A stretch of DNA of 64,000 bases from Anastatus disparis (lineage: Eukaryota; Arthropoda; Insecta; Hymenoptera; Eupelmidae), in contig JAFFSR010000292.1 of assembly GCA_017163975.1 (NCBI GenBank), positions 4,612,501-4,676,500 on the forward strand. The letters are read 5' to 3'. The number at the start of each line of letters is the position of its first letter. Position 1 is the stretch's first letter. The position numbers were made by a program, and so were the translations under genes. This document shows positions 1 through 64,000 of the stretch, piece after piece. Under the pieces are notes generated by a model that ran no database searches, was not told the DNA's origin, and saw only the letters and a program-made list of their open reading frames with translations.

Positions 1-512
1 CTGGAAAACTATCAATTTGATCCAAATATGTATTAAATATGATTTTGCTAATACAAAACAGATCGCTTTATATTAAATATGTCTTAAGGTGTCTCATACA
101 AAAAAATAGGTCACCATTAAAAATTAGAAAAAACATTGTTTAAAAAAATGATATTTTAACACAAATTCTCATAGAATAAAGTACATTAAGTAGCTAAACT
201 CGTAAAATAGCAGATAGTTTTAAATAATAACTATCATGTAGATTTTTTAATTATGCTCATTTCGATGAACTGAATAATATCTATTGCCTTAAAGAAAACT
301 TTAATTAAATTCAAATACAAAGTTTTTCGAAAAACTTGATATGTCTTTTGCGCATCTTTTTTCTCAACCTTTTACTAAAAATACAAATTTAATTAAATCA
401 TTTTTAAAATTAAAAATTAAAAAATTAAAAAACATTTTCAGAACCCTTTGATATGGATTGAGATACCTTAATACTATACTGTATTTCGTATTTAATTCCA
501 ATAAATTATTTC

Positions 513-807
513 AAAAATTTACTTTCTGCAATGAGACTTTTCTGATTTATTATTGCATTGTTCAGAGCTGTCATTCGCACTCCACTTAACATTTCCCTCT
601 TCTGCTTCACGGACATCTTGTATCTCAGAATTAGTTAATTCATGAGCTGTTGAATCATTTTTAACATTATTATAGTTAACAATTTTTTTTACTAATAATA
701 GAATATCTTAACGTACTTTCATCTACGGATTTTTCTTCTGACGAAACATCATTTTGTACAGGCTTATCATTGACTGCGGATTCGTCTTTATATTGAATGT
801 CAACTGG
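513..807 (-). pseudogene. Possible decayed exon of unknown acidic protein
   Basis: I do not recognise this protein. On the minus strand a splice-acceptor-like CATTGTAG precedes an open stretch starting at 807 with coding-like, Asp/Glu/Ser/Asn-rich composition (for example DIQYKDES and VSSEEKSVDES). The frame breaks at a poly-A run near 690-700, and after a one-base shift it continues (HELTNSEIQDV, EAEEGNVKW) to a stop near 513. No start codon or further exon is visible. It could be the last exon of a decayed gene or a chance open stretch; the acceptor and the non-random composition favour a remnant. Confidence 0.3.
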
Positions 808-879
808 CTACAATGTTAATATAATTTATTGATGATTATTATATAATAATTATAAACTATTTTATATTAGGCATGGAAA

Positions 880-1943
880 TGTGACGTCTGCTTAGTGGCG
901 AGAAATTCTTTAATGAGCCTAGATATTTCTATCTAATAACTCGTGGTGTTTTAATAAATTATACTTTCTTGGTTAGCAATCTTTTTGAGAGTATAAACAA
1001 AAAAAAAATAAAAATAAATTTAAGGAAAGCACTTGAAAATTCTCAAAGAGAATTTTCTGTCAAATCTCTCTTTTGTGGAAATTTGACGGAATGCCAGAGT
1101 TAGAAAATAATGAAATGCTATGCAAACAACTGCTCTTAATCGGCAACTGTTTACAATTATCGTTTACACAAACTGTTTACAGTTGGTAAACGATACGCAT
1201 TAATTTGTTAGTAAAAATGAAAAGGATTAAGGAAACAAAATAAACTTTATATTATAATATTTTGACTTACTTTTAATTTTTTTATGATGAGATGAGTGTA
1301 ACAAATCAATAATTTAAACTTTTTAAACAAATTGTTGAACGGTAATATTTATAAATTGCACAGTAAAAAAAACGAATTGTATATTTGAATAATTGTTTGA
1401 ATTTGTAAAAAGTAGTGACTGACTGTCATATAAGGACTAGGCTTTTTATATCAGAAGGCCCAAGCTTGAACGAAAGCTGCCCATCTTTATTGTCTCATCT
1501 ATTATTAATTAGTGGGGATTTTATTGATTTTATTTCGGTTTCTTTCTCTCTCATTCTTAAGAACGGTCAATACAATTAAAAAGAAAGTTAATAATATTTT
1601 CAATTGTTACATTTTTGCATTAAGATCGAATTCGATTCTTGCTGCAAAGTAATCTTTATCGATTGGACAGAAACATACGCATACGTACTCGCTTATATAC
1701 ATGGACATATTCATACTTTTAATAATCATTGCTATTTTTGTATTTAATTAAAATTGTATAGAATTTAGTTAAATTAATACTTATTATTACATTTTAAAAT
1801 GTTTCATTTAAGTTCAAACTTTAAAGAAGAGTTCATCAATAAATTTAATAAACTCATTCATCTTGAATAAATAAAATATTAATGTTTATAAAAAAAATGT
1901 TTTTTAAAAAAAAGATAAGAATCAGAATAGGGGGGACGTTACA
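880..1943 (-). repeat. 3' LTR of the gag-only retrotransposon
   Basis: 1064-bp repeat nearly identical to 9881-10945. Outer flank GAAA (876-879) is the target duplication. Minus-strand termini are TGTAACG and CGTCACA. Confidence 0.9.
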
Positions 1944-1954
1944 CCCCTCACCTA
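1944..1954 (-). other. Polypurine tract
   Basis: On the minus strand AGGTGAGGGG abuts the TGTAACG start of the 3' LTR, the position and composition expected for the plus-strand primer of an LTR retrotransposon. This fixes the element's orientation. Confidence 0.7.
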
Positions 1955-4900
1955 AAACATTTGCTAGGAGATGGCACAACGAACTAGTGAATGCAGTCTC
2001 TGTATTTTCGAGATTTTATTCATGATTGATTTTTAATTAACACTTGAATGTCTTTTTCTTGATTCGTAATATTTCTTTCAATTTTTTTTTTGTTCAATTC
2101 ATTCTCGAATTTTCAAGCACTGTTGATTTAAATTCCCACTAGTTGTTGCAGTGTGATCCATTTCGATTTTATAAGTTGATGATCGTCCTTTCTTTAAAAT
2201 ATTAGTTACAGCTCTGCATAATATATTCAAAATATGGAGTAAACAGCCAAATGATAAACTGAAGTAACATCAGTGTAATAATAATTTTAGCATCCAAAAT
2301 AATAAAATTCAACTATTATGCACCCTTGCATATAGGTTTGATGTTTGTAAAATAATTTTTGATTTATAGATCCTGGTAGAATTTCTTATAAAATTTTTCT
2401 TCATATGCTAGAAATAAAATCTTAAAAGTTTTTGTTCTTCTTTTTTTATGAGATGTAACACTTTTTAACTGTGTGTCATTTTTTTTAAGAGTACTAAAAG
2501 TAAATTTATTAATAAAAGTAATCATATTCTTTCTTTACTTCTACAAAGATGCACTCAACTATGAACACCAGCTCATCAATTACTATTATAAAGTCTTTTA
2601 TTATTTGAGTAGTGAAATTATTATATAGTTTTTTAAATTATAATATGTCCTTACATAAACGAGTTCTAAATACAAAAATATTTTTATATATATACATCCA
2701 TTTTTTTAATAGTCGTAAAGATATCATTTTATTTTTAAAGTTTTTTTTTATAATTGTCCAAGATATTTGATCTATATGATTTATTATTTATAAATATTTT
2801 TTTCATTGTTCGTTTCATATTTAATAGTAAAATCTAAATTCATATCTTAAATATCAAGTAAATATACGACCTAGGATTCTTTTATTTGCATATTTATTAT
2901 TTTATTAGAATATTTTTATGTATTATGTTTCTTATAAATAAAATTTACAAATTTATAAAAATGAAATAAAAGTAAGTCTAATAAAATAAAAGTAATAAGT
3001 ATAATCATATTCTAAACATATACTACTTCCTTCTTTTAGTTAATATATATAGTTTGATTTGACTTGAATTTCATTTTTAAAGAAATGCATATCATATAAT
3101 CCTATAAATATGTTTTAAGAATATTTTCTATCAATAATTTATTATAAAATTCAGATTTAATAAGTAATTAATGAATTACAATTTTTAATTTTTTACACAT
3201 AATGTAAAGAACAAAATTGTATGAAATTTGCTTTCGCAATTGAAATTATAATAAAACTAAGAAGAATAAACAAATATATGTAAATTAATAGCATAAAGAT
3301 GTTTATATTAATTATCATTAAGAAGAATAAAATTAACTTTTCCTAATAAACATCATATAAAATTAAAAGATAACGTTATCAGTTATACTTTAAGTTTGTC
3401 TTGATATACAAACGAAAAGTAACTATGTTTATAATAAATTAAGTACATGTTTAATAACAACTAATATATTTTCTTTGTAACGCAAAACTATATAGTTCTA
3501 TCAATTTATCATAAAACGCTTGTATAAAATATAAAATACTAATTTTCTTATTGTAATGTGTGCGACTGATTCAAGTTTAAGATTCTTAAATCAATAATCT
3601 GTGAATTTTCGAGCTGTATTTCAAAAACTAACAGACTTAATTTCGAAACAAAAGCATATTATTTATTTATTCAAACAAATTTATGAAATATATATATTTT
3701 TTAAATTAATGAAAGTTTTTAATAACTCAATAATTGTATGAAATATAATTTCATTAAAAAAAACTAATTCTATATAAAGAGCCATTTATTCTATTTGATG
3801 TTATTCTCTTTAATTTATTCAATAGAATTTCATGTTTAAATAATCTAAATTCAATAAATTTTTTTGAATAATTTTGAACAAAACAATGTAAGCGAAAGAT
3901 TAATTATGAATTAAATTTTAAGATTTATTCAAAAGTTTGGCTCAATTTCAATTTATTTTATAGTTATTTTTTTTTATCTATCATTACAGAGAATGTGCAC
4001 TTTTCTCTGCAAGAAGAGATAAATAATAGTTTTTGGATTAAAACAGACAAACACTTAGATTGTACATAGAGGAAAAAGAAACTTAAGGATTAGTCATTTT
4101 TAGCAGTAATTCAATGATATAGAATAGACAGATTGAGCTGCAATATTAAAAGAACGAGAACACAAGACTTCACTACCACAAACAATATAAATTAATTATA
4201 CATTTAACAAAAATAAAACAAATAAATAAAAATATATAATAATAATGAGCGTGTAATTGTATAAGCTTGAATGCTGTTAAAAGAAATTAGGTGTGTTGAA
4301 AAAAAAACTAAACTTTAATATGCCTCAGATAATTAGATGAATCGATTATAGATTTTATGTATGTTAAAAATTTATGAATTTCACCGTATGTAAACAACAT
4401 GAATGTGTTTAAATTTTAAACCCTTAAATTTTAATCTATAATTTTAAATAATTCTTTTTGAATTAAAAATGAGTAAATGTTGATGTATTATAATAAGAGA
4501 ATGGTTCAGAGGCAGTTACGCATGTTTGTTAAATATGACTGAATGGTCTTAAAGTATTTCGATTTTATATCATATTACACTGAATGGAATTTATACAATC
4601 AAATTATGTAGACATCTATAAAATGATAGTTGTTTTGAATGAATTTTTTTTATATACATTTGCAAATTTACTAAATTATAAAACCTTATTTTTATAATTC
4701 TATTGTTTCCAAATCCACATAGTTAAAGTTGTGGCCATCAACGTTTAACTCGAAGATTTTGGAAATCTTTAAATCATAAACTAATTTAGCAAGAACCATA
4801 ACTTATATTTAATATTTTTTTAAATATTCGATATTTTTTCTTATTTGTAACCAGATTTATAATTGTACATTTGAATATAAATATAAATGAAAGTATTACA

Positions 4901-5509
4901 CTTGTATATTTTAATTTATTTACATGAAGAATTCATAAATTTTGGAATATAATACGTATTATAATAGTTATTAGCTAAAACTCTTATAAATACTGCTCTA
5001 TATACTTGTGATTTTTTTTGTATTTTGAATTTTTTTTTTTTCATGTCTCAATAATGCATTAATATGATCAAGTTATATATCAAGTACAAATAATGAGATA
5101 GTAATATAAAATAGCTTAAATTCTAAAAGAAAAATTCATTGCAATTATGATTTTTGCAATTATTAAATAATGATTTAAAATAATCAGCACTAATTAGAAA
5201 CAAAGCTGAATAAGTTGAAATAAAAAAGATATGTAATTTGAAATATGTTATTTTAGTAATATAATCTTAATAAAAACATTGATAAAACTAAAAATGATGA
5301 ATTATATCATACAGGTATATTTTCTTACTATAATTAAGTTCTTTTTTTTTTATTTGCTACAATTTTATCACTAAAGATTTTGTTCTTATTAAATAAGATA
5401 TTAACATAAAATAATTATTCTAATATAAACTATTCTATAATGTAAAGTTAAAAACCGTTGAATATTTAATTATTGAATACACTAAACTAAAATTTAAAAA
5501 ATGTTACTA
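1955..5509. other. Gene-free retrotransposon interior
   Basis: About 3.5 kb between gag and the PPT, strongly AT-rich, without a long ORF or a recognisable pol motif in any frame. This is where pol would lie in an autonomous element. Confidence 0.6.
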
Positions 5510-6724
5510 TTAAATTGGTATAATTTTCAAGATAGGATTCAAATGAGAATTTGATGCATTGTTTAAATTATTTTGTGTAACATTATTTAAAATTTGCAAA
5601 TTGTTACCTAAAATTTCGTCATTATCTCTTAATTCTTGATTTTTACTCTTAGTAAGCAAAGAATTCATCTTATGAACGTTATATTGTTTATTTAAAAATA
5701 TTGAACTTACTTCAGTAACTAGACTTTTATAAAATTTCATTGCTGAAATTAAGAATTGATTATCATAAATTTTATTGCTTTCCATTTTCAAATCTATTTC
5801 TGAAATCGAATTAAGATTTGTTTCTATCAATTCTGGAAGATTATTATTAAGAATATTTGATTTTAATTCATCAATTTTTTCAAATTCAGAGTCTGAGCAA
5901 AACTGATTTGTTTTAGAAATTGTAATTGTTTTAAGTTCATCTATTTGATTTGAATTAATATTGTCATCATTTAAAATTGTAGACTGAATATTTTCAGAAC
6001 TTACAGAATGATCATTAGTTTGACAGTTATTTAAAATATTGAATTCTGTTTGATTCAATTCAATATCTATTTTTCTTTCATCAGTTAAATTTATTTCTGG
6101 GATTTGTTCATCGTTCTTTACATTGAAACTTAAGGAACTTTCTGTTTTTAAAGCTGTAGTATTATTTTTGGATCTACGAATACCATGTTTTTCAATGTAT
6201 ACTGCGTCGAACAAAGATTCTTCTAAACTGGAATAATGACTTTGCATTCTAATATCAATCTCTGGTTTTAATCCCATAATAAAACTATTAAGCATATCTT
6301 GTTCAATAAAATTTTTAAAGTAAATGTCTGAAGATTTTTCTAAAAAATGTAAATTTAATATTTGTTTTTCTATTTTACGTAGTCGAACATAGAATGATAC
6401 AACAGTTTCATTGTCATATTGAAAAATATTGCCTAGTTTTCCTAACAATTGACAAACTGTCTCATTAGATCTAAAATATGATATCATTACGTATTTAAAT
6501 TCATTAAAATTTTTAAAATTATTATATATAACTGACTTATATACTTCTCCTTTTAGTTTGCTTTTCATTATCTTTACTAAACTTTCTTCGAATTTCGGTT
6601 CTATTCCAGATAATGCATCCTCACATCGCGCTATATAATCATGAACAGACATGTTTTTACCATCATATTCGGGAATCGAAATTTTAGCTATTTCGAAAGC
6701 CACTAATTCTTGATTATCAATCAT
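5510..6724 (-). CDS. gag: Gag-like protein of LTR retrotransposon
   Basis: 404-aa intact ORF. Residues ~10-185 look like the retrotransposon capsid (gag) domain: a stretch resembling PEYDGKNMSVHDYI, then LKGEVYKSV, a Phe/Tyr-rich helix, a region resembling VVSFYVRLRKIE, and MGLKPEIDIRM followed by YSSLEESLFDA. These are the usual landmarks of Ty3/gypsy and errantivirus gag. The rest (~190-404) is Asn/Ser/Ile-rich and low in complexity. There is no CCHC zinc knuckle, so RNA packaging must rely on something else. The protein would form the particle in which element RNA is reverse transcribed; with no pol in the element, RT and integrase would come from another element. It starts 3.1 kb downstream of the PBS, an unusually long leader that includes a nested MITE. 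Confidence 0.78.
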   Translation of the reverse strand: MIDNQELVAFEIAKISIPEYDGKNMSVHDYIARCEDALSGIEPKFEESLVKIMKSKLKGEVYKSVIYNNFKNFNEFKYVMISYFRSNETVCQLLGKLGNIFQYDNETVVSFYVRLRKIEKQILNLHFLEKSSDIYFKNFIEQDMLNSFIMGLKPEIDIRMQSHYSSLEESLFDAVYIEKHGIRRSKNNTTALKTESSLSFNVKNDEQIPEINLTDERKIDIELNQTEFNILNNCQTNDHSVSSENIQSTILNDDNINSNQIDELKTITISKTNQFCSDSEFEKIDELKSNILNNNLPELIETNLNSISEIDLKMESNKIYDNQFLISAMKFYKSLVTEVSSIFLNKQYNVHKMNSLLTKSKNQELRDNDEILGNNLQILNNVTQNNLNNASNSHLNPILKIIPI

Positions 6725-8449
6725 TTTGATATTTTATTTTTCAATTTTCTTTAATATAATAATTATGATTAATTTATTATAATATAAATTATAGATTATT
6801 TTATAAATTACTTATTTTCTTTTTAAACATTTTAAAAGATAGAATAATTGTAGACATTATTTTTATTTAGCAATTTATTTATAAAGATCATTAAGGTTTG
6901 AATCTTTAAATGTTTGTTTATTTTTATTAGAAAAGCCTACATTAAATAACTAATAATTTTTCAATAATAATTAAAATCTATTATTCAAAGAAATGATAAA
7001 ATATTTAGAATTTTAACTATTTTTCCATTAATTTATTAATATAATTAAATTTTTAATATATTATTTTTGCTATTATTTATCTTAATTTTAGTTAAATTAT
7101 TTGCGTGATTCTATTTATTTTAATCTAAATAGGCTTAAATCTATAATAACTATGTTTGATTTTCTAAATTGATTTCATATTTTTTTTATAAATTATTTTA
7201 CATTTTCAATTTTTATTCATATTTATAAATAATCCATTTCTTGATGAATAAATGAGAACTGAAATCAAACTAAAAATATGTTAATATTATTATATAAGTT
7301 AGTTTGCATTAGTTGGTTATTAAGTTTATATATTCGATTAAAATTCATAAATGATAGTATATGAAGTATTACAAAGTTATTAAGCTGTGGAATACGAATA
7401 CATGTAACCGGAACGTAAAAGGTTGATAACGTAGACAAAACATATATACATTTAATCTTTATGTATTTTCATTTATAAAATGTTTATTTTAAAATAATCA
7501 AAATTATTTTTATTTAAAGTTAATTAGAATATTGAAAATTTTAAAACATAATTTTATCATTCTAATCTGAATTATAAAAACCTCAGTAACAATTAAAGTA
7601 TAATTCAAAATTATTTTTTTTCTTTTCATTGTTTAAAACCTTTAAAAACAGTAACTTAATCAAGATAATTTATATTATAGAATTTCATAAATATTTTCAA
7701 CTTGCTAGTTTTAAAGATTAACGTTAATTTATTATAAATTCGTTGTTTTATGTTTAATGCTAAAAAAACATTCTTAAATATGTTATTGAATAAGAATAAA
7801 ATTTCGTATTAAAATCAATAATATCATAAAAATTGATGGTAGAATTGTAAAATTAATTGAATTTACTTATTCATTATGTATTTATTCGTTTTATTTTTCA
7901 CTGTTCACAATAATTATTCTCATGTAATTTTATATTATTCTTATAAACAAATTTTTAATATTTATTAATAATTATGTAATTCAATATAATTATTGTTTAA
8001 TTAAATAAACAAAATAATAAATAGTTAATGAAGCAAGTTTTAATAATATTATAAAAAGTATTTATAACAATTTATAGAACTTAACATTATATAATAAACA
8101 ATAAGAAGAACAAGTATATGTTCTATAAAAGAAATCTACATTACTTAAACGAAACTAAATTACAATTTAACCAAATATAAGAGCAAATTATTTAAACTTT
8201 TGATTCAAAATAAGAAACTATTTTGCATTGGCTTTGATATGATAAAAATTCGCAATCGCACGAAAGCGTATACGTTCATGCATAAAGATATCAATCGATA
8301 AAAGGAGGGGTACACTCACTTGTTCTGTACTCTCACGTTAGCTTACTTGCAAATGTTTCGATAATTGAAATAGTTATTGAAATAATGAGTTTATATTAAT
8401 GTATATTTAGAAATTATTAAAAAAATAAAAAGTTATATATATATATATA
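6725..8449. other. Gene-free leader of the retrotransposon
   Basis: AT-rich sequence between the nested MITE and the gag start. No ORF or structured element was recognised. Confidence 0.55.
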
Positions 8450-9183
8450 CACGGTGGGCCATTTTAATCTATGCACCTGAAAAACTCAGTAAGTTCGCAT
8501 CCTATCAAAAAATGACCTTTATAAAAGTTGTAGGATACAAAGGGGGTCAAACAATAGTGACCTTGAATTTGACCTTCAAGCTGACCTTCAAGGTCAAATC
8601 AAGGTCAACTTGAGTTTTTTAAATGGAAACCCCTATTTTTTACACCGGAATCGGAAAGGGCGGGAAATTTTACGTCCGAATATGCTCTCAGGTCATCTGG
8701 CCTCGATGACCTCAAAGGTCAGATGAAGGTCATAAATACGAAATAATCGGATGGCTATGAAAAATCTTAGGTAGGGTATTGCCGAAAAAGTAAAGGTCAA
8801 CACTGAATTTCTCGTTAAAAATTACTCAAATTATGATCTTCATTTTTTCGACAACACCTTACATAAGAATGTTGACAGCTACCCAATTATTTCGTATTTA
8901 TGACCTTCACCTGACCTTTGAGGTCATCGAGGTCAGATGACCTGAGAGCATATTCGGACGTAAAATTTCCCGCCCTTTCCGATTCCGGTGTAAAAAATAG
9001 GGGTTTCCATTTAAAAAACTCAAGTTGACCTTGATTTGACCTTAAAGGTCAGCTTGAAGGTCAAATTCAAGGTCACTATTGTTTGACCCCCTTTGTATCC
9101 TACAACTTTTATAGAGGTCATTTTTTGATAGGATGCGAACTTACTGAGTTTTTCAGGTGCATAGATTAAAATGGCCCACCGTG
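8450..9183. mobile_element. 734-bp palindromic MITE, TA-flanked
   Basis: The unit starts CACGGTGGGCCATTTTAATC and ends with its reverse complement. The arms extend roughly 330 bp each, and TA lies on both sides (8448-8449 and 9184-9185), as for Tc1/mariner-type insertions. It has no coding capacity; the 66-aa minus frame is an artefact of the arm. Both arms hold many AGGTCA/TGACCT hexamers, several in clusters. It lies inside the leader of the gag-only LTR element. Confidence 0.85.
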
Positions 9184-9869
9184 TATATAAATATTTATTT
9201 TTCAACATATAAACGTGCATTTTACTTTACTTAATATTTGTCTATTTAATTATTAAAATAGTAACTTTCACATATTTATCTATAATAATTTTAATCAAAT
9301 TACACAATAATTGTACACAATAGATTATCATTACAAATTAGTTCTTAATCTTTTATTTTCTCAAATATATATTCACTCGTTAAATAATATTCATTATATC
9401 GCGAAATATCGATTTTTTATTTGATTCCAGAGTGTCACTGTATATGATTGTCTAACATCAAACTTGAATCACGATGATAATTTAAAGTCATGTATTACGA
9501 AATTTCTACTTTGTCTTTTATTAATTAAAATAATTATAGTTATTTGTTTATTACGATTTTTTTTAAATTTTAAATATTCTAAAAAATATGTTTAGTTATA
9601 GAACGATTATATAGAGAAGTAAAATAATAATTCTTCACAGTTTTATATTTAATTATATATTCAATACGTTATATAAATTCAATAAGTTTAAAATAACTTA
9701 AAATATTAAAATTCAATCTTAGATATATGAATTATTTCAATATTAAATTTAGTTATATCAAAACATTAGAAAATTATTATAAAAATTTTTGGAAAATGGA
9801 ATGTTAGTAGATTATTAGTAAAAAAAAAATAAAGAAAGTATAATTTTTAGGAAACACCATCCCTACAGA

Positions 9870-9878
9870 GGGCCTCCA
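9870..9878 (-). other. Primer binding site
   Basis: Minus-strand TGGAGGCCC lies two bases inside the 5' LTR. It is complementary to a tRNA 3' end of the form GGGCCUCCA; I cannot name the tRNA. Confidence 0.65.
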
Positions 9879-9880
9879 AA

Positions 9881-10945
9881 TGTGACGTCTGCTTAGTGGC
9901 GAGAAATTCTTTAATGAGCCAAGATATTTCTATCTAATAGCTCGTGGTGTTTTAATAAATTATACTTTCTTGGTTAGCAATCTTTTTGAGAGTATAAACA
10001 AAAAAAAAATAAAAATAAATTTAAGGAAAGCACTTGAAAATTCTCAAAGAGAATTTTCTGTCAAATCTCTCTTTTGTGGAAATTTGACGGAATGCCAGAG
10101 TTAGAAAATAATGAAATGCTATGCAAACAACTGCTCTTAATCGGCAACTGTTTACAATTATCGTTTACACAAACTGATTACAGTTGGTAAACGATACGCA
10201 TTAATTTGTTAGTAAAAATGAAAAGGATCAAGGAAACAAAATAAACTTTATATTATAATATTTTGACTTACTTTTAATTTTTTTATGATGAGATGAGTGT
10301 AACAAATCAATAATTTAAACTTTTTAAACAAATTGTTGAACGGTAATATTTATAAATTGCACAGTAAAAAAAAACGAATTGTATATTTAAATAATTGTTT
10401 GAATTTGTAAAAAGTAGTGACTGACTGTCATATAAGGACTAGGCTTTTTATATCAGAAGGCCCAAGCTTGAACGAAAGCTGCCCCTCTTTATTGTCTCAT
10501 CTATTATTAATTAGTGGGGATTTTATTGATTTTATTTCGGTTTCTTTCTCTCTCATTCTTAAGAACGGTCAATACAATTAAAAAGAAAGTTAATAATATT
10601 TTCAATTGTTACATTTTTGCATTAAGATCGAATTCGATTCTTGCTGCAAAGTAATCTTTATCGATTGGACAGAAACATACGCATACGTACTCGCTTATAT
10701 ACATGGACATATTCATACTTTTAATAATCATTGCTATTTTTGTATTTAATTAAAATTGTATAGAATTTAGTTAAATTAATACTTATTATTACATTTTAAA
10801 ATGTTTCATTTAAGTTCAAACTTTAAAGAAGAGTTCATCAATAAATTTAATAAACTCATTCATCTTGAATAAATAAAATATTAATGTTTATAAAAAAAAT
10901 GTTTTTAAAAAAAAAAATAAGAATCAGAATAGGGGGGACGTTACA
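9881..10945 (-). repeat. 5' LTR of the gag-only retrotransposon
   Basis: 1065-bp repeat matching 880-1943 at about 99%, with outer target duplication GAAA at 10946-10949. Differences are scattered substitutions and poly-A length changes. Being upstream on the minus strand it holds the element's promoter. Confidence 0.9.
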
Positions 10946-11173
10946 GAAATATAATAAAACTTTTGAACATTAATCACACGATTTGACTTTAATAACTTTA
11001 AAATTATGAAATGTTTCAATTAAAAGATATATAAATGTTTATCTATCAAAAATATGAAGTTAAGCATGTGGATGGCTTGTACTTTTTTGCTACAGATTAG
11101 AGTTTTTTGAAAATTTCTACAAATACAGCATTGATTTTTTTTAAATCCCACGAAAGAATGGATTTACGGACCA

Positions 11174-11409
11174 TTACTGGCCTAATGCAAGTGCCAGTAT
11201 TTTCCAGTATTGGCAACCAGTACTTTGCTATGTCAGTCTAGCTACTGGTTTGATAAGAACGGATCTATATTATACGTTGTATGCTGGTTCAAGACATATT
11301 TAATATGCTAGACCAGTTATACTTTGAAAATTAAACTTTACAGGTAATACTGGTAAAGTACGGTTTGGAAAAATTGTGCCAGTACTAGGTAAATTATAAT
11401 GCCAGTAAT
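11174..11409. repeat. Short MITE-like unit with ATTACTGGC ends
   Basis: Starts ATTACTGGC and ends GCCAGTAAT. Its interior repeats CCAGTA/TACTGG in both orientations many times within ~235 bp. There is no ORF. A small non-autonomous DNA element is the best guess; the flanking duplication is unclear. Confidence 0.45.
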
Positions 11410-11422
11410 TTTTTACTTAAGA

Positions 11423-11801
11423 GGAGGTCACGTATCTCTGTTCTTTTCTAATCAAAGAATTGAATTTTTTACACAAACTAACAACTTTAGCAAAAAATGA
11501 AGAGAAAGCCGCATCTCGTAATAAAAAAAGCAATATTTTCTTTGATAAGAAAAAATTAATTTTATTGCTTCGTTCTCAAGAATACCTTGAAAAACTTAAA
11601 ACATAGATGTTAGGGTGGACAATTTGGTTTTTCAAGGTTTTCTTGAGAACGAAGCAATAAAATTAATTTTTTCTCATCAAAGAAAATATTGCTTTTTTTG
11701 ATACAAGATGCGGCTTTTTCTTAATTTTTTGATAAAGTTATTAGTTTTTGTAAAAAAAATCATTTTTTTGAGTAGAAAAGGACAGAGATACGTGACCTCC
11801 T
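11423..11801. repeat. Palindromic fold-back element
   Basis: Arms of about 170 bp (11423-11595 and 11630-11801) begin GGAGGTCACGTATCTCTG and end with its reverse complement, around a short loop near 11600-11630. The arms have diverged by several substitutions and a small indel. No coding capacity. Confidence 0.75.
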
Positions 11802-12569
11802 ATTAAAAATAGTTTTGAACGTGTATTTTTCATTAATAAATCAATAACAAAATTTTTTTAATAGTTAATATTTTTTTTAATTTTTAAGAAAAACTTTTAG
11901 ATTTATTAATAAAATTTTTGCAAATAAAAATGACAAAGTGAAAATATAAACTTGAATTTAAGAAAAAGACTTATTTGAGTAAATTAAGTATATAATTTAT
12001 TTAAATTACAAAATCTTAACAAATAATAACACAGCTTTTTTATTCAACAAAAATTAAATTAAAATAATGCCAGTAATTTATATTAATTGTACATTTTCTT
12101 CCATATTTATCAAACTGTCCACATTTGCCTTGGCTCTTTCAGTTTTACCTCCCTCTCGGTCGCTAGATCCTGAAAACCATCTCGAAATATATGATAGAAT
12201 ATTCTTTTTGGATTCATCCTTAAATTTATCTGTCAGTACATCAAAAATTAATTTTATTATTTTATTAGAGAATACAATATTATAATATTTATATATAATA
12301 AGCAATATTTACCTATTACACAGCGGAAAACATTTATTTCGCTAAAATTTAATTTTGCTTTTCCTTTCATTTTTCTTCCACATACTGTGTAATTTAACTG
12401 CACCACTTTTTGCATTGTAGCTCCTAATATTAATTTTATTGCCTCACGAGCTGTTTCTACTCCACCAGACATTCTTGTGATCCACGTTTTCTAAAAAATA
12501 TTAATTTTCGCAAATGAATAGATAAATATATAAATGAGTTAATAAGTGCGTGTATACAGTAAATGAAAA

Positions 12570-12648
12570 GGTCGTCAGTGGCTCACTCAGTAGAGAAATA
12601 GATTCGTAATCTCGAGGACTCAAGTTCGAATCCCGCTCTCGGTGGCCG
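12570..12648 (+). repeat. tRNA-like SINE head
   Basis: The sequence has a pol III A-box-like part (GTGGCTCACTCAGTAGAG) and a B box (AGTTCGAATCCC) about 35 bases apart, with tRNA-like arms but poor stem pairing. A functional tRNA is unlikely; a tRNA-derived SINE head fused to the fold-back element beside it fits better. Confidence 0.55.
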
Positions 12649-13015
12649 ATTGAGACAAGCATCACTGTATACGATACATATCGACGTCTCGAATTTGAAA
12701 GGACTTAATTCGTAGTAACGTTTGGAATGGATTTTCTTGACAAAAGTGTTTGGAAAGGAATTACTTGGCAACACGGTTTGGAAAGGACTTATTTTAAAAA
12801 ACAGTTTGGAAAGGAATTATTTGGAAAGAAATTTTGGAAAAGACTTATTTGGGAGGTTAGAGTTAAGGTAGTTCTTAGCTAAATCGAAAGTCATGAAAAA
12901 AAGTTCATTTTTTCAGGAAATTTACATTAACTATCATAAAATAACGGTGCAAAATTTTAGAGTGATTCACTACACGGTTTAAAAGATATGATCTGCAAAA
13001 AATCATAACTTTTAA

Positions 13016-13248
13016 CCCTTTGAGGGGCAGTGGTACGTATTTGTCCCGCCTATTTGGTTTTGGATTTTTCCGTATTTCTAAAACGTATGTGCCTTTTTAA
13101 GACATCTATAAGACTTTTTGAACTCTTGAATACCTGATTTATTAGATTTTATAGAGAAATTGCAAATATTCATTAATTGAAGTATTTGTTATAAACAATT
13201 AATCTCAAAAAACCCGTTTTTTTACAGAAAAATGTGCCCCTCAAAGGG
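13016..13248. mobile_element. piggyBac-type MITE (TTAA duplication)
   Basis: The ends are CCCTTTGAGGGGCA and its exact inverse, flanked by TTAA at 13012-13015 and 13249-13252. The C-rich start and the TTAA target are hallmarks of piggyBac-family elements. 233 bp, non-coding. Confidence 0.85.
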
Positions 13249-13496
13249 TTAATATTGCTTCTTATGAGAGTATGGCATCCGCAGCTAAAATGCGATAGTT
13301 ATTTTACTTTATGTATTTCGATAGTCATGACATTGTACTGAAAATTGGAGAAAATTTACTTCGAACCCTAAAGATTATTATATCAAAATTTCAAGATGAT
13401 CCACTACCTAGTTATTTAACAATCTTAATCTAAAAACTGATACTCCGAGGATTCTCACAGAGTTTTTCTAAAGCGTCGTAACGTGGCAACGTTGCA

Positions 13497-13497
<1 letters not shown>

Positions 13498-13547
<50 letters not shown>
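13498..13547. repeat. (AT)n microsatellite
   Basis: About 50 bp of uninterrupted AT dinucleotides inside the fold-back element. Confidence 0.95.
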
Positions 13548-13557
<10 letters not shown>

Positions 13558-14150
13558 TAATACACTCAACACTTTACTACGCGTTTGAATTTACAAACAT
13601 TTAACATAGGTTTTTTCTGCTATTATGTTTTTAATTAAATCCCAGACTGAAATTGAAAAAAGTAATAGGAAATATTAAAAAATAATAAATAATAAAAATT
13701 AGTACAAAATAATAACAGTTTATAAAGTCTAGGTTTGAGACTATAATAATATTTATCAGTAATTATTCTAAATCGCTGCGTATTTATAAGCGTTATTATT
13801 AGTTATTATTTTTTATATTTTTTTGAATTATGAAATATAATAGCACAGGAAAAGTGTTTGTATAAGTTATAATTTTTTATTATTTTTTTTTATTCGGATA
13901 TTTTCTTTTCGGTAATAAGTAGAAAAGCTAGAAAAAATTATAAAAATAATATAGATTTGTAAAAAAAATTATTAATTCATAATAGTTATTTTTTATTATA
14001 TTATATTTACTATTGCACCTAAACTCTTGTCAAACAATTGGCTATTATTTGCAATACAAATTAATTATTTTGCTAAACTACCTATTTTGGAACTTAAAAA
14101 TGAAAAAAATCAACTTGTCAAAATTATTTGATCCAAACATGGAATCTCCT

Positions 14151-14655
14151 TCTTTATGATAAGTATAACAAAAAATGTTAATAACTTTTTCTTCTAAAAT
14201 GAAAACTTTTTGAGTTAATAGTTTATAATGTGCGATAATCAGCATCGGTAATTTAAAACCAAATTTGAACTTTTTCAATATATGAGAAAACATATTTCTA
14301 AAAATATAGCTTAGTTCTTTATGTGATTTATAAAAAAAAGTCTTTTAACAACTTCTCTATAAAGCTGATAGATTTTGAGATAAAAATTCACAAATTTTAT
14401 AAATTTTTGTTTTATATTATTTATATCTCAAAATCTATCAGCTTTATAGAGAAGTTGTTAAAAGACTTTTTTTTATAAATCACATAAATAACTAAGCTAT
14501 ATTTTTAGAAATATGTTTTCTCAAATATTGAAAAAGTTCAAATTTGGTCTTAAATCACCGATGCTGATTATTACACATTATAAACTATTAACTCAAAAAG
14601 TTTTCATTTTAAAAGAAAAAGTTATTAACATTTTTTGTTACACTTATCATAAAGA
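14151..14655. repeat. Inner palindrome, ~230-bp arms
   Basis: 14151-14384 and 14427-14655 are inverted copies, for example TATCAGCTTTATAGAGAAG and its inverse, around a ~40-bp loop. The 71-aa minus frame over the left arm is not supported as a gene. Confidence 0.8.
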
Positions 14656-15916
14656 AAAAGATTTTGTGTTCAAATAATAGGATCTTTATATTGTTTATTT
14701 TTTAACATTTCTGAGTTTGAGAATAGTTGTTTTGTAGCGGTTTGGACAATGTATAAACCGATATTAGGTTAGAGTGAGAGAGGTTAGACAATGTTAGGTT
14801 AGAGTTCGTCAAAATATATCTTATGAATGTAAGATTATGCGATGTTGTCACGTTTTCATGATTGCTTACTACTACTTGCAACTTGAAAGTCTACTTTAAA
14901 CAATTATCAATGAATTTTTCATTTTAATCATACAGAACACAATTGTAAATTCTTATAATTGAATTTAATGATTTTTTATGATGAGAAAATTAAATATTTC
15001 TGAACTTATTTTTTCAGTTCTATATTGACTTCCGTAGTTGGCTAAGAACTACCTTAAGTTTTTTCCAAAATTTCTTTTCAAATAATTCCTTTCCAAACTG
15101 TTTTTTAAAATAAGTTCCTTCCAAACCGTGTAGCCAAGTGATTCCTTTTCAAATGCTTTTGTCAAGTAATTTCATTCCAAACGATTCTATAAAGTAAGTC
15201 CTTTTGAATTGGAGGCGACGATACGCTTTGTTCATAAACACACTGAGAAACCTCCATCGCTAATTAGCATCGTAATGATAGCATAAATACAGCGACGTTA
15301 AGCAAAATTAAAAAAAATACAGCAAATGAATCCGCAGTCGAAAAAAGAGATGAATAGATTTGATGAAGTAAATAAATATAAAAATACATTTTTTAAAATA
15401 AATTACAAATGTATTTTCTTCGTTACTGTTTGCTAAGATGAGGGCATCAAAGTCAATAAAATCTACCAATTTTTCAATGAGAAAAGAATAATTGGATATC
15501 TGCAGGTTCAAACTTGATTGTCCCAGTGGTTGGACCATTAAATTATTTGTCAAGTTTTTTAAATGCGTTCTTAGATCGTATTGGATGCTTTTCTTTACAG
15601 CGTTTAGATGTTTCAGAAATCGTTTTTCTAAATTATCCAAATCTTCATGTGTGATTTTACCTAAAGAATTTTGGAAAAAAGGTAATTCTTAGAGGAATAT
15701 CTCTAGTTCTATTAGTCGTACAATGAAAAGCAAAAAATGGAACTTGAAGTACAGATAAAATACTATTTTGTAATGGATCGTAAAAAAATAGAAAAATAAC
15801 TTTTAAAAATTATCATTTTTCTATTTTTTACCGTTTTAAAAATTTTTTTAATTTTAGAAATTTTATTTTTTCTAATTGTAATTATTTAAAAAACGCTGCC
15901 AAGTGCTTTGGCGGAA

Positions 15917-17522
15917 TGCTTTCTCATAGAGTTCTTTGAGTTCCATTAATTTTTTTATATTTATTTAAATGTGATTTTAATATTAAAAAAATTGTTTAAC
16001 ATTAATATTTACTCATATTGTACTTTATAAATTTCGAACATATATGCTAGCTGTTTGCTTTTTCAACATTTATAATTTATTTTAAATCATCAAGTAATAC
16101 AAAAAAATTTGTTCTATTGAAAAAATGATATAATGTAGTAATAAAAAGAATGATGACAACAAAATTTCTAATCTTTATAAAATGCAATCATATTTATATA
16201 TAAATACAGTTCATGTTTATGGCTCTATAAAAAAAACTACTCTATGAATACCAATTTTCAATAGCTTCCCATCTAGTTATACAAAAACATAGATGGTATA
16301 CAAAATTTGAAGCAAATCCATCGAGTAATTTTCGAGATCTAACTGGTTAAATAAATAACATTTTCTTTTCAAAATTTCTTTTTCAAAATTTTAAAAATGC
16401 TCTAAAACTGAAACTACGCTAAGAAAATCAATTTTTGAAAATTTCCCTTCTTTTGGCAGTCGCAAATAATTTCCCTGCAATTTTTAGAACAAATCTATCG
16501 AGTACTTTACGTAGAATAAAAAAAAATAAGAAAAGAAGAATCGAAATTTTTTTTTAAATCTTTAAAATTCTCTAAAATTGCAACCACGCTAAGAAAATTA
16601 GTTTTCAAAAGCTTATTTTTTTCAGACAATAGCGAGTTAATTGTATAAAAATTTTGGAGAAAATTTATAGTATGGTTTACGCAAAATAGAAAATAAATGA
16701 AAAATAAAAATTTTTTTGAAAATTTTCAAAGTGCTCTAAAATTAAAACTGCGCTGAGAAAATTAGTTTTCCAAAGCTTGTTTTCTTCAAAAGTAGCGAAT
16801 AAATTGCATACAAATTTTGGAGCAAATCTATCGAATGGTTTTCGTAAAATAGAAAAAAATTAAAAATAAAAATTTTTAAAAAAATTTTAAAAATGCTCTA
16901 AAATTAAAAGTGCGCTAAAAAAATTAGTTTACAAAATTTTTTATACTTTTGGCAGTCGAAATTAAGTTCCATACAAATTTTCGAACAAATTCTTCGAGTA
17001 GTTTACGTAAAATACAAAAAAAATGAAAAATCGAAATTTTTTTTTAATTCTTAAAATGATTGTAAAAAAAAAACTACGCTAAGAAAACAAATTAACAATA
17101 GCTTCCGCACCAGTTCATCAAAAAATTGAATTGTATGGAAAATTTGAAGTAAATCCATCGAGTAGTTTTTAAGATTTTATTGGCTTAATAAATAGAAACA
17201 TTTTTTTTTTTAATTTCAAAATGCTCTAAAATTAAAACTAAGCTAAGAAAATCAGTTTTTAAAAATTTATTTTATCTGGGCAATCACAAATAAATTCCAT
17301 GCAAATTTTGAAGCAAATTCATCGAGTAGTAAACAAAAAAAAACCAAAAAACGAAAAATCGAATTTTTTTTTTCTTAAAACTTTAAAATGAAAACTACGC
17401 TAGAAGAACCAATTATCAATAGCTTCCCAGCAAGTTAGTCACAAAACTAAATTCCATGCAAAATTAAAAGCAAATCCATCGAGTAGTTCTCGAGATACAG
17501 TTTACTAACTGAATTCATACAT

Positions 17523-17567
<45 letters not shown>

Positions 17568-17685
17568 TACAGACATTTTCTGGAAACCACTTTTTTCGAC
17601 TCACCGAGTTCAAATATGTACAAATTAATGAAAAAATAGAAAAAGATTTTTTTTATCGATACAATGCTTTCTCTATGAGAAAGCA
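15917..17685. mobile_element. TIR element with ~166-bp tandem array
   Basis: 15-bp inverted termini TGCTTTCTCATAGAG (15917-15931) and CTCTATGAGAAAGCA (17671-17685). Inside, from about 16267 to 17500, eight degenerate units of ~166 bp each contain a core like GCAAATCCATCGAGTAGTTT and a second block like AAACTACGCTAAGAAAATCA. A (CA)n tract follows. There is no coding frame. It lies in the large intron of the DUF4806 gene. Confidence 0.6.
17521..17563. repeat. (CA)n microsatellite
   Basis: Run of CA dinucleotides at the end of the tandem array. The 79-aa minus frame across it is an artefact. Confidence 0.95.
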
Positions 17686-17689
17686 AAAG

Positions 17690-18010
17690 GAAGCTATTTA
17701 AAAAATTTCAACGAAAATCAAAAGATATTTTAAGAACTAAAAGTTTTCACTAAGGTTTTTTTTGCTAGGGTGCTTTTAAAAAAATGTAGATACGAATAAA
17801 TATTACGTTATATAGAAAATTATATAAAAAATGTTAAAAGTTGATATATCAATTTATTTGAAAATATAGCTATTTAAAAATTTTCAAGAAAAATCGAAAG
17901 ATTTCTTAAAAAATTAAAACTTTTTGCTAAAGACTTTCTTTGCTAGGATGCTTTTTAAAAAAGTTCAATACTATTAAGTATTCTGCTCTATTAAAAATTA
18001 TATAAAAAGT
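17690..18010. repeat. Two degenerate ~170-bp tandem copies
   Basis: Blocks at about 17700-17780 and 17870-17960 match (TTTCAA(C/G)(G/A)AAAATC, then a part resembling TTTGCTAGG(G/A)TGCTTTT). Intronic and non-coding. Confidence 0.55.
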
Positions 18011-18163
18011 GTTAATCGTTGTTAGATAAGATAATGTTATTATATCGCAACATTCAAAAAAGTTAGACGTTTTTGAATGTAACGATACAATAACATTAAC
18101 TTATTTAACAATTATTAACACTTTTTATATAATTTTTAATAGAACAGAATATTTAGTAGTGTC
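17967..18163. repeat. Palindrome in intron
   Basis: Arms of ~83 bp (17967-18050 and 18081-18163); AAAAAGTGTTAAT in the left arm is inverted in the right. A small fold-back MITE is likely. Confidence 0.7.
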
Positions 18164-18218
18164 TAACTATTATTATTTATTTTATAATTTTTTAACGATA
18201 TTTTAATTTCATTAGAAT

Positions 18219-18441
18219 TTAGTAGCTTTAGTTAATTAACTTTTTTTTATTGTTCACAAGGTCTTAGATAAATATTTCAGAGATTTTAATACACACAGAT
18301 ACACCCACACCCACATACACACACATTCATATATATATAATATCTGTGTATATCCATTAAAATCTCTAGCTTAAAATATTTATCTTAGACCTTGTAATGA
18401 ACAATAAAAAAAAAGTTAATTAACTAAAGCTACTAAGTTCT
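18219..18441. repeat. Palindrome with (CA)-rich loop
   Basis: Arms 18219-18290 and 18352-18441 share AGTTAATTAACT-type ends and ACAAGGTCTTAGATAAATAT inverted. The loop is ACAC-rich. Non-coding. Confidence 0.7.
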
Positions 18442-19683
18442 AATAAAATGAAAATATTGTAAAAAAATTATAAACATTTTTTTAAAGTATTTTACGTTTT
18501 CGTGAATATGTTGATTCAGAGGCACTTCCAGATGCAGTGGTTAAACTGACCGAGTCTTCCATAGCAGATTCCCGAATTACAGGCGCCATTTCTTTATTGA
18601 TTTGGTCAGATGAATTACTTACAATACTTGAATTCAAAATTGCATTTAAATGATCTTCATTTTCCTCTTCAGTGAGTAAACGCATGACGTCATCATTTTT
18701 TCTTCTACGTTGTTTGTCGAATCCCTCTACTTCTGAGCTCAATATATTTTCGAGAGTGAAAGATCTGTTGAGTCTCCGCATACCTTGATCATAATTTTCT
18801 GAAAAAAATAAAAAAATATAATAATAATAACAACAACAACATATAACAATAATAATAACATAAACAATAAAAAAATAATAATAAAATAATCATAAATAAT
18901 TATTTGATTATTACTTCCTTAATGAATATTTTATTAAAATAAAAATAATCTGAAAAATATTAAGAAAAGAAATGGTCAGTTATTTTTATATTTAGTATAT
19001 AAAATTTTGACTATTTTTAATTAAATCTATATGTAACAAAAAACCGAAAAAATTATTCTAAGATTCTTATTTGATTTTATTTTTTACGAAAATCGAAAAA
19101 AGATCAATTTAAGAATAGAAAAATAAAACTTCGCGAATATTTGTGAAAATAAATACTTACTGGCTTCATTCAGGATTTCAATTTTCCATGCAGTCCAATT
19201 ATCTTCTGGCAGCTTTTCCTCCTTGACCCATTGTCCTACGTTGGCTATTTCATTTTCTGGTGGATATTACAAAACCAGACATCAGAAATTACATGAAGCC
19301 ATGAATTTGGTACCAACTCTGCCGCTTTGTTACCATCACTTAGATGGTAACCACAAAATTTAATAACTAAATTTAATAACTTTGAATTCCTAACATCCAT
19401 TTTGGAAGTTAAAAAATCTTTTTCAACCTGAAGGTTATAATGTTTTCCTCCATCTGAAAAACAAAACTGTAAAGGAGTTCATGTACACACACATATTTAT
19501 CTATGTTTTGAAAAAAAAAACGATCATTTATGTCAAAATGTGCCAAATTTCATATTCGAATACTTACCAATTCAGATTTTTCAAACTTCTCTAAATGAAA
19601 CTTTTATTTTAGTATTTATATTCATTTTAAAATTCAAATGTGAAGTAACGTACAAATTTATATTTTCAATCCAAAATCTAATT

Positions 19684-20229
19684 TTAAACATTGTATGATA
19701 TTTTTTCAGAGCTAAAAGTTCTTAGTTTTGTAGATTTATTAATTATTTTCACAATTCCAACATTTATTGAATCACATGGATAACTAAAAGCGCTTTCAAA
19801 ATGTATATAATATCCCTGGACTTTTAATGTATTATTTTCAAAAAAAAGTTTTGATATTTCCACAAATTTTCCATTGGATAAACGAATTATATTATCTGCT
19901 GCTATTGGTCGAATAGTGAATTCTTTAAATTTTATTTGTAGTATATCACTGTTGATAGTATTTTTTAAATCTCCAACATGTTCATTTAAAAGAGAATTTT
20001 TTTTAATAGAATCACTGAATAGATTTCTTTTTAATATGCGATAGGCGGAACAAGACTGCATTTCAGACTTGAACTAACGGATTGTTAGGTGTACGAATTA
20101 ATTTTTTAATTTGTCCTAAACAGCTCTCAAATGGAAATGCTGAATAAAGTGATAATGAAGCATTTGTAAATTTAACGTCATCGGTAACATGAATTAGGTT
20201 GTGAACATTCATTACTTGAGAGTCTTCCC
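19684..20229 (-). pseudogene. Transposase-like gene, C-terminal part
   Basis: Two adjoining minus-strand frames (20281-20063, real part from ~20229, and 20061-19684) carry the C-terminal half of a transposase-like protein common in insect genomes: NVHNLIHVTDDV, YSAFPFESCLGQIKKLIR, then IRPIAADNIIRLSNGKFVEI. The HNLIH...DDV...FPFE signature recalls the C-terminal domains of CACTA/EnSpm-type transposases, though the superfamily is uncertain. A stop separates the frames at ~20062. The upstream part of the same protein lies at 20594-20715 beyond a MITE, and at 40094-41397 beyond the Polinton. The gene is dead. Confidence 0.7.
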
Positions 20230-20231
20230 TA

Positions 20232-20591
20232 CTAAAAAATCTCAGGTGAGAAATCACCTGATTTCTCGGGTGATTAATCATGCCAAAATCTCATGTGATG
20301 ATTTTTTTGGTTTTTACACGTTTCAAACCATGCTTAGTCAATTGCGAACTATTTTTGAAAATTTTTGAAAAATTGAACTTAGAAAATTTTTTGTAAAATG
20401 AGTCAAAATTTTTTCTAAAACCAAATTTAAAAAAAATTTTCTAAGTTCAATTTTTCAAAAATTTTCAAAAATAGTTCGCAATTGACTAAGCATGGTTTGA
20501 AACGTGTAAAAACCAAAAAAATCATCACATGAGATTTTGGCATGATTAATCACCCGAGAAATCAGGTGATTTCTCACCTGAGATTTTTTAG
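20232..20591. mobile_element. 360-bp near-perfect palindromic MITE (TA duplication)
   Basis: Starts CTAAAAAATCTCAGGTGAGA and ends with its reverse complement. The arms run about 165-170 bp around a ~35-bp loop, with TA on both sides (20230-20231 and 20592-20593). It splits the transposase-like gene. The arms are almost identical, so the insertion is recent. Confidence 0.88.
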
Positions 20592-20593
20592 TA

Positions 20594-20715
20594 GGGTTTA
20601 TCATAAAGACTTGGCATCAAATTAAAAAATGTAGTTAATAAATTATTTGCATAATCGGCATTAGTTGCTGCATCTTTGTTAAAAAGTAACCGACTTGCTA
20701 CATATAAAAGCAATA
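20594..20715 (-). pseudogene. Transposase-like gene, middle part
   Basis: Minus-strand reading immediately outside the Polinton continues the protein broken at 40094 (LLLYVASRLLFNKDAATNA, then a Phe/Leu-rich piece ending SLYDK). It links the N-terminal part on the far side of the 19.4-kb insertion to the C-terminal part beyond the MITE. In relatives this region leads directly into the VHNLIH motif. Confidence 0.65.
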
Positions 20716-21250
20716 AGTGTTAGTAGAAAGGGGGCGAGAACTCCAGACAGTTGTGACGTCACAGAGGACCGCCATACTCGCCCCCGGGGGCGAGTATGTC
20801 GGTTTTGGGGGACGCGTATGCCGATTCGGTCTGCTGAGAGCCTTATCGCTCGGCCTTATCTCGCTTCTCGATAATCGGGAATTTCATGGAAAATAATAAT
20901 AAATAATAAATGTTAATAATAAATAATAAATGTTAATAATAATAAATGAAAAAATAAATGAAAAAATGAAAAATGTTAAAATCAGTAAATTATTGAAAAG
21001 AATTATTGAAAAAATTAGTAAAATTGAATTTTTTTAAGAAATAAGGATTTTTTGAGAGTTTGTCACTTGGTATAATTTTAGAATATTTCAAGATTTTAAT
21101 ATTATTGATATATTACCGATTTGTATATTTCATTGTATATATTTACCGATTTTGTATATTTTCCTGCATTTACGAATTTAAAGAGTGATATTTTACAAGT
21201 GGAAAAAAGAGAAAAACCCTGAAAATCAACACTACATTGTACAAGTGATG

Positions 21251-21252
<2 letters not shown>

Positions 21253-21328
<76 letters not shown>
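21253..21328. repeat. (TA)n microsatellite in left TIR
   Basis: About 75 bp of TA. The matching tract in the right TIR is where the Helitron inserted. Confidence 0.95.
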
Positions 21329-21330
<2 letters not shown>

Positions 21331-21569
21331 CTTTACAACTATGTGTGTCTGTGTAACCAGCTAGTATTAACGTATAAGCGTGTGTACAACAACGAGTGGA
21401 GATGTACGAGTGGTGGGGGTAACAGTAGCGCCAGAAATAGAATGACCCCCGTTAGAGCGTACGCTACACTTGTGTGGGTGCATGCGTACTCTAAAACTTG
21501 GGATGTTTATATTATGACCTATATTATGCTGCACGACCAGTGCATTCGCTCTCGACTACATTGCTTACC

Positions 21570-21572
<3 letters not shown>

Positions 21573-21612
<40 letters not shown>
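21573..21612. repeat. (CT)n microsatellite
   Basis: CT run mirrored by a longer GA run at 34648-34692 in the right TIR. Two long frames across it (SLSLSL repeats) are artefacts. Confidence 0.95.
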
Positions 21613-21615
<3 letters not shown>

Positions 21616-22418
21616 GTTTCTCCTCGTCGGAAAAGCCAAAGTACGTCGTACGGCGCCGAAGACTATGCCCTATAGAATACCCAATGACCGTCTTGCCCGG
21701 TATCTCTGTCCTTTTATATCGACTTTAACATGCACCTTATGCTTAGATGGTGTATGCGTTACACCAATGTATGAAAATACTTTTCTCAATTGATTATTAA
21801 AAAAAAATATATAGACCCCACGAAGAACGAGCTTCCCACGACGACGTCCCCCACCAACAGTGGAAACCGATAGCAAAAAAAGACACTAAACAAAAACCAC
21901 ACCCACGACTAGGCCCCTACACCGACTTAAATTAAGCACATAGACGCGGCACCACCGAACGTGTTGGGGACTCCCAAGAGAATTTCAGAAATTCCCCAGC
22001 CCCGACCCACGGAGCTAGTAATATACAATTCATTTTACATAATATTCCTCTTTTAGATGATAGAAAATTTTAATAATAAATGCTAATAATAAATAAATAT
22101 ATATCGATGATAATAAATTATTAAAAATTATATTTAAAAATTAGTAAAAATTGAAGAAAAATTTTAATTATAAGAATGAAATATTAACTTTAGAGAAAAA
22201 ATTATGGAAGGGGGGTATAGAAATAAATAGAGATATATTTGTTTGATACATTTATTTTTTATAAATTATTACAACGACGATACAAGTATATAAGTTTCGG
22301 AGTAATACGACTTTGCAAGTCTTACATGTATTTTTTATTTACATATATATTTAAAGTCAAAAAATATTGGAAGTTATTCACATACTCATACGTACACACG
22401 CACACACTGGCATACACA

Positions 22419-22937
22419 TTACATAATATTTTTTGCTTTAGACACTTGATTGCACTGGGCACATATAATTTCTTTTTTATTTTTTTGTTTCTTTTTTACA
22501 TTCATGATTCGGTTAAATAATATAAGGCTTAATCTATCATTATCCTTTGTATCGGTTGAAAATAACGTACAAAACATGTTAAGAGAATAATTATGAGACA
22601 TATAAAACAAAAAATCGACACAATACTGCCCACACACATCAGAATTAAGGTTCTGTAGTTGCTGTATGTTCCACTCGTACACTCGGCAGTTTCTTCTAAG
22701 GCGATCGATGTGATCTGGTACGGTTGGGGGTAATCCATAGCTGTCAAAGTAAGTCCCCTGTCCATCGGAATCGACGTAAATTGCAACCCAATGAGACCCT
22801 GGTTTTGAGCTTTCATCGAGATTAACTACAAGGGCACACGGTTTTTCCCAGATTAGAGGGATCTTGTCTGCAGGAAACACACCCACTGTCTTGGCAGGAA
22901 TCTTTTTGAGACCTTTCAGCACTTGCAACGAGTTCAT
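22419..22937 (-). CDS. Adenovirus-type cysteine protease (PRO)
   Basis: The frame is open from 22982, but the ATG at 22937 gives the expected family start. Domain landmarks in order: VGVFPADKIP; a His in SHWVAIYVD followed by the family's TYFDSYGLPP; and the nucleophile-type Cys in SDVCGQYC about 50 residues on. This is the adenain-like maturation protease that cleaves capsid and core proteins in Polintons and adenoviruses. The C-terminal ~45 residues lie inside the left TIR and are Lys-rich. It overlaps the end of the upstream 270-aa gene in another frame. The catalytic residues look intact. Confidence 0.85.
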   Translation of the reverse strand: MNSLQVLKGLKKIPAKTVGVFPADKIPLIWEKPCALVVNLDESSKPGSHWVAIYVDSDGQGTYFDSYGLPPTVPDHIDRLRRNCRVYEWNIQQLQNLNSDVCGQYCVDFLFYMSHNYSLNMFCTLFSTDTKDNDRLSLILFNRIMNVKKKQKNKKEIICAQCNQVSKAKNIM

Positions 22938-23634
22938 CACTGATATTATCGTAGATATTTTCTTCTGTAATATCGTTCTCACTGCTGCTTAAATTTTCAA
23001 TGACAGTAGTGGGGGTAGAGCAGTCGGTTGTCCGTGGTGATTCGTTATCTAGATCTGATTCTTTAATTTTATTATGAATATTGATGATTTTATTTTTTTC
23101 TTGACTATCGGGCTTGTCTGTTGGTTCTTCTTTTTGTATCGGTATATAAATTGTTTTCATGAGCCAGGCTTTCAACTTGTATACATGAGTCAAAGCACAG
23201 CTAAAATTTTCTCCTTTTATACCGTGATAGAAACAATAATGATTGCTTGTTCGTGGTAAATTTTTGAAGAAGGGACAGCTGTATTCTTCTAGATTAATAA
23301 TCTGTCGAGAAAGAATTCGTTCGAGTAACTCTTGTTTTTGCGCGCCTCGCACGAAAATACGTACTGCGTTCCTTGCGACTTCACGTAGTACATTGTATAC
23401 ATCGTCTAGATTTGATTCACCGTCGAACCACGCGATCCCGTGATGAAAGCACGATAGGTAGCTGTTTGTTGCTAACAATCCTCTTGTTAATTTTGAACAG
23501 CTGTAAGGCGGTTTTATCATCCAGTGTGAGACGAAATTACATTCGAATCCGAGAACAGCGATTTCTTTCGGTAAAAAATCTCCGTCTTTATCGTGAAATG
23601 CTTGAATGTCGATTATATAATTTATTTTATCCAT
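22822..23634 (-). CDS. Polinton-associated protein of unknown function, 270 aa
   Basis: Intact ORF. Conserved-looking parts are IDIQAFHDKDGDFLPKEIAV (~8-27), HHGIAWFDGES (~64-74), AVRIFVRGAQK (~90-100), INLEEYSCPFFKNL (~114-127) and CFYHGIKGENFSCAL (~133-147). The tail is acidic/Ser-rich and ends in a Cys cluster. Similar proteins accompany Polintons in insects, from memory. The spacing of D-x-Q, H and D/E residues faintly recalls DEDD-type exonucleases, but this is only a guess. It lies between the protease (overlapping it by ~115 bp) and the major capsid gene. Confidence 0.6.
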   Translation of the reverse strand: MDKINYIIDIQAFHDKDGDFLPKEIAVLGFECNFVSHWMIKPPYSCSKLTRGLLATNSYLSCFHHGIAWFDGESNLDDVYNVLREVARNAVRIFVRGAQKQELLERILSRQIINLEEYSCPFFKNLPRTSNHYCFYHGIKGENFSCALTHVYKLKAWLMKTIYIPIQKEEPTDKPDSQEKNKIINIHNKIKESDLDNESPRTTDCSTPTTVIENLSSSENDITEENIYDNISDELVASAERSQKDSCQDSGCVSCRQDPSNLGKTVCPCS

Positions 23635-23764
23635 AATGCTGGCGAAAAGATTACGACTGGACTGTAAAAAGGGTACAAACAGACTGATAGTTCGAAAAGT
23701 TTTTGTGTCATGTTTTCATTTATCCGAAGCGATAATGTAGAGTGGAGGGGGGGGAGGAAGATTT

Positions 23765-25077
23765 TTACGAGTTATAATCAACAACGATTTGACGGGCAGC
23801 GTCTATTTCTAATACGTTATCAAACTTTGCATAAACAACACAATTTATGGTTTTCGATAACGCTTTATCAAACCCTACTTCTATTCTAACTGTACCGTTT
23901 TTTACAAGATTCCAGTGACCGGCAAAGTGCGCTGAAAGATCTGGCGTAAGATCGAAAGCGAAAAGACAAAATCCATTTGCGTAATCCTGTCTATCGATAT
24001 CGTTTCCCTCGTTCATAAAATGTATCCCTGTGCCTGAGAATAATGTATGATATGCCTCTATGTATTGAGGTGATTTTTCATCAAACTGTGGTTGTAAGGG
24101 TTTACTCGGTATTTGTTGTCCATCAACGTAAAGAGACAAAAAGTTTATCGAATAATTTTTAAAATTAAACGGATTAAGTTTTTTGTCTCCGTTGAAGGCT
24201 TTGTTATCAACAAACCCGATTATAATTCTTTTCGGCAGCTGGCCGAGAATAACATTTTCTAAAGATTCCCCATTATACCGCTGTGCATAGTAAAGGTTTT
24301 TACTTCTACACGCGTAAGAGGATATTTGGCTGTAGTTGAACTCAGAGCTTTTGCATGAGCAATCATGACAGTTGGGCTTATTTTTACACGACGTACAAGT
24401 AAAGTTGCCTCTGTGATATGAACTCCGTAATTATTATCCGAAGCATCCATTAAACAAAAAATATCTTTGGAGCGAACTAGTCTCAAACGCATTTCGACCC
24501 CATTAAGCAGAAATCGATCTTGGTTAAAAACGTCGCAGTGTAAATGTCCTATTAAATCGACGGTCTTATTGTTTGATAAAAAGTTTTGTCTTATTCTTAA
24601 GCCTGTATTTTTTTCTGATCCGGGAAGTTCATCCATTTCACCCGCGGTATCGCTGGCCCATAAAACCGATGTTAAATGCGATTGTTTTGCAGCTGGTCCG
24701 TAGTTTAAGAGAGTTTCGAGATATGCTCTGTAAGGGTATGCGTTATTTGCTGGTGAAACTAATTTATTATTAAAGTATACATCAACCTGATTGAATAGCG
24801 AATGTAAAAAGTTGTTGATTGGTGCTACGAGACCGTCTGTCTCCTTCTTGTACGGTGTCAATTTTACACTCACTTTGAGCATGGTATGCGCTAGATCTAA
24901 GTAGTCCTCGTTTTGTGAATTTACACAGAATTCGATCGGACTCTCGTCGCTCAAAGACGAAACGGGTTTGTAAAATACCCATCTGCTCGATTCTATAGCT
25001 GTCTGTGTAGGAGGTAGCGAGAAAATATCAAGCTCTGTCTTGAGACAAGCTTCCGAGTGACTGTGTAAAAAAGACAT
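23765..25077 (-). pseudogene. Major capsid protein (double jelly-roll type), frameshifted
   Basis: Two frames make up one capsid gene: 25077-24259 (272 aa) and a second frame that is open through ~24260-23765. The first has the family's N-terminal region (ESSRWVFYKPVSS, then the SLFNQVDVYFNNKLVSP strand pair). The second has its C-terminal jelly-roll end (WNLVKNGTVRIEVGFDKALS, VYAKFDNVLEIDAARQIVVD). The family is the Polinton capsid protein related to adenovirus hexon-like double jelly rolls. The frames differ by a one-base shift just before the stop at 24259, so no full-length capsid can be made from this copy. It could also be a sequencing error; nearby genes carry similar single-base breaks. 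Confidence 0.82.
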
Positions 25078-25126
25078 TTTTAATCAAATATATCACCAAC
25101 TTTTTTTATTTTCTTGTTATTAATTT

Positions 25127-25537
25127 TCACTCTTTTTTTAATATTACGTTCTTTTTGTTTGTTTTATTTTTCTTCTTACTTGCACGTTTAACTTTAGTCA
25201 CTTTGGAGCGTTTTATTTTCGATTTTGAAGCGATCCGTCGCGCTGCGGAAGTGGGAGAAGACTGTCGATATCGTTTGCGTGTCGATGTTTTATACCCCGA
25301 TCCCTCCATCATTTTATTTATTTTATCGGCAGCTTTACGTTTAAGATTTTTTCCCGATTCGTTTATCCGATTCTTAAAAGATTCTTTAAAACTCATATTA
25401 TTTTCACCAATATCCCCAAGAATATTAGCGCCTGCGCGCAGAGCTTCCTTACCAACAGCACGAGCACCTTTAGCTAAGAACGGTAATGCACTCCGAAACA
25501 ATCCAGAAAACCAAGACCCCAATCCATGGCCACGCAT
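25127..25537 (-). CDS. Small basic core/minor virion-like protein
   Basis: The frame is open from 25603; the Met at 25537 precedes the conserved start GHGLGSWFSGLFR. A hydrophobic/amphipathic stretch follows (LPFLAKGARAVGKEALRAGA, ~15-35), then a Lys/Arg-rich tail of ~70 residues that could bind DNA. This matches a short protein found between capsid genes in Polintons, compared by others with adenovirus minor core or cement proteins. It sits between the two capsid genes in the same orientation, as expected for a virion component. No break seen. Confidence 0.65.
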   Translation of the reverse strand: MRGHGLGSWFSGLFRSALPFLAKGARAVGKEALRAGANILGDIGENNMSFKESFKNRINESGKNLKRKAADKINKMMEGSGYKTSTRKRYRQSSPTSAARRIASKSKIKRSKVTKVKRASKKKNKTNKKNVILKKE

Positions 25538-25626
25538 CCGCGGTGCACCAACAAAGACGTTTCTTACCCCTCTCCCCTCCCACTTGATGTTGATAATATA
25601 CATCGTGAATGCTCATAATTATTTCT

Positions 25627-26230
25627 TCAATACTCCCTTTTAAAATGTAGTGCTACCGTCACTGTCCCAAACTCGAATGCTATAGGTTTACCGAATTGAT
25701 CTCTTATATCTATATCAACAATTTGAAATCTATTGTTTAGAAGCGGAACATAATTAACAGGCGTAAATCTTTTGACTATTGTAAATCCAAAATTAAATTT
25801 ATTTGCTTCAATATTAACAATTCGTAACAGAGGCGCGTGAGTATCTCCTACTATTGACGGTTCGCAAAGATTAGAGTAAACAAAAAGTTGATCAGGAATA
25901 GCTCTTGATAGGCTCGCTGGCTGATCACCTACTAGCGTGAGGCCTGTATCGTTTGTCCCTTTTTGTTGCGTTGCTTCGTAAACTGCATAAGTACCATTTT
26001 CAAAACCTAAGATACGTTTAACGTTATCCGTGAATTCAGCTTCTTTTTTATTCTGAAACTGCTTTAAATACACAAAACCACCTTTTTCATTGTATGAGAG
26101 TTTTTCATGCACTTCGTTTTCGTGAAATTTAAGTAAACCATCGTTTATAGCATGAATAAGAGTGTGCATAGAGTTATACGTTCCGTGTTGAAACGAATTT
26201 ACTCCTTTACTTCCTTTATAGTCAGTTATT
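25627..26230 (-). pseudogene. Minor capsid (penton-like) protein, C-terminal part
   Basis: ~200 residues continuing a gene whose N-terminal part is at 26671-26871. Recognisable parts are the HEKLSYNEKGGFVYL region, QLFVYSNLCEPSIVGDTHAP and the C-terminal FEFGTVTVALHFKR. This is the minor capsid (single jelly-roll, penton) protein of Polintons. The two parts are separated by a 440-bp SINE, and the frame is the same on both sides of the SINE's 13-bp duplication. The gene was therefore intact when the SINE inserted. Confidence 0.78.
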
Positions 26231-26670
26231 AACCGACGCATTGGCCGAGTGGTTCGGCGCGCGCCAGGCGATCTGCAAAGTTAAGCAGCATTGGCGACGG
26301 TTAGTACTTGGATGGGTGACCGCTCCAAAGAACCCCGAGCGGCCTTTTCTGACTTTCTTTGTGTGACGGTCGCTTGGGTGTGCTGGCCACATGACAATGC
26401 GAGCGGAAGGTGTGGCAAATACGGTGTAGGTGCCCTTGTACAAGGGTCACCTAATACCGAATTCGCTATATACACCGACCCATTCCGGAGAAGGTTTTCC
26501 CTAAGCATTTATCCCACTGGGTTTGGCTACAGGGTTTTTCCTTCTTCACGGGCATTACCCCGGGCAAATGCGGAATGGGGTGGGAAGGGGGGAAAAATTT
26601 GGAATTGGAATAAATAAAGGTGTGGGGAATACGTAGAAGCCAATTACCGGCGTACGTGGAAGCCACCAAA
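26231..26670 (+). mobile_element. 5S rRNA-derived SINE
   Basis: Flanked by the 13-bp duplication ATAGTCAGTTATT (26218-26230 and 26671-26683). Bases ~26275-26330 match the 3' half of 5S rRNA, including the internal promoter (AAGTTAAGCAGCATTGG and GGTTAGTACTTGGATGGGTG). The 5' end (GGCCGAGTGGTTCGGCGCG) resembles a tRNA-type A box, so the head may be chimeric. The body is GC-richer than its surroundings. It interrupts the Polinton's minor capsid gene. Confidence 0.88.
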
Positions 26671-26871
26671 ATAGTCAGTTATTATTGTATCTTTAACTTG
26701 TAAATGAAGACTCGAGCACGGTATATGAATTTCAGAGATTCCAACAACCCACTTACCTATCAATTGTACTTGATGAGGTAATCGTGTTAAATAATTTGTA
26801 GTAGCGTTGTTTGGAAAATATTTTAAACTACTGTTGCTTGGTAGTACAATGGTAAAATCGTTTTGATTCAT
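26671..26871 (-). pseudogene. Minor capsid protein, N-terminal part
   Basis: From the ATG at 26871 (NQNDFTIVLPSNSSLKYFPN, then a stretch including VQLIGKWVVGISEIHIP), the N-terminal strands of the Polinton minor capsid protein. It ends where the SINE inserted. The start lies three bases past the integrase stop, so the genes are tightly packed. The rest is at 25627-26230. Confidence 0.78.
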
Positions 26872-26873
26872 TA

Positions 26874-27959
26874 TTACAGTTTTTTCAACTCCGAAGCGGG
26901 AACCCAAGAATTGAATTTATCGGGATATCCAACCCAACTTACGTAATACTGTTTTTTCGATCCTTTTCCTTTGCTACCTAATATCTTATCAATTTTAAAC
27001 TCTTGCTGCTCTACTCTTTCTTTATCAACGACAACAAGTTCTTCGGGATAAAAAAAACCTTCAATTTCTTCTCCCTGCAAGTCGTGTAACTCATAAATGA
27101 ATAAATTCTGTCTTTTTAAAACACGGAATATTTTAAATATTTCTTCACTCCATGATTTAGTTGCACCTTTTTCAAAAACGTTTTTTTCTCTACTTATACG
27201 TACATACTGTCCAGTTTTGAATCTAGGTTTTTTACGAACAGGCTGTCTCTGCTGTGCACGTTCAACTAAATTTTTTCTAGCTACACTCGCGTTATAAATA
27301 GTCACTGAAGCTGGTGGCATTTTTATAGTCGAATGAGGTGTCTTATTGTATGCGTCAACTATATGTTGCAAGACGTCTATATAACGTTTTGTATTTTTGA
27401 ACGTAAAATATCGATACATACGTTCTTTCAAGGTTCCGTTGAAACGTTCTACAACAGCCGCTTTAACATCAGGATTTGTAACTACACGATATCTTATATC
27501 ATTGTCTTTCAGAAATTTTTGTAATGCCCCTCCAACAAATTCTTTTCCACGATCGGTTTGAAGCATAGAAGGATAGCGGATTTTGTTGGTGTCTATTATT
27601 TTTTTAAAACCTTTAGTAACTTCCTGGCAAGTCTTATCGCGCAAAGGTTGTACCCACACGAATTTACTTAAAACGTCAATCACAACGAGTAAATAACCGA
27701 TGCCGTCATTATAATTTTTTAATGATGTTAATTGTATGAGATCTGCCTCCCATACTTGATCAATAGCGTCAACATCGTAATATAAGCGTGGGAATTTTCG
27801 ACGTATAGTTTTGTGTAAAGTGTATGTATCGTGCTTCGTTAGCCATTTTTTAATTTTTTCAGAAGAAAATTTTTTTTTATTTACTCTGATTAAATTTCGT
27901 GCTCCTGAAAACCCTGCTTCATGTTGTGGATCAAAATATTGTTTTTCTAAAATATCCAT
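26874..27959 (-). CDS. Retroviral-type integrase with chromodomain (INT)
   Basis: 361 aa, intact. The DDE catalytic core has its acidic residues in VWEADLIQL (~70), LQTDRGKEFV (~136) and AAVVERFNGTLKE (~172, spaced about 35 residues from the second Asp). An SH3-like C-terminal region follows (KFKTGQYVRISREK), then a chromodomain at the end (FKIDKILGSKGK, YYVSWVGYPDKFNSWVPASE). The N-terminal zinc-binding part is not obvious. The enzyme inserts the linear element and makes the 6-bp duplication. The chromodomain may steer insertion to modified chromatin. Its stop is three bases from the minor capsid start. Confidence 0.92.
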   Translation of the reverse strand: MDILEKQYFDPQHEAGFSGARNLIRVNKKKFSSEKIKKWLTKHDTYTLHKTIRRKFPRLYYDVDAIDQVWEADLIQLTSLKNYNDGIGYLLVVIDVLSKFVWVQPLRDKTCQEVTKGFKKIIDTNKIRYPSMLQTDRGKEFVGGALQKFLKDNDIRYRVVTNPDVKAAVVERFNGTLKERMYRYFTFKNTKRYIDVLQHIVDAYNKTPHSTIKMPPASVTIYNASVARKNLVERAQQRQPVRKKPRFKTGQYVRISREKNVFEKGATKSWSEEIFKIFRVLKRQNLFIYELHDLQGEEIEGFFYPEELVVVDKERVEQQEFKIDKILGSKGKGSKKQYYVSWVGYPDKFNSWVPASELKKL

Positions 27960-27960
27960 T

Positions 27961-28819
27961 TTAAATTAAATTAGTTAACCATTTTTTATTCGACTTTGGT
28001 GTTGAGGAAAACATGTACTTCTGTTTATTTTTCTTTTTTTCAGAGCTACTGTTGGGACTCTTTCCAGATAAAACAGTGTTATCTAAAAACGAAAAGAAAT
28101 TATCACTTTTATCACGTAATTTTGTTGAATCATTAACTTCGCTATCTTCTTTATTAGATGTTATACTATTTTGAAATTTTATTTTCTTATTCGAAGATTG
28201 TTTAACGTTGCTCAATTCCCACAATTCATCATTACCGACAAATTCGCGCGGTGTGTCGATATCTCGAAGTATCTTTGCAAACTGTTCTCTCCCCGCGGCT
28301 TTTACTTTTTTTCTATTCCGTAAAGCATCGTTTATTAAATCGATGATATTCGAATGTTGAATTTTTTCGCCATCTATATGTACAAGACCTTTTTCGTTCC
28401 ACGTAATGCGATCTTTGCTGGATTTTAAATAGTTTAATAATAATTCAGCTTTCTTTTTATATAAATTTGGGACGCTTTCTAATATTGAAAAACTGTCTAA
28501 AGCCTGCTTCTCATCTTCACTTGTTTTTAAAAGCGAAAGTTTTCGTTTTTCGTCGTCGACAAAAAAATAGATATCTCTGTAACGTTTTCAAGTAATCTTT
28601 CAGTTTTTCTTGTTCGTTTTCGTAAGTTGTAGAATCCAGAATTTTTTTCATTTCATTATCTAATCGGGATAACGTATTACCTACCGTTTGAGTAGATTCC
28701 AGTACAGTCGATCCTACACTAGTATCAGTAATTTTACGATCGTTATTTTTTTCATTTTCCCTCTGCATTCGTTCAAGTTGTTCTTTAGATAAGAGTATCA
28801 TTTTCTTTGCTCTCTCCAT
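27961..28819 (-). pseudogene. Conserved Polinton protein of unknown function, frameshifted
   Basis: One gene in two frames: 28819 to ~28565 (Gln/Glu/Lys-rich coiled-coil-like start, LSKEQLERMQRENEKNN) and ~28560 to 27961 (conserved part near 28500-28230 with NEKGLVHIDGEKIQ, SNIIDLINDALRNRKKV and REQFAKILRDIDTPREFVGN; then a Ser/Lys-rich tail). A seven-base A run (T on the coding strand) at 28561-28567 has one base too many. The same type of protein occurs in other insect Polintons; its role is not known to me. It ends one base before the integrase start. Confidence 0.62.
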
Positions 28820-28822
28820 TTT

Positions 28823-29167
28823 TTATTTTCTTATTATTAACGAGAACAATGTATCCAGTATAGGCTGTAATAAAAACGGTAAAAAACTCCCTCCCGTTTG
28901 AATTATGGTACGTTTTTTTACTTTCCAAGAATTTTTACTTTTTTTAGCTAATTTTCTTAAAATATTTTTATGTTTTTTTAATTTATTTTTCTCACACTCT
29001 TTTAAATTGACAGTACCTTTGAGTACATTTAACGCGCACTCACAAATGTGATTTATTAATTTTTTATCTGCTGAACGCAGCAATGCAACACGCTGATTTT
29101 TATCCGAGTGTCTTAGCGCCTGCAAGAGGGCAACATACTTTTTTTCAAACGGAGAGTTCCATAGCAA
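28823..29167 (-). CDS. Small conserved Polinton protein with hydrophobic C-terminus
   Basis: 114 aa. N-terminal two thirds are basic/helical (LLQALRHSDKNQRVALLRSA, HICECALNVLKG), followed by a Lys-rich linker and a hydrophobic end (GGSFLPFLLQPILDTLFSLI) that could be a membrane segment. Similar short proteins recur in Polintons of many animals, beside the ATPase, and show up in adintovirus-like genomes. The function is unknown; a virion membrane or core role is only a guess. It starts three bases past the end of the next gene. Confidence 0.62.
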   Translation of the reverse strand: MLWNSPFEKKYVALLQALRHSDKNQRVALLRSADKKLINHICECALNVLKGTVNLKECEKNKLKKHKNILRKLAKKSKNSWKVKKRTIIQTGGSFLPFLLQPILDTLFSLIIRK

Positions 29168-29257
29168 ACGTCAATCTCGCCGACTACTTTGGGGAGTGTC
29201 TTTCTCCATAGTCCGATCTAAACTGAATCGCTACGACGTGTGATAAAGCTTTTATTG

Positions 29258-29932
29258 TCAAAGATTTAACGCGTATGCGCTATGACTATATTTAGGTAAG
29301 TAAACGTATTGATACTCATCGTCCGGAAATATACTTGTTCGAAATCTAACTTCATCTAAAGTATCTTGCTTACAATCAATCATTAAATATCCAAAACCTT
29401 GAGCCGTTGCATCCTGATACGCTTCTTGTAAAAATTTTGAATCTTCGGGGTATATTTGTCTTGCTAAATGTTGAATCTGCGCACGGTCTCGCGGATTTTT
29501 AAATAAAATTATGTACGAAGAATTTAAACTTATATCTCGTGAATGAGTACCTTTGTGAAAGATGTTTTGTGTAAGAAACAATACGCTGATATTTTTATGG
29601 TGACTGCCTTTGGTAAATAAGTCGACAACTATATGATTCGACGATTCGCGCATCAAATCATCGATGATTAAAAGTTTTTTCAAGTGGGGATCGTTTGAGT
29701 AATCTTCTGGTTTAGGCAGTCCTTCGCGAAATTCAATTTTGTTTCCGTCTTTAATGAATTCGTCGTTTTTATATCCGTCTTGCCACTCGGCGTAATAAAA
29801 TAAAATTCGATCCATGCTAGCATCGATCATTTCTTCACGAAATTTTAATAATTTTTTAACAAAAGTTGTTTTTCCGCTACCAGTAGGACCCGCCAACAAA
29901 CAAGTAAAGGGATGACGCCACAAAGTGTTCAT
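29258..29932 (-). CDS. FtsK/HerA-type genome-packaging ATPase (ATP)
   Basis: 224 aa, intact. Walker A is LLAGPTGSGKTTFVKKLL (~12-30), Walker B LLIIDDLMRESSN (~86-98) and a sensor-like Gln follows in SVLFLTQNIFHKG. The length and motifs match the Polinton/adenovirus IVa2-like A32 group of packaging ATPases that pump DNA into capsids. It is the most upstream gene of the minus-strand cluster; a ~940-bp gene-free region with GC-rich repeats lies before it, a likely promoter or control region. Confidence 0.92.
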   Translation of the reverse strand: MNTLWRHPFTCLLAGPTGSGKTTFVKKLLKFREEMIDASMDRILFYYAEWQDGYKNDEFIKDGNKIEFREGLPKPEDYSNDPHLKKLLIIDDLMRESSNHIVVDLFTKGSHHKNISVLFLTQNIFHKGTHSRDISLNSSYIILFKNPRDRAQIQHLARQIYPEDSKFLQEAYQDATAQGFGYLMIDCKQDTLDEVRFRTSIFPDDEYQYVYLPKYSHSAYALNL

Positions 29933-30870
29933 GTTTGTTACTGATAAATATTTTAATAAAATAATATATTTACAATTATAATAATCAATCAGCGTCTCTG
30001 TAAGCCTTATAGTATGGGATCACCCGCGCCCAGAGCGCTCAAACTGCTAGCGGCGAAATAAGAAAGCTACTCGCGGGTTCGTAAGGCTGATAACCGCGCG
30101 CGTATCAGCCAAGTAAGCGGCGGCTCAAACTGCTAGCTAGATACGATAAGGCTTACGAGCGTGCGCGTGCGCCTACTAGCAGTACGAGCGACGGCACACG
30201 ACCAGCGCTGTTTGAAGCTATTCGATACGCTTGGGACTCCAGCGTTGTCTCTTTACGGCTCAAATTGCGTTACTAACAGCTCTAGTCTATAACTTGTAGT
30301 TTACCACCCTACTAGCTGCGGGAGATAAGTTAAAATTTATAGTTCACGAGTTGTCAAAATAAGTAGCCGAAAAAATAAAAAATGTGTTGTGGTTTAATAC
30401 ATTTATTTTTTGATAAAAATTATTACAATTATAGCAGTTTTAAAACTACACAGAATACGGTTTTACACACTAATACAAATATGAAATTATAAACTAAATG
30501 ATACACACAAAAACTTTATTTATCGAATAATTAATGTTACATTTATTTTTATAAAATTATTACAATTATATAAATTTCAATGCGCGCAGAATACAATTTT
30601 TACACACACTAATACAAATATGAAATTATAAAATAAATATTACACACAAAACTTTAATATCGATTATACTTGAAACTAATCGTTTACAATTTTTTAGTTT
30701 TAATATTAGCTTATACAAATGAGTCTTTATCGATTAGAAATCCATAACAATTTGGATCTCTCATTTTTAATAATAATAGTCTTTCGACAGTATCAAACTC
30801 TAAACGATCTTCACTTCGTCAGGCTACATCGGGTGAATTCAACTCCTTGTATCTGAACTTAACTTTGTAG
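29933..30870. promoter_or_regulatory. GC-rich hairpin region and ~130-bp tandem repeats
   Basis: 30000-30290 is GC-rich in an AT-rich neighbourhood. GTAAGCCTTAT (30000) pairs with ATAAGGCTTAC (~30150), GGCTGATA with TATCAGCC (~30083-30108), and GCTCAAACTGCTAGC occurs twice. From 30398 to 30655 two ~125-bp direct repeats follow, each ending in ACACTAATACAAATATGAAA and more. The region separates the packaging ATPase from the next minus-strand ORF. It could be a promoter or replication region, or a nested MITE. Confidence 0.45.
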
Positions 30871-31249
30871 TTACGGGTTGTAAGCTACAATTGACAAGTC
30901 GAGATAATTATTTATTCTTGACTGAAGTTGTGTCTCCACTACAGTCGCTTTTTTATTAATCGGCTCCCGCTCCGTTCCACAAAAGCTTTGTTTGAATTTT
31001 TCGTTGCATGTACTGTCACTACATCCGAGAGACATGGTAAAGCTTATACCTATATCCTGTGATATCCTTTCAACTAAATGTAGACGTTCGTGAGCATAAC
31101 AAAATATTCGCTCGTTACCCTCACCAGAAGCTATCAATCGACATACAGTATGATGAATGTCCCATACCTCTTTCACCGTCTTCTCGAAAAATCTTATTCA
31201 CGCCTTCTATCACGCTGATTAAGGCCGCTAGCACTAGTGTTGCTGTCAT
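30871..31249 (-). pseudogene. Predicted secreted Cys-containing protein, frameshifted
   Basis: ATG at 31249 begins a clean signal-peptide-like stretch (MTATLVLAALISVIEGVNK). At a five-base A run (31187-31191) the frame shifts, and the remaining ~100 codons run on in the other frame to 30871: VWDIHHTVC, NERIFCYAHERLHL, LGCSDSTCNEKF, SFCGTE. Six cysteines suggest disulphides. I do not recognise the family. It is not part of the usual Polinton gene set, so it may be captured cargo. The break may be a real mutation, a sequencing error, or a missed short intron. Confidence 0.45.
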
Positions 31250-32548
31250 TTTTTAAAAATTTCTTTTCAAAATAAAAACGAAAATAATCTTTTAATATTT
31301 TTAACACAGCTTGGCTATTGAGTCTCGATAAAATTATTTATCGAAAAGAAAAATATTTAATTTCACACTGTTAAAAATAATTCAAAACTGCACGAACAAA
31401 CACTGGATCAGTTAAAAATGCATGGTTTTTAAATAGCTGTAGGAGCGAACTTTACTTTGTAGAGGCGAAAAACTATTTGACGTGTATATTTCCTCTAAAA
31501 GAACTTTGGGAATATACTTAAGTAAAAAAAAAATGTGTCATTGAAAACCCTTAATATACCTCTTTTTAATATCATTACAAGTTTTCATAAAAGATCAAGG
31601 ACTAGCATGCTAACAGTTGTATTTGACCGGTTAAAAACATATGTATCGAATTTTGCTCAGTTTCCTATAAGCTTTTAATTTTTAACTCTTGATAAAACAT
31701 GTAACAACTTTCGGTATTCTCTTATTTTTAACAAACTAAACACTTCTTTATTTCAATACACTCACCCTTTGTCATACTTTTTTCTTAAAATGTTTCTTTT
31801 GTAAATTTTAAAATAGAAAATATTTCTTTACACTTTTTATTTTTAAAATTAAAAACTTTTCTTTGAACTTTTATTAATTTATAAAATAGAAAATTTATAC
31901 TCTCGTAAATATTGAAAAATCATTTTCACTTTGGATTATATTTTAACAAATATAATCTTATTTTAGTTCTTAAACTAAAAATTTTTCTCTAATCTTTTGA
32001 TTTTTAAAACTCAAAATTTAATCTTTCATTTTTTAAATGTATACTTTGAATTTTAAAATAGAAAATTTAGCTACATAGAAGGCTACTATAACAGCGAGTG
32101 CGCGCGAGGGATGTGCCTCATCAAAATTGCAAGCATTCTGATCGCGAGGCGGTAGCATTTTGAGCGCCACGCGATGTCCATCTTCTGCAAAGCTTATAGA
32201 GATATATATTATATATCGACTTTTAATCCCATAATATATTCAATGCTCTCTGTCGGTGTTTTACTGACTTGAAATATTTTCCATCTACTCGTACGCGAGA
32301 TAAAAATATACATAAACTAGATAAAAGATTATCGAAAACATTCTATTGCTTTCACACCACATCTCGATATATGCGTATACCCTATAGGGTTCAGTCACAC
32401 AGTTTTCTGATTCTTCAACAGTGACACAACGTGATTACTCGAACAAACGTCTTATCGTAATTGGATACTTTTGACGAGTGTAGAATAGTATAATTGTGAA
32501 AATTACGGCTTTTTCAATTTCGGGGTTTGCGGTCTAACATACACGTGT
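31250..32548. other. Gene-free stretch upstream of plus-strand gene
   Basis: AT-rich at 31250-32060, then more mixed sequence (32070-32500) with GCGCGAGG-type words before the plus-strand ORF. Promoter sequence is likely near 32300-32540 but no specific site can be assigned. Confidence 0.4.
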
Positions 32549-33466
32549 GTGAAGCAATTTTCAAGTGAAAATATAGTGGTTGCGTCGTCTAAAATGGCTC
32601 AAGCTATGGTGAAAAGAAAAATAGATTTTACGAGTTCTCTGGAAACTGAAAATAATAAGCCATCGAAAAAAATTACAATGGCCGAAACTTATACTGATAA
32701 GTCTAAAACATATTCAAACGCTAATTTACTTGCAACCACTTATCCGCTCAATAACACAGGCAGTGAAAGAGCAATAGTCGGATTAAAATATAATCAAGAG
32801 AATAAAACCTTTTTATCGATGATACAACTAACAAATAATGAAAATTTAAACGGATTGACTTTGGATTCATCAAATTGGTGCCGACTACAAAATTGTTTTC
32901 GATATATTTGTTCGTATTTCAAACGAAAAAACATTAAACATAACAACACTCCAATAAAAATTGAACTTGAAGATATAGATGTAACATTCTCATCATCTTT
33001 CGCTACAAAAGCAATTATTTTTCATAAACAAAGTAAGTGCAAGAATGACGCACAAAACAACTGTGAGAAAAGAAAAAATTATTCGCCTGCCATGATTATG
33101 CAAAAAAACACATTTTACGGTTTTAAAAACGCAGCTATCTGCATCGATGATAGATTTCGACGTAATCAGCGTATTGTGCTACAAGTTAATGACTGTAAGG
33201 ACTATATACTTCAAGAATTAACAGTTTTAGTTAATGATACCGATTTACGAAAGGAAAACAGCGATCTCGTTGTGAAAAAGATATTACACAACAATATGTT
33301 TAAAATTCATAAGATTGTAAGAGATAAATTCAATGTTTCAATACACAAAATTTTTCTCGAATTTTATTTTGATATTGTTTATTTAGAATTAGTTCTGCTT
33401 CACTCCAAACTATTTTATGATGAACTTATAGAGAAACAATCTAACCAATTTTTATTTGAATCTTAA
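32549..33466 (+). CDS. Unrecognised Polinton plus-strand protein, ~300 aa
   Basis: Intact ORF. ATG at 32549 or, more likely, 32594 (MAQAMVKRKIDFTSS). A basic, Ser-rich N-terminus is followed by a central part with ERAIVGLKYNQENKTFLSMI and LDSSNWCRLQNCFRYICSYF (~70-130), whose strand-strand-helix pattern resembles single-stranded-DNA-binding folds only in general. The C-terminal half is Lys/Asn-rich and helical. It is transcribed away from the packaging ATPase cluster and ends ~220 bp before the right TIR. It could be a replication or regulatory protein. I do not recognise it. Confidence 0.5.
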   Translation: MKQFSSENIVVASSKMAQAMVKRKIDFTSSLETENNKPSKKITMAETYTDKSKTYSNANLLATTYPLNNTGSERAIVGLKYNQENKTFLSMIQLTNNENLNGLTLDSSNWCRLQNCFRYICSYFKRKNIKHNNTPIKIELEDIDVTFSSSFATKAIIFHKQSKCKNDAQNNCEKRKNYSPAMIMQKNTFYGFKNAAICIDDRFRRNQRIVLQVNDCKDYILQELTVLVNDTDLRKENSDLVVKKILHNNMFKIHKIVRDKFNVSIHKIFLEFYFDIVYLELVLLHSKLFYDELIEKQSNQFLFES

Positions 33467-33591
33467 CTAATGTAAAATATATTTTGTCTTATTTTTAATA
33501 AAAAATTCACTTTCTAAACTCTTTTATTTTTATGACCTTATCAATTTCCTAAAATTTATTATTTCTTAAAATAAGATTTTTTAATTTCAAA

Positions 33592-33783
33592 ATGCATAAT
33601 TTATTATTAACTATTATTGCTTTTTTATTTCTATTTATTTCCTTTTTTATAAATTTTGTCATCTGTTTATTGAGAAGCAAGATAATGTTTGTACGTTATT
33701 TTCAACCGATACAAAAGAATAATGATAGATTAAGCCTTATATTATTTAACCGAATCATGAATGTAAAAAGAAACAAAAAATAA
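33592..33783 (+). CDS. Small predicted membrane protein (63 aa)
   Basis: Starts MHNLLLTIIAFLFLFISFF, a single strong hydrophobic segment of ~28 residues, then a short basic tail. The tail (from ~residue 33) is encoded inside the right TIR. Whether it is expressed is unknown; composition alone supports it weakly. Confidence 0.3.
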   Translation: MHNLLLTIIAFLFLFISFFINFVICLLRSKIMFVRYFQPIQKNNDRLSLILFNRIMNVKRNKK

Positions 33784-33944
33784 AAAAGAAATTATATGCG
33801 CCCAGTGCAATCAAGTGTCTAAAGCAAAAAATATCATGTAATGTGTATGCCTGTGTGTGCGTGTGTACGTATGTGAATGTGAATAACTTCCAATATTTTT
33901 TTTTTTTGTTACCATACTTAGTTGTTATCAAGACACCATTAAAG

Positions 33945-34118
33945 ATGGGTCAGGCACCGAGCTCGGGGAACGCTGGCGATCGCACTCCTCTAATCGGAAA
34001 AAATGACAGTAAAAAGTCAGAAAATCAAACAAAAGACTCACAATGGAAACAGTATTCACAAAAAATTTCTACAAACACATACTCTATCCCTGAAAGAAAT
34101 GGGTACAAAAAGTTTTGA
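33945..34118 (+). CDS. 57-aa ORF with N-myristoylation-like start
   Basis: Begins MGQAPSSGNAGDRTPLIG: Gly2 with Ser at position 6/7 is the pattern used for N-myristoylation. The rest is hydrophilic and Lys/Ser/Gln-rich. It lies in the piece present only in the right TIR. Short and without a family match I can name, so coding is plausible, not proven. Confidence 0.35.
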   Translation: MGQAPSSGNAGDRTPLIGKNDSKKSENQTKDSQWKQYSQKISTNTYSIPERNGYKKF

Positions 34119-34644
34119 CTTTAAATATATATGTAAATAAAAAATAAGACTTGCAAAGTCGTATTACTCCGAGACTTATATACTTGTATCGTCGTTGTAA
34201 TAATTTTATAAAAATAAATGTATCAAACAAATATATCTCTATTTATTTCTATACCCCCTTCCATCATTTTTTCTCTAAAGTTAATATTTCATTCTTATAA
34301 TTAAAATTTTTCTTCAATTTTTACTAATTTTTAAATATAATTTTTAATAATTTATTATCATCGATATATATTTATTATTAGCATTTATTATTAAAATTTT
34401 CTATCATCTAAAAGAGGAATATTATGTAAAATGAATTGTATATTACTATATATTTTTTTTTAATAATCAATTGAGAAAAGTATTTTCATACATTGGTGTA
34501 ACGCATACACCATCTAAGCATAAGGTGCATGTTAAAGTCGATATAAAAGGACAGAGATACCGGGCAAGACGGTCATTGGGTATTCTATAGGGCATAGTCT
34601 TCGGCGCCGTACGACGTACTTCGGCTTTTCCGACGAGGAGAAAC

Positions 34645-34696
<52 letters not shown>

Positions 34697-35385
34697 GGTA
34701 AGCAATGTAGTCGAGAGCGAATGCACTGGTCGTGCAGCATAATATAGGTCATAATATAAACATCCCAAGTTTTAGAGTACGCATGCACCCACACAAGTGT
34801 AGCGTACGCTCTAACGGGGGTCATTCTATTTCTGGCGCTGCTGTTACCCCCACCACTCGTACATCTCCACTCGTTGTTGTACACACGCTTATACGTTAAT
34901 ACTAGCTGGTTACACAGACACACATAGTTGTAAAGCTTATATATATATATATATCTACCTATATTATATAGTTATATGAACCAAAATTCAGTCGTTGCCC
35001 CCCCACATCCCCCCCACGCCCCCACAGCCCCCACATGATTTTTATTAATTAAATAACGTAAATTTACGTTATTTTATGTTATCGATCATTACCCCCCCCC
35101 ACAGACCCCCCACTAACCCCCCCCCCACAACTTTTTAGAACCATCAAATACTGCATAATATAGTTTTATATTTTTTTATTATATTTTATTTATGTATAAT
35201 ATTACATAAAAATATAAAAATTTTAATTTTTTTTTTGTTGAAAACTCGAAAGTAGTTGCATAAAATTACAATTTATAATATTTAAAATGAAAAACATGTG
35301 CCTCATCAGATATCTTATTACCATTTTTTACATAGTTTATCTGAAATTAATAAATATAAATTTAAATTAATTCTATTACAATTCC

Positions 35386-35735
35386 TCAACACTATAATTA
35401 ATTCATTTGTTGAAAACATAATGATTTTTAATAATTTATTCATATTATAAATATTTTATTGTATTAAAATAAAAATAAGCATATAGTGTTGAGGATTCAG
35501 ATTTCCACACCACCTTACATTATAAACCTTTAATAGTATTGATTTATACAACTTTTAAAATTAATTGATATTAATATTTATGTTTAAATTTATATAACTT
35601 TCAAGATTAATAACTATTTATATTTATTTATTGAATAGAAAAAGGTGTATAATATAGCTGTACCGTTATTGGCGCGTTAGATTTTTTGATTAGTGGAAAC
35701 CCTCGCCAGGAGCCCTAAAAACCACTTTTATATAT
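35386..35735. repeat. Internal inverted repeat of the Helitron, left copy
   Basis: Inverted match to 39010-39353. It contains a hairpin with CCTCAACACTATA ends (35386-35497), CACACCACCTTACATT, and a well-conserved GGCGCGTTAGATTTTTTGAT followed by CTCGCCAG. Confidence 0.8.
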
Positions 35736-35876
35736 TTTTTAATATATTTTATTTTATATTATATAAATATTGATATTAAAGAAAAATAAAATAATAAATA
35801 ATATAAATTATTATAAGAAATTTAAAAAAATAAACTATTTCAAATAATATTAAAAATTTTTTAATATTATTTGAAA

Positions 35877-37772
35877 TACCACAATATTATATTTTCAATT
35901 CTAACACAAAATCTTGGATAAAACGATCAAAAAATAGAAAAAACATAGCTATTGGTAGATTAAATGTAGTATCTCCTAAAGATAGTGAACGTTTTTTTTT
36001 AAAATTAATATTAAATAGAATAAAAGGTGCAACATCTTATACAGATTTACGAACTCACGAAAATATTACTTATAATACTTATAAAGAAACAGCTTTAGCA
36101 ATGAATTTAATTGAGCACGAAAATGAAATTTATTATATTTTTGAAGAAGCATGTCAAGTTATGTTACCAATACAACTACGTAAATTTTTTGCATGTTTTT
36201 TACTATGTGAAAATATTCAAGGTAAAATTATTTGGAACAAATATAAAAATTTTTTACAGAAGATTTTAAAGATAATAAAGAAAATAAAGCTTTATCACAT
36301 ATTAATCAAATATTAAATTTAGAAGATATGTCATGTGAAAATTTTGGTTTACCAGAACCAAATAAAACATACATTGAAGAAAATGAAGAAATTAATGATG
36401 AAATTATAAATTTTAGTAAAAAAAAATTTGATAAAATGTATAAACAATTAAATAATGATCAAAAACAAATTTTTGAAAAAATAATAAATAATAAACAAAA
36501 AATATTTTTCATAGATGGACCAGGAGGTTCCGGAAAAACTTTCTTATACAAAACATTAATATATTATTATATAAGCATTAAAAAAAAATTTTTATCGATG
36601 GCTTGGACCGGAATAGCTTCAATTTTATTACCTAAAGGTTTAACAAGTCACAGAACTTTTAGATTACCATTGGATTTAAATAACATTGAAAGCGCATTTT
36701 TAAAATTTAATTCAGATAAAAAAAAATTAAGAGAAACAGATATAATTATATGGGATGAAGCATCTATGATTCCTAAAAAAGCTTTAGAAATCGTAGACAA
36801 AACTTTAAAAGATGTTTGTCATAATGATAAAAGTTTTGGTGGAAAAATAATTATTTTAGGTGGAGATTTTCGACAAATTCTACCAGTATTAAAATATGGA
36901 AGAAGAAATACTATAATTGAAGAGACTATAAAATATTCAAATCTTTGGCCCTTATTTCATATTTTTAAATTAAAAAAAAACATAAGATCTAATAATGACA
37001 GTTTCTCTTCATTTTTATTAAATATAGGAGAAGGAAACATTAATCCATTTATTATTCCAGAAGAATGGAAAACTAATGACGTCTGTGCCAAAATTTATAA
37101 AAACATTAACGAAAATTATTGTTTTTCAAAAAATGTCATTTTGAGTACACATAATGAAGATGTAAATATTTTAAATAACAGAATTTTAAAATTAATTAAG
37201 AATGAAACAAAAACTTATTATAGCATTGACTATGCAACATACAAAGGTGTAGATCAAACGGATGATAATATTCATTTGAATTATCCAATAGAAATGTTAA
37301 ATAACATAAGAGAAGGATTACCTCCACACGAACTGAAATTAAAAGTAAATACCATAATTATGTTAATTCGAAATTTAAGTATAAAAATGGATTATGTAAT
37401 GGAACGCGATTAAAAATAACTAAATTATTCAAATATAACATAGAAGCACAAATAATTACTGGAGAAAATAAAGGAAATAAAGTTTTTATACCACGTATTA
37501 CATTAAACACTAATGAATCATCATCTTTACCATTTATTTTATATAGAAAACAATTTCCTGTTATATTAGCTTTTGCTATAACAATTAATAAATCTCAAGG
37601 CCAAAGTTTCGAAAATATAGGAATATTCATCAAAAAACCTTTATTTTCTCACGGGCAATTATATGTTGCTCTTTCACGTTGTAAAAATGTAAATAAAATA
37701 TATATTCAAAATGAATCGGAAAACAAAGATATTATACCTAACATAGTTTGGAAAGAAATATTAGAAAAATAA
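35877..37772 (+). pseudogene. Helitron helicase (Pif1-type), Rep part missing, frameshifted
   Basis: Reading starts just after a perfect hairpin (35833-35878) with the region that in full Helitron proteins links Rep to helicase (SWIKRSKN, IGRLNVVSPKDSERFFL, GATSYTDLRTHE). After a frameshift near 36260 comes the helicase: Walker A FFIDGPGGSGKTFLYKTL, Walker B IIIWDEASMIPKKAL, LGGDFRQILPVL. A second shift near 37390 at a poly-A run precedes the C-terminal motifs (ITINKSQGQSF, LYVALSRCKNVN). A functional Helitron protein also has an HUH Rep nuclease; none is visible upstream. The enzyme would unwind DNA during rolling-circle transposition. This copy is inactive. Confidence 0.85.
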
Positions 37773-37920
37773 TTTTATTATAATTTAACAAAAATTTAAT
37801 GTTATTTAAATAAATTTTTTATAAATTATTTTATTAATTAAACTTTATTTTTTTTCAGGTTATATTTATATTAATTATAAACATTAAAAATTTTTAATAA
37901 TATATAAATAAAAAAACATA

Positions 37921-38373
37921 ATGGAATGGAATTCAATTAATGATGTTGAAATTGACAATGTTAATGATCAACAAATGATTGAATGGGATCCAATAGAAGG
38001 TCATTATGTTGAAATTAACAATGTCAATGATCAACAATTGATGGAAAATTTAAATGATCAAATTGAAGAACATTTAAATTTCCAAGAAGAATATGAATAT
38101 TATTTAGAAAGTCTAGATAATAATAGTTCAATAAGCAATACAATAATTTCTAAATTAAATAATATTATTAATTCGTATATAGAGGAAAATAATGAACAAT
38201 TTGAATTTAAAAATTGGAATGAAGTACCAGAGTATTATAAATATTATGCGAATGAAATTATAAAATATAAAATAAATATAAGTGAACCAATAGCAGAATA
38301 TTACTTTAATCAAAGTCATGAAATTTATTCTAATTATTTATTAAGATTAGCTAACATTATTAATAAAATATGA
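37921..38373 (+). CDS. Acidic 150-aa ORF in the Helitron, unknown
   Basis: Intact ORF, rich in Asn, Glu and Ile. It begins with two copies of a short repeat (EWNSINDVEIDNVNDQQMI and then EWDPIEGHYVEINNVNDQQL). No family is recognised and no membrane segment seen. It lies downstream of the helicase in the same orientation and shares its extreme AT bias, so it may be a second Helitron gene or captured cargo. Confidence 0.45.
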   Translation: MEWNSINDVEIDNVNDQQMIEWDPIEGHYVEINNVNDQQLMENLNDQIEEHLNFQEEYEYYLESLDNNSSISNTIISKLNNIINSYIEENNEQFEFKNWNEVPEYYKYYANEIIKYKINISEPIAEYYFNQSHEIYSNYLLRLANIINKI

Positions 38374-39009
38374 AAAATTAAAATAAATCATAAATATTTA
38401 AATATATAATAATAAATTTAAAAAAATTTTTAAATTATTAATATTATTAAAAACAAAAAAAATTAGAATATTTAAAAATTAACTAAAATATTTAAAAGTT
38501 ATGATTATTTAAAATTTATAAAACGAAATTTTAATAAATAAATAATTTAACTAATAACAACAATAAATAAAAAATTCATATTCATAACTTTTATACAGGT
38601 AAATATAGTATAAGTAAGTATAAAATAATTTAAAATTATTTTATTTATTTATTTGTTATATAAATAACTAAATTTTAAATAAAATATGATATAATGATCA
38701 TGTAATAATTTCATTTACAATATCATAATAAATTTATAAATTTTAGTATGAATTTTTGATATATCTCATAAAATGTTTAAAATGAGAAAAAAGATATAAA
38801 AAAGGAATTATAACAAAATAATCCTATAAATCTTATAAAACTCAAAATCATTACGATATATCAAATAATATACTAAATTATCAACAAAATTTTCAATATA
38901 TTTTAAACTAATGATCATTAATATCATAACAATAATAACACTATTTTTAAGTTATACTACATATAATTAAATATATTATAAATATTTAAAATAAAATATA
39001 TTTTATAAG
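38374..39009. other. Gene-free AT-rich Helitron interior
   Basis: Nothing recognised. Extremely AT-rich with short direct repeats. Confidence 0.5.
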
Positions 39010-39353
39010 ACTAAGTGGTTTTTAGGGCTACTGGCGAGGGTTTCCACTAATCAAAAAATCTAACGCGCCATCAAGGTACCTCTATGTTACACACCTTTTT
39101 TAAAACTTCATATATTATATAATTATATTAACAAAAAAATTTTACAAATTTATTCAAAATTAATATTGATTTAAAAAATAAATATTTATAAGTTATATTG
39201 ATAAAGGTTTGAAATGTAAGGTGGTGTGGAAAGCCGAACCTCAACACTATATATCTCTTCTTTTTTTATAAAAATAAAAAAATAATGAATTAATAATAAT
39301 TATATATATCTCTTCTTTTTGAAATATAATGAACAAAATAGTGTTGAGGTATT
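39010..39353. repeat. Internal inverted repeat of the Helitron, right copy
   Basis: Inverse of 35386-35735, with AAGTGGTTTTTAGGGCT at the inner end and a CCTCAACACTAT hairpin at the outer end. Confidence 0.8.
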
Positions 39354-39557
39354 TTTATATAAAGTAACATAAATAATTAATATTAATAGAAATAGTAAAA
39401 ATATTTATTTAGAGTTTAGATAAAAATTATATTATATAATAAATTAAATAATATTACATTATATAATATAATATTAATAATAAATGTTTAATATATAATT
39501 ATATTTATAGCATAACTGGGGTTATGAGCAGCGCGAGCAGGGGGGTACCCCCCCTAG

Positions 39558-39589
<32 letters not shown>

Positions 39590-40093
39590 TATACATATAT
39601 ACATACATCACTTGTACAATGTAGTGTTGATTTTCAGGGGTTTTCTCTTTTTTCCACTTGTAAAATATCACTCTTTAAATTCGTAAATGCAGGAAAATAT
39701 ACAAAATCGGTAAATATATACAATAAAAATATACAAATCGGTAATATATCAATAATATTAAAAACTTGAAATATTCTAAAATTATACCAAGTGACAAACT
39801 CTCAAAAAATCCTTATTTCTTAAAAAATTCAATTTTACTAATTTTTTCATTTATTTTTTCATTTATTATTATTAACATTTATTATTTATTATTAACATTT
39901 ATTATTTATTATTATTTTCCACGAAATTCCCGATTATCGAGAAGCGAGATAAGGCCGAGCGATAAGGCTCTCAGCAGACCGAATCGGCATACGCGTCCCC
40001 CAAAACCGGCATACTCGCCCCCCGGGGGGGAGTATGGCGGTCCTCTGTGACGTCACAACTGTCTGGAGTTCTCGCCCCCTTTCTACTAGTGTT

Positions 40094-41397
40094 TATATTT
40101 ATTATTCGGTAAAATTTTTTTAAATAAAAATGGTGCCGCGTATAATAATATAAAGCGAAATTGCGTAGCCTTCCAATGTCCAATATCTTTTAAATCAAAT
40201 TTTTTCCTTTGAAATTCCATCGGAACTCCAGGTGTAATACATTTTAATAACTGATTAAAATCATTTTTGGGCTTTATACTGAATTTTGATTGACTATTTG
40301 ATTCTAAACATTTTTCCATTAATGATTACATGACACCAAGATTAAATAAATGCATAGAATCTAAAAAAACTTGTCTAATGGGGTCAAAATTTGGAATTTT
40401 TATTAATGGTGACGTCCCTTTATGATGTTCAATTTGATCTTTTTTAATAAATGATTCTTTTGAACGTAAACTGCAATCTGAGCTATTGTAAACACGTTTT
40501 TTATTTATTGTTACACCTTTTACCGTGCATCTTTCACATGCGTAGAAGCCACCAGGTCCTTTACAACATTTTATAAAGGCACGAGCTTGAGTATCGCAGA
40601 CAAAACCTTTAATTTTAAAAATAGAGGATTTTCCATCAATCACTATACCATTATTTGTTAAACTAGTAACTTCTTCTATAAAATCATATAGAAATTCATC
40701 TGGTGAATGAGGCTTTGAATCGCCACAATACAATGCAATGACAACAGGCTTACTTGTGTAATTTTCATTAAATAAACTTATTAAAATTGGCCAAAACTGT
40801 TTATCAGAATTTTTGTAAATAGGTAATCCTTCTATATTTACCAGAATTTCGATTTTTTCTTCATCAAAAACATTAGATTTAATCATTGTGTTTAAAACAT
40901 TTTGAATTCCAAAATATGAATAAAGGCCGTTATTGTTCTTTGCAGTTTTCATTACTTTAGTACTGGTAGAACATTTTTTTGTTTTCAATAACGTTTCTGC
41001 TGTCTTAGGTAAGGTAGTATGACCTTCTTCTCTTAAAATTGTGAGTAATTCTGTGATCGTAGGATTATTAAGTGTGAAAATGTTATTCAAACACCAAAGC
41101 TGCAGTTTATCTTGTAACGTTAATAATTCATCTATTTGTAACTAGAAAGTATTAAATAATTATTAATATCTCTTACGGTATATTCTATTGATTTTATATA
41201 AAAATAAAAAGAATTTATTAAAAAATTCTATTATTTGTATGCAGAGAGAATCAAATAATTGAACTTTTGATAAAAATGAGTAAATCTATTTATATACCTC
41301 ATCATCATTTGGAATGTCAAGCCCATTTTTGTCCTTGAAATAAAGATCACTGTTAGCTTCTTCTTTCACGTAACTATCCTTACTACTCCATATGGAA
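40094..41397 (-). pseudogene. Transposase-like gene, N-terminal part (two exons)
   Basis: Exons 41397-41298 and 41141-40094 join at phase 0 with GT-AG borders. The long exon has the catalytic-type core of a transposase family common in insects: LPKTAETLLKTKK, NGLYSYFGIQNVL, VNIEGLPIYKNSDKQFWPIL, CDTQARAFIKCCKGPGGFYA with ACERCTVKG, VFLDSMHLFNLGVM, then after a one-codon disruption at ~40320 PGVPMEFQRKKFDL and GHWKATQFRFILLYAAP. Conserved acidic residues (IEGLP, DSMHL) may be part of a DDE site. The protein is cut at 40094 by the Polinton and continues at 20715. It resembles CACTA/EnSpm-type proteins; the superfamily is tentative. Confidence 0.7.
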
Positions 41398-42031
41398 CTG
41401 TAAATGTTTATTATTAATAAAGTGGAAATTAAAAGTAGATTTTGCTTCGTCAGTTAACAAGTTTTCATAAATTTATTTATGAAAACGTGTTAAAGTCTGT
41501 TAGTGTTAGAATCATTAGTAATAATTTTATTCAAATTTCTAGTAAAATAACAAAAAAAATCAGCATCTTAATCTAAAGTGAGAAAATTAACCTAACAAGT
41601 GAAAACTCACGTCAACTCGAAGATTTCGTATTTTAGAAAATTCCAGCGGGTTTGATTGGCATATTCTTTTTTTTTGACGCAATAATGAAGGCTACACAAA
41701 AATTTATGTTCAAGAAAATTAAAATATCAATTAAAAGTGCGGAACTTAATCCAACTGCTGAAAACTCACGTCAAAACAAAGACTTCATACTTTAAAAAAT
41801 TCTGATAACTAAGTCATTGAAAATAATTAATTAAGGAGGCTCATCAGGCTAGGACCGTATCATGTTTTGGGTCCCTTGATGGTATTTGTATTATTGCAAA
41901 TTTTCATAGATGAATACACTCTATGTTTCTAAAATATAATTATTATTATTTCAAGAACAGAAATCATTGCATAAATATATGCTGAAAAAAATTTTTTTTT
42001 TCTTGAAAACCCCTTGTGATTATTTACTTAT
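41398..42031. other. Region upstream of the transposase gene
   Basis: No gene is recognised. Two ~60-bp direct repeats occur at ~41600-41660 and ~41757-41815 (sharing GAAAACTCACGTCAA). Confidence 0.45.
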
Positions 42032-42259
42032 ATACGGCACATTATAGGCCCAAACAACTTTTCATTGGACAAAATTAAGTAGCGCCTCACAGTCGCGCTT
42101 GAGCGCTCGTCAAATTAAGACGTGTTTGCTGTCTGCTCCGTGCGTTCAAGTTAAACATTAACAGGTGTGGTGATACAAGGCGGGTTGCACACCTTTTGTG
42201 TGCGTGAGTGCAGAGTTTAATAGATTGGTCCCTCAGCACCTGGGGGTCAGTCCTCGGAG

Positions 42260-43510
42260 ATGGTCTCAGTACCTGCGGACCTCTCTCAAAATGGAGAAAT
42301 TATGTCATTCGATTCTAGTGAATTTGTATCTTCTTACGCCGTAGCCGCCCAAGGTCAGAAAGCATTAGAACGAGAACAAGGTCTAGTTATGATGTGCGTC
42401 GATGATCTCACCCTGACTGACTATACTTGTGCGATAGGTGAAAAAATCGGTCCAACTAATGTTTTATATTCGACAAAAGCATCAAAAAACCGCGTTGTTT
42501 TGTATTTGGCTAGTAAGGAGCTCGTAGATAATCTAACGGAAAATACGGAATACATTAAAATAAAGGACAAAACCATATACATAAGGCCTTTAGTTTCAAA
42601 GTTTAAAAGAATTATCTTTTCGAACGTGTCGCCTACAATACCAGGTATGATCTTAGAAGGAATTTTGAATAAATTAAATATTTCTCGGAACTCTCAAGTA
42701 TCATTTATTAAGGCAAGTATAGATGACGATAGATACAAGCATGTACTTAGTGCCAGAAGGCAAGTATACGTTAAAGCCGAGGACGTAAACAAAGTTCCTA
42801 GTATGTTTAAACTCAAACATGATGATATTAATTACTTCATATTTGCCGGCCTAGATATACTGAAGTGTTTCAATTGTAAACAAGAGGGACATATAGCCAA
42901 GAATTGTCCTCAAGACATGGAATACGAAACCACTACCAACAGTAACAATAAGGAAATAACATCAAATAATCAAGTTATTGTTAATACGGAAAGCATAAAC
43001 CAAGCCGCTAAACAAGAAAATTTTAATGCGTTCAAACATCCTCTTTCTTTATCGGATCCCGCAACTTCTCTAGACTCTGCCTCTTCAATAGTTACACACC
43101 AATCACAGACGGCCAAGATAACGAAACAAAAGAAAACCAATAAGCTCAAGAGGAGAAAAGTAGAAATTTCCGTGGAAGAAAGAGTTAAACAAATCGAGGA
43201 GGCTTTATCACCATGTAAAGCCATTTTTGATGATCCGCAATATAAGATTCAGTTTAGTGCTGACCGCTTCTTGAATTTTATTTTAAACACATATCATAAC
43301 CCGAAAATTATGGAAGAAGTAGAAAAAATCACAGCAGACAAAAATGACCTGATAAATTGTATAGATATCATTTACCCTTTTATTAACGTCAGATCAGTAA
43401 AGGCAAAATTGACTAGGATTAAGAATAAACTTCGTCTACAGGATACTGAGTCAGATATTATTAATATTAGTCAGAGCAGTGACACGGAAAGTGAGCACGA
43501 AAGTATATAA
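42260..43510 (+). CDS. LINE ORF1 protein (nucleic-acid chaperone)
   Basis: 416 aa, intact. A central gag-like fold (~40-195) is followed by a CCHC zinc knuckle CFNCKQEGHIAKNC at ~203-216. The C-terminal part is Lys/Ser-rich with a basic patch (KQKKTNKLKRRKVEI) that could act as a nuclear localisation signal, then a helical region and an acidic Ser tail. It binds LINE RNA and helps form the retrotransposition particle. ORF2 starts 35 bp downstream in another frame, so ORF2 must be translated by reinitiation or similar. Confidence 0.88.
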   Translation: MVSVPADLSQNGEIMSFDSSEFVSSYAVAAQGQKALEREQGLVMMCVDDLTLTDYTCAIGEKIGPTNVLYSTKASKNRVVLYLASKELVDNLTENTEYIKIKDKTIYIRPLVSKFKRIIFSNVSPTIPGMILEGILNKLNISRNSQVSFIKASIDDDRYKHVLSARRQVYVKAEDVNKVPSMFKLKHDDINYFIFAGLDILKCFNCKQEGHIAKNCPQDMEYETTTNSNNKEITSNNQVIVNTESINQAAKQENFNAFKHPLSLSDPATSLDSASSIVTHQSQTAKITKQKKTNKLKRRKVEISVEERVKQIEEALSPCKAIFDDPQYKIQFSADRFLNFILNTYHNPKIMEEVEKITADKNDLINCIDIIYPFINVRSVKAKLTRIKNKLRLQDTESDIINISQSSDTESEHESI

Positions 43511-43545
43511 TTTGGCTTTTAAGAACTCTGTCAAATTCAATTATT

Positions 43546-46500
43546 ATGGGTAATAAGACAAATCAAAATGATTATAAATCGCTGCGTATCTTGTTCTGGA
43601 ATGCGAGAAGCATAAATAAGCGTAAATTATTGCTGCCGGTTCTTCTAAAGAATATTGATGTTTTCCTATGCGTCGAATCATGGCTTCAAGACGCAAACAG
43701 CTCCTCAACCAGTATACAATCTACATTAGCACCAGGCTACGTGCAACTTCAAAAGAACCGTACACATTCAAGAGGAGGAGGGATACTTATAATGGTGAAG
43801 AAGAACATTGCTTTTCAAGAAGTCCTAATTTCTTCTCCCGATCCTAGTGTTGAATTGTGCAAGATAACGTTAACTAATTCTAACCCGTCTATAGACATTA
43901 TAGTTTGTTACCGAGCCCCGGGTATTCTCTCACAACAAAGCTATGATTCTATTGTTGCAATTATTGATAGTAATAAACCTAGTTTACTCATAGGCGATTT
44001 TAATTCAAACAATGTTATTTGGAACTGTCCCAAGACAGATATCAATGGTGAAAGATTAGCGGATAGTATAGAAAATAGCTCTCTATTTTTACATAATCCA
44101 GACTCACTTACACATATTAATCCGGCAAACTGTAATCATTCTAATCTAGACCTAGTCTTTTCTACTATAAACATCGCCGATAGAATCATAACGGAAGTGG
44201 GAGAGGAAACTTATGGCTCGGATCATTACCCTATACACTGCGTTATCGACTTAGATAAGAATAGTTATAAAAAAAAATCATTTAAAATCAAAACAAAAAG
44301 AACCAATTGGGGTCGTTTCGCGGAGAACCTTGAATCTAAATTCTCGGTCTTCCTATCGGAGACTTATGATTCTGCCCAGGCAGACGACAAATACGATATG
44401 TTTTTTGATGTTGTTTCAAATGCATTGGTGAAATGCACTCCTAAAAAAAAACCTATAGACCCGAATAAAATAAAAAATCCTGTACCGTGGTGGGATGAAG
44501 ATTGTTTTAAAATTCAACGGTTAAAAAAAGCAGCTTTTAAAAAGTGGAATTATAGTAAATCTACGACAGACCGAATCGCATTTAATAGAATAAACTGCTT
44601 AGCCACCAAAACATTTAAACTTAAAAAAAAGGAGAAATTTAAGGAGTTTGCCGAAACTATTAATATTAACACTAGTAGTAAATTTGTCTGGAACACTTGC
44701 AAGATCTTAAAAAACAAGTGGTGTAAAGTTCAACCAACTAACGTAGACAATAATTTACAAAATTCTGAGAAGATAAAGGATGCTTTGGATAAAATATGTC
44801 CTCCTTGGTGTGAATCTGACCCAGATTTTATGCCGGTTTGTAGTGATAATTATAATGAATTTTTTAATGCACCTTTTGACTTCTCGGAATTAAACGTAGT
44901 TATTGATTCCAAAAAAAATAGATCAGCTGCTGGACTTGACGGTATTGATTATGAGGTGATAAAAAATATGCCAATTAAATATAAACTTCTTATGCTTGAC
45001 ATCTTTAACGAAATGTTTCGTTATAATCTCTACCCTAAGTCTTGGCGGCAGTCTTATGTATTATTTATAGATAAACCTAATAACAAAGGAGTAAGACCGA
45101 TTTCTCTTACTTCAAGTCTCGGCAAGCTTTTTGAATCCCTGATCAAAAACCGATTCCAATGGTTCTGCGAACATTTTAATGTTTTACCAAATAATCAATC
45201 AGGTTTCAGAAAAGGAAGATCGTGCTATGATAACCTAGCTACACTTACTCTAAACATAGAAAAAGCATTCTCTTTTAATAAAGACCTTTTGGCTACGTTC
45301 TTAGATGTAGAGTCTGCCTACGATAATGTCAACTGTGACGTACTTTTGGAAAAATTAGCTTCTATAGGTTGTTCAGACTCTATAATCCGTTTTATTAAAT
45401 TTATTACACATAAAAGATACATCCATAATGAACACATTCTCAACGACTTTCTATACAGTTTTAAGGGAGTCCCTCAGGGCGGGGTACTTAGTCCGCTTCT
45501 TTATCTTATTTATGTAAAGGATATCAATGTTGGTATTCCAAATAGCGTCGTTGTAACCCAATATGCTGATGATATTAATGCTTTTTGTAGCTATGGTAAC
45601 GCTATAAAGTCTAAATCTATCCTTGAGAGGGCTATTTTAACCCTAGACATTAATCTCTCGAAATTAGGGCTATCTTTGAAACCTGATAAAAGTATATTTA
45701 TACACTTCAACAATAAAGGCATAGCGGCCGGGGATACAGAAATTACCATACAAAATCATAAAATTAAATCCAGTGTATCCACTCACTTTTTGGGGGTAAC
45801 TTTCGATTATAAATTTACTTTCGAATCGCATGTAAAAAGGTTAAAACAGATATGTAATAATAGGGCTAATATTGTGAAATTTTTAAGTGGGGTGAAGTGG
45901 GGTTCCCACCCGGATACTCTATACATTCTATACAAGAGTTTCGTTCGCTCAATACTGGATTATGGCAGCTTTATATTTTTTCCTAAAAAGAAAACCTTAG
46001 CAGATACCTTAGAAAAAATACAATTTAATTGTATTAGATCCGTTATGGGTTACCGTAAGACAACTCCCACCAACATACTGCTAGCTGAGTCTAAACTTCA
46101 ATCTATTATTGAGCGAACGAAATTTTTATGCCAGCGATACCTTGTTAAAGTTTTATCAAATTCAAACCTTCTAGTCACAAATATTATAAACTCTGTACGT
46201 TCTGATATTGCTGCCAGAGGCTTAGATCACACAGATACGCGATTATTATATTACTGCATCGATTTTGTTAGTAACCTCAATTTTAAAACCTTCAAAAATT
46301 TCCCAATGTACCAGTATGACTACGAATTCTCCATCTCTCAAATTAAGTTCAATTATGAACTAGGCAAGAAAATGAAAACAAGTTCACAGCCTAATGATCT
46401 CATAAAAAATTTTTTAATTCAAACAAATACAGTTGCCATTTATACCGACGGCAGTAAAAGTCCTGAAGGCTCGGTAGGAGCGGCTTGGCACTTCCCCGCA

Positions 46501-47310
46501 GGTAAAATCAACTCTGGGGTTACACTTGATTCCAACACCTCTATCTTTACAGCAGAATGTATCGCAATTTATAAAGCCTTACAACTCATAAAAAAAAGTT
46601 CTTTTGCAAATTTTTCTATCTTTACCGACTCACTCAGTGCACTACAATCATTAAATTCTAATAAACTACATGCTAATACCAATTTTTACATCTACTACAT
46701 CAAAGAGATAATTTTAAATATAATTACTAGCTGTACCCCCAAGTCTATTAACTTTGTCTGGGTTCCATCACACATAGGAATAGTAGGTAACGAGGCAGTC
46801 GACACTCTGGCAAAAAATTTCTCTAATAAAAAACATAGCAGTTCACTCCAGATACCTTTTACAGACTTTTACCACCAATTCAAAACCAATTCTTTCCGAA
46901 ATACATATCATCTCTGTATAAACCAAAGTATAACAAAAGGCTCAAAATATTTCAATCTCTATTATAAAGAAAACTCTAAACCCTGGTTTCATAAGTCAAA
47001 AAAATCACGTAAAGACATTGTAGCAATTAACCGAATCAGAGCAAGCCATTATAATTTGGCTTCCTCTCTGGCAAGGGTAAATATTGTTAACGACCCTAAG
47101 TGTCCAACATGTATAGAATATGATGAGGATCTCAACCACATATTGTGGCAATGCTCGAGATTCGATGATCAGAGGGTTCATTTTATTACCAATCTTTGTA
47201 AAAAATATGTATTGTTACCGCAACACACAGACAGTATCTTTTGTACTCCAAACGCGAAATTATGTTATAATATCCTTCGCTATCTTGATTCATGTAATAT
47301 ATCTTTGTAA
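43546..47310 (+). CDS. LINE ORF2: endonuclease, reverse transcriptase, RNase H
   Basis: 1254 aa, intact. Apurinic-type endonuclease at ~10-235 (ILFWNARSINKRK, LLIGDFNSNN, YGSDHYPIHC). Reverse transcriptase at ~480-760 (VRPISLTSSLGKLFES, SGFRKGRSCYDNL, GVPQGGVLSPLLYLI, catalytic QYADDINAF). RNase H at ~965-1090 with its acidic residues in IYTDGSKS, TAECIAIYKAL, FTDSLSAL and GNEAVDTLAK. C-terminal zinc-binding CPTCIEYDEDLNHILWQC. The EN-RT-RNase H order plus a one-knuckle ORF1 points to the I group of LINEs. The enzyme nicks the target and copies its RNA there. All catalytic motifs look intact. Confidence 0.95.
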   Translation: MGNKTNQNDYKSLRILFWNARSINKRKLLLPVLLKNIDVFLCVESWLQDANSSSTSIQSTLAPGYVQLQKNRTHSRGGGILIMVKKNIAFQEVLISSPDPSVELCKITLTNSNPSIDIIVCYRAPGILSQQSYDSIVAIIDSNKPSLLIGDFNSNNVIWNCPKTDINGERLADSIENSSLFLHNPDSLTHINPANCNHSNLDLVFSTINIADRIITEVGEETYGSDHYPIHCVIDLDKNSYKKKSFKIKTKRTNWGRFAENLESKFSVFLSETYDSAQADDKYDMFFDVVSNALVKCTPKKKPIDPNKIKNPVPWWDEDCFKIQRLKKAAFKKWNYSKSTTDRIAFNRINCLATKTFKLKKKEKFKEFAETININTSSKFVWNTCKILKNKWCKVQPTNVDNNLQNSEKIKDALDKICPPWCESDPDFMPVCSDNYNEFFNAPFDFSELNVVIDSKKNRSAAGLDGIDYEVIKNMPIKYKLLMLDIFNEMFRYNLYPKSWRQSYVLFIDKPNNKGVRPISLTSSLGKLFESLIKNRFQWFCEHFNVLPNNQSGFRKGRSCYDNLATLTLNIEKAFSFNKDLLATFLDVESAYDNVNCDVLLEKLASIGCSDSIIRFIKFITHKRYIHNEHILNDFLYSFKGVPQGGVLSPLLYLIYVKDINVGIPNSVVVTQYADDINAFCSYGNAIKSKSILERAILTLDINLSKLGLSLKPDKSIFIHFNNKGIAAGDTEITIQNHKIKSSVSTHFLGVTFDYKFTFESHVKRLKQICNNRANIVKFLSGVKWGSHPDTLYILYKSFVRSILDYGSFIFFPKKKTLADTLEKIQFNCIRSVMGYRKTTPTNILLAESKLQSIIERTKFLCQRYLVKVLSNSNLLVTNIINSVRSDIAARGLDHTDTRLLYYCIDFVSNLNFKTFKNFPMYQYDYEFSISQIKFNYELGKKMKTSSQPNDLIKNFLIQTNTVAIYTDGSKSPEGSVGAAWHFPAGKINSGVTLDSNTSIFTAECIAIYKALQLIKKSSFANFSIFTDSLSALQSLNSNKLHANTNFYIYYIKEIILNIITSCTPKSINFVWVPSHIGIVGNEAVDTLAKNFSNKKHSSSLQIPFTDFYHQFKTNSFRNTYHLCINQSITKGSKYFNLYYKENSKPWFHKSKKSRKDIVAINRIRASHYNLASSLARVNIVNDPKCPTCIEYDEDLNHILWQCSRFDDQRVHFITNLCKKYVLLPQHTDSIFCTPNAKLCYNILRYLDSCNISL

Positions 47311-47431
47311 ACGTTTCCATATAAAATATCAATATAATGTAATCATGTATTAAATTTTTATGTAGCAGATATAAGACTGCAAGGTCTTCAAATGCTTAAA
47401 TAAACAAAAAAAAAAAAAAAAAGTAGCGCCT

Positions 47432-49072
47432 AATAGGATAGGGTTACGGGGGTCTACCAAGGCTCATTTTGAAGGTCTTCTGATGTACTTTCATGGAAAA
47501 ATATTTATGAAAAGCTTTCTGTGACGGAGATATCTTAAACCACCCGTCAAGACCATGGTTTTTTCAAAGTTTTCGCTTATTTCTCCTTAAACGTTAGTAC
47601 GAACGAAATGAGGACGAAGATACATTACAAATTATTAAAGTAAAGTGAAAAACCTTTAATTTGCTTTTTTGAAAACGTTTCTAGGTGCTATAGAACTCAA
47701 TTTACAATGATTTTAAGTTAACAGTCTCCTTAAAAATAAGATTTTTCAACATATTCCGCTTGTTTCTCTTAAGGATTTATTGGAAAGAAAATCAGGATGA
47801 TAATACATTATAGACTAATAAAGTAAAGTGAAAGAATTATTTTCTTGGTTTTCAAGTACTATCAAATCGTTTTTACAGCTATTTCAAATGAAAGTAGCTA
47901 GTATATTCAACCATTTCCACTTGGCTTTAAGAGGATATCGTAGTTCTGCTCCTTCTAATAATATTTTTATTCAAAGTTCATGAGTAAACAGTCTGTCAAA
48001 TCAAATTCTTTCACTTCAGTAAGAAAATTCGTAAGATTAATCCTTAGCGCGGACAAGTCAATAAATTCACCAAAATAATATACATAAAAAGTTATAAACA
48101 AATTTTCGATGTATACTATTTTGAGGTTAGGTTCATCGAGCTTGATATCTAATTTTCATTCAAAGTTCATAAAAAAATATGAAGCTAAATTGAATTTTTA
48201 ATTTAACAAAAATTATTGTATTAATATAGTTTTAGCGCGGACAAGTAATTACATTTGTCCAAATATTGAATTTAAAAAGATATCAGTAAGATAAAAAAAG
48301 CAAAAATCGATTCCAACAACTACGACATCCCGTTAAGTATAATAACCCGTGTCAGCCCAAATAAGCATAAATTTTTTATGTTATTCGACGTAATATTTTT
48401 CTATATAATCATAATTAGAAAAGTTTGTAAATTGATTTTTTTAAAGTATTTTTGTCCGTACTTTTCAAATCTGCTCTTAATTTTTTGCCTATAATATTCC
48501 ATTTTTTCAAAATGGCAACTTTCTTGCAAAAAACACAATTTAAAAAATTTTTTCATCTTTTTATCGTATTGGTTTGTAATGTTCCCTCTGCATAATCATT
48601 GCGAACATTAGAATTCCATGGAATAATCATCATACCTAAAATTTCAGACGTATAGGATGTCAAAATTCTAAATGGCTGATTTAATATGATGATGTTTTCA
48701 AGTTTTTTTTATTTTTTTATTTTTTTTATGTTATAAGGTATCTCACGTGACATTTCATGTCATATTTTCAGTAAGGTAGATAAATGTTCTGACAAAAGTC
48801 GGGCAACGTGAAATTTACGGCCAACGGTTCGTTAAGAATATTAAATTATTAAATGATTATAATTTTTACAATCAAACAAATAAATAAAAAATTTGGAAAA
48901 TGAATGTAAGAACTAACAAATTAAAGAATAATAATATATTTTATACAAAAACTTGTAAATTTTTGAAAAAAAAACAATAAATTTAAGAAAATTATAACAT
49001 TTTTTGCTATTTGGAACTCTATATATTCTTATATCACTATTTTCTTAAATAATTATTATTGGAAAAATCAAA
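47432..49072. repeat. Left arm and inner repeats of the fold-back element
   Basis: Long arm 47432-47945, then a spacer, then the inner inverted piece 48337-48700 (GGCTGACACGGGTTATTATA is its inverse partner near 50260). There are no supported ORFs. Confidence 0.6.
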
Positions 49073-49199
49073 TAGTATATTACGATACGGGCGACTTAAA
49101 TCACCTATTATTACACGGCGAAGTTAGGGCCCGAGCGTCAGCGAGGGTCCTAACGCCGTGTAATAATAGGTGAATTTAAGTCGCGAGTATCGTATACTA
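49073..49199. repeat. 127-bp GC-loop hairpin
   Basis: ~50-bp arms (AATCACCTATTATTACACGG inverted at 49160) around the loop GCCCGAGCGTCAGCGAGGGT. Related words (GATTTAAATCCGCC at ~49216 and GCGGATTTAAATCAC at ~49884) flank a further ~0.7 kb, hinting at one nested element from 49073 to ~49905. Confidence 0.65.
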
Positions 49200-50280
49200 T
49201 TTTATAGCTCGAGTGATTTAAATCCGCCGCACTACATCTATACTCTCAAAATTCAATAATAAACAAAGGCTATGCACTCCACGAATGATAATTCATTAAA
49301 AAAACAAATTCCATATACCAGCAAAATTAGGCTTTCAACGAATGATAAATCGTAAAAGAAAAGCAAAAACTGCAAAAAAGCAAAATTTAAGCACTTCGCG
49401 AATAATAAATAATTTCATGTTTTATATATAAAAAAATATATAAAACATGAAATAACATTATGTCAAACTGTTGAAATTAATTCTGTAATAATAAAAATCT
49501 AAATTTCCTTTCATATATGTATTAGGGCCGTAGGAGCGACTATTGGTAACTTATGTATTGTATTAGCAGTTGCATTTAGGGGAATCACAGACGCGACGGA
49601 GTCTTAGAGCATCGAAATGACTACCTCTTCGCTTCACATGTTACACTGATATTAACTTTGGTTTTACACGTATTTTACACACTTATAATTGTTATTTTTT
49701 TGGAAAAATATTTGCAATAATCTACACCTTATTATTATCGATGAATAAACTCTTAACAATAATCCAGATATCAAAATATCGCTTATTATCAGTGCGTGAT
49801 TTAAGTGAATTCGGCATCATATTCATTATTGAACAGCGTAAAAATTTATCGTTTAACTCTTGGCTCGGTGGGATTTAAGCGCGGATTTAAATCACGCAGT
49901 GCTATAAAAATAATTAATTCATTTAGAAAGCCAAAAGTTATGACCTTATAACATAAAAAAAATTTTAAAAATTAAAAACTCCATATAATAATTATTCCAT
50001 AGAATTCTAATGTTCGCAATGATTATATAGAGGGAACATTACAAGCCAATACGATAAAAAAATGAAAAAATTTTTTAAATTGTGTTTTTTGCAAGAAAAT
50101 TGACATTTTGAAAAAATGGAATATTATAGGCAAAAATTAAGAGCAGATTTGAAAAGTACGGAAAAAATACTTAAAAAAAATTACTTTACAAATTTTTCTA
50201 CTTATGATTACATAGAAAAATATTCAGTCGAATAACATAAAAAATTTATGCTTATTTGGGCTGACACGGGTTATTATACT

Positions 50281-50659
50281 TTTTTTTTTTTTTTTAAATT
50301 AAGATTAATATATAAAGGATATTGTCTTCTATATGATTGACCTGTTTTATATGGTGAAGTCAAGGGAGTCCAGCCCGGTACCCGTTTAACACATTACATC
50401 AGGTTAGACTGTCAGACCCACCATACCGAAAACTTTGACTACCGATGGATGGTCAGCCACTTTTGTGACCAACAATTAACCGATACCCAATAAGATCGGA
50501 TTTTCTAAGAGTCACGATATAAATGGCACATACACTAATTTTCTTTCGAAAAAAAGTTAGAGGTACCTGGCCGGGATTTGAACCCATGCCCTCCGCGTTG
50601 AAGACAAGAGCTCTATCCATTACGCCACCGCGCTCTCTTTTACGCCACTGCGCTCTATT
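50281..50659 (-). mobile_element. tRNA-derived SINE
   Basis: Flanked by the 13-bp duplication GGGTTATTATACT (50268-50280 and 50660-50672). On the minus strand the head has an A box (GGCGTAATGGATAGAG) and a B box (GGTTCAAATCCC) at tRNA spacing. The tail ends in oligo-A (T run at 50281-50295). A short CGCTCT repeat at the 5' end marks a small duplication of the head start. Confidence 0.9.
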
Positions 50660-51296
50660 GGGTTATTATACTTAAAGCCAAGTGAGAATGGTTGAATATA
50701 CTCGCTACTTTCATTTGAAATAGCTGTAAAAACGATTTGATAGTACTTGAAAACCAAGAAAATAATTCTTTCACTTTACTTTAATGGTCTATAATGTATT
50801 ATCATCCTGATTTTCTTTCCAATAAATCCAGAGAAACAAGCGGAATATGTTGAAAAATCTTATTTTTAAGAAAACTGTTAACTTAAAATCATTGTAAATT
50901 GAGTTCTATAGCACCTAGAAACGTTTTCAAAAAAGCAAATTAAAAGTTTTTCACTTTACTTTAATAATTTGTAATGTATCTTCGTCCTCATTTCGTTCGT
51001 ACTAACGTGGAGAAATAAGCGAAAAATTTGAAAAAACCATGGTCTTGACGGGTGGTTTAAGATATCTCCGTCACAGAAAGCTTTCCATAAATATTTTTCC
51101 ATGAAAGTACATCAGAAGACCTTCAAAATGAGCTTTGGTAGACCCCCGTAACCCTATCCTATTAGGCGCTACTTAATTTTGTCCAATAAAAAGTCGTTTG
51201 GGCCTATAGTGCGGCACTATACAGCGGACTTCGTAATATGTATATGCGCACTCTAAGCATCTTAGCATTATCATGCATGCGCAGTATATGATGAGT

Positions 51297-52195
51297 TTTA
51301 TAGCTAGGGTAGCTTTCGTTTCCGGAAGTCGGCGTTCATCAGGGTTATGTATTTTAAAGTATATTTTAATATTTACATTGTTTTGTAATAATAAATTTAT
51401 TAAAAGATTGTTTAAAGAAATAAAAACGAAAATTTTTTGTGAAAAGTATGTTTTTCATCCCCTTATAGCTAGGGTAGTTTCCGTTTCCGCAAGTCAACGT
51501 TGATCAGGATTATGTATTTTAAAGTGTATTTTTATATTTCAATTGTTTTGTAACAATGAATTCATCAAAAGGTTTTTTTAAATAAATTAAAACAAAATTT
51601 TTTGTGAGAAGTATTTTTTTCATCCCCTCATAGCTAGGGTAGTTTTCGTTTCCGGAAGTCATCATTGATCAGATTTATGTATTTCGAAGTATATTTTAAT
51701 ATTCACATTGTTTTGTAACAATAAATTTATCAAAAGGTTGTTAAAAAAAATAAAAACGAAAATCTTTTGTGAAAAGTATGTTTTTTATCCCCATATAGCA
51801 AGGGTATTTTCCGTTTCCGCAAGTCGGCATTAATCAGGGTCATGTATTTTGAAGTATATTTTAATATTTACATTGTTTTGTAACAATAAATTCATCAAAA
51901 GTTTGTTAGAAATAACAAAAACGTAAATTTTTTTGAAAAGTATTTTTTTCATCCCCTTATAGCTAGGGTAGTTTTTATCTCCGGAAGTCGGCGTTGATCA
52001 GGGTTATGTACTTTGAAGTATATTTTAATATTAACATTGTTTGATAACAATAAATTTATCAAAAGGTTGTTAGAAATAATGAAAACGTTAATTTTTTGTG
52101 CAAAGTATGGTTTTTATCCCTTATAGCTAGGATAGTTTTTGTTTTCACAAGTCGGCGTTGATCAGCGTTATGTATTTTGAAGTATATTATAAGCA
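51297..52195 (+). repeat. ~165-bp satellite array, left block
   Basis: About six units, each with ATCCCCTTATAGCTAGGGTA, then TTTCCGCAAGTCGGCGTTGA, then ATTGTTTTGTAACAATAAAT. The same unit in the same orientation continues at 60508, and some units in the two blocks are almost identical. Short frames across it are not genes. Confidence 0.9.
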
Positions 52196-52524
52196 CACAC
52201 ATGGGCTCATGAATATATATATATATATATATATACATATACATGGGATATTTTATGTCAATTCACATGCGCGCACACCCATATACACACACAGTTATAT
52301 ATATATATAGGATGTTTTATGACAATTTTTCCCATGTATATTAATATTTATTAAGAAAGTTTTGAAATCAATCAAGCAATCGTCAAATACTTGTGCATTC
52401 AATCCATTCTTTTTAAAATAATATTAAATTCATAAAAATATCATTACACTATTTTTTAATTTCCGAATGTAATAAAATTTCTTCAAAGCTTTAGAATATT
52501 ATGTCTGTTATTTTTTGTTTTAAC

Positions 52525-53217
52525 CTTGTTAGAAATTTTATCTAGGCGCCCTTATAAGCTCTCTAGGTCTTTATAGTAAAACTTGATTATTCTGGATAAG
52601 AAAAACTAGATGGATATAGACTAATATAACCCTTGAATGCGCGCGCTACCAACTTACAAAGCATGCAGCATGTGACGAAGTAAAGCTAAACCTAACCTAA
52701 TAATGTTCTTTCATTGCACCTTTTCTTCAAATATCGTGTGCAAAAACATCGATGAATAAAAATTTAAAAAATTTATCAACTGAACAACGGAAAGTACAAC
52801 AAAACTATCACTAGAAAGTCATATTGAATGTAAAAGTGCTAGTATCACGCATAGGCTGGGATTTATAGTCGCGTCCCTATCGCTATCTCTCTTTGTTATC
52901 ATGCGAGAGACAAAGACAGAATATTTACATACACACGACTATACATTTCAGCATCGTATACATTCGTGCAGGTGACGCCATGAAATACAATGACGAACTA
53001 AAGCGTCTATATGAAATTATGTTGCGCCTAACCCTTAATATACGTTAACGCCTCGATAGAACTGTACAGTTCTATAAGGGAAAACTATACGGGCATCTAG
53101 AAGGGAAAGGCGTTACACGCCAGTACAGATCTGTCTAGTTTATCTGTACAGATCTGTCTAGAACTTGATTATTCTAGCTAAAACTGTCTAGTAGCCCGGA
53201 CTAATTTCTACCAGGGA
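52525..53217. mobile_element. ~690-bp MITE in the left TIR only
   Basis: The right TIR reads straight through this point (GTTTTAAGTCATT-type junction), so the piece is an insertion. Its ends are imperfect inverted repeats, CCTTGTTAGAAATT and AATTTCTACCAGGG. There is no ORF, but it contains repeated ACAGATCTGTCTAG. The duplication is unclear. Confidence 0.65.
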
Positions 53218-54236
53218 AGTCATTATTTAAACTGATGAATACTATTTTATTATGTTATTATTACTTTTAAAAAAGTATATTTTAGGCGAGTTTAGTTGTA
53301 TAGTATTCTTTAGAACATTTTTTCTAAATATTTCTTTTTTTTTACTGCATACATCATATTTTTTTTTAAATTTCAGCTCTTGAAAGTACTGAAATGAATG
53401 AGTAATTATTTTTAAGTTTATACCTTTTACTAGATTTATCTATAGTTTTTGCTTAAGAAAGTTTTGAAATCAATCAAGCAATCGTCGAGTACTTCTGTAT
53501 TCAATTCATTCTTTTTAATAATATAAAATTCATGAAATATTTACAGTTTCGGCTAAAGAAAGTTTTGAAATCAATGAAGCGATCGTCGAGTACTTCTGTA
53601 TTCAATTCTTACTTTTTAATAATACAAAATTCATAAAATGTTCAATTTATATTCTCTTTGATAGACGAATATTTGGAAAAACTTTGCCAAATAATTTTTG
53701 AAAAAAAGGGATTATTGAGATAAAGATAGCGATGATAGTACACATCAAAATTGAAGAAAAAAATGATATATCAAATGAACTTATTATTTCATTTATGAGT
53801 GAATATTACTACTTAGACATTGATGAACTATACTTGATCTTAGTGATATCTATTTTATTTTATTCCTGATGAAAGACTTACTTAATAAACAATTTCCGAA
53901 ACGATTAACTTCAAAGTTTCGGAATAATTTTCTATTTAATATGCTACGGTTGAAGACAAAAATTGTGCAATTTTATTTTTAAAAACTTGGCAGAAGAGCC
54001 ATTAGCTTCTAACAACTTATATTTGAGAATTTGCTGCCATCAACTTCAAAATTATTTATGCCTTTTTAAAACTTTCAGGGAAGATACCCATTTTAATTGT
54101 AATACTTCTAATAAAATAAAATTATGCATTCTCTATCTCATTACACTATCTTTTTATTTTCAAGTGCTGTAAAATATATTAAATTTTACTAAATATCTAC
54201 AAAAGAACTTGCCAGGCCCGTGGTTTAATATTTTGT

Positions 54237-55510
54237 TGGTGAAATGCTCAATGTAGGTGAGTACTGCTTTATAATTGAATTGTTAGCTAATTCAAGTGTG
54301 TTGAATAATAAATAAAAATATGAATCTATAAACCAATTCTGTACATGTACAAGTTTTATCTGTCACAATATATTGTCAATGTAAAGGAGTAAAAAAGATT
54401 AGTCTTATAGAATATGCTTTTCCAATTTTCTATGTTCTAACTTTTTTAAATAAAAGAGGATAAATACTAACTTGTATATGGACATATCCATGGAACTTTT
54501 AGATTTGCGATTTCGCGCTTTTATTTAATGTTATCTTCTGATCTATGAATATTTTAGCTATCATATGGATATTTTTAGTAAAAATTATAATAAAAAAAAC
54601 TCTAATATGGGTTTTGTAAAATTTTTGAGCTATTTAAGAAGCCAGATTGTTATTAAAAAATTTAAATTTTTAAAATTGCCTTGTGACTTACTTAATTTTC
54701 AAATATTTTCAAATAGTTGTAGGAGCGCCGTCAAATATTTTAATGTGCCAATAACTGGGAAATATAACAAGTATATATGTAAAATAAACTTGAAAATCTC
54801 ATATATGTGCTATTATTCTATAAATAGTTACACAACCATAGAAAATATGTGACCAACTTTGATTATCTATTGTGTTTTGCACTATTTTCTTCTACGAAAT
54901 TTATGCCGTCAATTTTTTTTCATTTCTAATCGTTGAATCTTGTTTGTTTTATAAAAAGGAACAAATTCCGATGATCCAGAGTAAAGTGCCTCTTTTTTTT
55001 AGTGAGTGAGAGTCGTTTGAAAATTTTATTTAAAATCGTGATTTATATGAAAATTTCAGTTTTGCATGAAGCACATTTAAAAGAAACATTGTATAGCCAG
55101 TACCACAGCTGTGAACTAAACTATATTCATTAACTTCCATTAAAAAAAATAAGGCATCATTCTTAAGTTAAAGGATATTGATATTTGAAGCAAATAAATT
55201 CGAATTCTCTATTAATATAAAATCGACCTATGAAGATATGAAAAAAAAAAATGTAAACACGTGATATAAAGCTATTTTGAAATTTATTCTTGTGGTAAGC
55301 AGTGAGTATGTAAACAATCTTTCAATTTCGTCAATATCATATGTGTCAATCGATATATACATACTACCAGCCGGTCTACTCATTCTTTTGTTGATTTTTG
55401 TAGTAAGTGGATCTTTTGAAAATAATGTGAATATTTCTAAGGTAAATTTAATTGAGTACATTTAAATTAATAATAATATTATTCACTTCTGATTTTTCTA
55501 ATACCTTACA
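54237..55510. other. Leader of the long-TIR transposon
   Basis: No supported gene. A 95-aa frame at 54565 has no recognisable feature. A donor (AAG|GTAAAT at ~55440) and acceptor (CCTTACAG at ~55510) suggest a short 5' UTR intron before the transposase. Confidence 0.4.
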
Positions 55511-55530
55511 GTTACCTTCGATCGATTACA

Positions 55531-58024
55531 ATGAAGGTTTTAACTGAAGAAGAACGACAAAAAAAATGTGATGCTGTACGGCGCAAGCGATTACAAGCTG
55601 CAGAGTTCCGTCAACGTAATATATTACGAAGGCGTGAGTTACATGCTACGCAGACTTCAATTAAACTTCACACTGATCCAGAAATACAGACGATTCAAGA
55701 AAATGAATCTACGCCTGTAAGAAGGTCGCTGAGAAAACGCACGTATAATGTAAGTAACCCTTCTTGTTCGAATGACAAAAAAAGGAAAAAAGAAAATAAA
55801 ATTTGTACAAAAAATACTTCACTATCTTTTGACGACGAAAATAAAATGGATAGTAATTGTGATTTTGCACGAAGTCCTCGTGTTTCATTGTTACTTTTAG
55901 ATGATAAATTAAGAACGTTTGAGAACTGAAACAAACAAAAATTAATTCCGAAATCGAAACCATTTGGGAAAGAAAATTTAGATTATCACGTCGAAGAGAG
56001 GAAAAGTTACGTCGTAAAATTAAAAAATTGAAAGATTGCCTGGAAGTAAAAAAAAAAATTATTCACAAATTACGCGTCCAAAATAATCGACTAAAGAGAG
56101 TAACGAAGAAAAAAAATGAGATCGAGAAGAAAGTTGATAATATAATGAGTCAAGGAAAATCTACAGTAAAAGAGCATCTGTTAATATCAGAGATACTTCA
56201 AGCGCAGTTACAGGAAAACAAAAATGAACTTAGAAATGAAAAAGAAAAAGCAATCTATTCAAAAATAATCTCAGGAAAAATGATTAAAAAACATAAATTA
56301 GGTTCCAAATTTTCCCATTTAATTAGTCCTTATTTACAAAAAAAATTAAGATTTAGGAAAGGCTTACAAATAACTCGATCAAATAAAAAGACAGAAGAAT
56401 TTTATTCAGCAGTTAAAAACAGTATTTTGAATTTCTTTGAAAAAGATGAAAATTCCGCGCCAGCGCCAGGAAAAAAAGATGTTATCACAAGAAATAAAAT
56501 AAAAAAAGAAAGCGATTCATACAAGATTCAATGGATAACTTATATACAAAATTTTGTGCTGAATCTAAATTTACGATTTCAAGGTCATTATTTTATAAGC
56601 ATCGTCCCTTCTGGATTACAACTCGAAAAATATCTAGTCGCGATACGTGTTTATGCAAAACTCACGTGAATTTTGCTTTCAAATTACAAAAATTATTTCA
56701 ATTAAAAATACTGCGTTCTGCAAGTACTCAATATTTTACTAAATCTCTTACTTGTGATCCGTCTAGTAAAGAGTGCATGTACAGAGAATGTGACAAATGT
56801 AGAAACAAACGCGTTATTGTTCCAAAAACTTCTAAATCAACTTTTTATTATCAATGGACAAACGTAGTTGAAACGCGAACAGGGGCTAAAAATCAAAATT
56901 ATACAGTCAAGATCATGACCAAGAAAAAAGTTCCGTGTCAGGTTGCAGATCTTGTCAAAGATTTGAATGCTGATACACCTACATACTTGAAGCATGTTTA
57001 TGATACAGGGCATCAATATCGAGTTATTGACAGTATTAAAAAAAATTTGAAACCTGGAGAAGCTTTCGCGACCATCGATTTTTCTGAAAATTACGTTGGC
57101 AAGTATACCTCTGAAATCCAGAGTGTGCACTTTGGAGCGTCCAAGAAGCAAATTTCTCTGCACACAGGAGCATTTTTTTACGTTAATTCAAAAAATGAAA
57201 ATCTAAACTGCGTGTCATTTTGTACTACTTAGGACTGTCTTCGTCACGATGCTTCTTCTGTTTGGGCACATTTAGAGCCAATATTAAAATTGATTCAGGA
57301 GTATGTTCCAGAACTTCATAGTTTACACATTCAGAGTGACGGACCATCTTCTCAGTACAAAAATAAAACTAATTTCTTTTTGTTTGCGTATTTTTGTGAA
57401 ACGTTGAATCTTAAAAATGCTTCCTGGAATTTTACAACAGCAGGTCACGGTAAAAGTTGTGCCGATGGTACTGGAGGTACCGTAAAAGGCTTATGTGATC
57501 GAGCCGTACAATATGGTAACGATGTAATTTGTGCACAAAATGTTGTCGATGTTGTGAATAGATCATCCGAAAAAATTAAGATGTTTCTAGTCAAAGAATC
57601 TGATATGATTGATATTGATAATTTATTGTCTAATGAAATGAAATCAGCACCAAATTCTAACAAAATTCATCAATTAATTTGGCGAAATTCCGAGAAAGAT
57701 ATTTTTTATTCAAACTATTTATCTTGTCCCTTATGTGTTAACAAGCCTCCATGCGACCATTACGCTTTGAAACCTTCTAAATTTTCTGTTGTACAGTCTA
57801 AATCAAATACAACTATTGTAAAAATAATTGATGAAGGACAGAAAAATATTAGACAACGAAGGAAATCTAAAACTACAAAGCATATGGCTAATACTATGAA
57901 TGAAAAATCATCCAATAAATTTTCATGTATTGGAAAAAGCAAAAACGAAACTGAATTAAAATCAAAACCAAATGCATCGTTGTCAAGAAATTTAGCTATC
58001 AAGAAAAAAAGTAAATTAAGTTAA
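55531..58024 (+). pseudogene. DDE-like transposase, two frameshifts and one stop
   Basis: Four frames form one gene: 55531-55929 (basic N-terminus with EEERQKKCDAVRRKRLQ, bZIP-like), ~55930-56525 (coiled coil, then KVEDHL-type and SILNFFEKDENSAPAPGKKD region), 56531-57232 and 57233-58024. Family landmarks: DTCLCKTHVNF, CRNKRVIV, ATIDFSENYVGKYTSEIQSV, QIQSDGPSSQYKNK-like HIQSDGPSSQYKNKTNFF, and TTAGHGKSCADGTGGTVKGL. The Asp residues of DFSENY and SDGPSS and a late acidic residue may form the DDE site. Breaks: shifts near 55925 and 56525 and an in-frame TAG at 57230. Similar proteins are common in arthropod and cnidarian genomes. Confidence 0.72.
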
Positions 58025-58788
58025 AAACACGATTAAAAATATTTCTCATTTTTATTGTTATAGCGTTTGAAATTGTTTTGATGAATATTTTATTTTTAAA
58101 ATATATTGGATTTTTTGTTACATTTGTATATTTTGTAGTTTAATAAAGCTTTATTAGGAGTTATTAAACATTTAAATATTGAATAAAAAAATTTTTGGTT
58201 ACAATATTATGACTTAAAATTTTTTTGAATTTTATCTCCTGACATCCATGCCGTAAAGTTAAAATCGATCACACATACAGTTTTTGATAAATCTTGAAGG
58301 TGTGAATGTGTGTACCAAACACAAAAAATGTGCTGTCAAAAAATAATTTTTTTTTTTTCAATTGCAAATCTAAAAGTTTGGTGGATTTGCTCATATAGTA
58401 AAGCTCAAACGTTAAGAATCAATCCGTATTTATTATTATGTAATGGTTAACATGATCTACTAACTTTTGTATTTTCCATATATATATATATTGCAACGAT
58501 TATTCATAATCGTGCAGACAGTATATTCAAATCTCCCGCGAGGCACGATAGTAACAGGCTATTACTTTTCATTATTATTGTTATACGTCGTTGTAAGATA
58601 TGAGTTTAGAGTACAATAAAGCTCTGGTACTCCCTAGTATAAACAAACGTGTCAACCCGTTTACTATGCTTTATCTTTCCACCGTCCGTCCTAACCGACC
58701 TCCTGCCTCGAACCCTGATCACTCACTGAAGCGTCTGGCAACAGGAGGTAAAGACGTAATATTTCCCACCCGCGGGAAATAAAAACGT

Positions 58789-58838
<50 letters not shown>

Positions 58839-59175
58839 ACATATATATATACCTTTCAATGATTATTTACATCCGATGGATAGTAGTTTTCTATATTCAA
58901 AGAATATTATTAAGAACATTAACATTCCGCTCAAAATATTGTAAAATATATTTTTACATCACGGTGCGTGTGATTTTTTTCTATATTATATTGATAGAAA
59001 ATATTTTATTTGATATTCAACGATAAAGAACAAAGATACATCCTAATACAATGAACAAAATTCTATTTTGACCTCAAAAATTATTTTTTGTAATGCATGC
59101 GATGTAATACGAAAAAAAATTCTTAGTTTTCTCTCACTTATCTTTACTATATAAACCTTACAATTTTTAACTACA
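58025..59175. other. 3' part of the long-TIR transposon, gene-free
   Basis: Nothing coding is supported. 58490-58790 is GC-richer, with a hairpin (ACGATTATTCATAATCGT) and an AATAAAG signal; it could be part of an LTR. (AT)n at 58790-58836. Confidence 0.4.
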
Positions 59176-60422
59176 CCATAAAATATTAAACCACGGGCCT
59201 GGCAAGTTCTTTTGTAGATATTTAGTAAAATTTAATATATTTTACAGCACTTGAAAATAAAAAGATAGTGTGATGAGATAGAGAATGCATAATTTTATTT
59301 TATTAGAAATATTACAATTAAAATGGGTATCTTCCCTGAAAGTTTTAAAAAGGCATAAATAATTTTGAAGTTGATGGCAGCAAATTCTCAAATATAAGTT
59401 GTTAGAAGCTAATGGCTCTTCTGCCAAGTTTTTAAAAATAAAATTGCACAATTTTTGTCTTCAACCGTAGCATATTAAATAGAAAATTATTCCGAAACTT
59501 TGAAGTTAATCGTTTCGGAAATTGTTTATTAAGTAAGTCTTTCATCAGGAATAAAATAAAATAGATATCACTAAGATCAAGTATAGTTCATCAATGTCTA
59601 AGTAGTAATATTCACTCATAAATGAAATAATAAGTTCATTTGATATATCATTTTTTTCTTCAATTTTGATGTGTACTATCATCGCTATCTTTATCTCAAT
59701 AATCCCTTTTTTTCAAAAATTATTTGGCAAAGTTTTTCCAAATATTCGTCTATCAAAGAGAATATAAATTGAACATTTTATGAATTTTGTATTATTAAAA
59801 AGTAAGAATTGAATACAGAAGTACTCGACGATCGCTTCATTGATTTCAAAACTTTCTTTAGCCGAAACTGTAAATATTTCATGAATTTTATATTATTAAA
59901 AAGAATGAATTGAATACAGAAGTACTCGACGATTGCTTGATTGATTTCAAAACTTTCTTAAGCAAAAACTATAGATAAATCTAGTAAAAGGTATAAACTT
60001 AAAAATAATTACTCAATTCATTTCAGTACTCTCAAGAGCTGAAATTTAAAAAAAAATATGATGTATGCAGTGAAAGAGAAGAAATATTTAGAAAAAATGT
60101 TCTAAAGAATACTATACTGATTAATAACTAAACTCGCCTAAAATATACTTTTTTAAAAGTAACAATAACATAATAAAATAGTATTCATCAGTTTAAATAA
60201 TGACTTAAAACAAAAAATAACAGACATAATATTCAAAAGCTTTGAAGAAATTTTATGACATTCGGAAATTAAAAGATAGTGTAATGATATTTTTATGAAT
60301 TTAATATTATTTTAAAAAGAATGAATTAAATACACAAGTATTCGACGATTGCTTGATTGATTTCAAAACTTTCTTAATAAATATTAATATACATGGAAAA
60401 AATTGTCATAAAACGTCCTATA

Positions 60423-60425
<3 letters not shown>
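59176..60425. repeat. Right TIR of the long-TIR transposon
   Basis: Inverse of 54236-52307 without the 690-bp insertion. A 69-aa frame (59242-59451) mirrors 53963-54172 only because the arms are repeats. Confidence 0.85.

Positions 60426-60484
<59 letters not shown>
60424..60484. repeat. (AT)n microsatellite
   Basis: About 60 bp of AT at the element/satellite junction. Confidence 0.95.
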
Positions 60485-60488
<4 letters not shown>

Positions 60489-60507
60489 CTGTGTGTATGT
60501 GGTATTA

Positions 60508-61570
60508 ATATAACATTGTTTTGTAATAATAAATTTATTTAAAGGTTGTTAAAAAAAATAAAAACGAAAATTTTTTGTGAAAAGTAGGTCTTTCATCCCC
60601 TTATAGCTAGGGTAGTTTCCGTTTCCGCAATTCGACGTTGATCAAGGTTATGTATTTTGGAGTATATTTTAATATTTTTATTTTTTTGTAATAATAAATT
60701 TATTAAAAGGTTCTTTAAAATAATAAAAACGAAAATTTTTTGTGAAAAGTATGTTTTTCATCCCCTTATAGCTAGGGTAGTTTCCGTTTCCGCAAGTCAA
60801 CGTTGATCAGGATTATGTATTTTAAAGTGTATTTTTATATTTCAATTGTTTTGTAACAATGAATTCATCAAAAGGTTTTTTTAAATAAATTAAAACAAAA
60901 TTTTTTGTGAGAAGTATTTTTTTCATCCCCTCATAGCTAGGGTAGTTTTCGTTTCCGGAAGTCATCATTGATCAGGTTTATGTATTTCGAAGTATATTTT
61001 AATATTCACATTGTTTTGTAACAATAAATTTATCAAAAGATTGTTAAAAAAAATAAAAACGAAAATCTTTTGTGAAAAGTATGTTTTTCATACCCTTATA
61101 GCAAGGGTAGTTTCCGTTTCCGCAAGTCGGTGTTGATCAGGGTTATGTATTTTAAAGTATATTTTAATATTTACATTGTTTTGTAACATTAAATTTATCA
61201 AAAGTTTGTTAGAAATAATAAAAACGTTAATTTTTTGTGCAAAGTATGGTTTTTACCCCTTACAGCTAGGGTAGTTATCGTTTCCACAAGTCGGAGTTGA
61301 TGAGCGTTATGTATTTTGAAGTGTATTATAATATTTACATTGTTTGTTTAAAATAAATTTATCAAAAGGTTGTTTAAATAAATAAAAACAAATTTTTTCT
61401 AAAAAGTATGTTTTTTATCCCCTTATAGCTAGGGTAGTTTTCGTTTCCACAAGTTGGCGTTAGTAAGGGTTATGTATTTTAAAGTATATTTACAAATTTC
61501 CATTTTTTTGTAACAATAAATTTATCGAAAGTTTGTTAGAAATAATAAAAACGTAAATTCTTGTGAAGGC
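60508..61570 (+). repeat. ~165-bp satellite array, right block
   Basis: About seven units of the repeat at 51297-52195, same orientation. The unit at ~60750-60960 is nearly identical to that at ~51440-51650. Confidence 0.9.
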
Positions 61571-62179
61571 TGATTCCATTTCAAATCGAACAGTCAGTAT
61601 ACACTCAAGTCACCAATTACTGCGCTAATGGAGTATGTTATTCTACCCTAAAAATAAGGGTATACGTATTTTTTTATTTTGCTGAAATATCAAAATTGCA
61701 TCAGATATGCACTTTTGAAAATTGCATACAAAAACTAAATGTTAAAACTAAAAATGTTGAGAATAACTTTAGAGAGCTATCGTTTTACCAATTTCCAATG
61801 AATTTTGATAAACCTTTTTTTATTTTATTTCGTTTTGAGCCCTCTTCAACTCCGTGCAAGAAATTAAAAAAAAACTAAAAATGACTGAGATATATGCATT
61901 TTACCAAAAAATGCACTTTTTATGCACATGCATTTTTCTCGAAAAGGCCATTTTTTTTTTGCTGAAATTTTTTTTGCTGATAGAGGACCAAAATACCTAT
62001 CTAATAGTACTTGTTTGATCCCGGGCTTTTTGGTTTGGAGCGAGAAAAAATTCACAAATTTTGTTGGTGAAAAATGCTTGTATATACATTCGGAAGTCTT
62101 AAGCAGTCTGCATTCAAACACTGTCGTATGCTTGGCTCATCATTTGTTTACATTTGTATGCATGTATATAGCATCAATA

Positions 62180-62232
<53 letters not shown>

Positions 62233-62247
62233 TCGTAATATAAAAAT
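61571..62247. other. Unassigned stretch with (AT)n
   Basis: No gene or element recognised. TATGCA-type words recur at 61690-61930, and (AT)n lies at 62184-62230. Confidence 0.4.
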
Positions 62248-62388
62248 AAATATTTAAACATGAAAAAAAAGAATTCTATTCGTGTATATCTATATTATGT
62301 ATGTTTCGATGTACAAACAATAGGAGGCTAACTCATGGACAAATACATCGCGTAACCAAAACAGCATATTAGAACTGTTATATAGAAG

Positions 62389-63785
62389 CTAGTTATTTTT
62401 ACGGCTGCTTTGAAAGGTGCTTCTCGGGCTTGTGAAAAATTCAACAAAATTGTGAAATAACAATGTCCGAAATTTACCTATTTCTTTTCTTAATTGACTA
62501 TATGTTTCTTTTAAGCTTCGATTAAGAAACCGTTTGACTTTTTTAGTTTTTGTGTTATTAATTTTAACAGTTACGACATCAGATTTATTTGGACTTTGTC
62601 TACTACAATTAAAATCATCATTTAAAAAATATTCCATAACGATATTTTTTGTGCTTTCATCAATAGGATGACCAGTATATAAATCTGGCTCCGAATAAAC
62701 TCCTTTATTTTTCACGAGATTTCTTGATTTATTTATCATATACTTGCTTATATTCGGGAATAGTAAGCAAACTTTTATTTTGCTTAATTTTGAAGGTAGT
62801 AGAGTTAGAAGTTTTATTTTCTCCGAAATAGAAGAGCATTTTTCTAAAGCCAATTTAAAATTTTCTAAAAATTCATTCCAATAGTTTTCAGTGGAATTTT
62901 CGTCCGATTCTATTGATTCAACTGAAATACCATACGCATCTTCTAATTTACTTCCAACAGTAGCAGAAAAAGCTGAAATTAAGGATTTTTTCTTTTTAGA
63001 TACGTAATTTCCTCTAAAATTTTCAGGTATTGCAGTTTTTCTTTTTAGGGGTGAGATGCATTCAGGTAAAACTGAATTAATACTCTCGTTTAATTCCTCT
63101 ATTCGTTCGGGTGTCTTCGGAATAAAATCATCATCTCTTCCGCTAAAAAGTTCAGTGATTTCATTTTCAGATATAGACTCAAGATCACTTAACGGCAGGC
63201 CGGAGTAGAACCTGATACCGACCGAGTAACAATTGAGTTGTTTGTTATTTACTCAAGTATTAATCGGTGTATCTGCAAATTGAAGGTTATGCGCAATAGA
63301 TATTATTATTACAAATATTTATGCACAAGAAAAAAAAAATCTATCGCTTTGTTTTTGAGAAAAGTAAGGAACGCGAAAATATTATAAACATAATCTTTTA
63401 CTTCGGCGTTCCTTACTTTTCTCAAAAACAAATCGGTAGATTTTTTTTTTCTTGTGCATAAATATTTGTAATAATAATATCTATTGCGCATAACCTTCAA
63501 TTTGCAGATACACCGATTAATACTTGAGTAAATAACAAAAATGCCAATTAGACAAGGACAGCGAATCCGGCCTGCTCTTAAAATCATTTTTGATATGCAT
63601 TTATGGCAATTTTTACATACATTAGTAGATGGCAATATATTTAAATCTGGATGAAGCTGTGCCAAATTAATGGCTAAATCTTCCAACGGTCTAAAACGTG
63701 AATTACTGCTCATATAAACTACCTTTTTATGCATTTGAAAAAAATCGGGACATGAAATTCTTTTAGAAGAGTAAATTTCGGACAT
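62389..63785 (-). pseudogene. Truncated transposase-like protein
   Basis: ATG at 63785 begins a frame with paired cysteines (VCKNCHKCISKMI, RIRCPC). It is cut by a MITE (63241-63539) and resumes by ~63200 as an open frame without Met to 62389. This includes a conserved region of a widespread arthropod transposase family (LFPNISKYMINKSRNLVKNK, YFLNDDFNCSRQSPNKSDVV, KVKRFLNRSLKETYSQL). At ~62480 the coding sequence stops and the frame runs into the inverted copy of the gene's own 5' end. The catalytic C-terminal half is missing. It may be related to the transposase at 55531. Confidence 0.62.
63241..63539. mobile_element. ~300-bp palindromic MITE in the transposase
   Basis: Arms of ~130-140 bp (TTTGTTATTTACTCAAGTAT and its inverse) around a short loop near 63385-63400. 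The 79 codons at the 3' end of the upstream frame are MITE sequence, not protein. Confidence 0.82.
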
Positions 63786-64000
63786 TGTTATTTCACAATT
63801 TTGTTGAATTTTTCACAAGCCCGAGAAGCACCTTTCAAAGCAGCCGTAAAAATAACTAGCTTCTATATAACAGTTCTAATATGCTGTTTTGGTTACGCGA
63901 TGTATTTGTCCGCGAGTTAGCCTCCTATTGTTTGTACATCGAAACATACATAATATAGATATACACGAATAGAATTCTTTTTTTTCATGTTTAAATATTT

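What the first reader, a model, noticed from the sequence alone, without database searches (positions are those of the whole stretch)
20716..40093. Polinton/Maverick lacking polymerase B, inserted in a transposase gene
Exact 6-bp duplication and AGT ends define the full element; capsid, protease, integrase and packaging genes are present, but PolB, the hallmark replication gene, is absent with no space for it. The element may be a deletion derivative, or a lineage that uses a helper or host polymerase.
Basis: partly seen in the sequence, partly recalled or inferred. Interest (0 to 1): 0.75.

Follow-up and report, generated by a model that had tools for sequence, protein, structure and literature searches.

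The report
Virus-like element split into two halves
A virus-like mobile element in this probably insect genome lacks its own DNA-copying enzyme, and a second element with nearly identical ends carries that enzyme but lacks the coat and insertion genes, so the two look like halves of one two-part system.

Summary
In detail: a Polinton-type element at 20722-40087 (AGTGTT duplicated, AGT ends) has capsid, protease-like, integrase and packaging ATPase genes but no PolB. Corrections: its inverted repeats are about 1.86 kb, and the right one is split by a 4.6 kb Helitron (34954-39557); the element proper is 14.8 kb. The loss is a lineage trait: five sister copies, read over their right halves, lack PolB too, and none of 66 integrase or 66 capsid loci of this lineage lies near a listed PolB.

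A second element type carries the missing gene. "B" elements (15.1 and 15.8 kb in two copies) share the ends (95-98% identical over 240 nt) and one rapidly evolving gene, and carry PolB in the interval that differs in A, but no detected integrase or capsid gene and only a stub of the ATPase. Of 23 elements defined by this terminus, 12 carry A genes, 8 B, none both, 3 neither.

Best reading: a two-component Polinton, A making particles and inserting DNA, B copying it, through shared ends. The gene partition is shown; cooperation is inferred. A vanished complete helper is the main rival. The open-access searches named listed no bipartite Polinton.

The parts
20716..20721 (.). target-site duplication AGTGTT, left copy
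40088..40093 (.). target-site duplication AGTGTT, right copy
20722..22577 (+). left terminal inverted repeat (about 1.86 kb; 21815-22015 has no counterpart in the right arm)
39558..40087 (-). right terminal inverted repeat, outer part
   Evidence: adjoins the inner part in four sister copies
33685..34953 (-). right terminal inverted repeat, inner part (33902-34112 has no counterpart in the left arm)
34954..39557 (+). Helitron inserted in the right TIR between A and T: 5' TCTACC, 3' hairpin and CTAG (motifs recalled); PIF1 helicase frames; not part of the Polinton
   Evidence: absent from the four sister copies whose fetched stretch spans the site
22419..22988 (-). adenain-like cysteine protease gene (PRO); its 3' end lies inside the TIR
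   Evidence: weak matches
22822..23715 (-). open frame of 297 aa, function unknown
23765..25083 (-). major capsid protein, broken by a frame shift in this copy (frames 24259-25083 and 23765-24430)
25127..25612 (-). open frame of 161 aa, function unknown
25627..26280 (-). open frame of 217 aa, candidate minor capsid protein by position only (not tested)
26874..27965 (-). integrase, rve core plus C-terminal chromodomain, open in this copy
27961..29170 (-). three small frames with relatives in the complete Polintons of the same genome
29258..30019 (-). A32-type packaging ATPase
30382..32276 (.). interval that stands where partner 'B' elements have a block of about 7.5 kb with PolB
30871..31197 (-). 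frame of 108 aa; a sister copy has a 178 aa version with a hydrophobic start
32594..33466 (+). ORF325 (290 aa from its ATG; 325 aa stop to stop from 32489): gene present in both A and B elements, no match in the protein database searched

Best explanation
The window element is the 'A' half of a two-component Polinton. A carries particle and insertion functions (capsid, protease, integrase, packaging ATPase). A partner 'B' with the same terminal repeats carries the PolB. In cells holding both, B's PolB would copy both molecules from the shared ends, and A's integrase, ATPase and capsid would insert and package both. Shown: reciprocal gene content, shared ends, 6-bp duplications around B elements in which no integrase was detected, and mixing of A and B sequences at the ends. 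Inferred: that the two work for each other in trans, that B molecules are packaged by A proteins, and that ORF325, kept by both, acts at the ends.
For: Two B copies read as separate stretches have no match (E 0.01) to A's integrase, capsid, candidate minor capsid or other A genes except an ATPase N-terminal stub, the protease 3' end inside the repeat, and ORF325. Seven B frames have no match in the window or five A right halves. Genome lists: 0 of 24 PolB-B loci near integrase-A or capsid-A; 0 of 66 capsid-A near any of 100 PolB loci; control family C 28 of 76 PolB loci near capsid or integrase, Fisher p 1.4e-4. Of 23 elements defined by the terminal 169 nt, 12 A, 8 B, 0 both, 3 neither. Terminal 240 nt: window A against C222 B 97.9-98.3%; C222 B against C272 B 95.4-95.8%. 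B duplications: TGAATA exact, AGGGTC/GGGGTC five of six. ORF325 A against B: dN 0.21-0.22, dS 0.45-0.50. A-type loci with B-type ORF325: C259, C340, C218.
Against: No virion, episome or transcript was seen. Many copies of both types carry stops, so the system may be extinct here. Complete Polintons of another lineage live in the same genome and could supply every function. The searches score only the best candidates (40 of 263 for the ends), so a rare complete element with these ends could be missed. Only two B copies were read end to end, and only right halves of five A sisters. The pattern is not tidy: 23 of 66 capsid-A loci have no listed integrase-A within 15 kb, 7 of 24 PolB-B loci no listed B-type ORF325, and 27 close ORF325 loci no integrase-A within 15 kb. 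Copy numbers are unequal (about 66 and 24 loci).
Confidence: 0.58

Rival explanations
1. A and B are two kinds of defective derivative of a complete Polinton (perhaps a free virus) with the same ends, now lost from or unsampled in this genome. That helper supplied everything, and A and B never needed each other.
For: Non-autonomous derivatives are common among DNA transposons (general knowledge). B keeps an ATPase stub, and A keeps the stretch that flanks the PolB block in B, as expected of deletions from one parent. Three end-defined elements carry neither set of marker genes, so further derivatives exist.
Against: No complete element with these ends among 23 end-defined elements, and no co-location near any of 66 integrase-A or 24 PolB-B loci. 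Both halves keep multi-gene sets rather than only ends. The gene shared by A and B has diverged to dS 0.45-0.50 under constraint, and an old A-like locus at 78% capsid identity exists (C218), so the partition is not fresh.
Confidence: 0.27
2. A and B are both mobilised by the complete Polintons of the other lineage (called C here) in the same genome, whose PolB and integrase act on their ends.
For: C elements are numerous and many of their frames are open. A's integrase and ATPase are 57-65% identical to theirs.
Against: No listed C-family gene falls inside the 23 elements that bear the window's terminus (list cut by hand). The window's TIR had no nucleotide match in two C stretches, but whether these reach the C termini is not known. 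A's ATPase and B's PolB show third-position excess against C, that is, they were kept for their proteins, which mere passengers of C would not need.
Confidence: 0.1
3. The window element is one chance deletion product with no wider meaning.
For: This copy is clearly decayed: broken capsid frame, Helitron in the right TIR.
Against: Five of five sisters lack PolB over the right halves read; 48 of 66 integrase-A loci have ORF325 within 12 kb, 45 of them closer than 6 kb, median 4527 bp.
Confidence: 0.03

Closest known systems
Polinton/Maverick elements (adintoviruses)
   Same: 6-bp duplication, long TIRs with AGT ends, rve-chromo integrase, A32-type ATPase, protease-like gene, double jelly-roll capsid; size near the 13.3-14.6 kb of three adintoviruses in PMC8363768 (passages)
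   Different: In the adintoviruses described there PolB, integrase and capsid genes sit on one molecule; here PolB is absent from A, and capsid and integrase were not detected in B
Bidnaviridae (Bombyx mori bidensovirus) and the segmented bidna-like Vesanto virus
   Same: Linear DNA, Polinton-derived PolB, conserved terminal structure between segments, gene set divided over molecules (PMC4061559 section 5 and passages; PMC8363768 passages)
   Different: Bidensovirus is an ssDNA virus with segments of 6.5 and 6 kb and parvovirus-derived capsid and helicase; here the molecules are about 15 kb with a Polinton capsid and integrase
Meldviruses that lack recognisable PolB and integrase (PMC11071296, passages)
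   Same: Adintovirus-class virion genes without PolB
   Different: Those lack the integrase too (one named example carries a primase-helicase and tyrosine recombinase); A keeps its integrase, no replicase was found in it, and PolB sits on a partner with the same ends
Complete 'C' Polintons of the same genome
   Same: Order integrase-small frames-ATPase-PolB; main proteins about 50-66% identical
   Different: PolB follows the ATPase on the same molecule (two copies read in part); C termini not located

Membership tests
Polinton/Maverick | long TIRs and 6-bp target duplication | tested here: met
   also both B copies, one duplication exact and one five of six
Polinton/Maverick | retroviral-type integrase with chromodomain | tested here: met
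   not detected in the B elements read
[quoted passage not shown]
   absent from the window element and from the right halves of five sisters; present in B (PF03175 E 2.4e-41)
Polinton/Maverick | double jelly-roll major capsid protein | tested here: met
   model of a homologue (80% identical over the window's piece) matches PBCV-1, iridovirus, Sputnik and mavirus capsid proteins, Foldseek E 1e-12 to 1e-15
Polinton/Maverick | A32/FtsK-type packaging ATPase | tested here: met
   Pox_A32 33.1 bits, cut-off 22.8
Polinton/Maverick | adenain-like protease | tested here: inconclusive
   Peptidase_C5 E 0.009, below cut-off; ASFV S273R E 0.0017
Bidnaviridae | PolB on one of two linear segments with shared terminal repeats | tested here: met
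   as an arrangement of integrated copies only
Bidnaviridae | parvovirus-type capsid and superfamily 3 helicase | tested here: not met
   capsid is double jelly-roll; no such helicase among Pfam matches of the A and B frames scanned
multipartite virus in the strict sense | both molecules packaged and transmitted | not testable with these tools
   no particle or episome data

The most novel reading that the evidence does not exclude
The first bipartite Polinton: an integrating double-stranded DNA virus of insects whose genome is divided over two separately integrating molecules of about 15 kb with common ends, an intermediate in kind between Polintons and the segmented bidnaviruses.
Probability: 0.42. 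Interest if true: 0.9.

Novelty: new variant of a known kind. Interest (0 to 1): 0.8.

Why it matters
Polintons are described as self-synthesising: polymerase, integrase and capsid on one molecule. A lineage that keeps these on two mutually exclusive molecules with common ends would show that a Polinton can become multipartite while still integrating. It would bear on how segmented bidnaviruses arose from Polinton-derived replicons, and it gives an integrated record in which the rise of a divided DNA-virus genome can be dated and traced.

Tried and rejected
Copy-specific deletion: rejected, since five of five sisters lack PolB over the right halves read. Long-spaced loci as possible complete elements: C309 (11.7 kb) and C346 (12.1 kb, just outside the 12 kb limit) were sampled with 4 kb each; no PolB there, and the extra frames look like retroelements by eye; the rest of those gaps, and C2 and C381 (7.1 and 7.8 kb), were not read. 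PolB absence judged alone: rejected as insufficient because only the best candidates are scored. ORF325 structure: model of no use (pLDDT 36). ORF325 homologues: none at E 0.001. Viral contigs with the capsid profile: none confirmed. Rfam: nothing at gathering score in 20000-41000. Genome search with the 372 aa B frame: not completed.

Rows dropped before counts: 2 of 114 (second pieces), leaving 66 A and 46 C loci, 16 of 125 (second pieces), leaving 109, 6 of 57 (second pieces), leaving 24 B and 27 C, none of 141 (66 A, 75 C), 34 of 74 (short internal matches). From, 73 loci were used of 198 matches (its listing was cut). In one search, 24 rows stand for 23 elements because C35 has two left ends; 7 of the 23 have only one scored end and were given a nominal 16.5 kb span; C342 pairs over 33 kb; the integrase and C-family lists there were cut by hand, and the rows left out lie outside the spans by eye.
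Full report
What is there. The window lies in a 939 Mb genome held as G000 (C285:4612501-4676500). The element runs from 20722 to 40087 between AGTGTT duplications. Its inverted repeats are long: left arm 20722-22577, right arm 40087-39558 continued at 34953-33685, 96.0% identical over 1714 aligned columns. The break in the right arm is a Helitron, 34954-39557, with 5' TCTACC, 3' hairpin and CTAG (end motifs recalled), set between A and T, carrying a PIF1 helicase. Without it the Polinton is 14,762 bp.

Gene content. On the minus strand from left to right: protease-like, a 297 aa frame, capsid protein, two small frames, integrase with chromodomain, three small frames, ATPase. The capsid protein is broken in this copy (frames of 274 and 221 aa, against 437-447 aa in many relatives). 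A homologue 80% identical to the window's piece folds as a double jelly roll (mean pLDDT 76; Foldseek to iridovirus, PBCV-1, Sputnik and mavirus capsid proteins at E 1e-12 to 1e-15). To the right is a 108 aa frame and, on the plus strand next to the TIR, ORF325. ORF325 has no Pfam or NCBIfam match near its cut-off, no PHROG at E 0.01, and nothing at E 0.001 in the protein database searched.

No PolB. The longest frames from eight PolB loci of the same genome (some partial) had no match in the window better than E 0.27. Right halves of five sister copies were read (L039-L043). From integrase to ATPase and onward they match the window in blocks of about 91-99% identity, apart from local repeats; four of the five keep ORF325, and the fifth (C253) has lost it to a deletion with an insert; two others carry unrelated inserts of about 1.3 kb. 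None shows PolB at E 1, and the four whose stretch spans the Helitron site lack the Helitron. Across the genome, 48 of 66 integrase loci of this lineage have ORF325 within 12 kb in the window's orientation, 45 of them closer than 6 kb, median 4527 bp. Two loci with long spacing, C309 and C346, were sampled with 4 kb each: no PolB, retroelement-like frames by eye. So PolB is missing from the lineage, not from this copy alone.

The partner. ORF325 has a second group of relatives at 47-61% identity (34 of 109 loci). Two of these, on C272 and C222, were read in separate neighbouring stretches (L054-L059). Each is an element with the window's own TIR. The last 240 nt of the window are 97.9-98.3% identical to C222 and 95.0-96.7% to C272, while the two B copies are 95.4-95.8% identical to each other. 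C272 B spans 15,829 bp with the exact duplication TGAATA; C222 B spans 15,078 bp with AGGGTC/GGGGTC, five of six. Between the ends lie a plus-strand frame (372 or 303 aa), a stub of the ATPase (about 43 residues), a 218 aa frame, PolB (PF03175 E 2.4e-41) with an N-terminal part related to that of complete Polintons, a 145-161 aa frame, and ORF325; C272 also has a 156 aa plus-strand frame. PolB is interrupted in both. No integrase, capsid or candidate minor capsid gene was detected at E 0.01; of the protease only the 3' end, which is part of the repeat, is there (the last 1-2 kb, which are TIR, were compared as DNA). Conversely none of seven B frames has a match in the window or the five A right halves. 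The stretch 29883-30381 of A is 86-89% identical to B, and similarity resumes at about 32277; between these points B has about 7.5 kb, PolB included, and A 1.9 kb.

Genome-wide partition. Using lists (15 kb): 43 of 66 capsid-A loci lie near an integrase-A; 0 of 66 lie near any of 100 PolB loci; 0 of 24 PolB-B loci lie near capsid-A or integrase-A, and 17 of 24 lie near B-type ORF325. One PolB-B locus (C205) has a C-family capsid gene within 20 kb. In the control family C, 28 of 76 PolB loci lie near a capsid or integrase gene, a low figure because the lists hold only the best-scoring matches; Fisher p 1.4e-4, with copies not fully independent. In one search full matches fall into a group at 76-100% (B) and one at 52-54% (C). 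Searching with the terminal 169 nt gave 40 scored full-length ends of 263 candidates, defining 23 elements (16 with both ends scored, 7 with one): 12 with A genes, 8 with PolB-B, 3 with neither (C206, C302, C329), none with both, none with listed C genes.

Time and constraint. ORF325 of A and B differ at dN 0.21-0.22 and dS 0.45-0.50, so the gene has been kept for its protein in both while the flanking repeats stayed nearly identical. The simplest reason is exchange of ends between A and B, also seen in A-type loci with B-type ORF325 (C259 and C340; C218, an old copy). ATPase-A and PolB-B against family C differ most at third codon positions (73/43/130 and 333/244/546). Changes private to single integrase copies are close to the neutral mix (75 synonymous, 189 non-synonymous, 19 stops of 283; expected 23.6%, 71.1%, 5.4%), while changes shared by copies lean to synonymous (26, 41, 5 of 72): present copies are decaying, the source was weakly constrained. 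Three loci (C285, C255, C321) give identical capsid pieces with the same 274 aa open frame, which hints that a copy with a broken capsid gene multiplied; this was not followed up.

How it would work. Shown: reciprocal gene sets, common ends, insertion with 6-bp duplications of elements in which no integrase was detected. Inferred: PolB made from B starts on the common ends of both; A's integrase inserts both; A's ATPase and capsid package both; the similar lengths (14.8 kb against 15.1-15.8 kb) fit one package size. PMC4061559 (section 5 read) proposes that the N-terminal part of Polinton PolB may serve as terminal protein; B has such a part, so ORF325 need not be it. An ORF325 role at the ends is a guess from its place and its presence in both.

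What is known. Papers seen: PMC4061559 (section 5 and passages), PMC8363768, PMC11071296, PMC6431247 and PMC5803895, the last four as passages only. They describe Polintons and adintoviruses with PolB, integrase and capsid genes on one molecule, segmented bidnaviruses, and meldviruses lacking PolB and integrase. Searches of an open-access library held 324, 189, 141, 0, 5, 28 and 2 papers; of these 10, 15, 15, 0, 5, 15 and 2 were listed, and none showed a bipartite Polinton in title or start of abstract. Subscription papers were not searched.

Limits. Two B copies were read end to end, and only right halves of five A sisters. The lists are lower bounds: 23 of 66 capsid-A loci have no listed integrase-A, 7 of 24 PolB-B loci no listed B-type ORF325, and 27 close ORF325 loci no integrase-A within 15 kb. 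C termini were not found. No expression or particle data exist. The host is inferred.

Noticed in passing
window 34954-39557: Helitron with PIF1 helicase frames but no Rep domain among the frames scanned with Pfam; related helicase pieces also lie outside the C222 B element (L057:1221-2038).
   Followed up: partly
window 42260-47310: Non-LTR retrotransposon with a zinc-knuckle frame and a 1254 aa endonuclease-RT-RNase H frame, next to the Polinton.
   Followed up: no
window 40326-41090 and joined flanks: Old gene frame, already holding a stop, that the Polinton entered; resembles a transposase only by recall.
   Followed up: partly
window 5510-6724: Frame with a weak Retrotrans_gag match (E 3e-4, below cut-off).
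   Followed up: no
window 30871-31197; L043: Minus-strand frame found in A copies and not in the two B copies; a sister copy keeps 178 aa with a hydrophobic start resembling a signal peptide.
   Followed up: partly
G000 C285, C255 and C321:3681806: Three loci with identical capsid pieces and the same 274 aa open frame, suggesting that a copy with a broken capsid gene multiplied.
   Followed up: no
G000 C206, C302, C329: Elements with the same ends and A-type ORF325 but no listed integrase, capsid or PolB gene: possibly a third kind of derivative.
   Followed up: no
L042 (G000 C253): Sister copy whose ORF325 stretch is replaced by an insert with a 355 aa frame of unknown kind.
   Followed up: no
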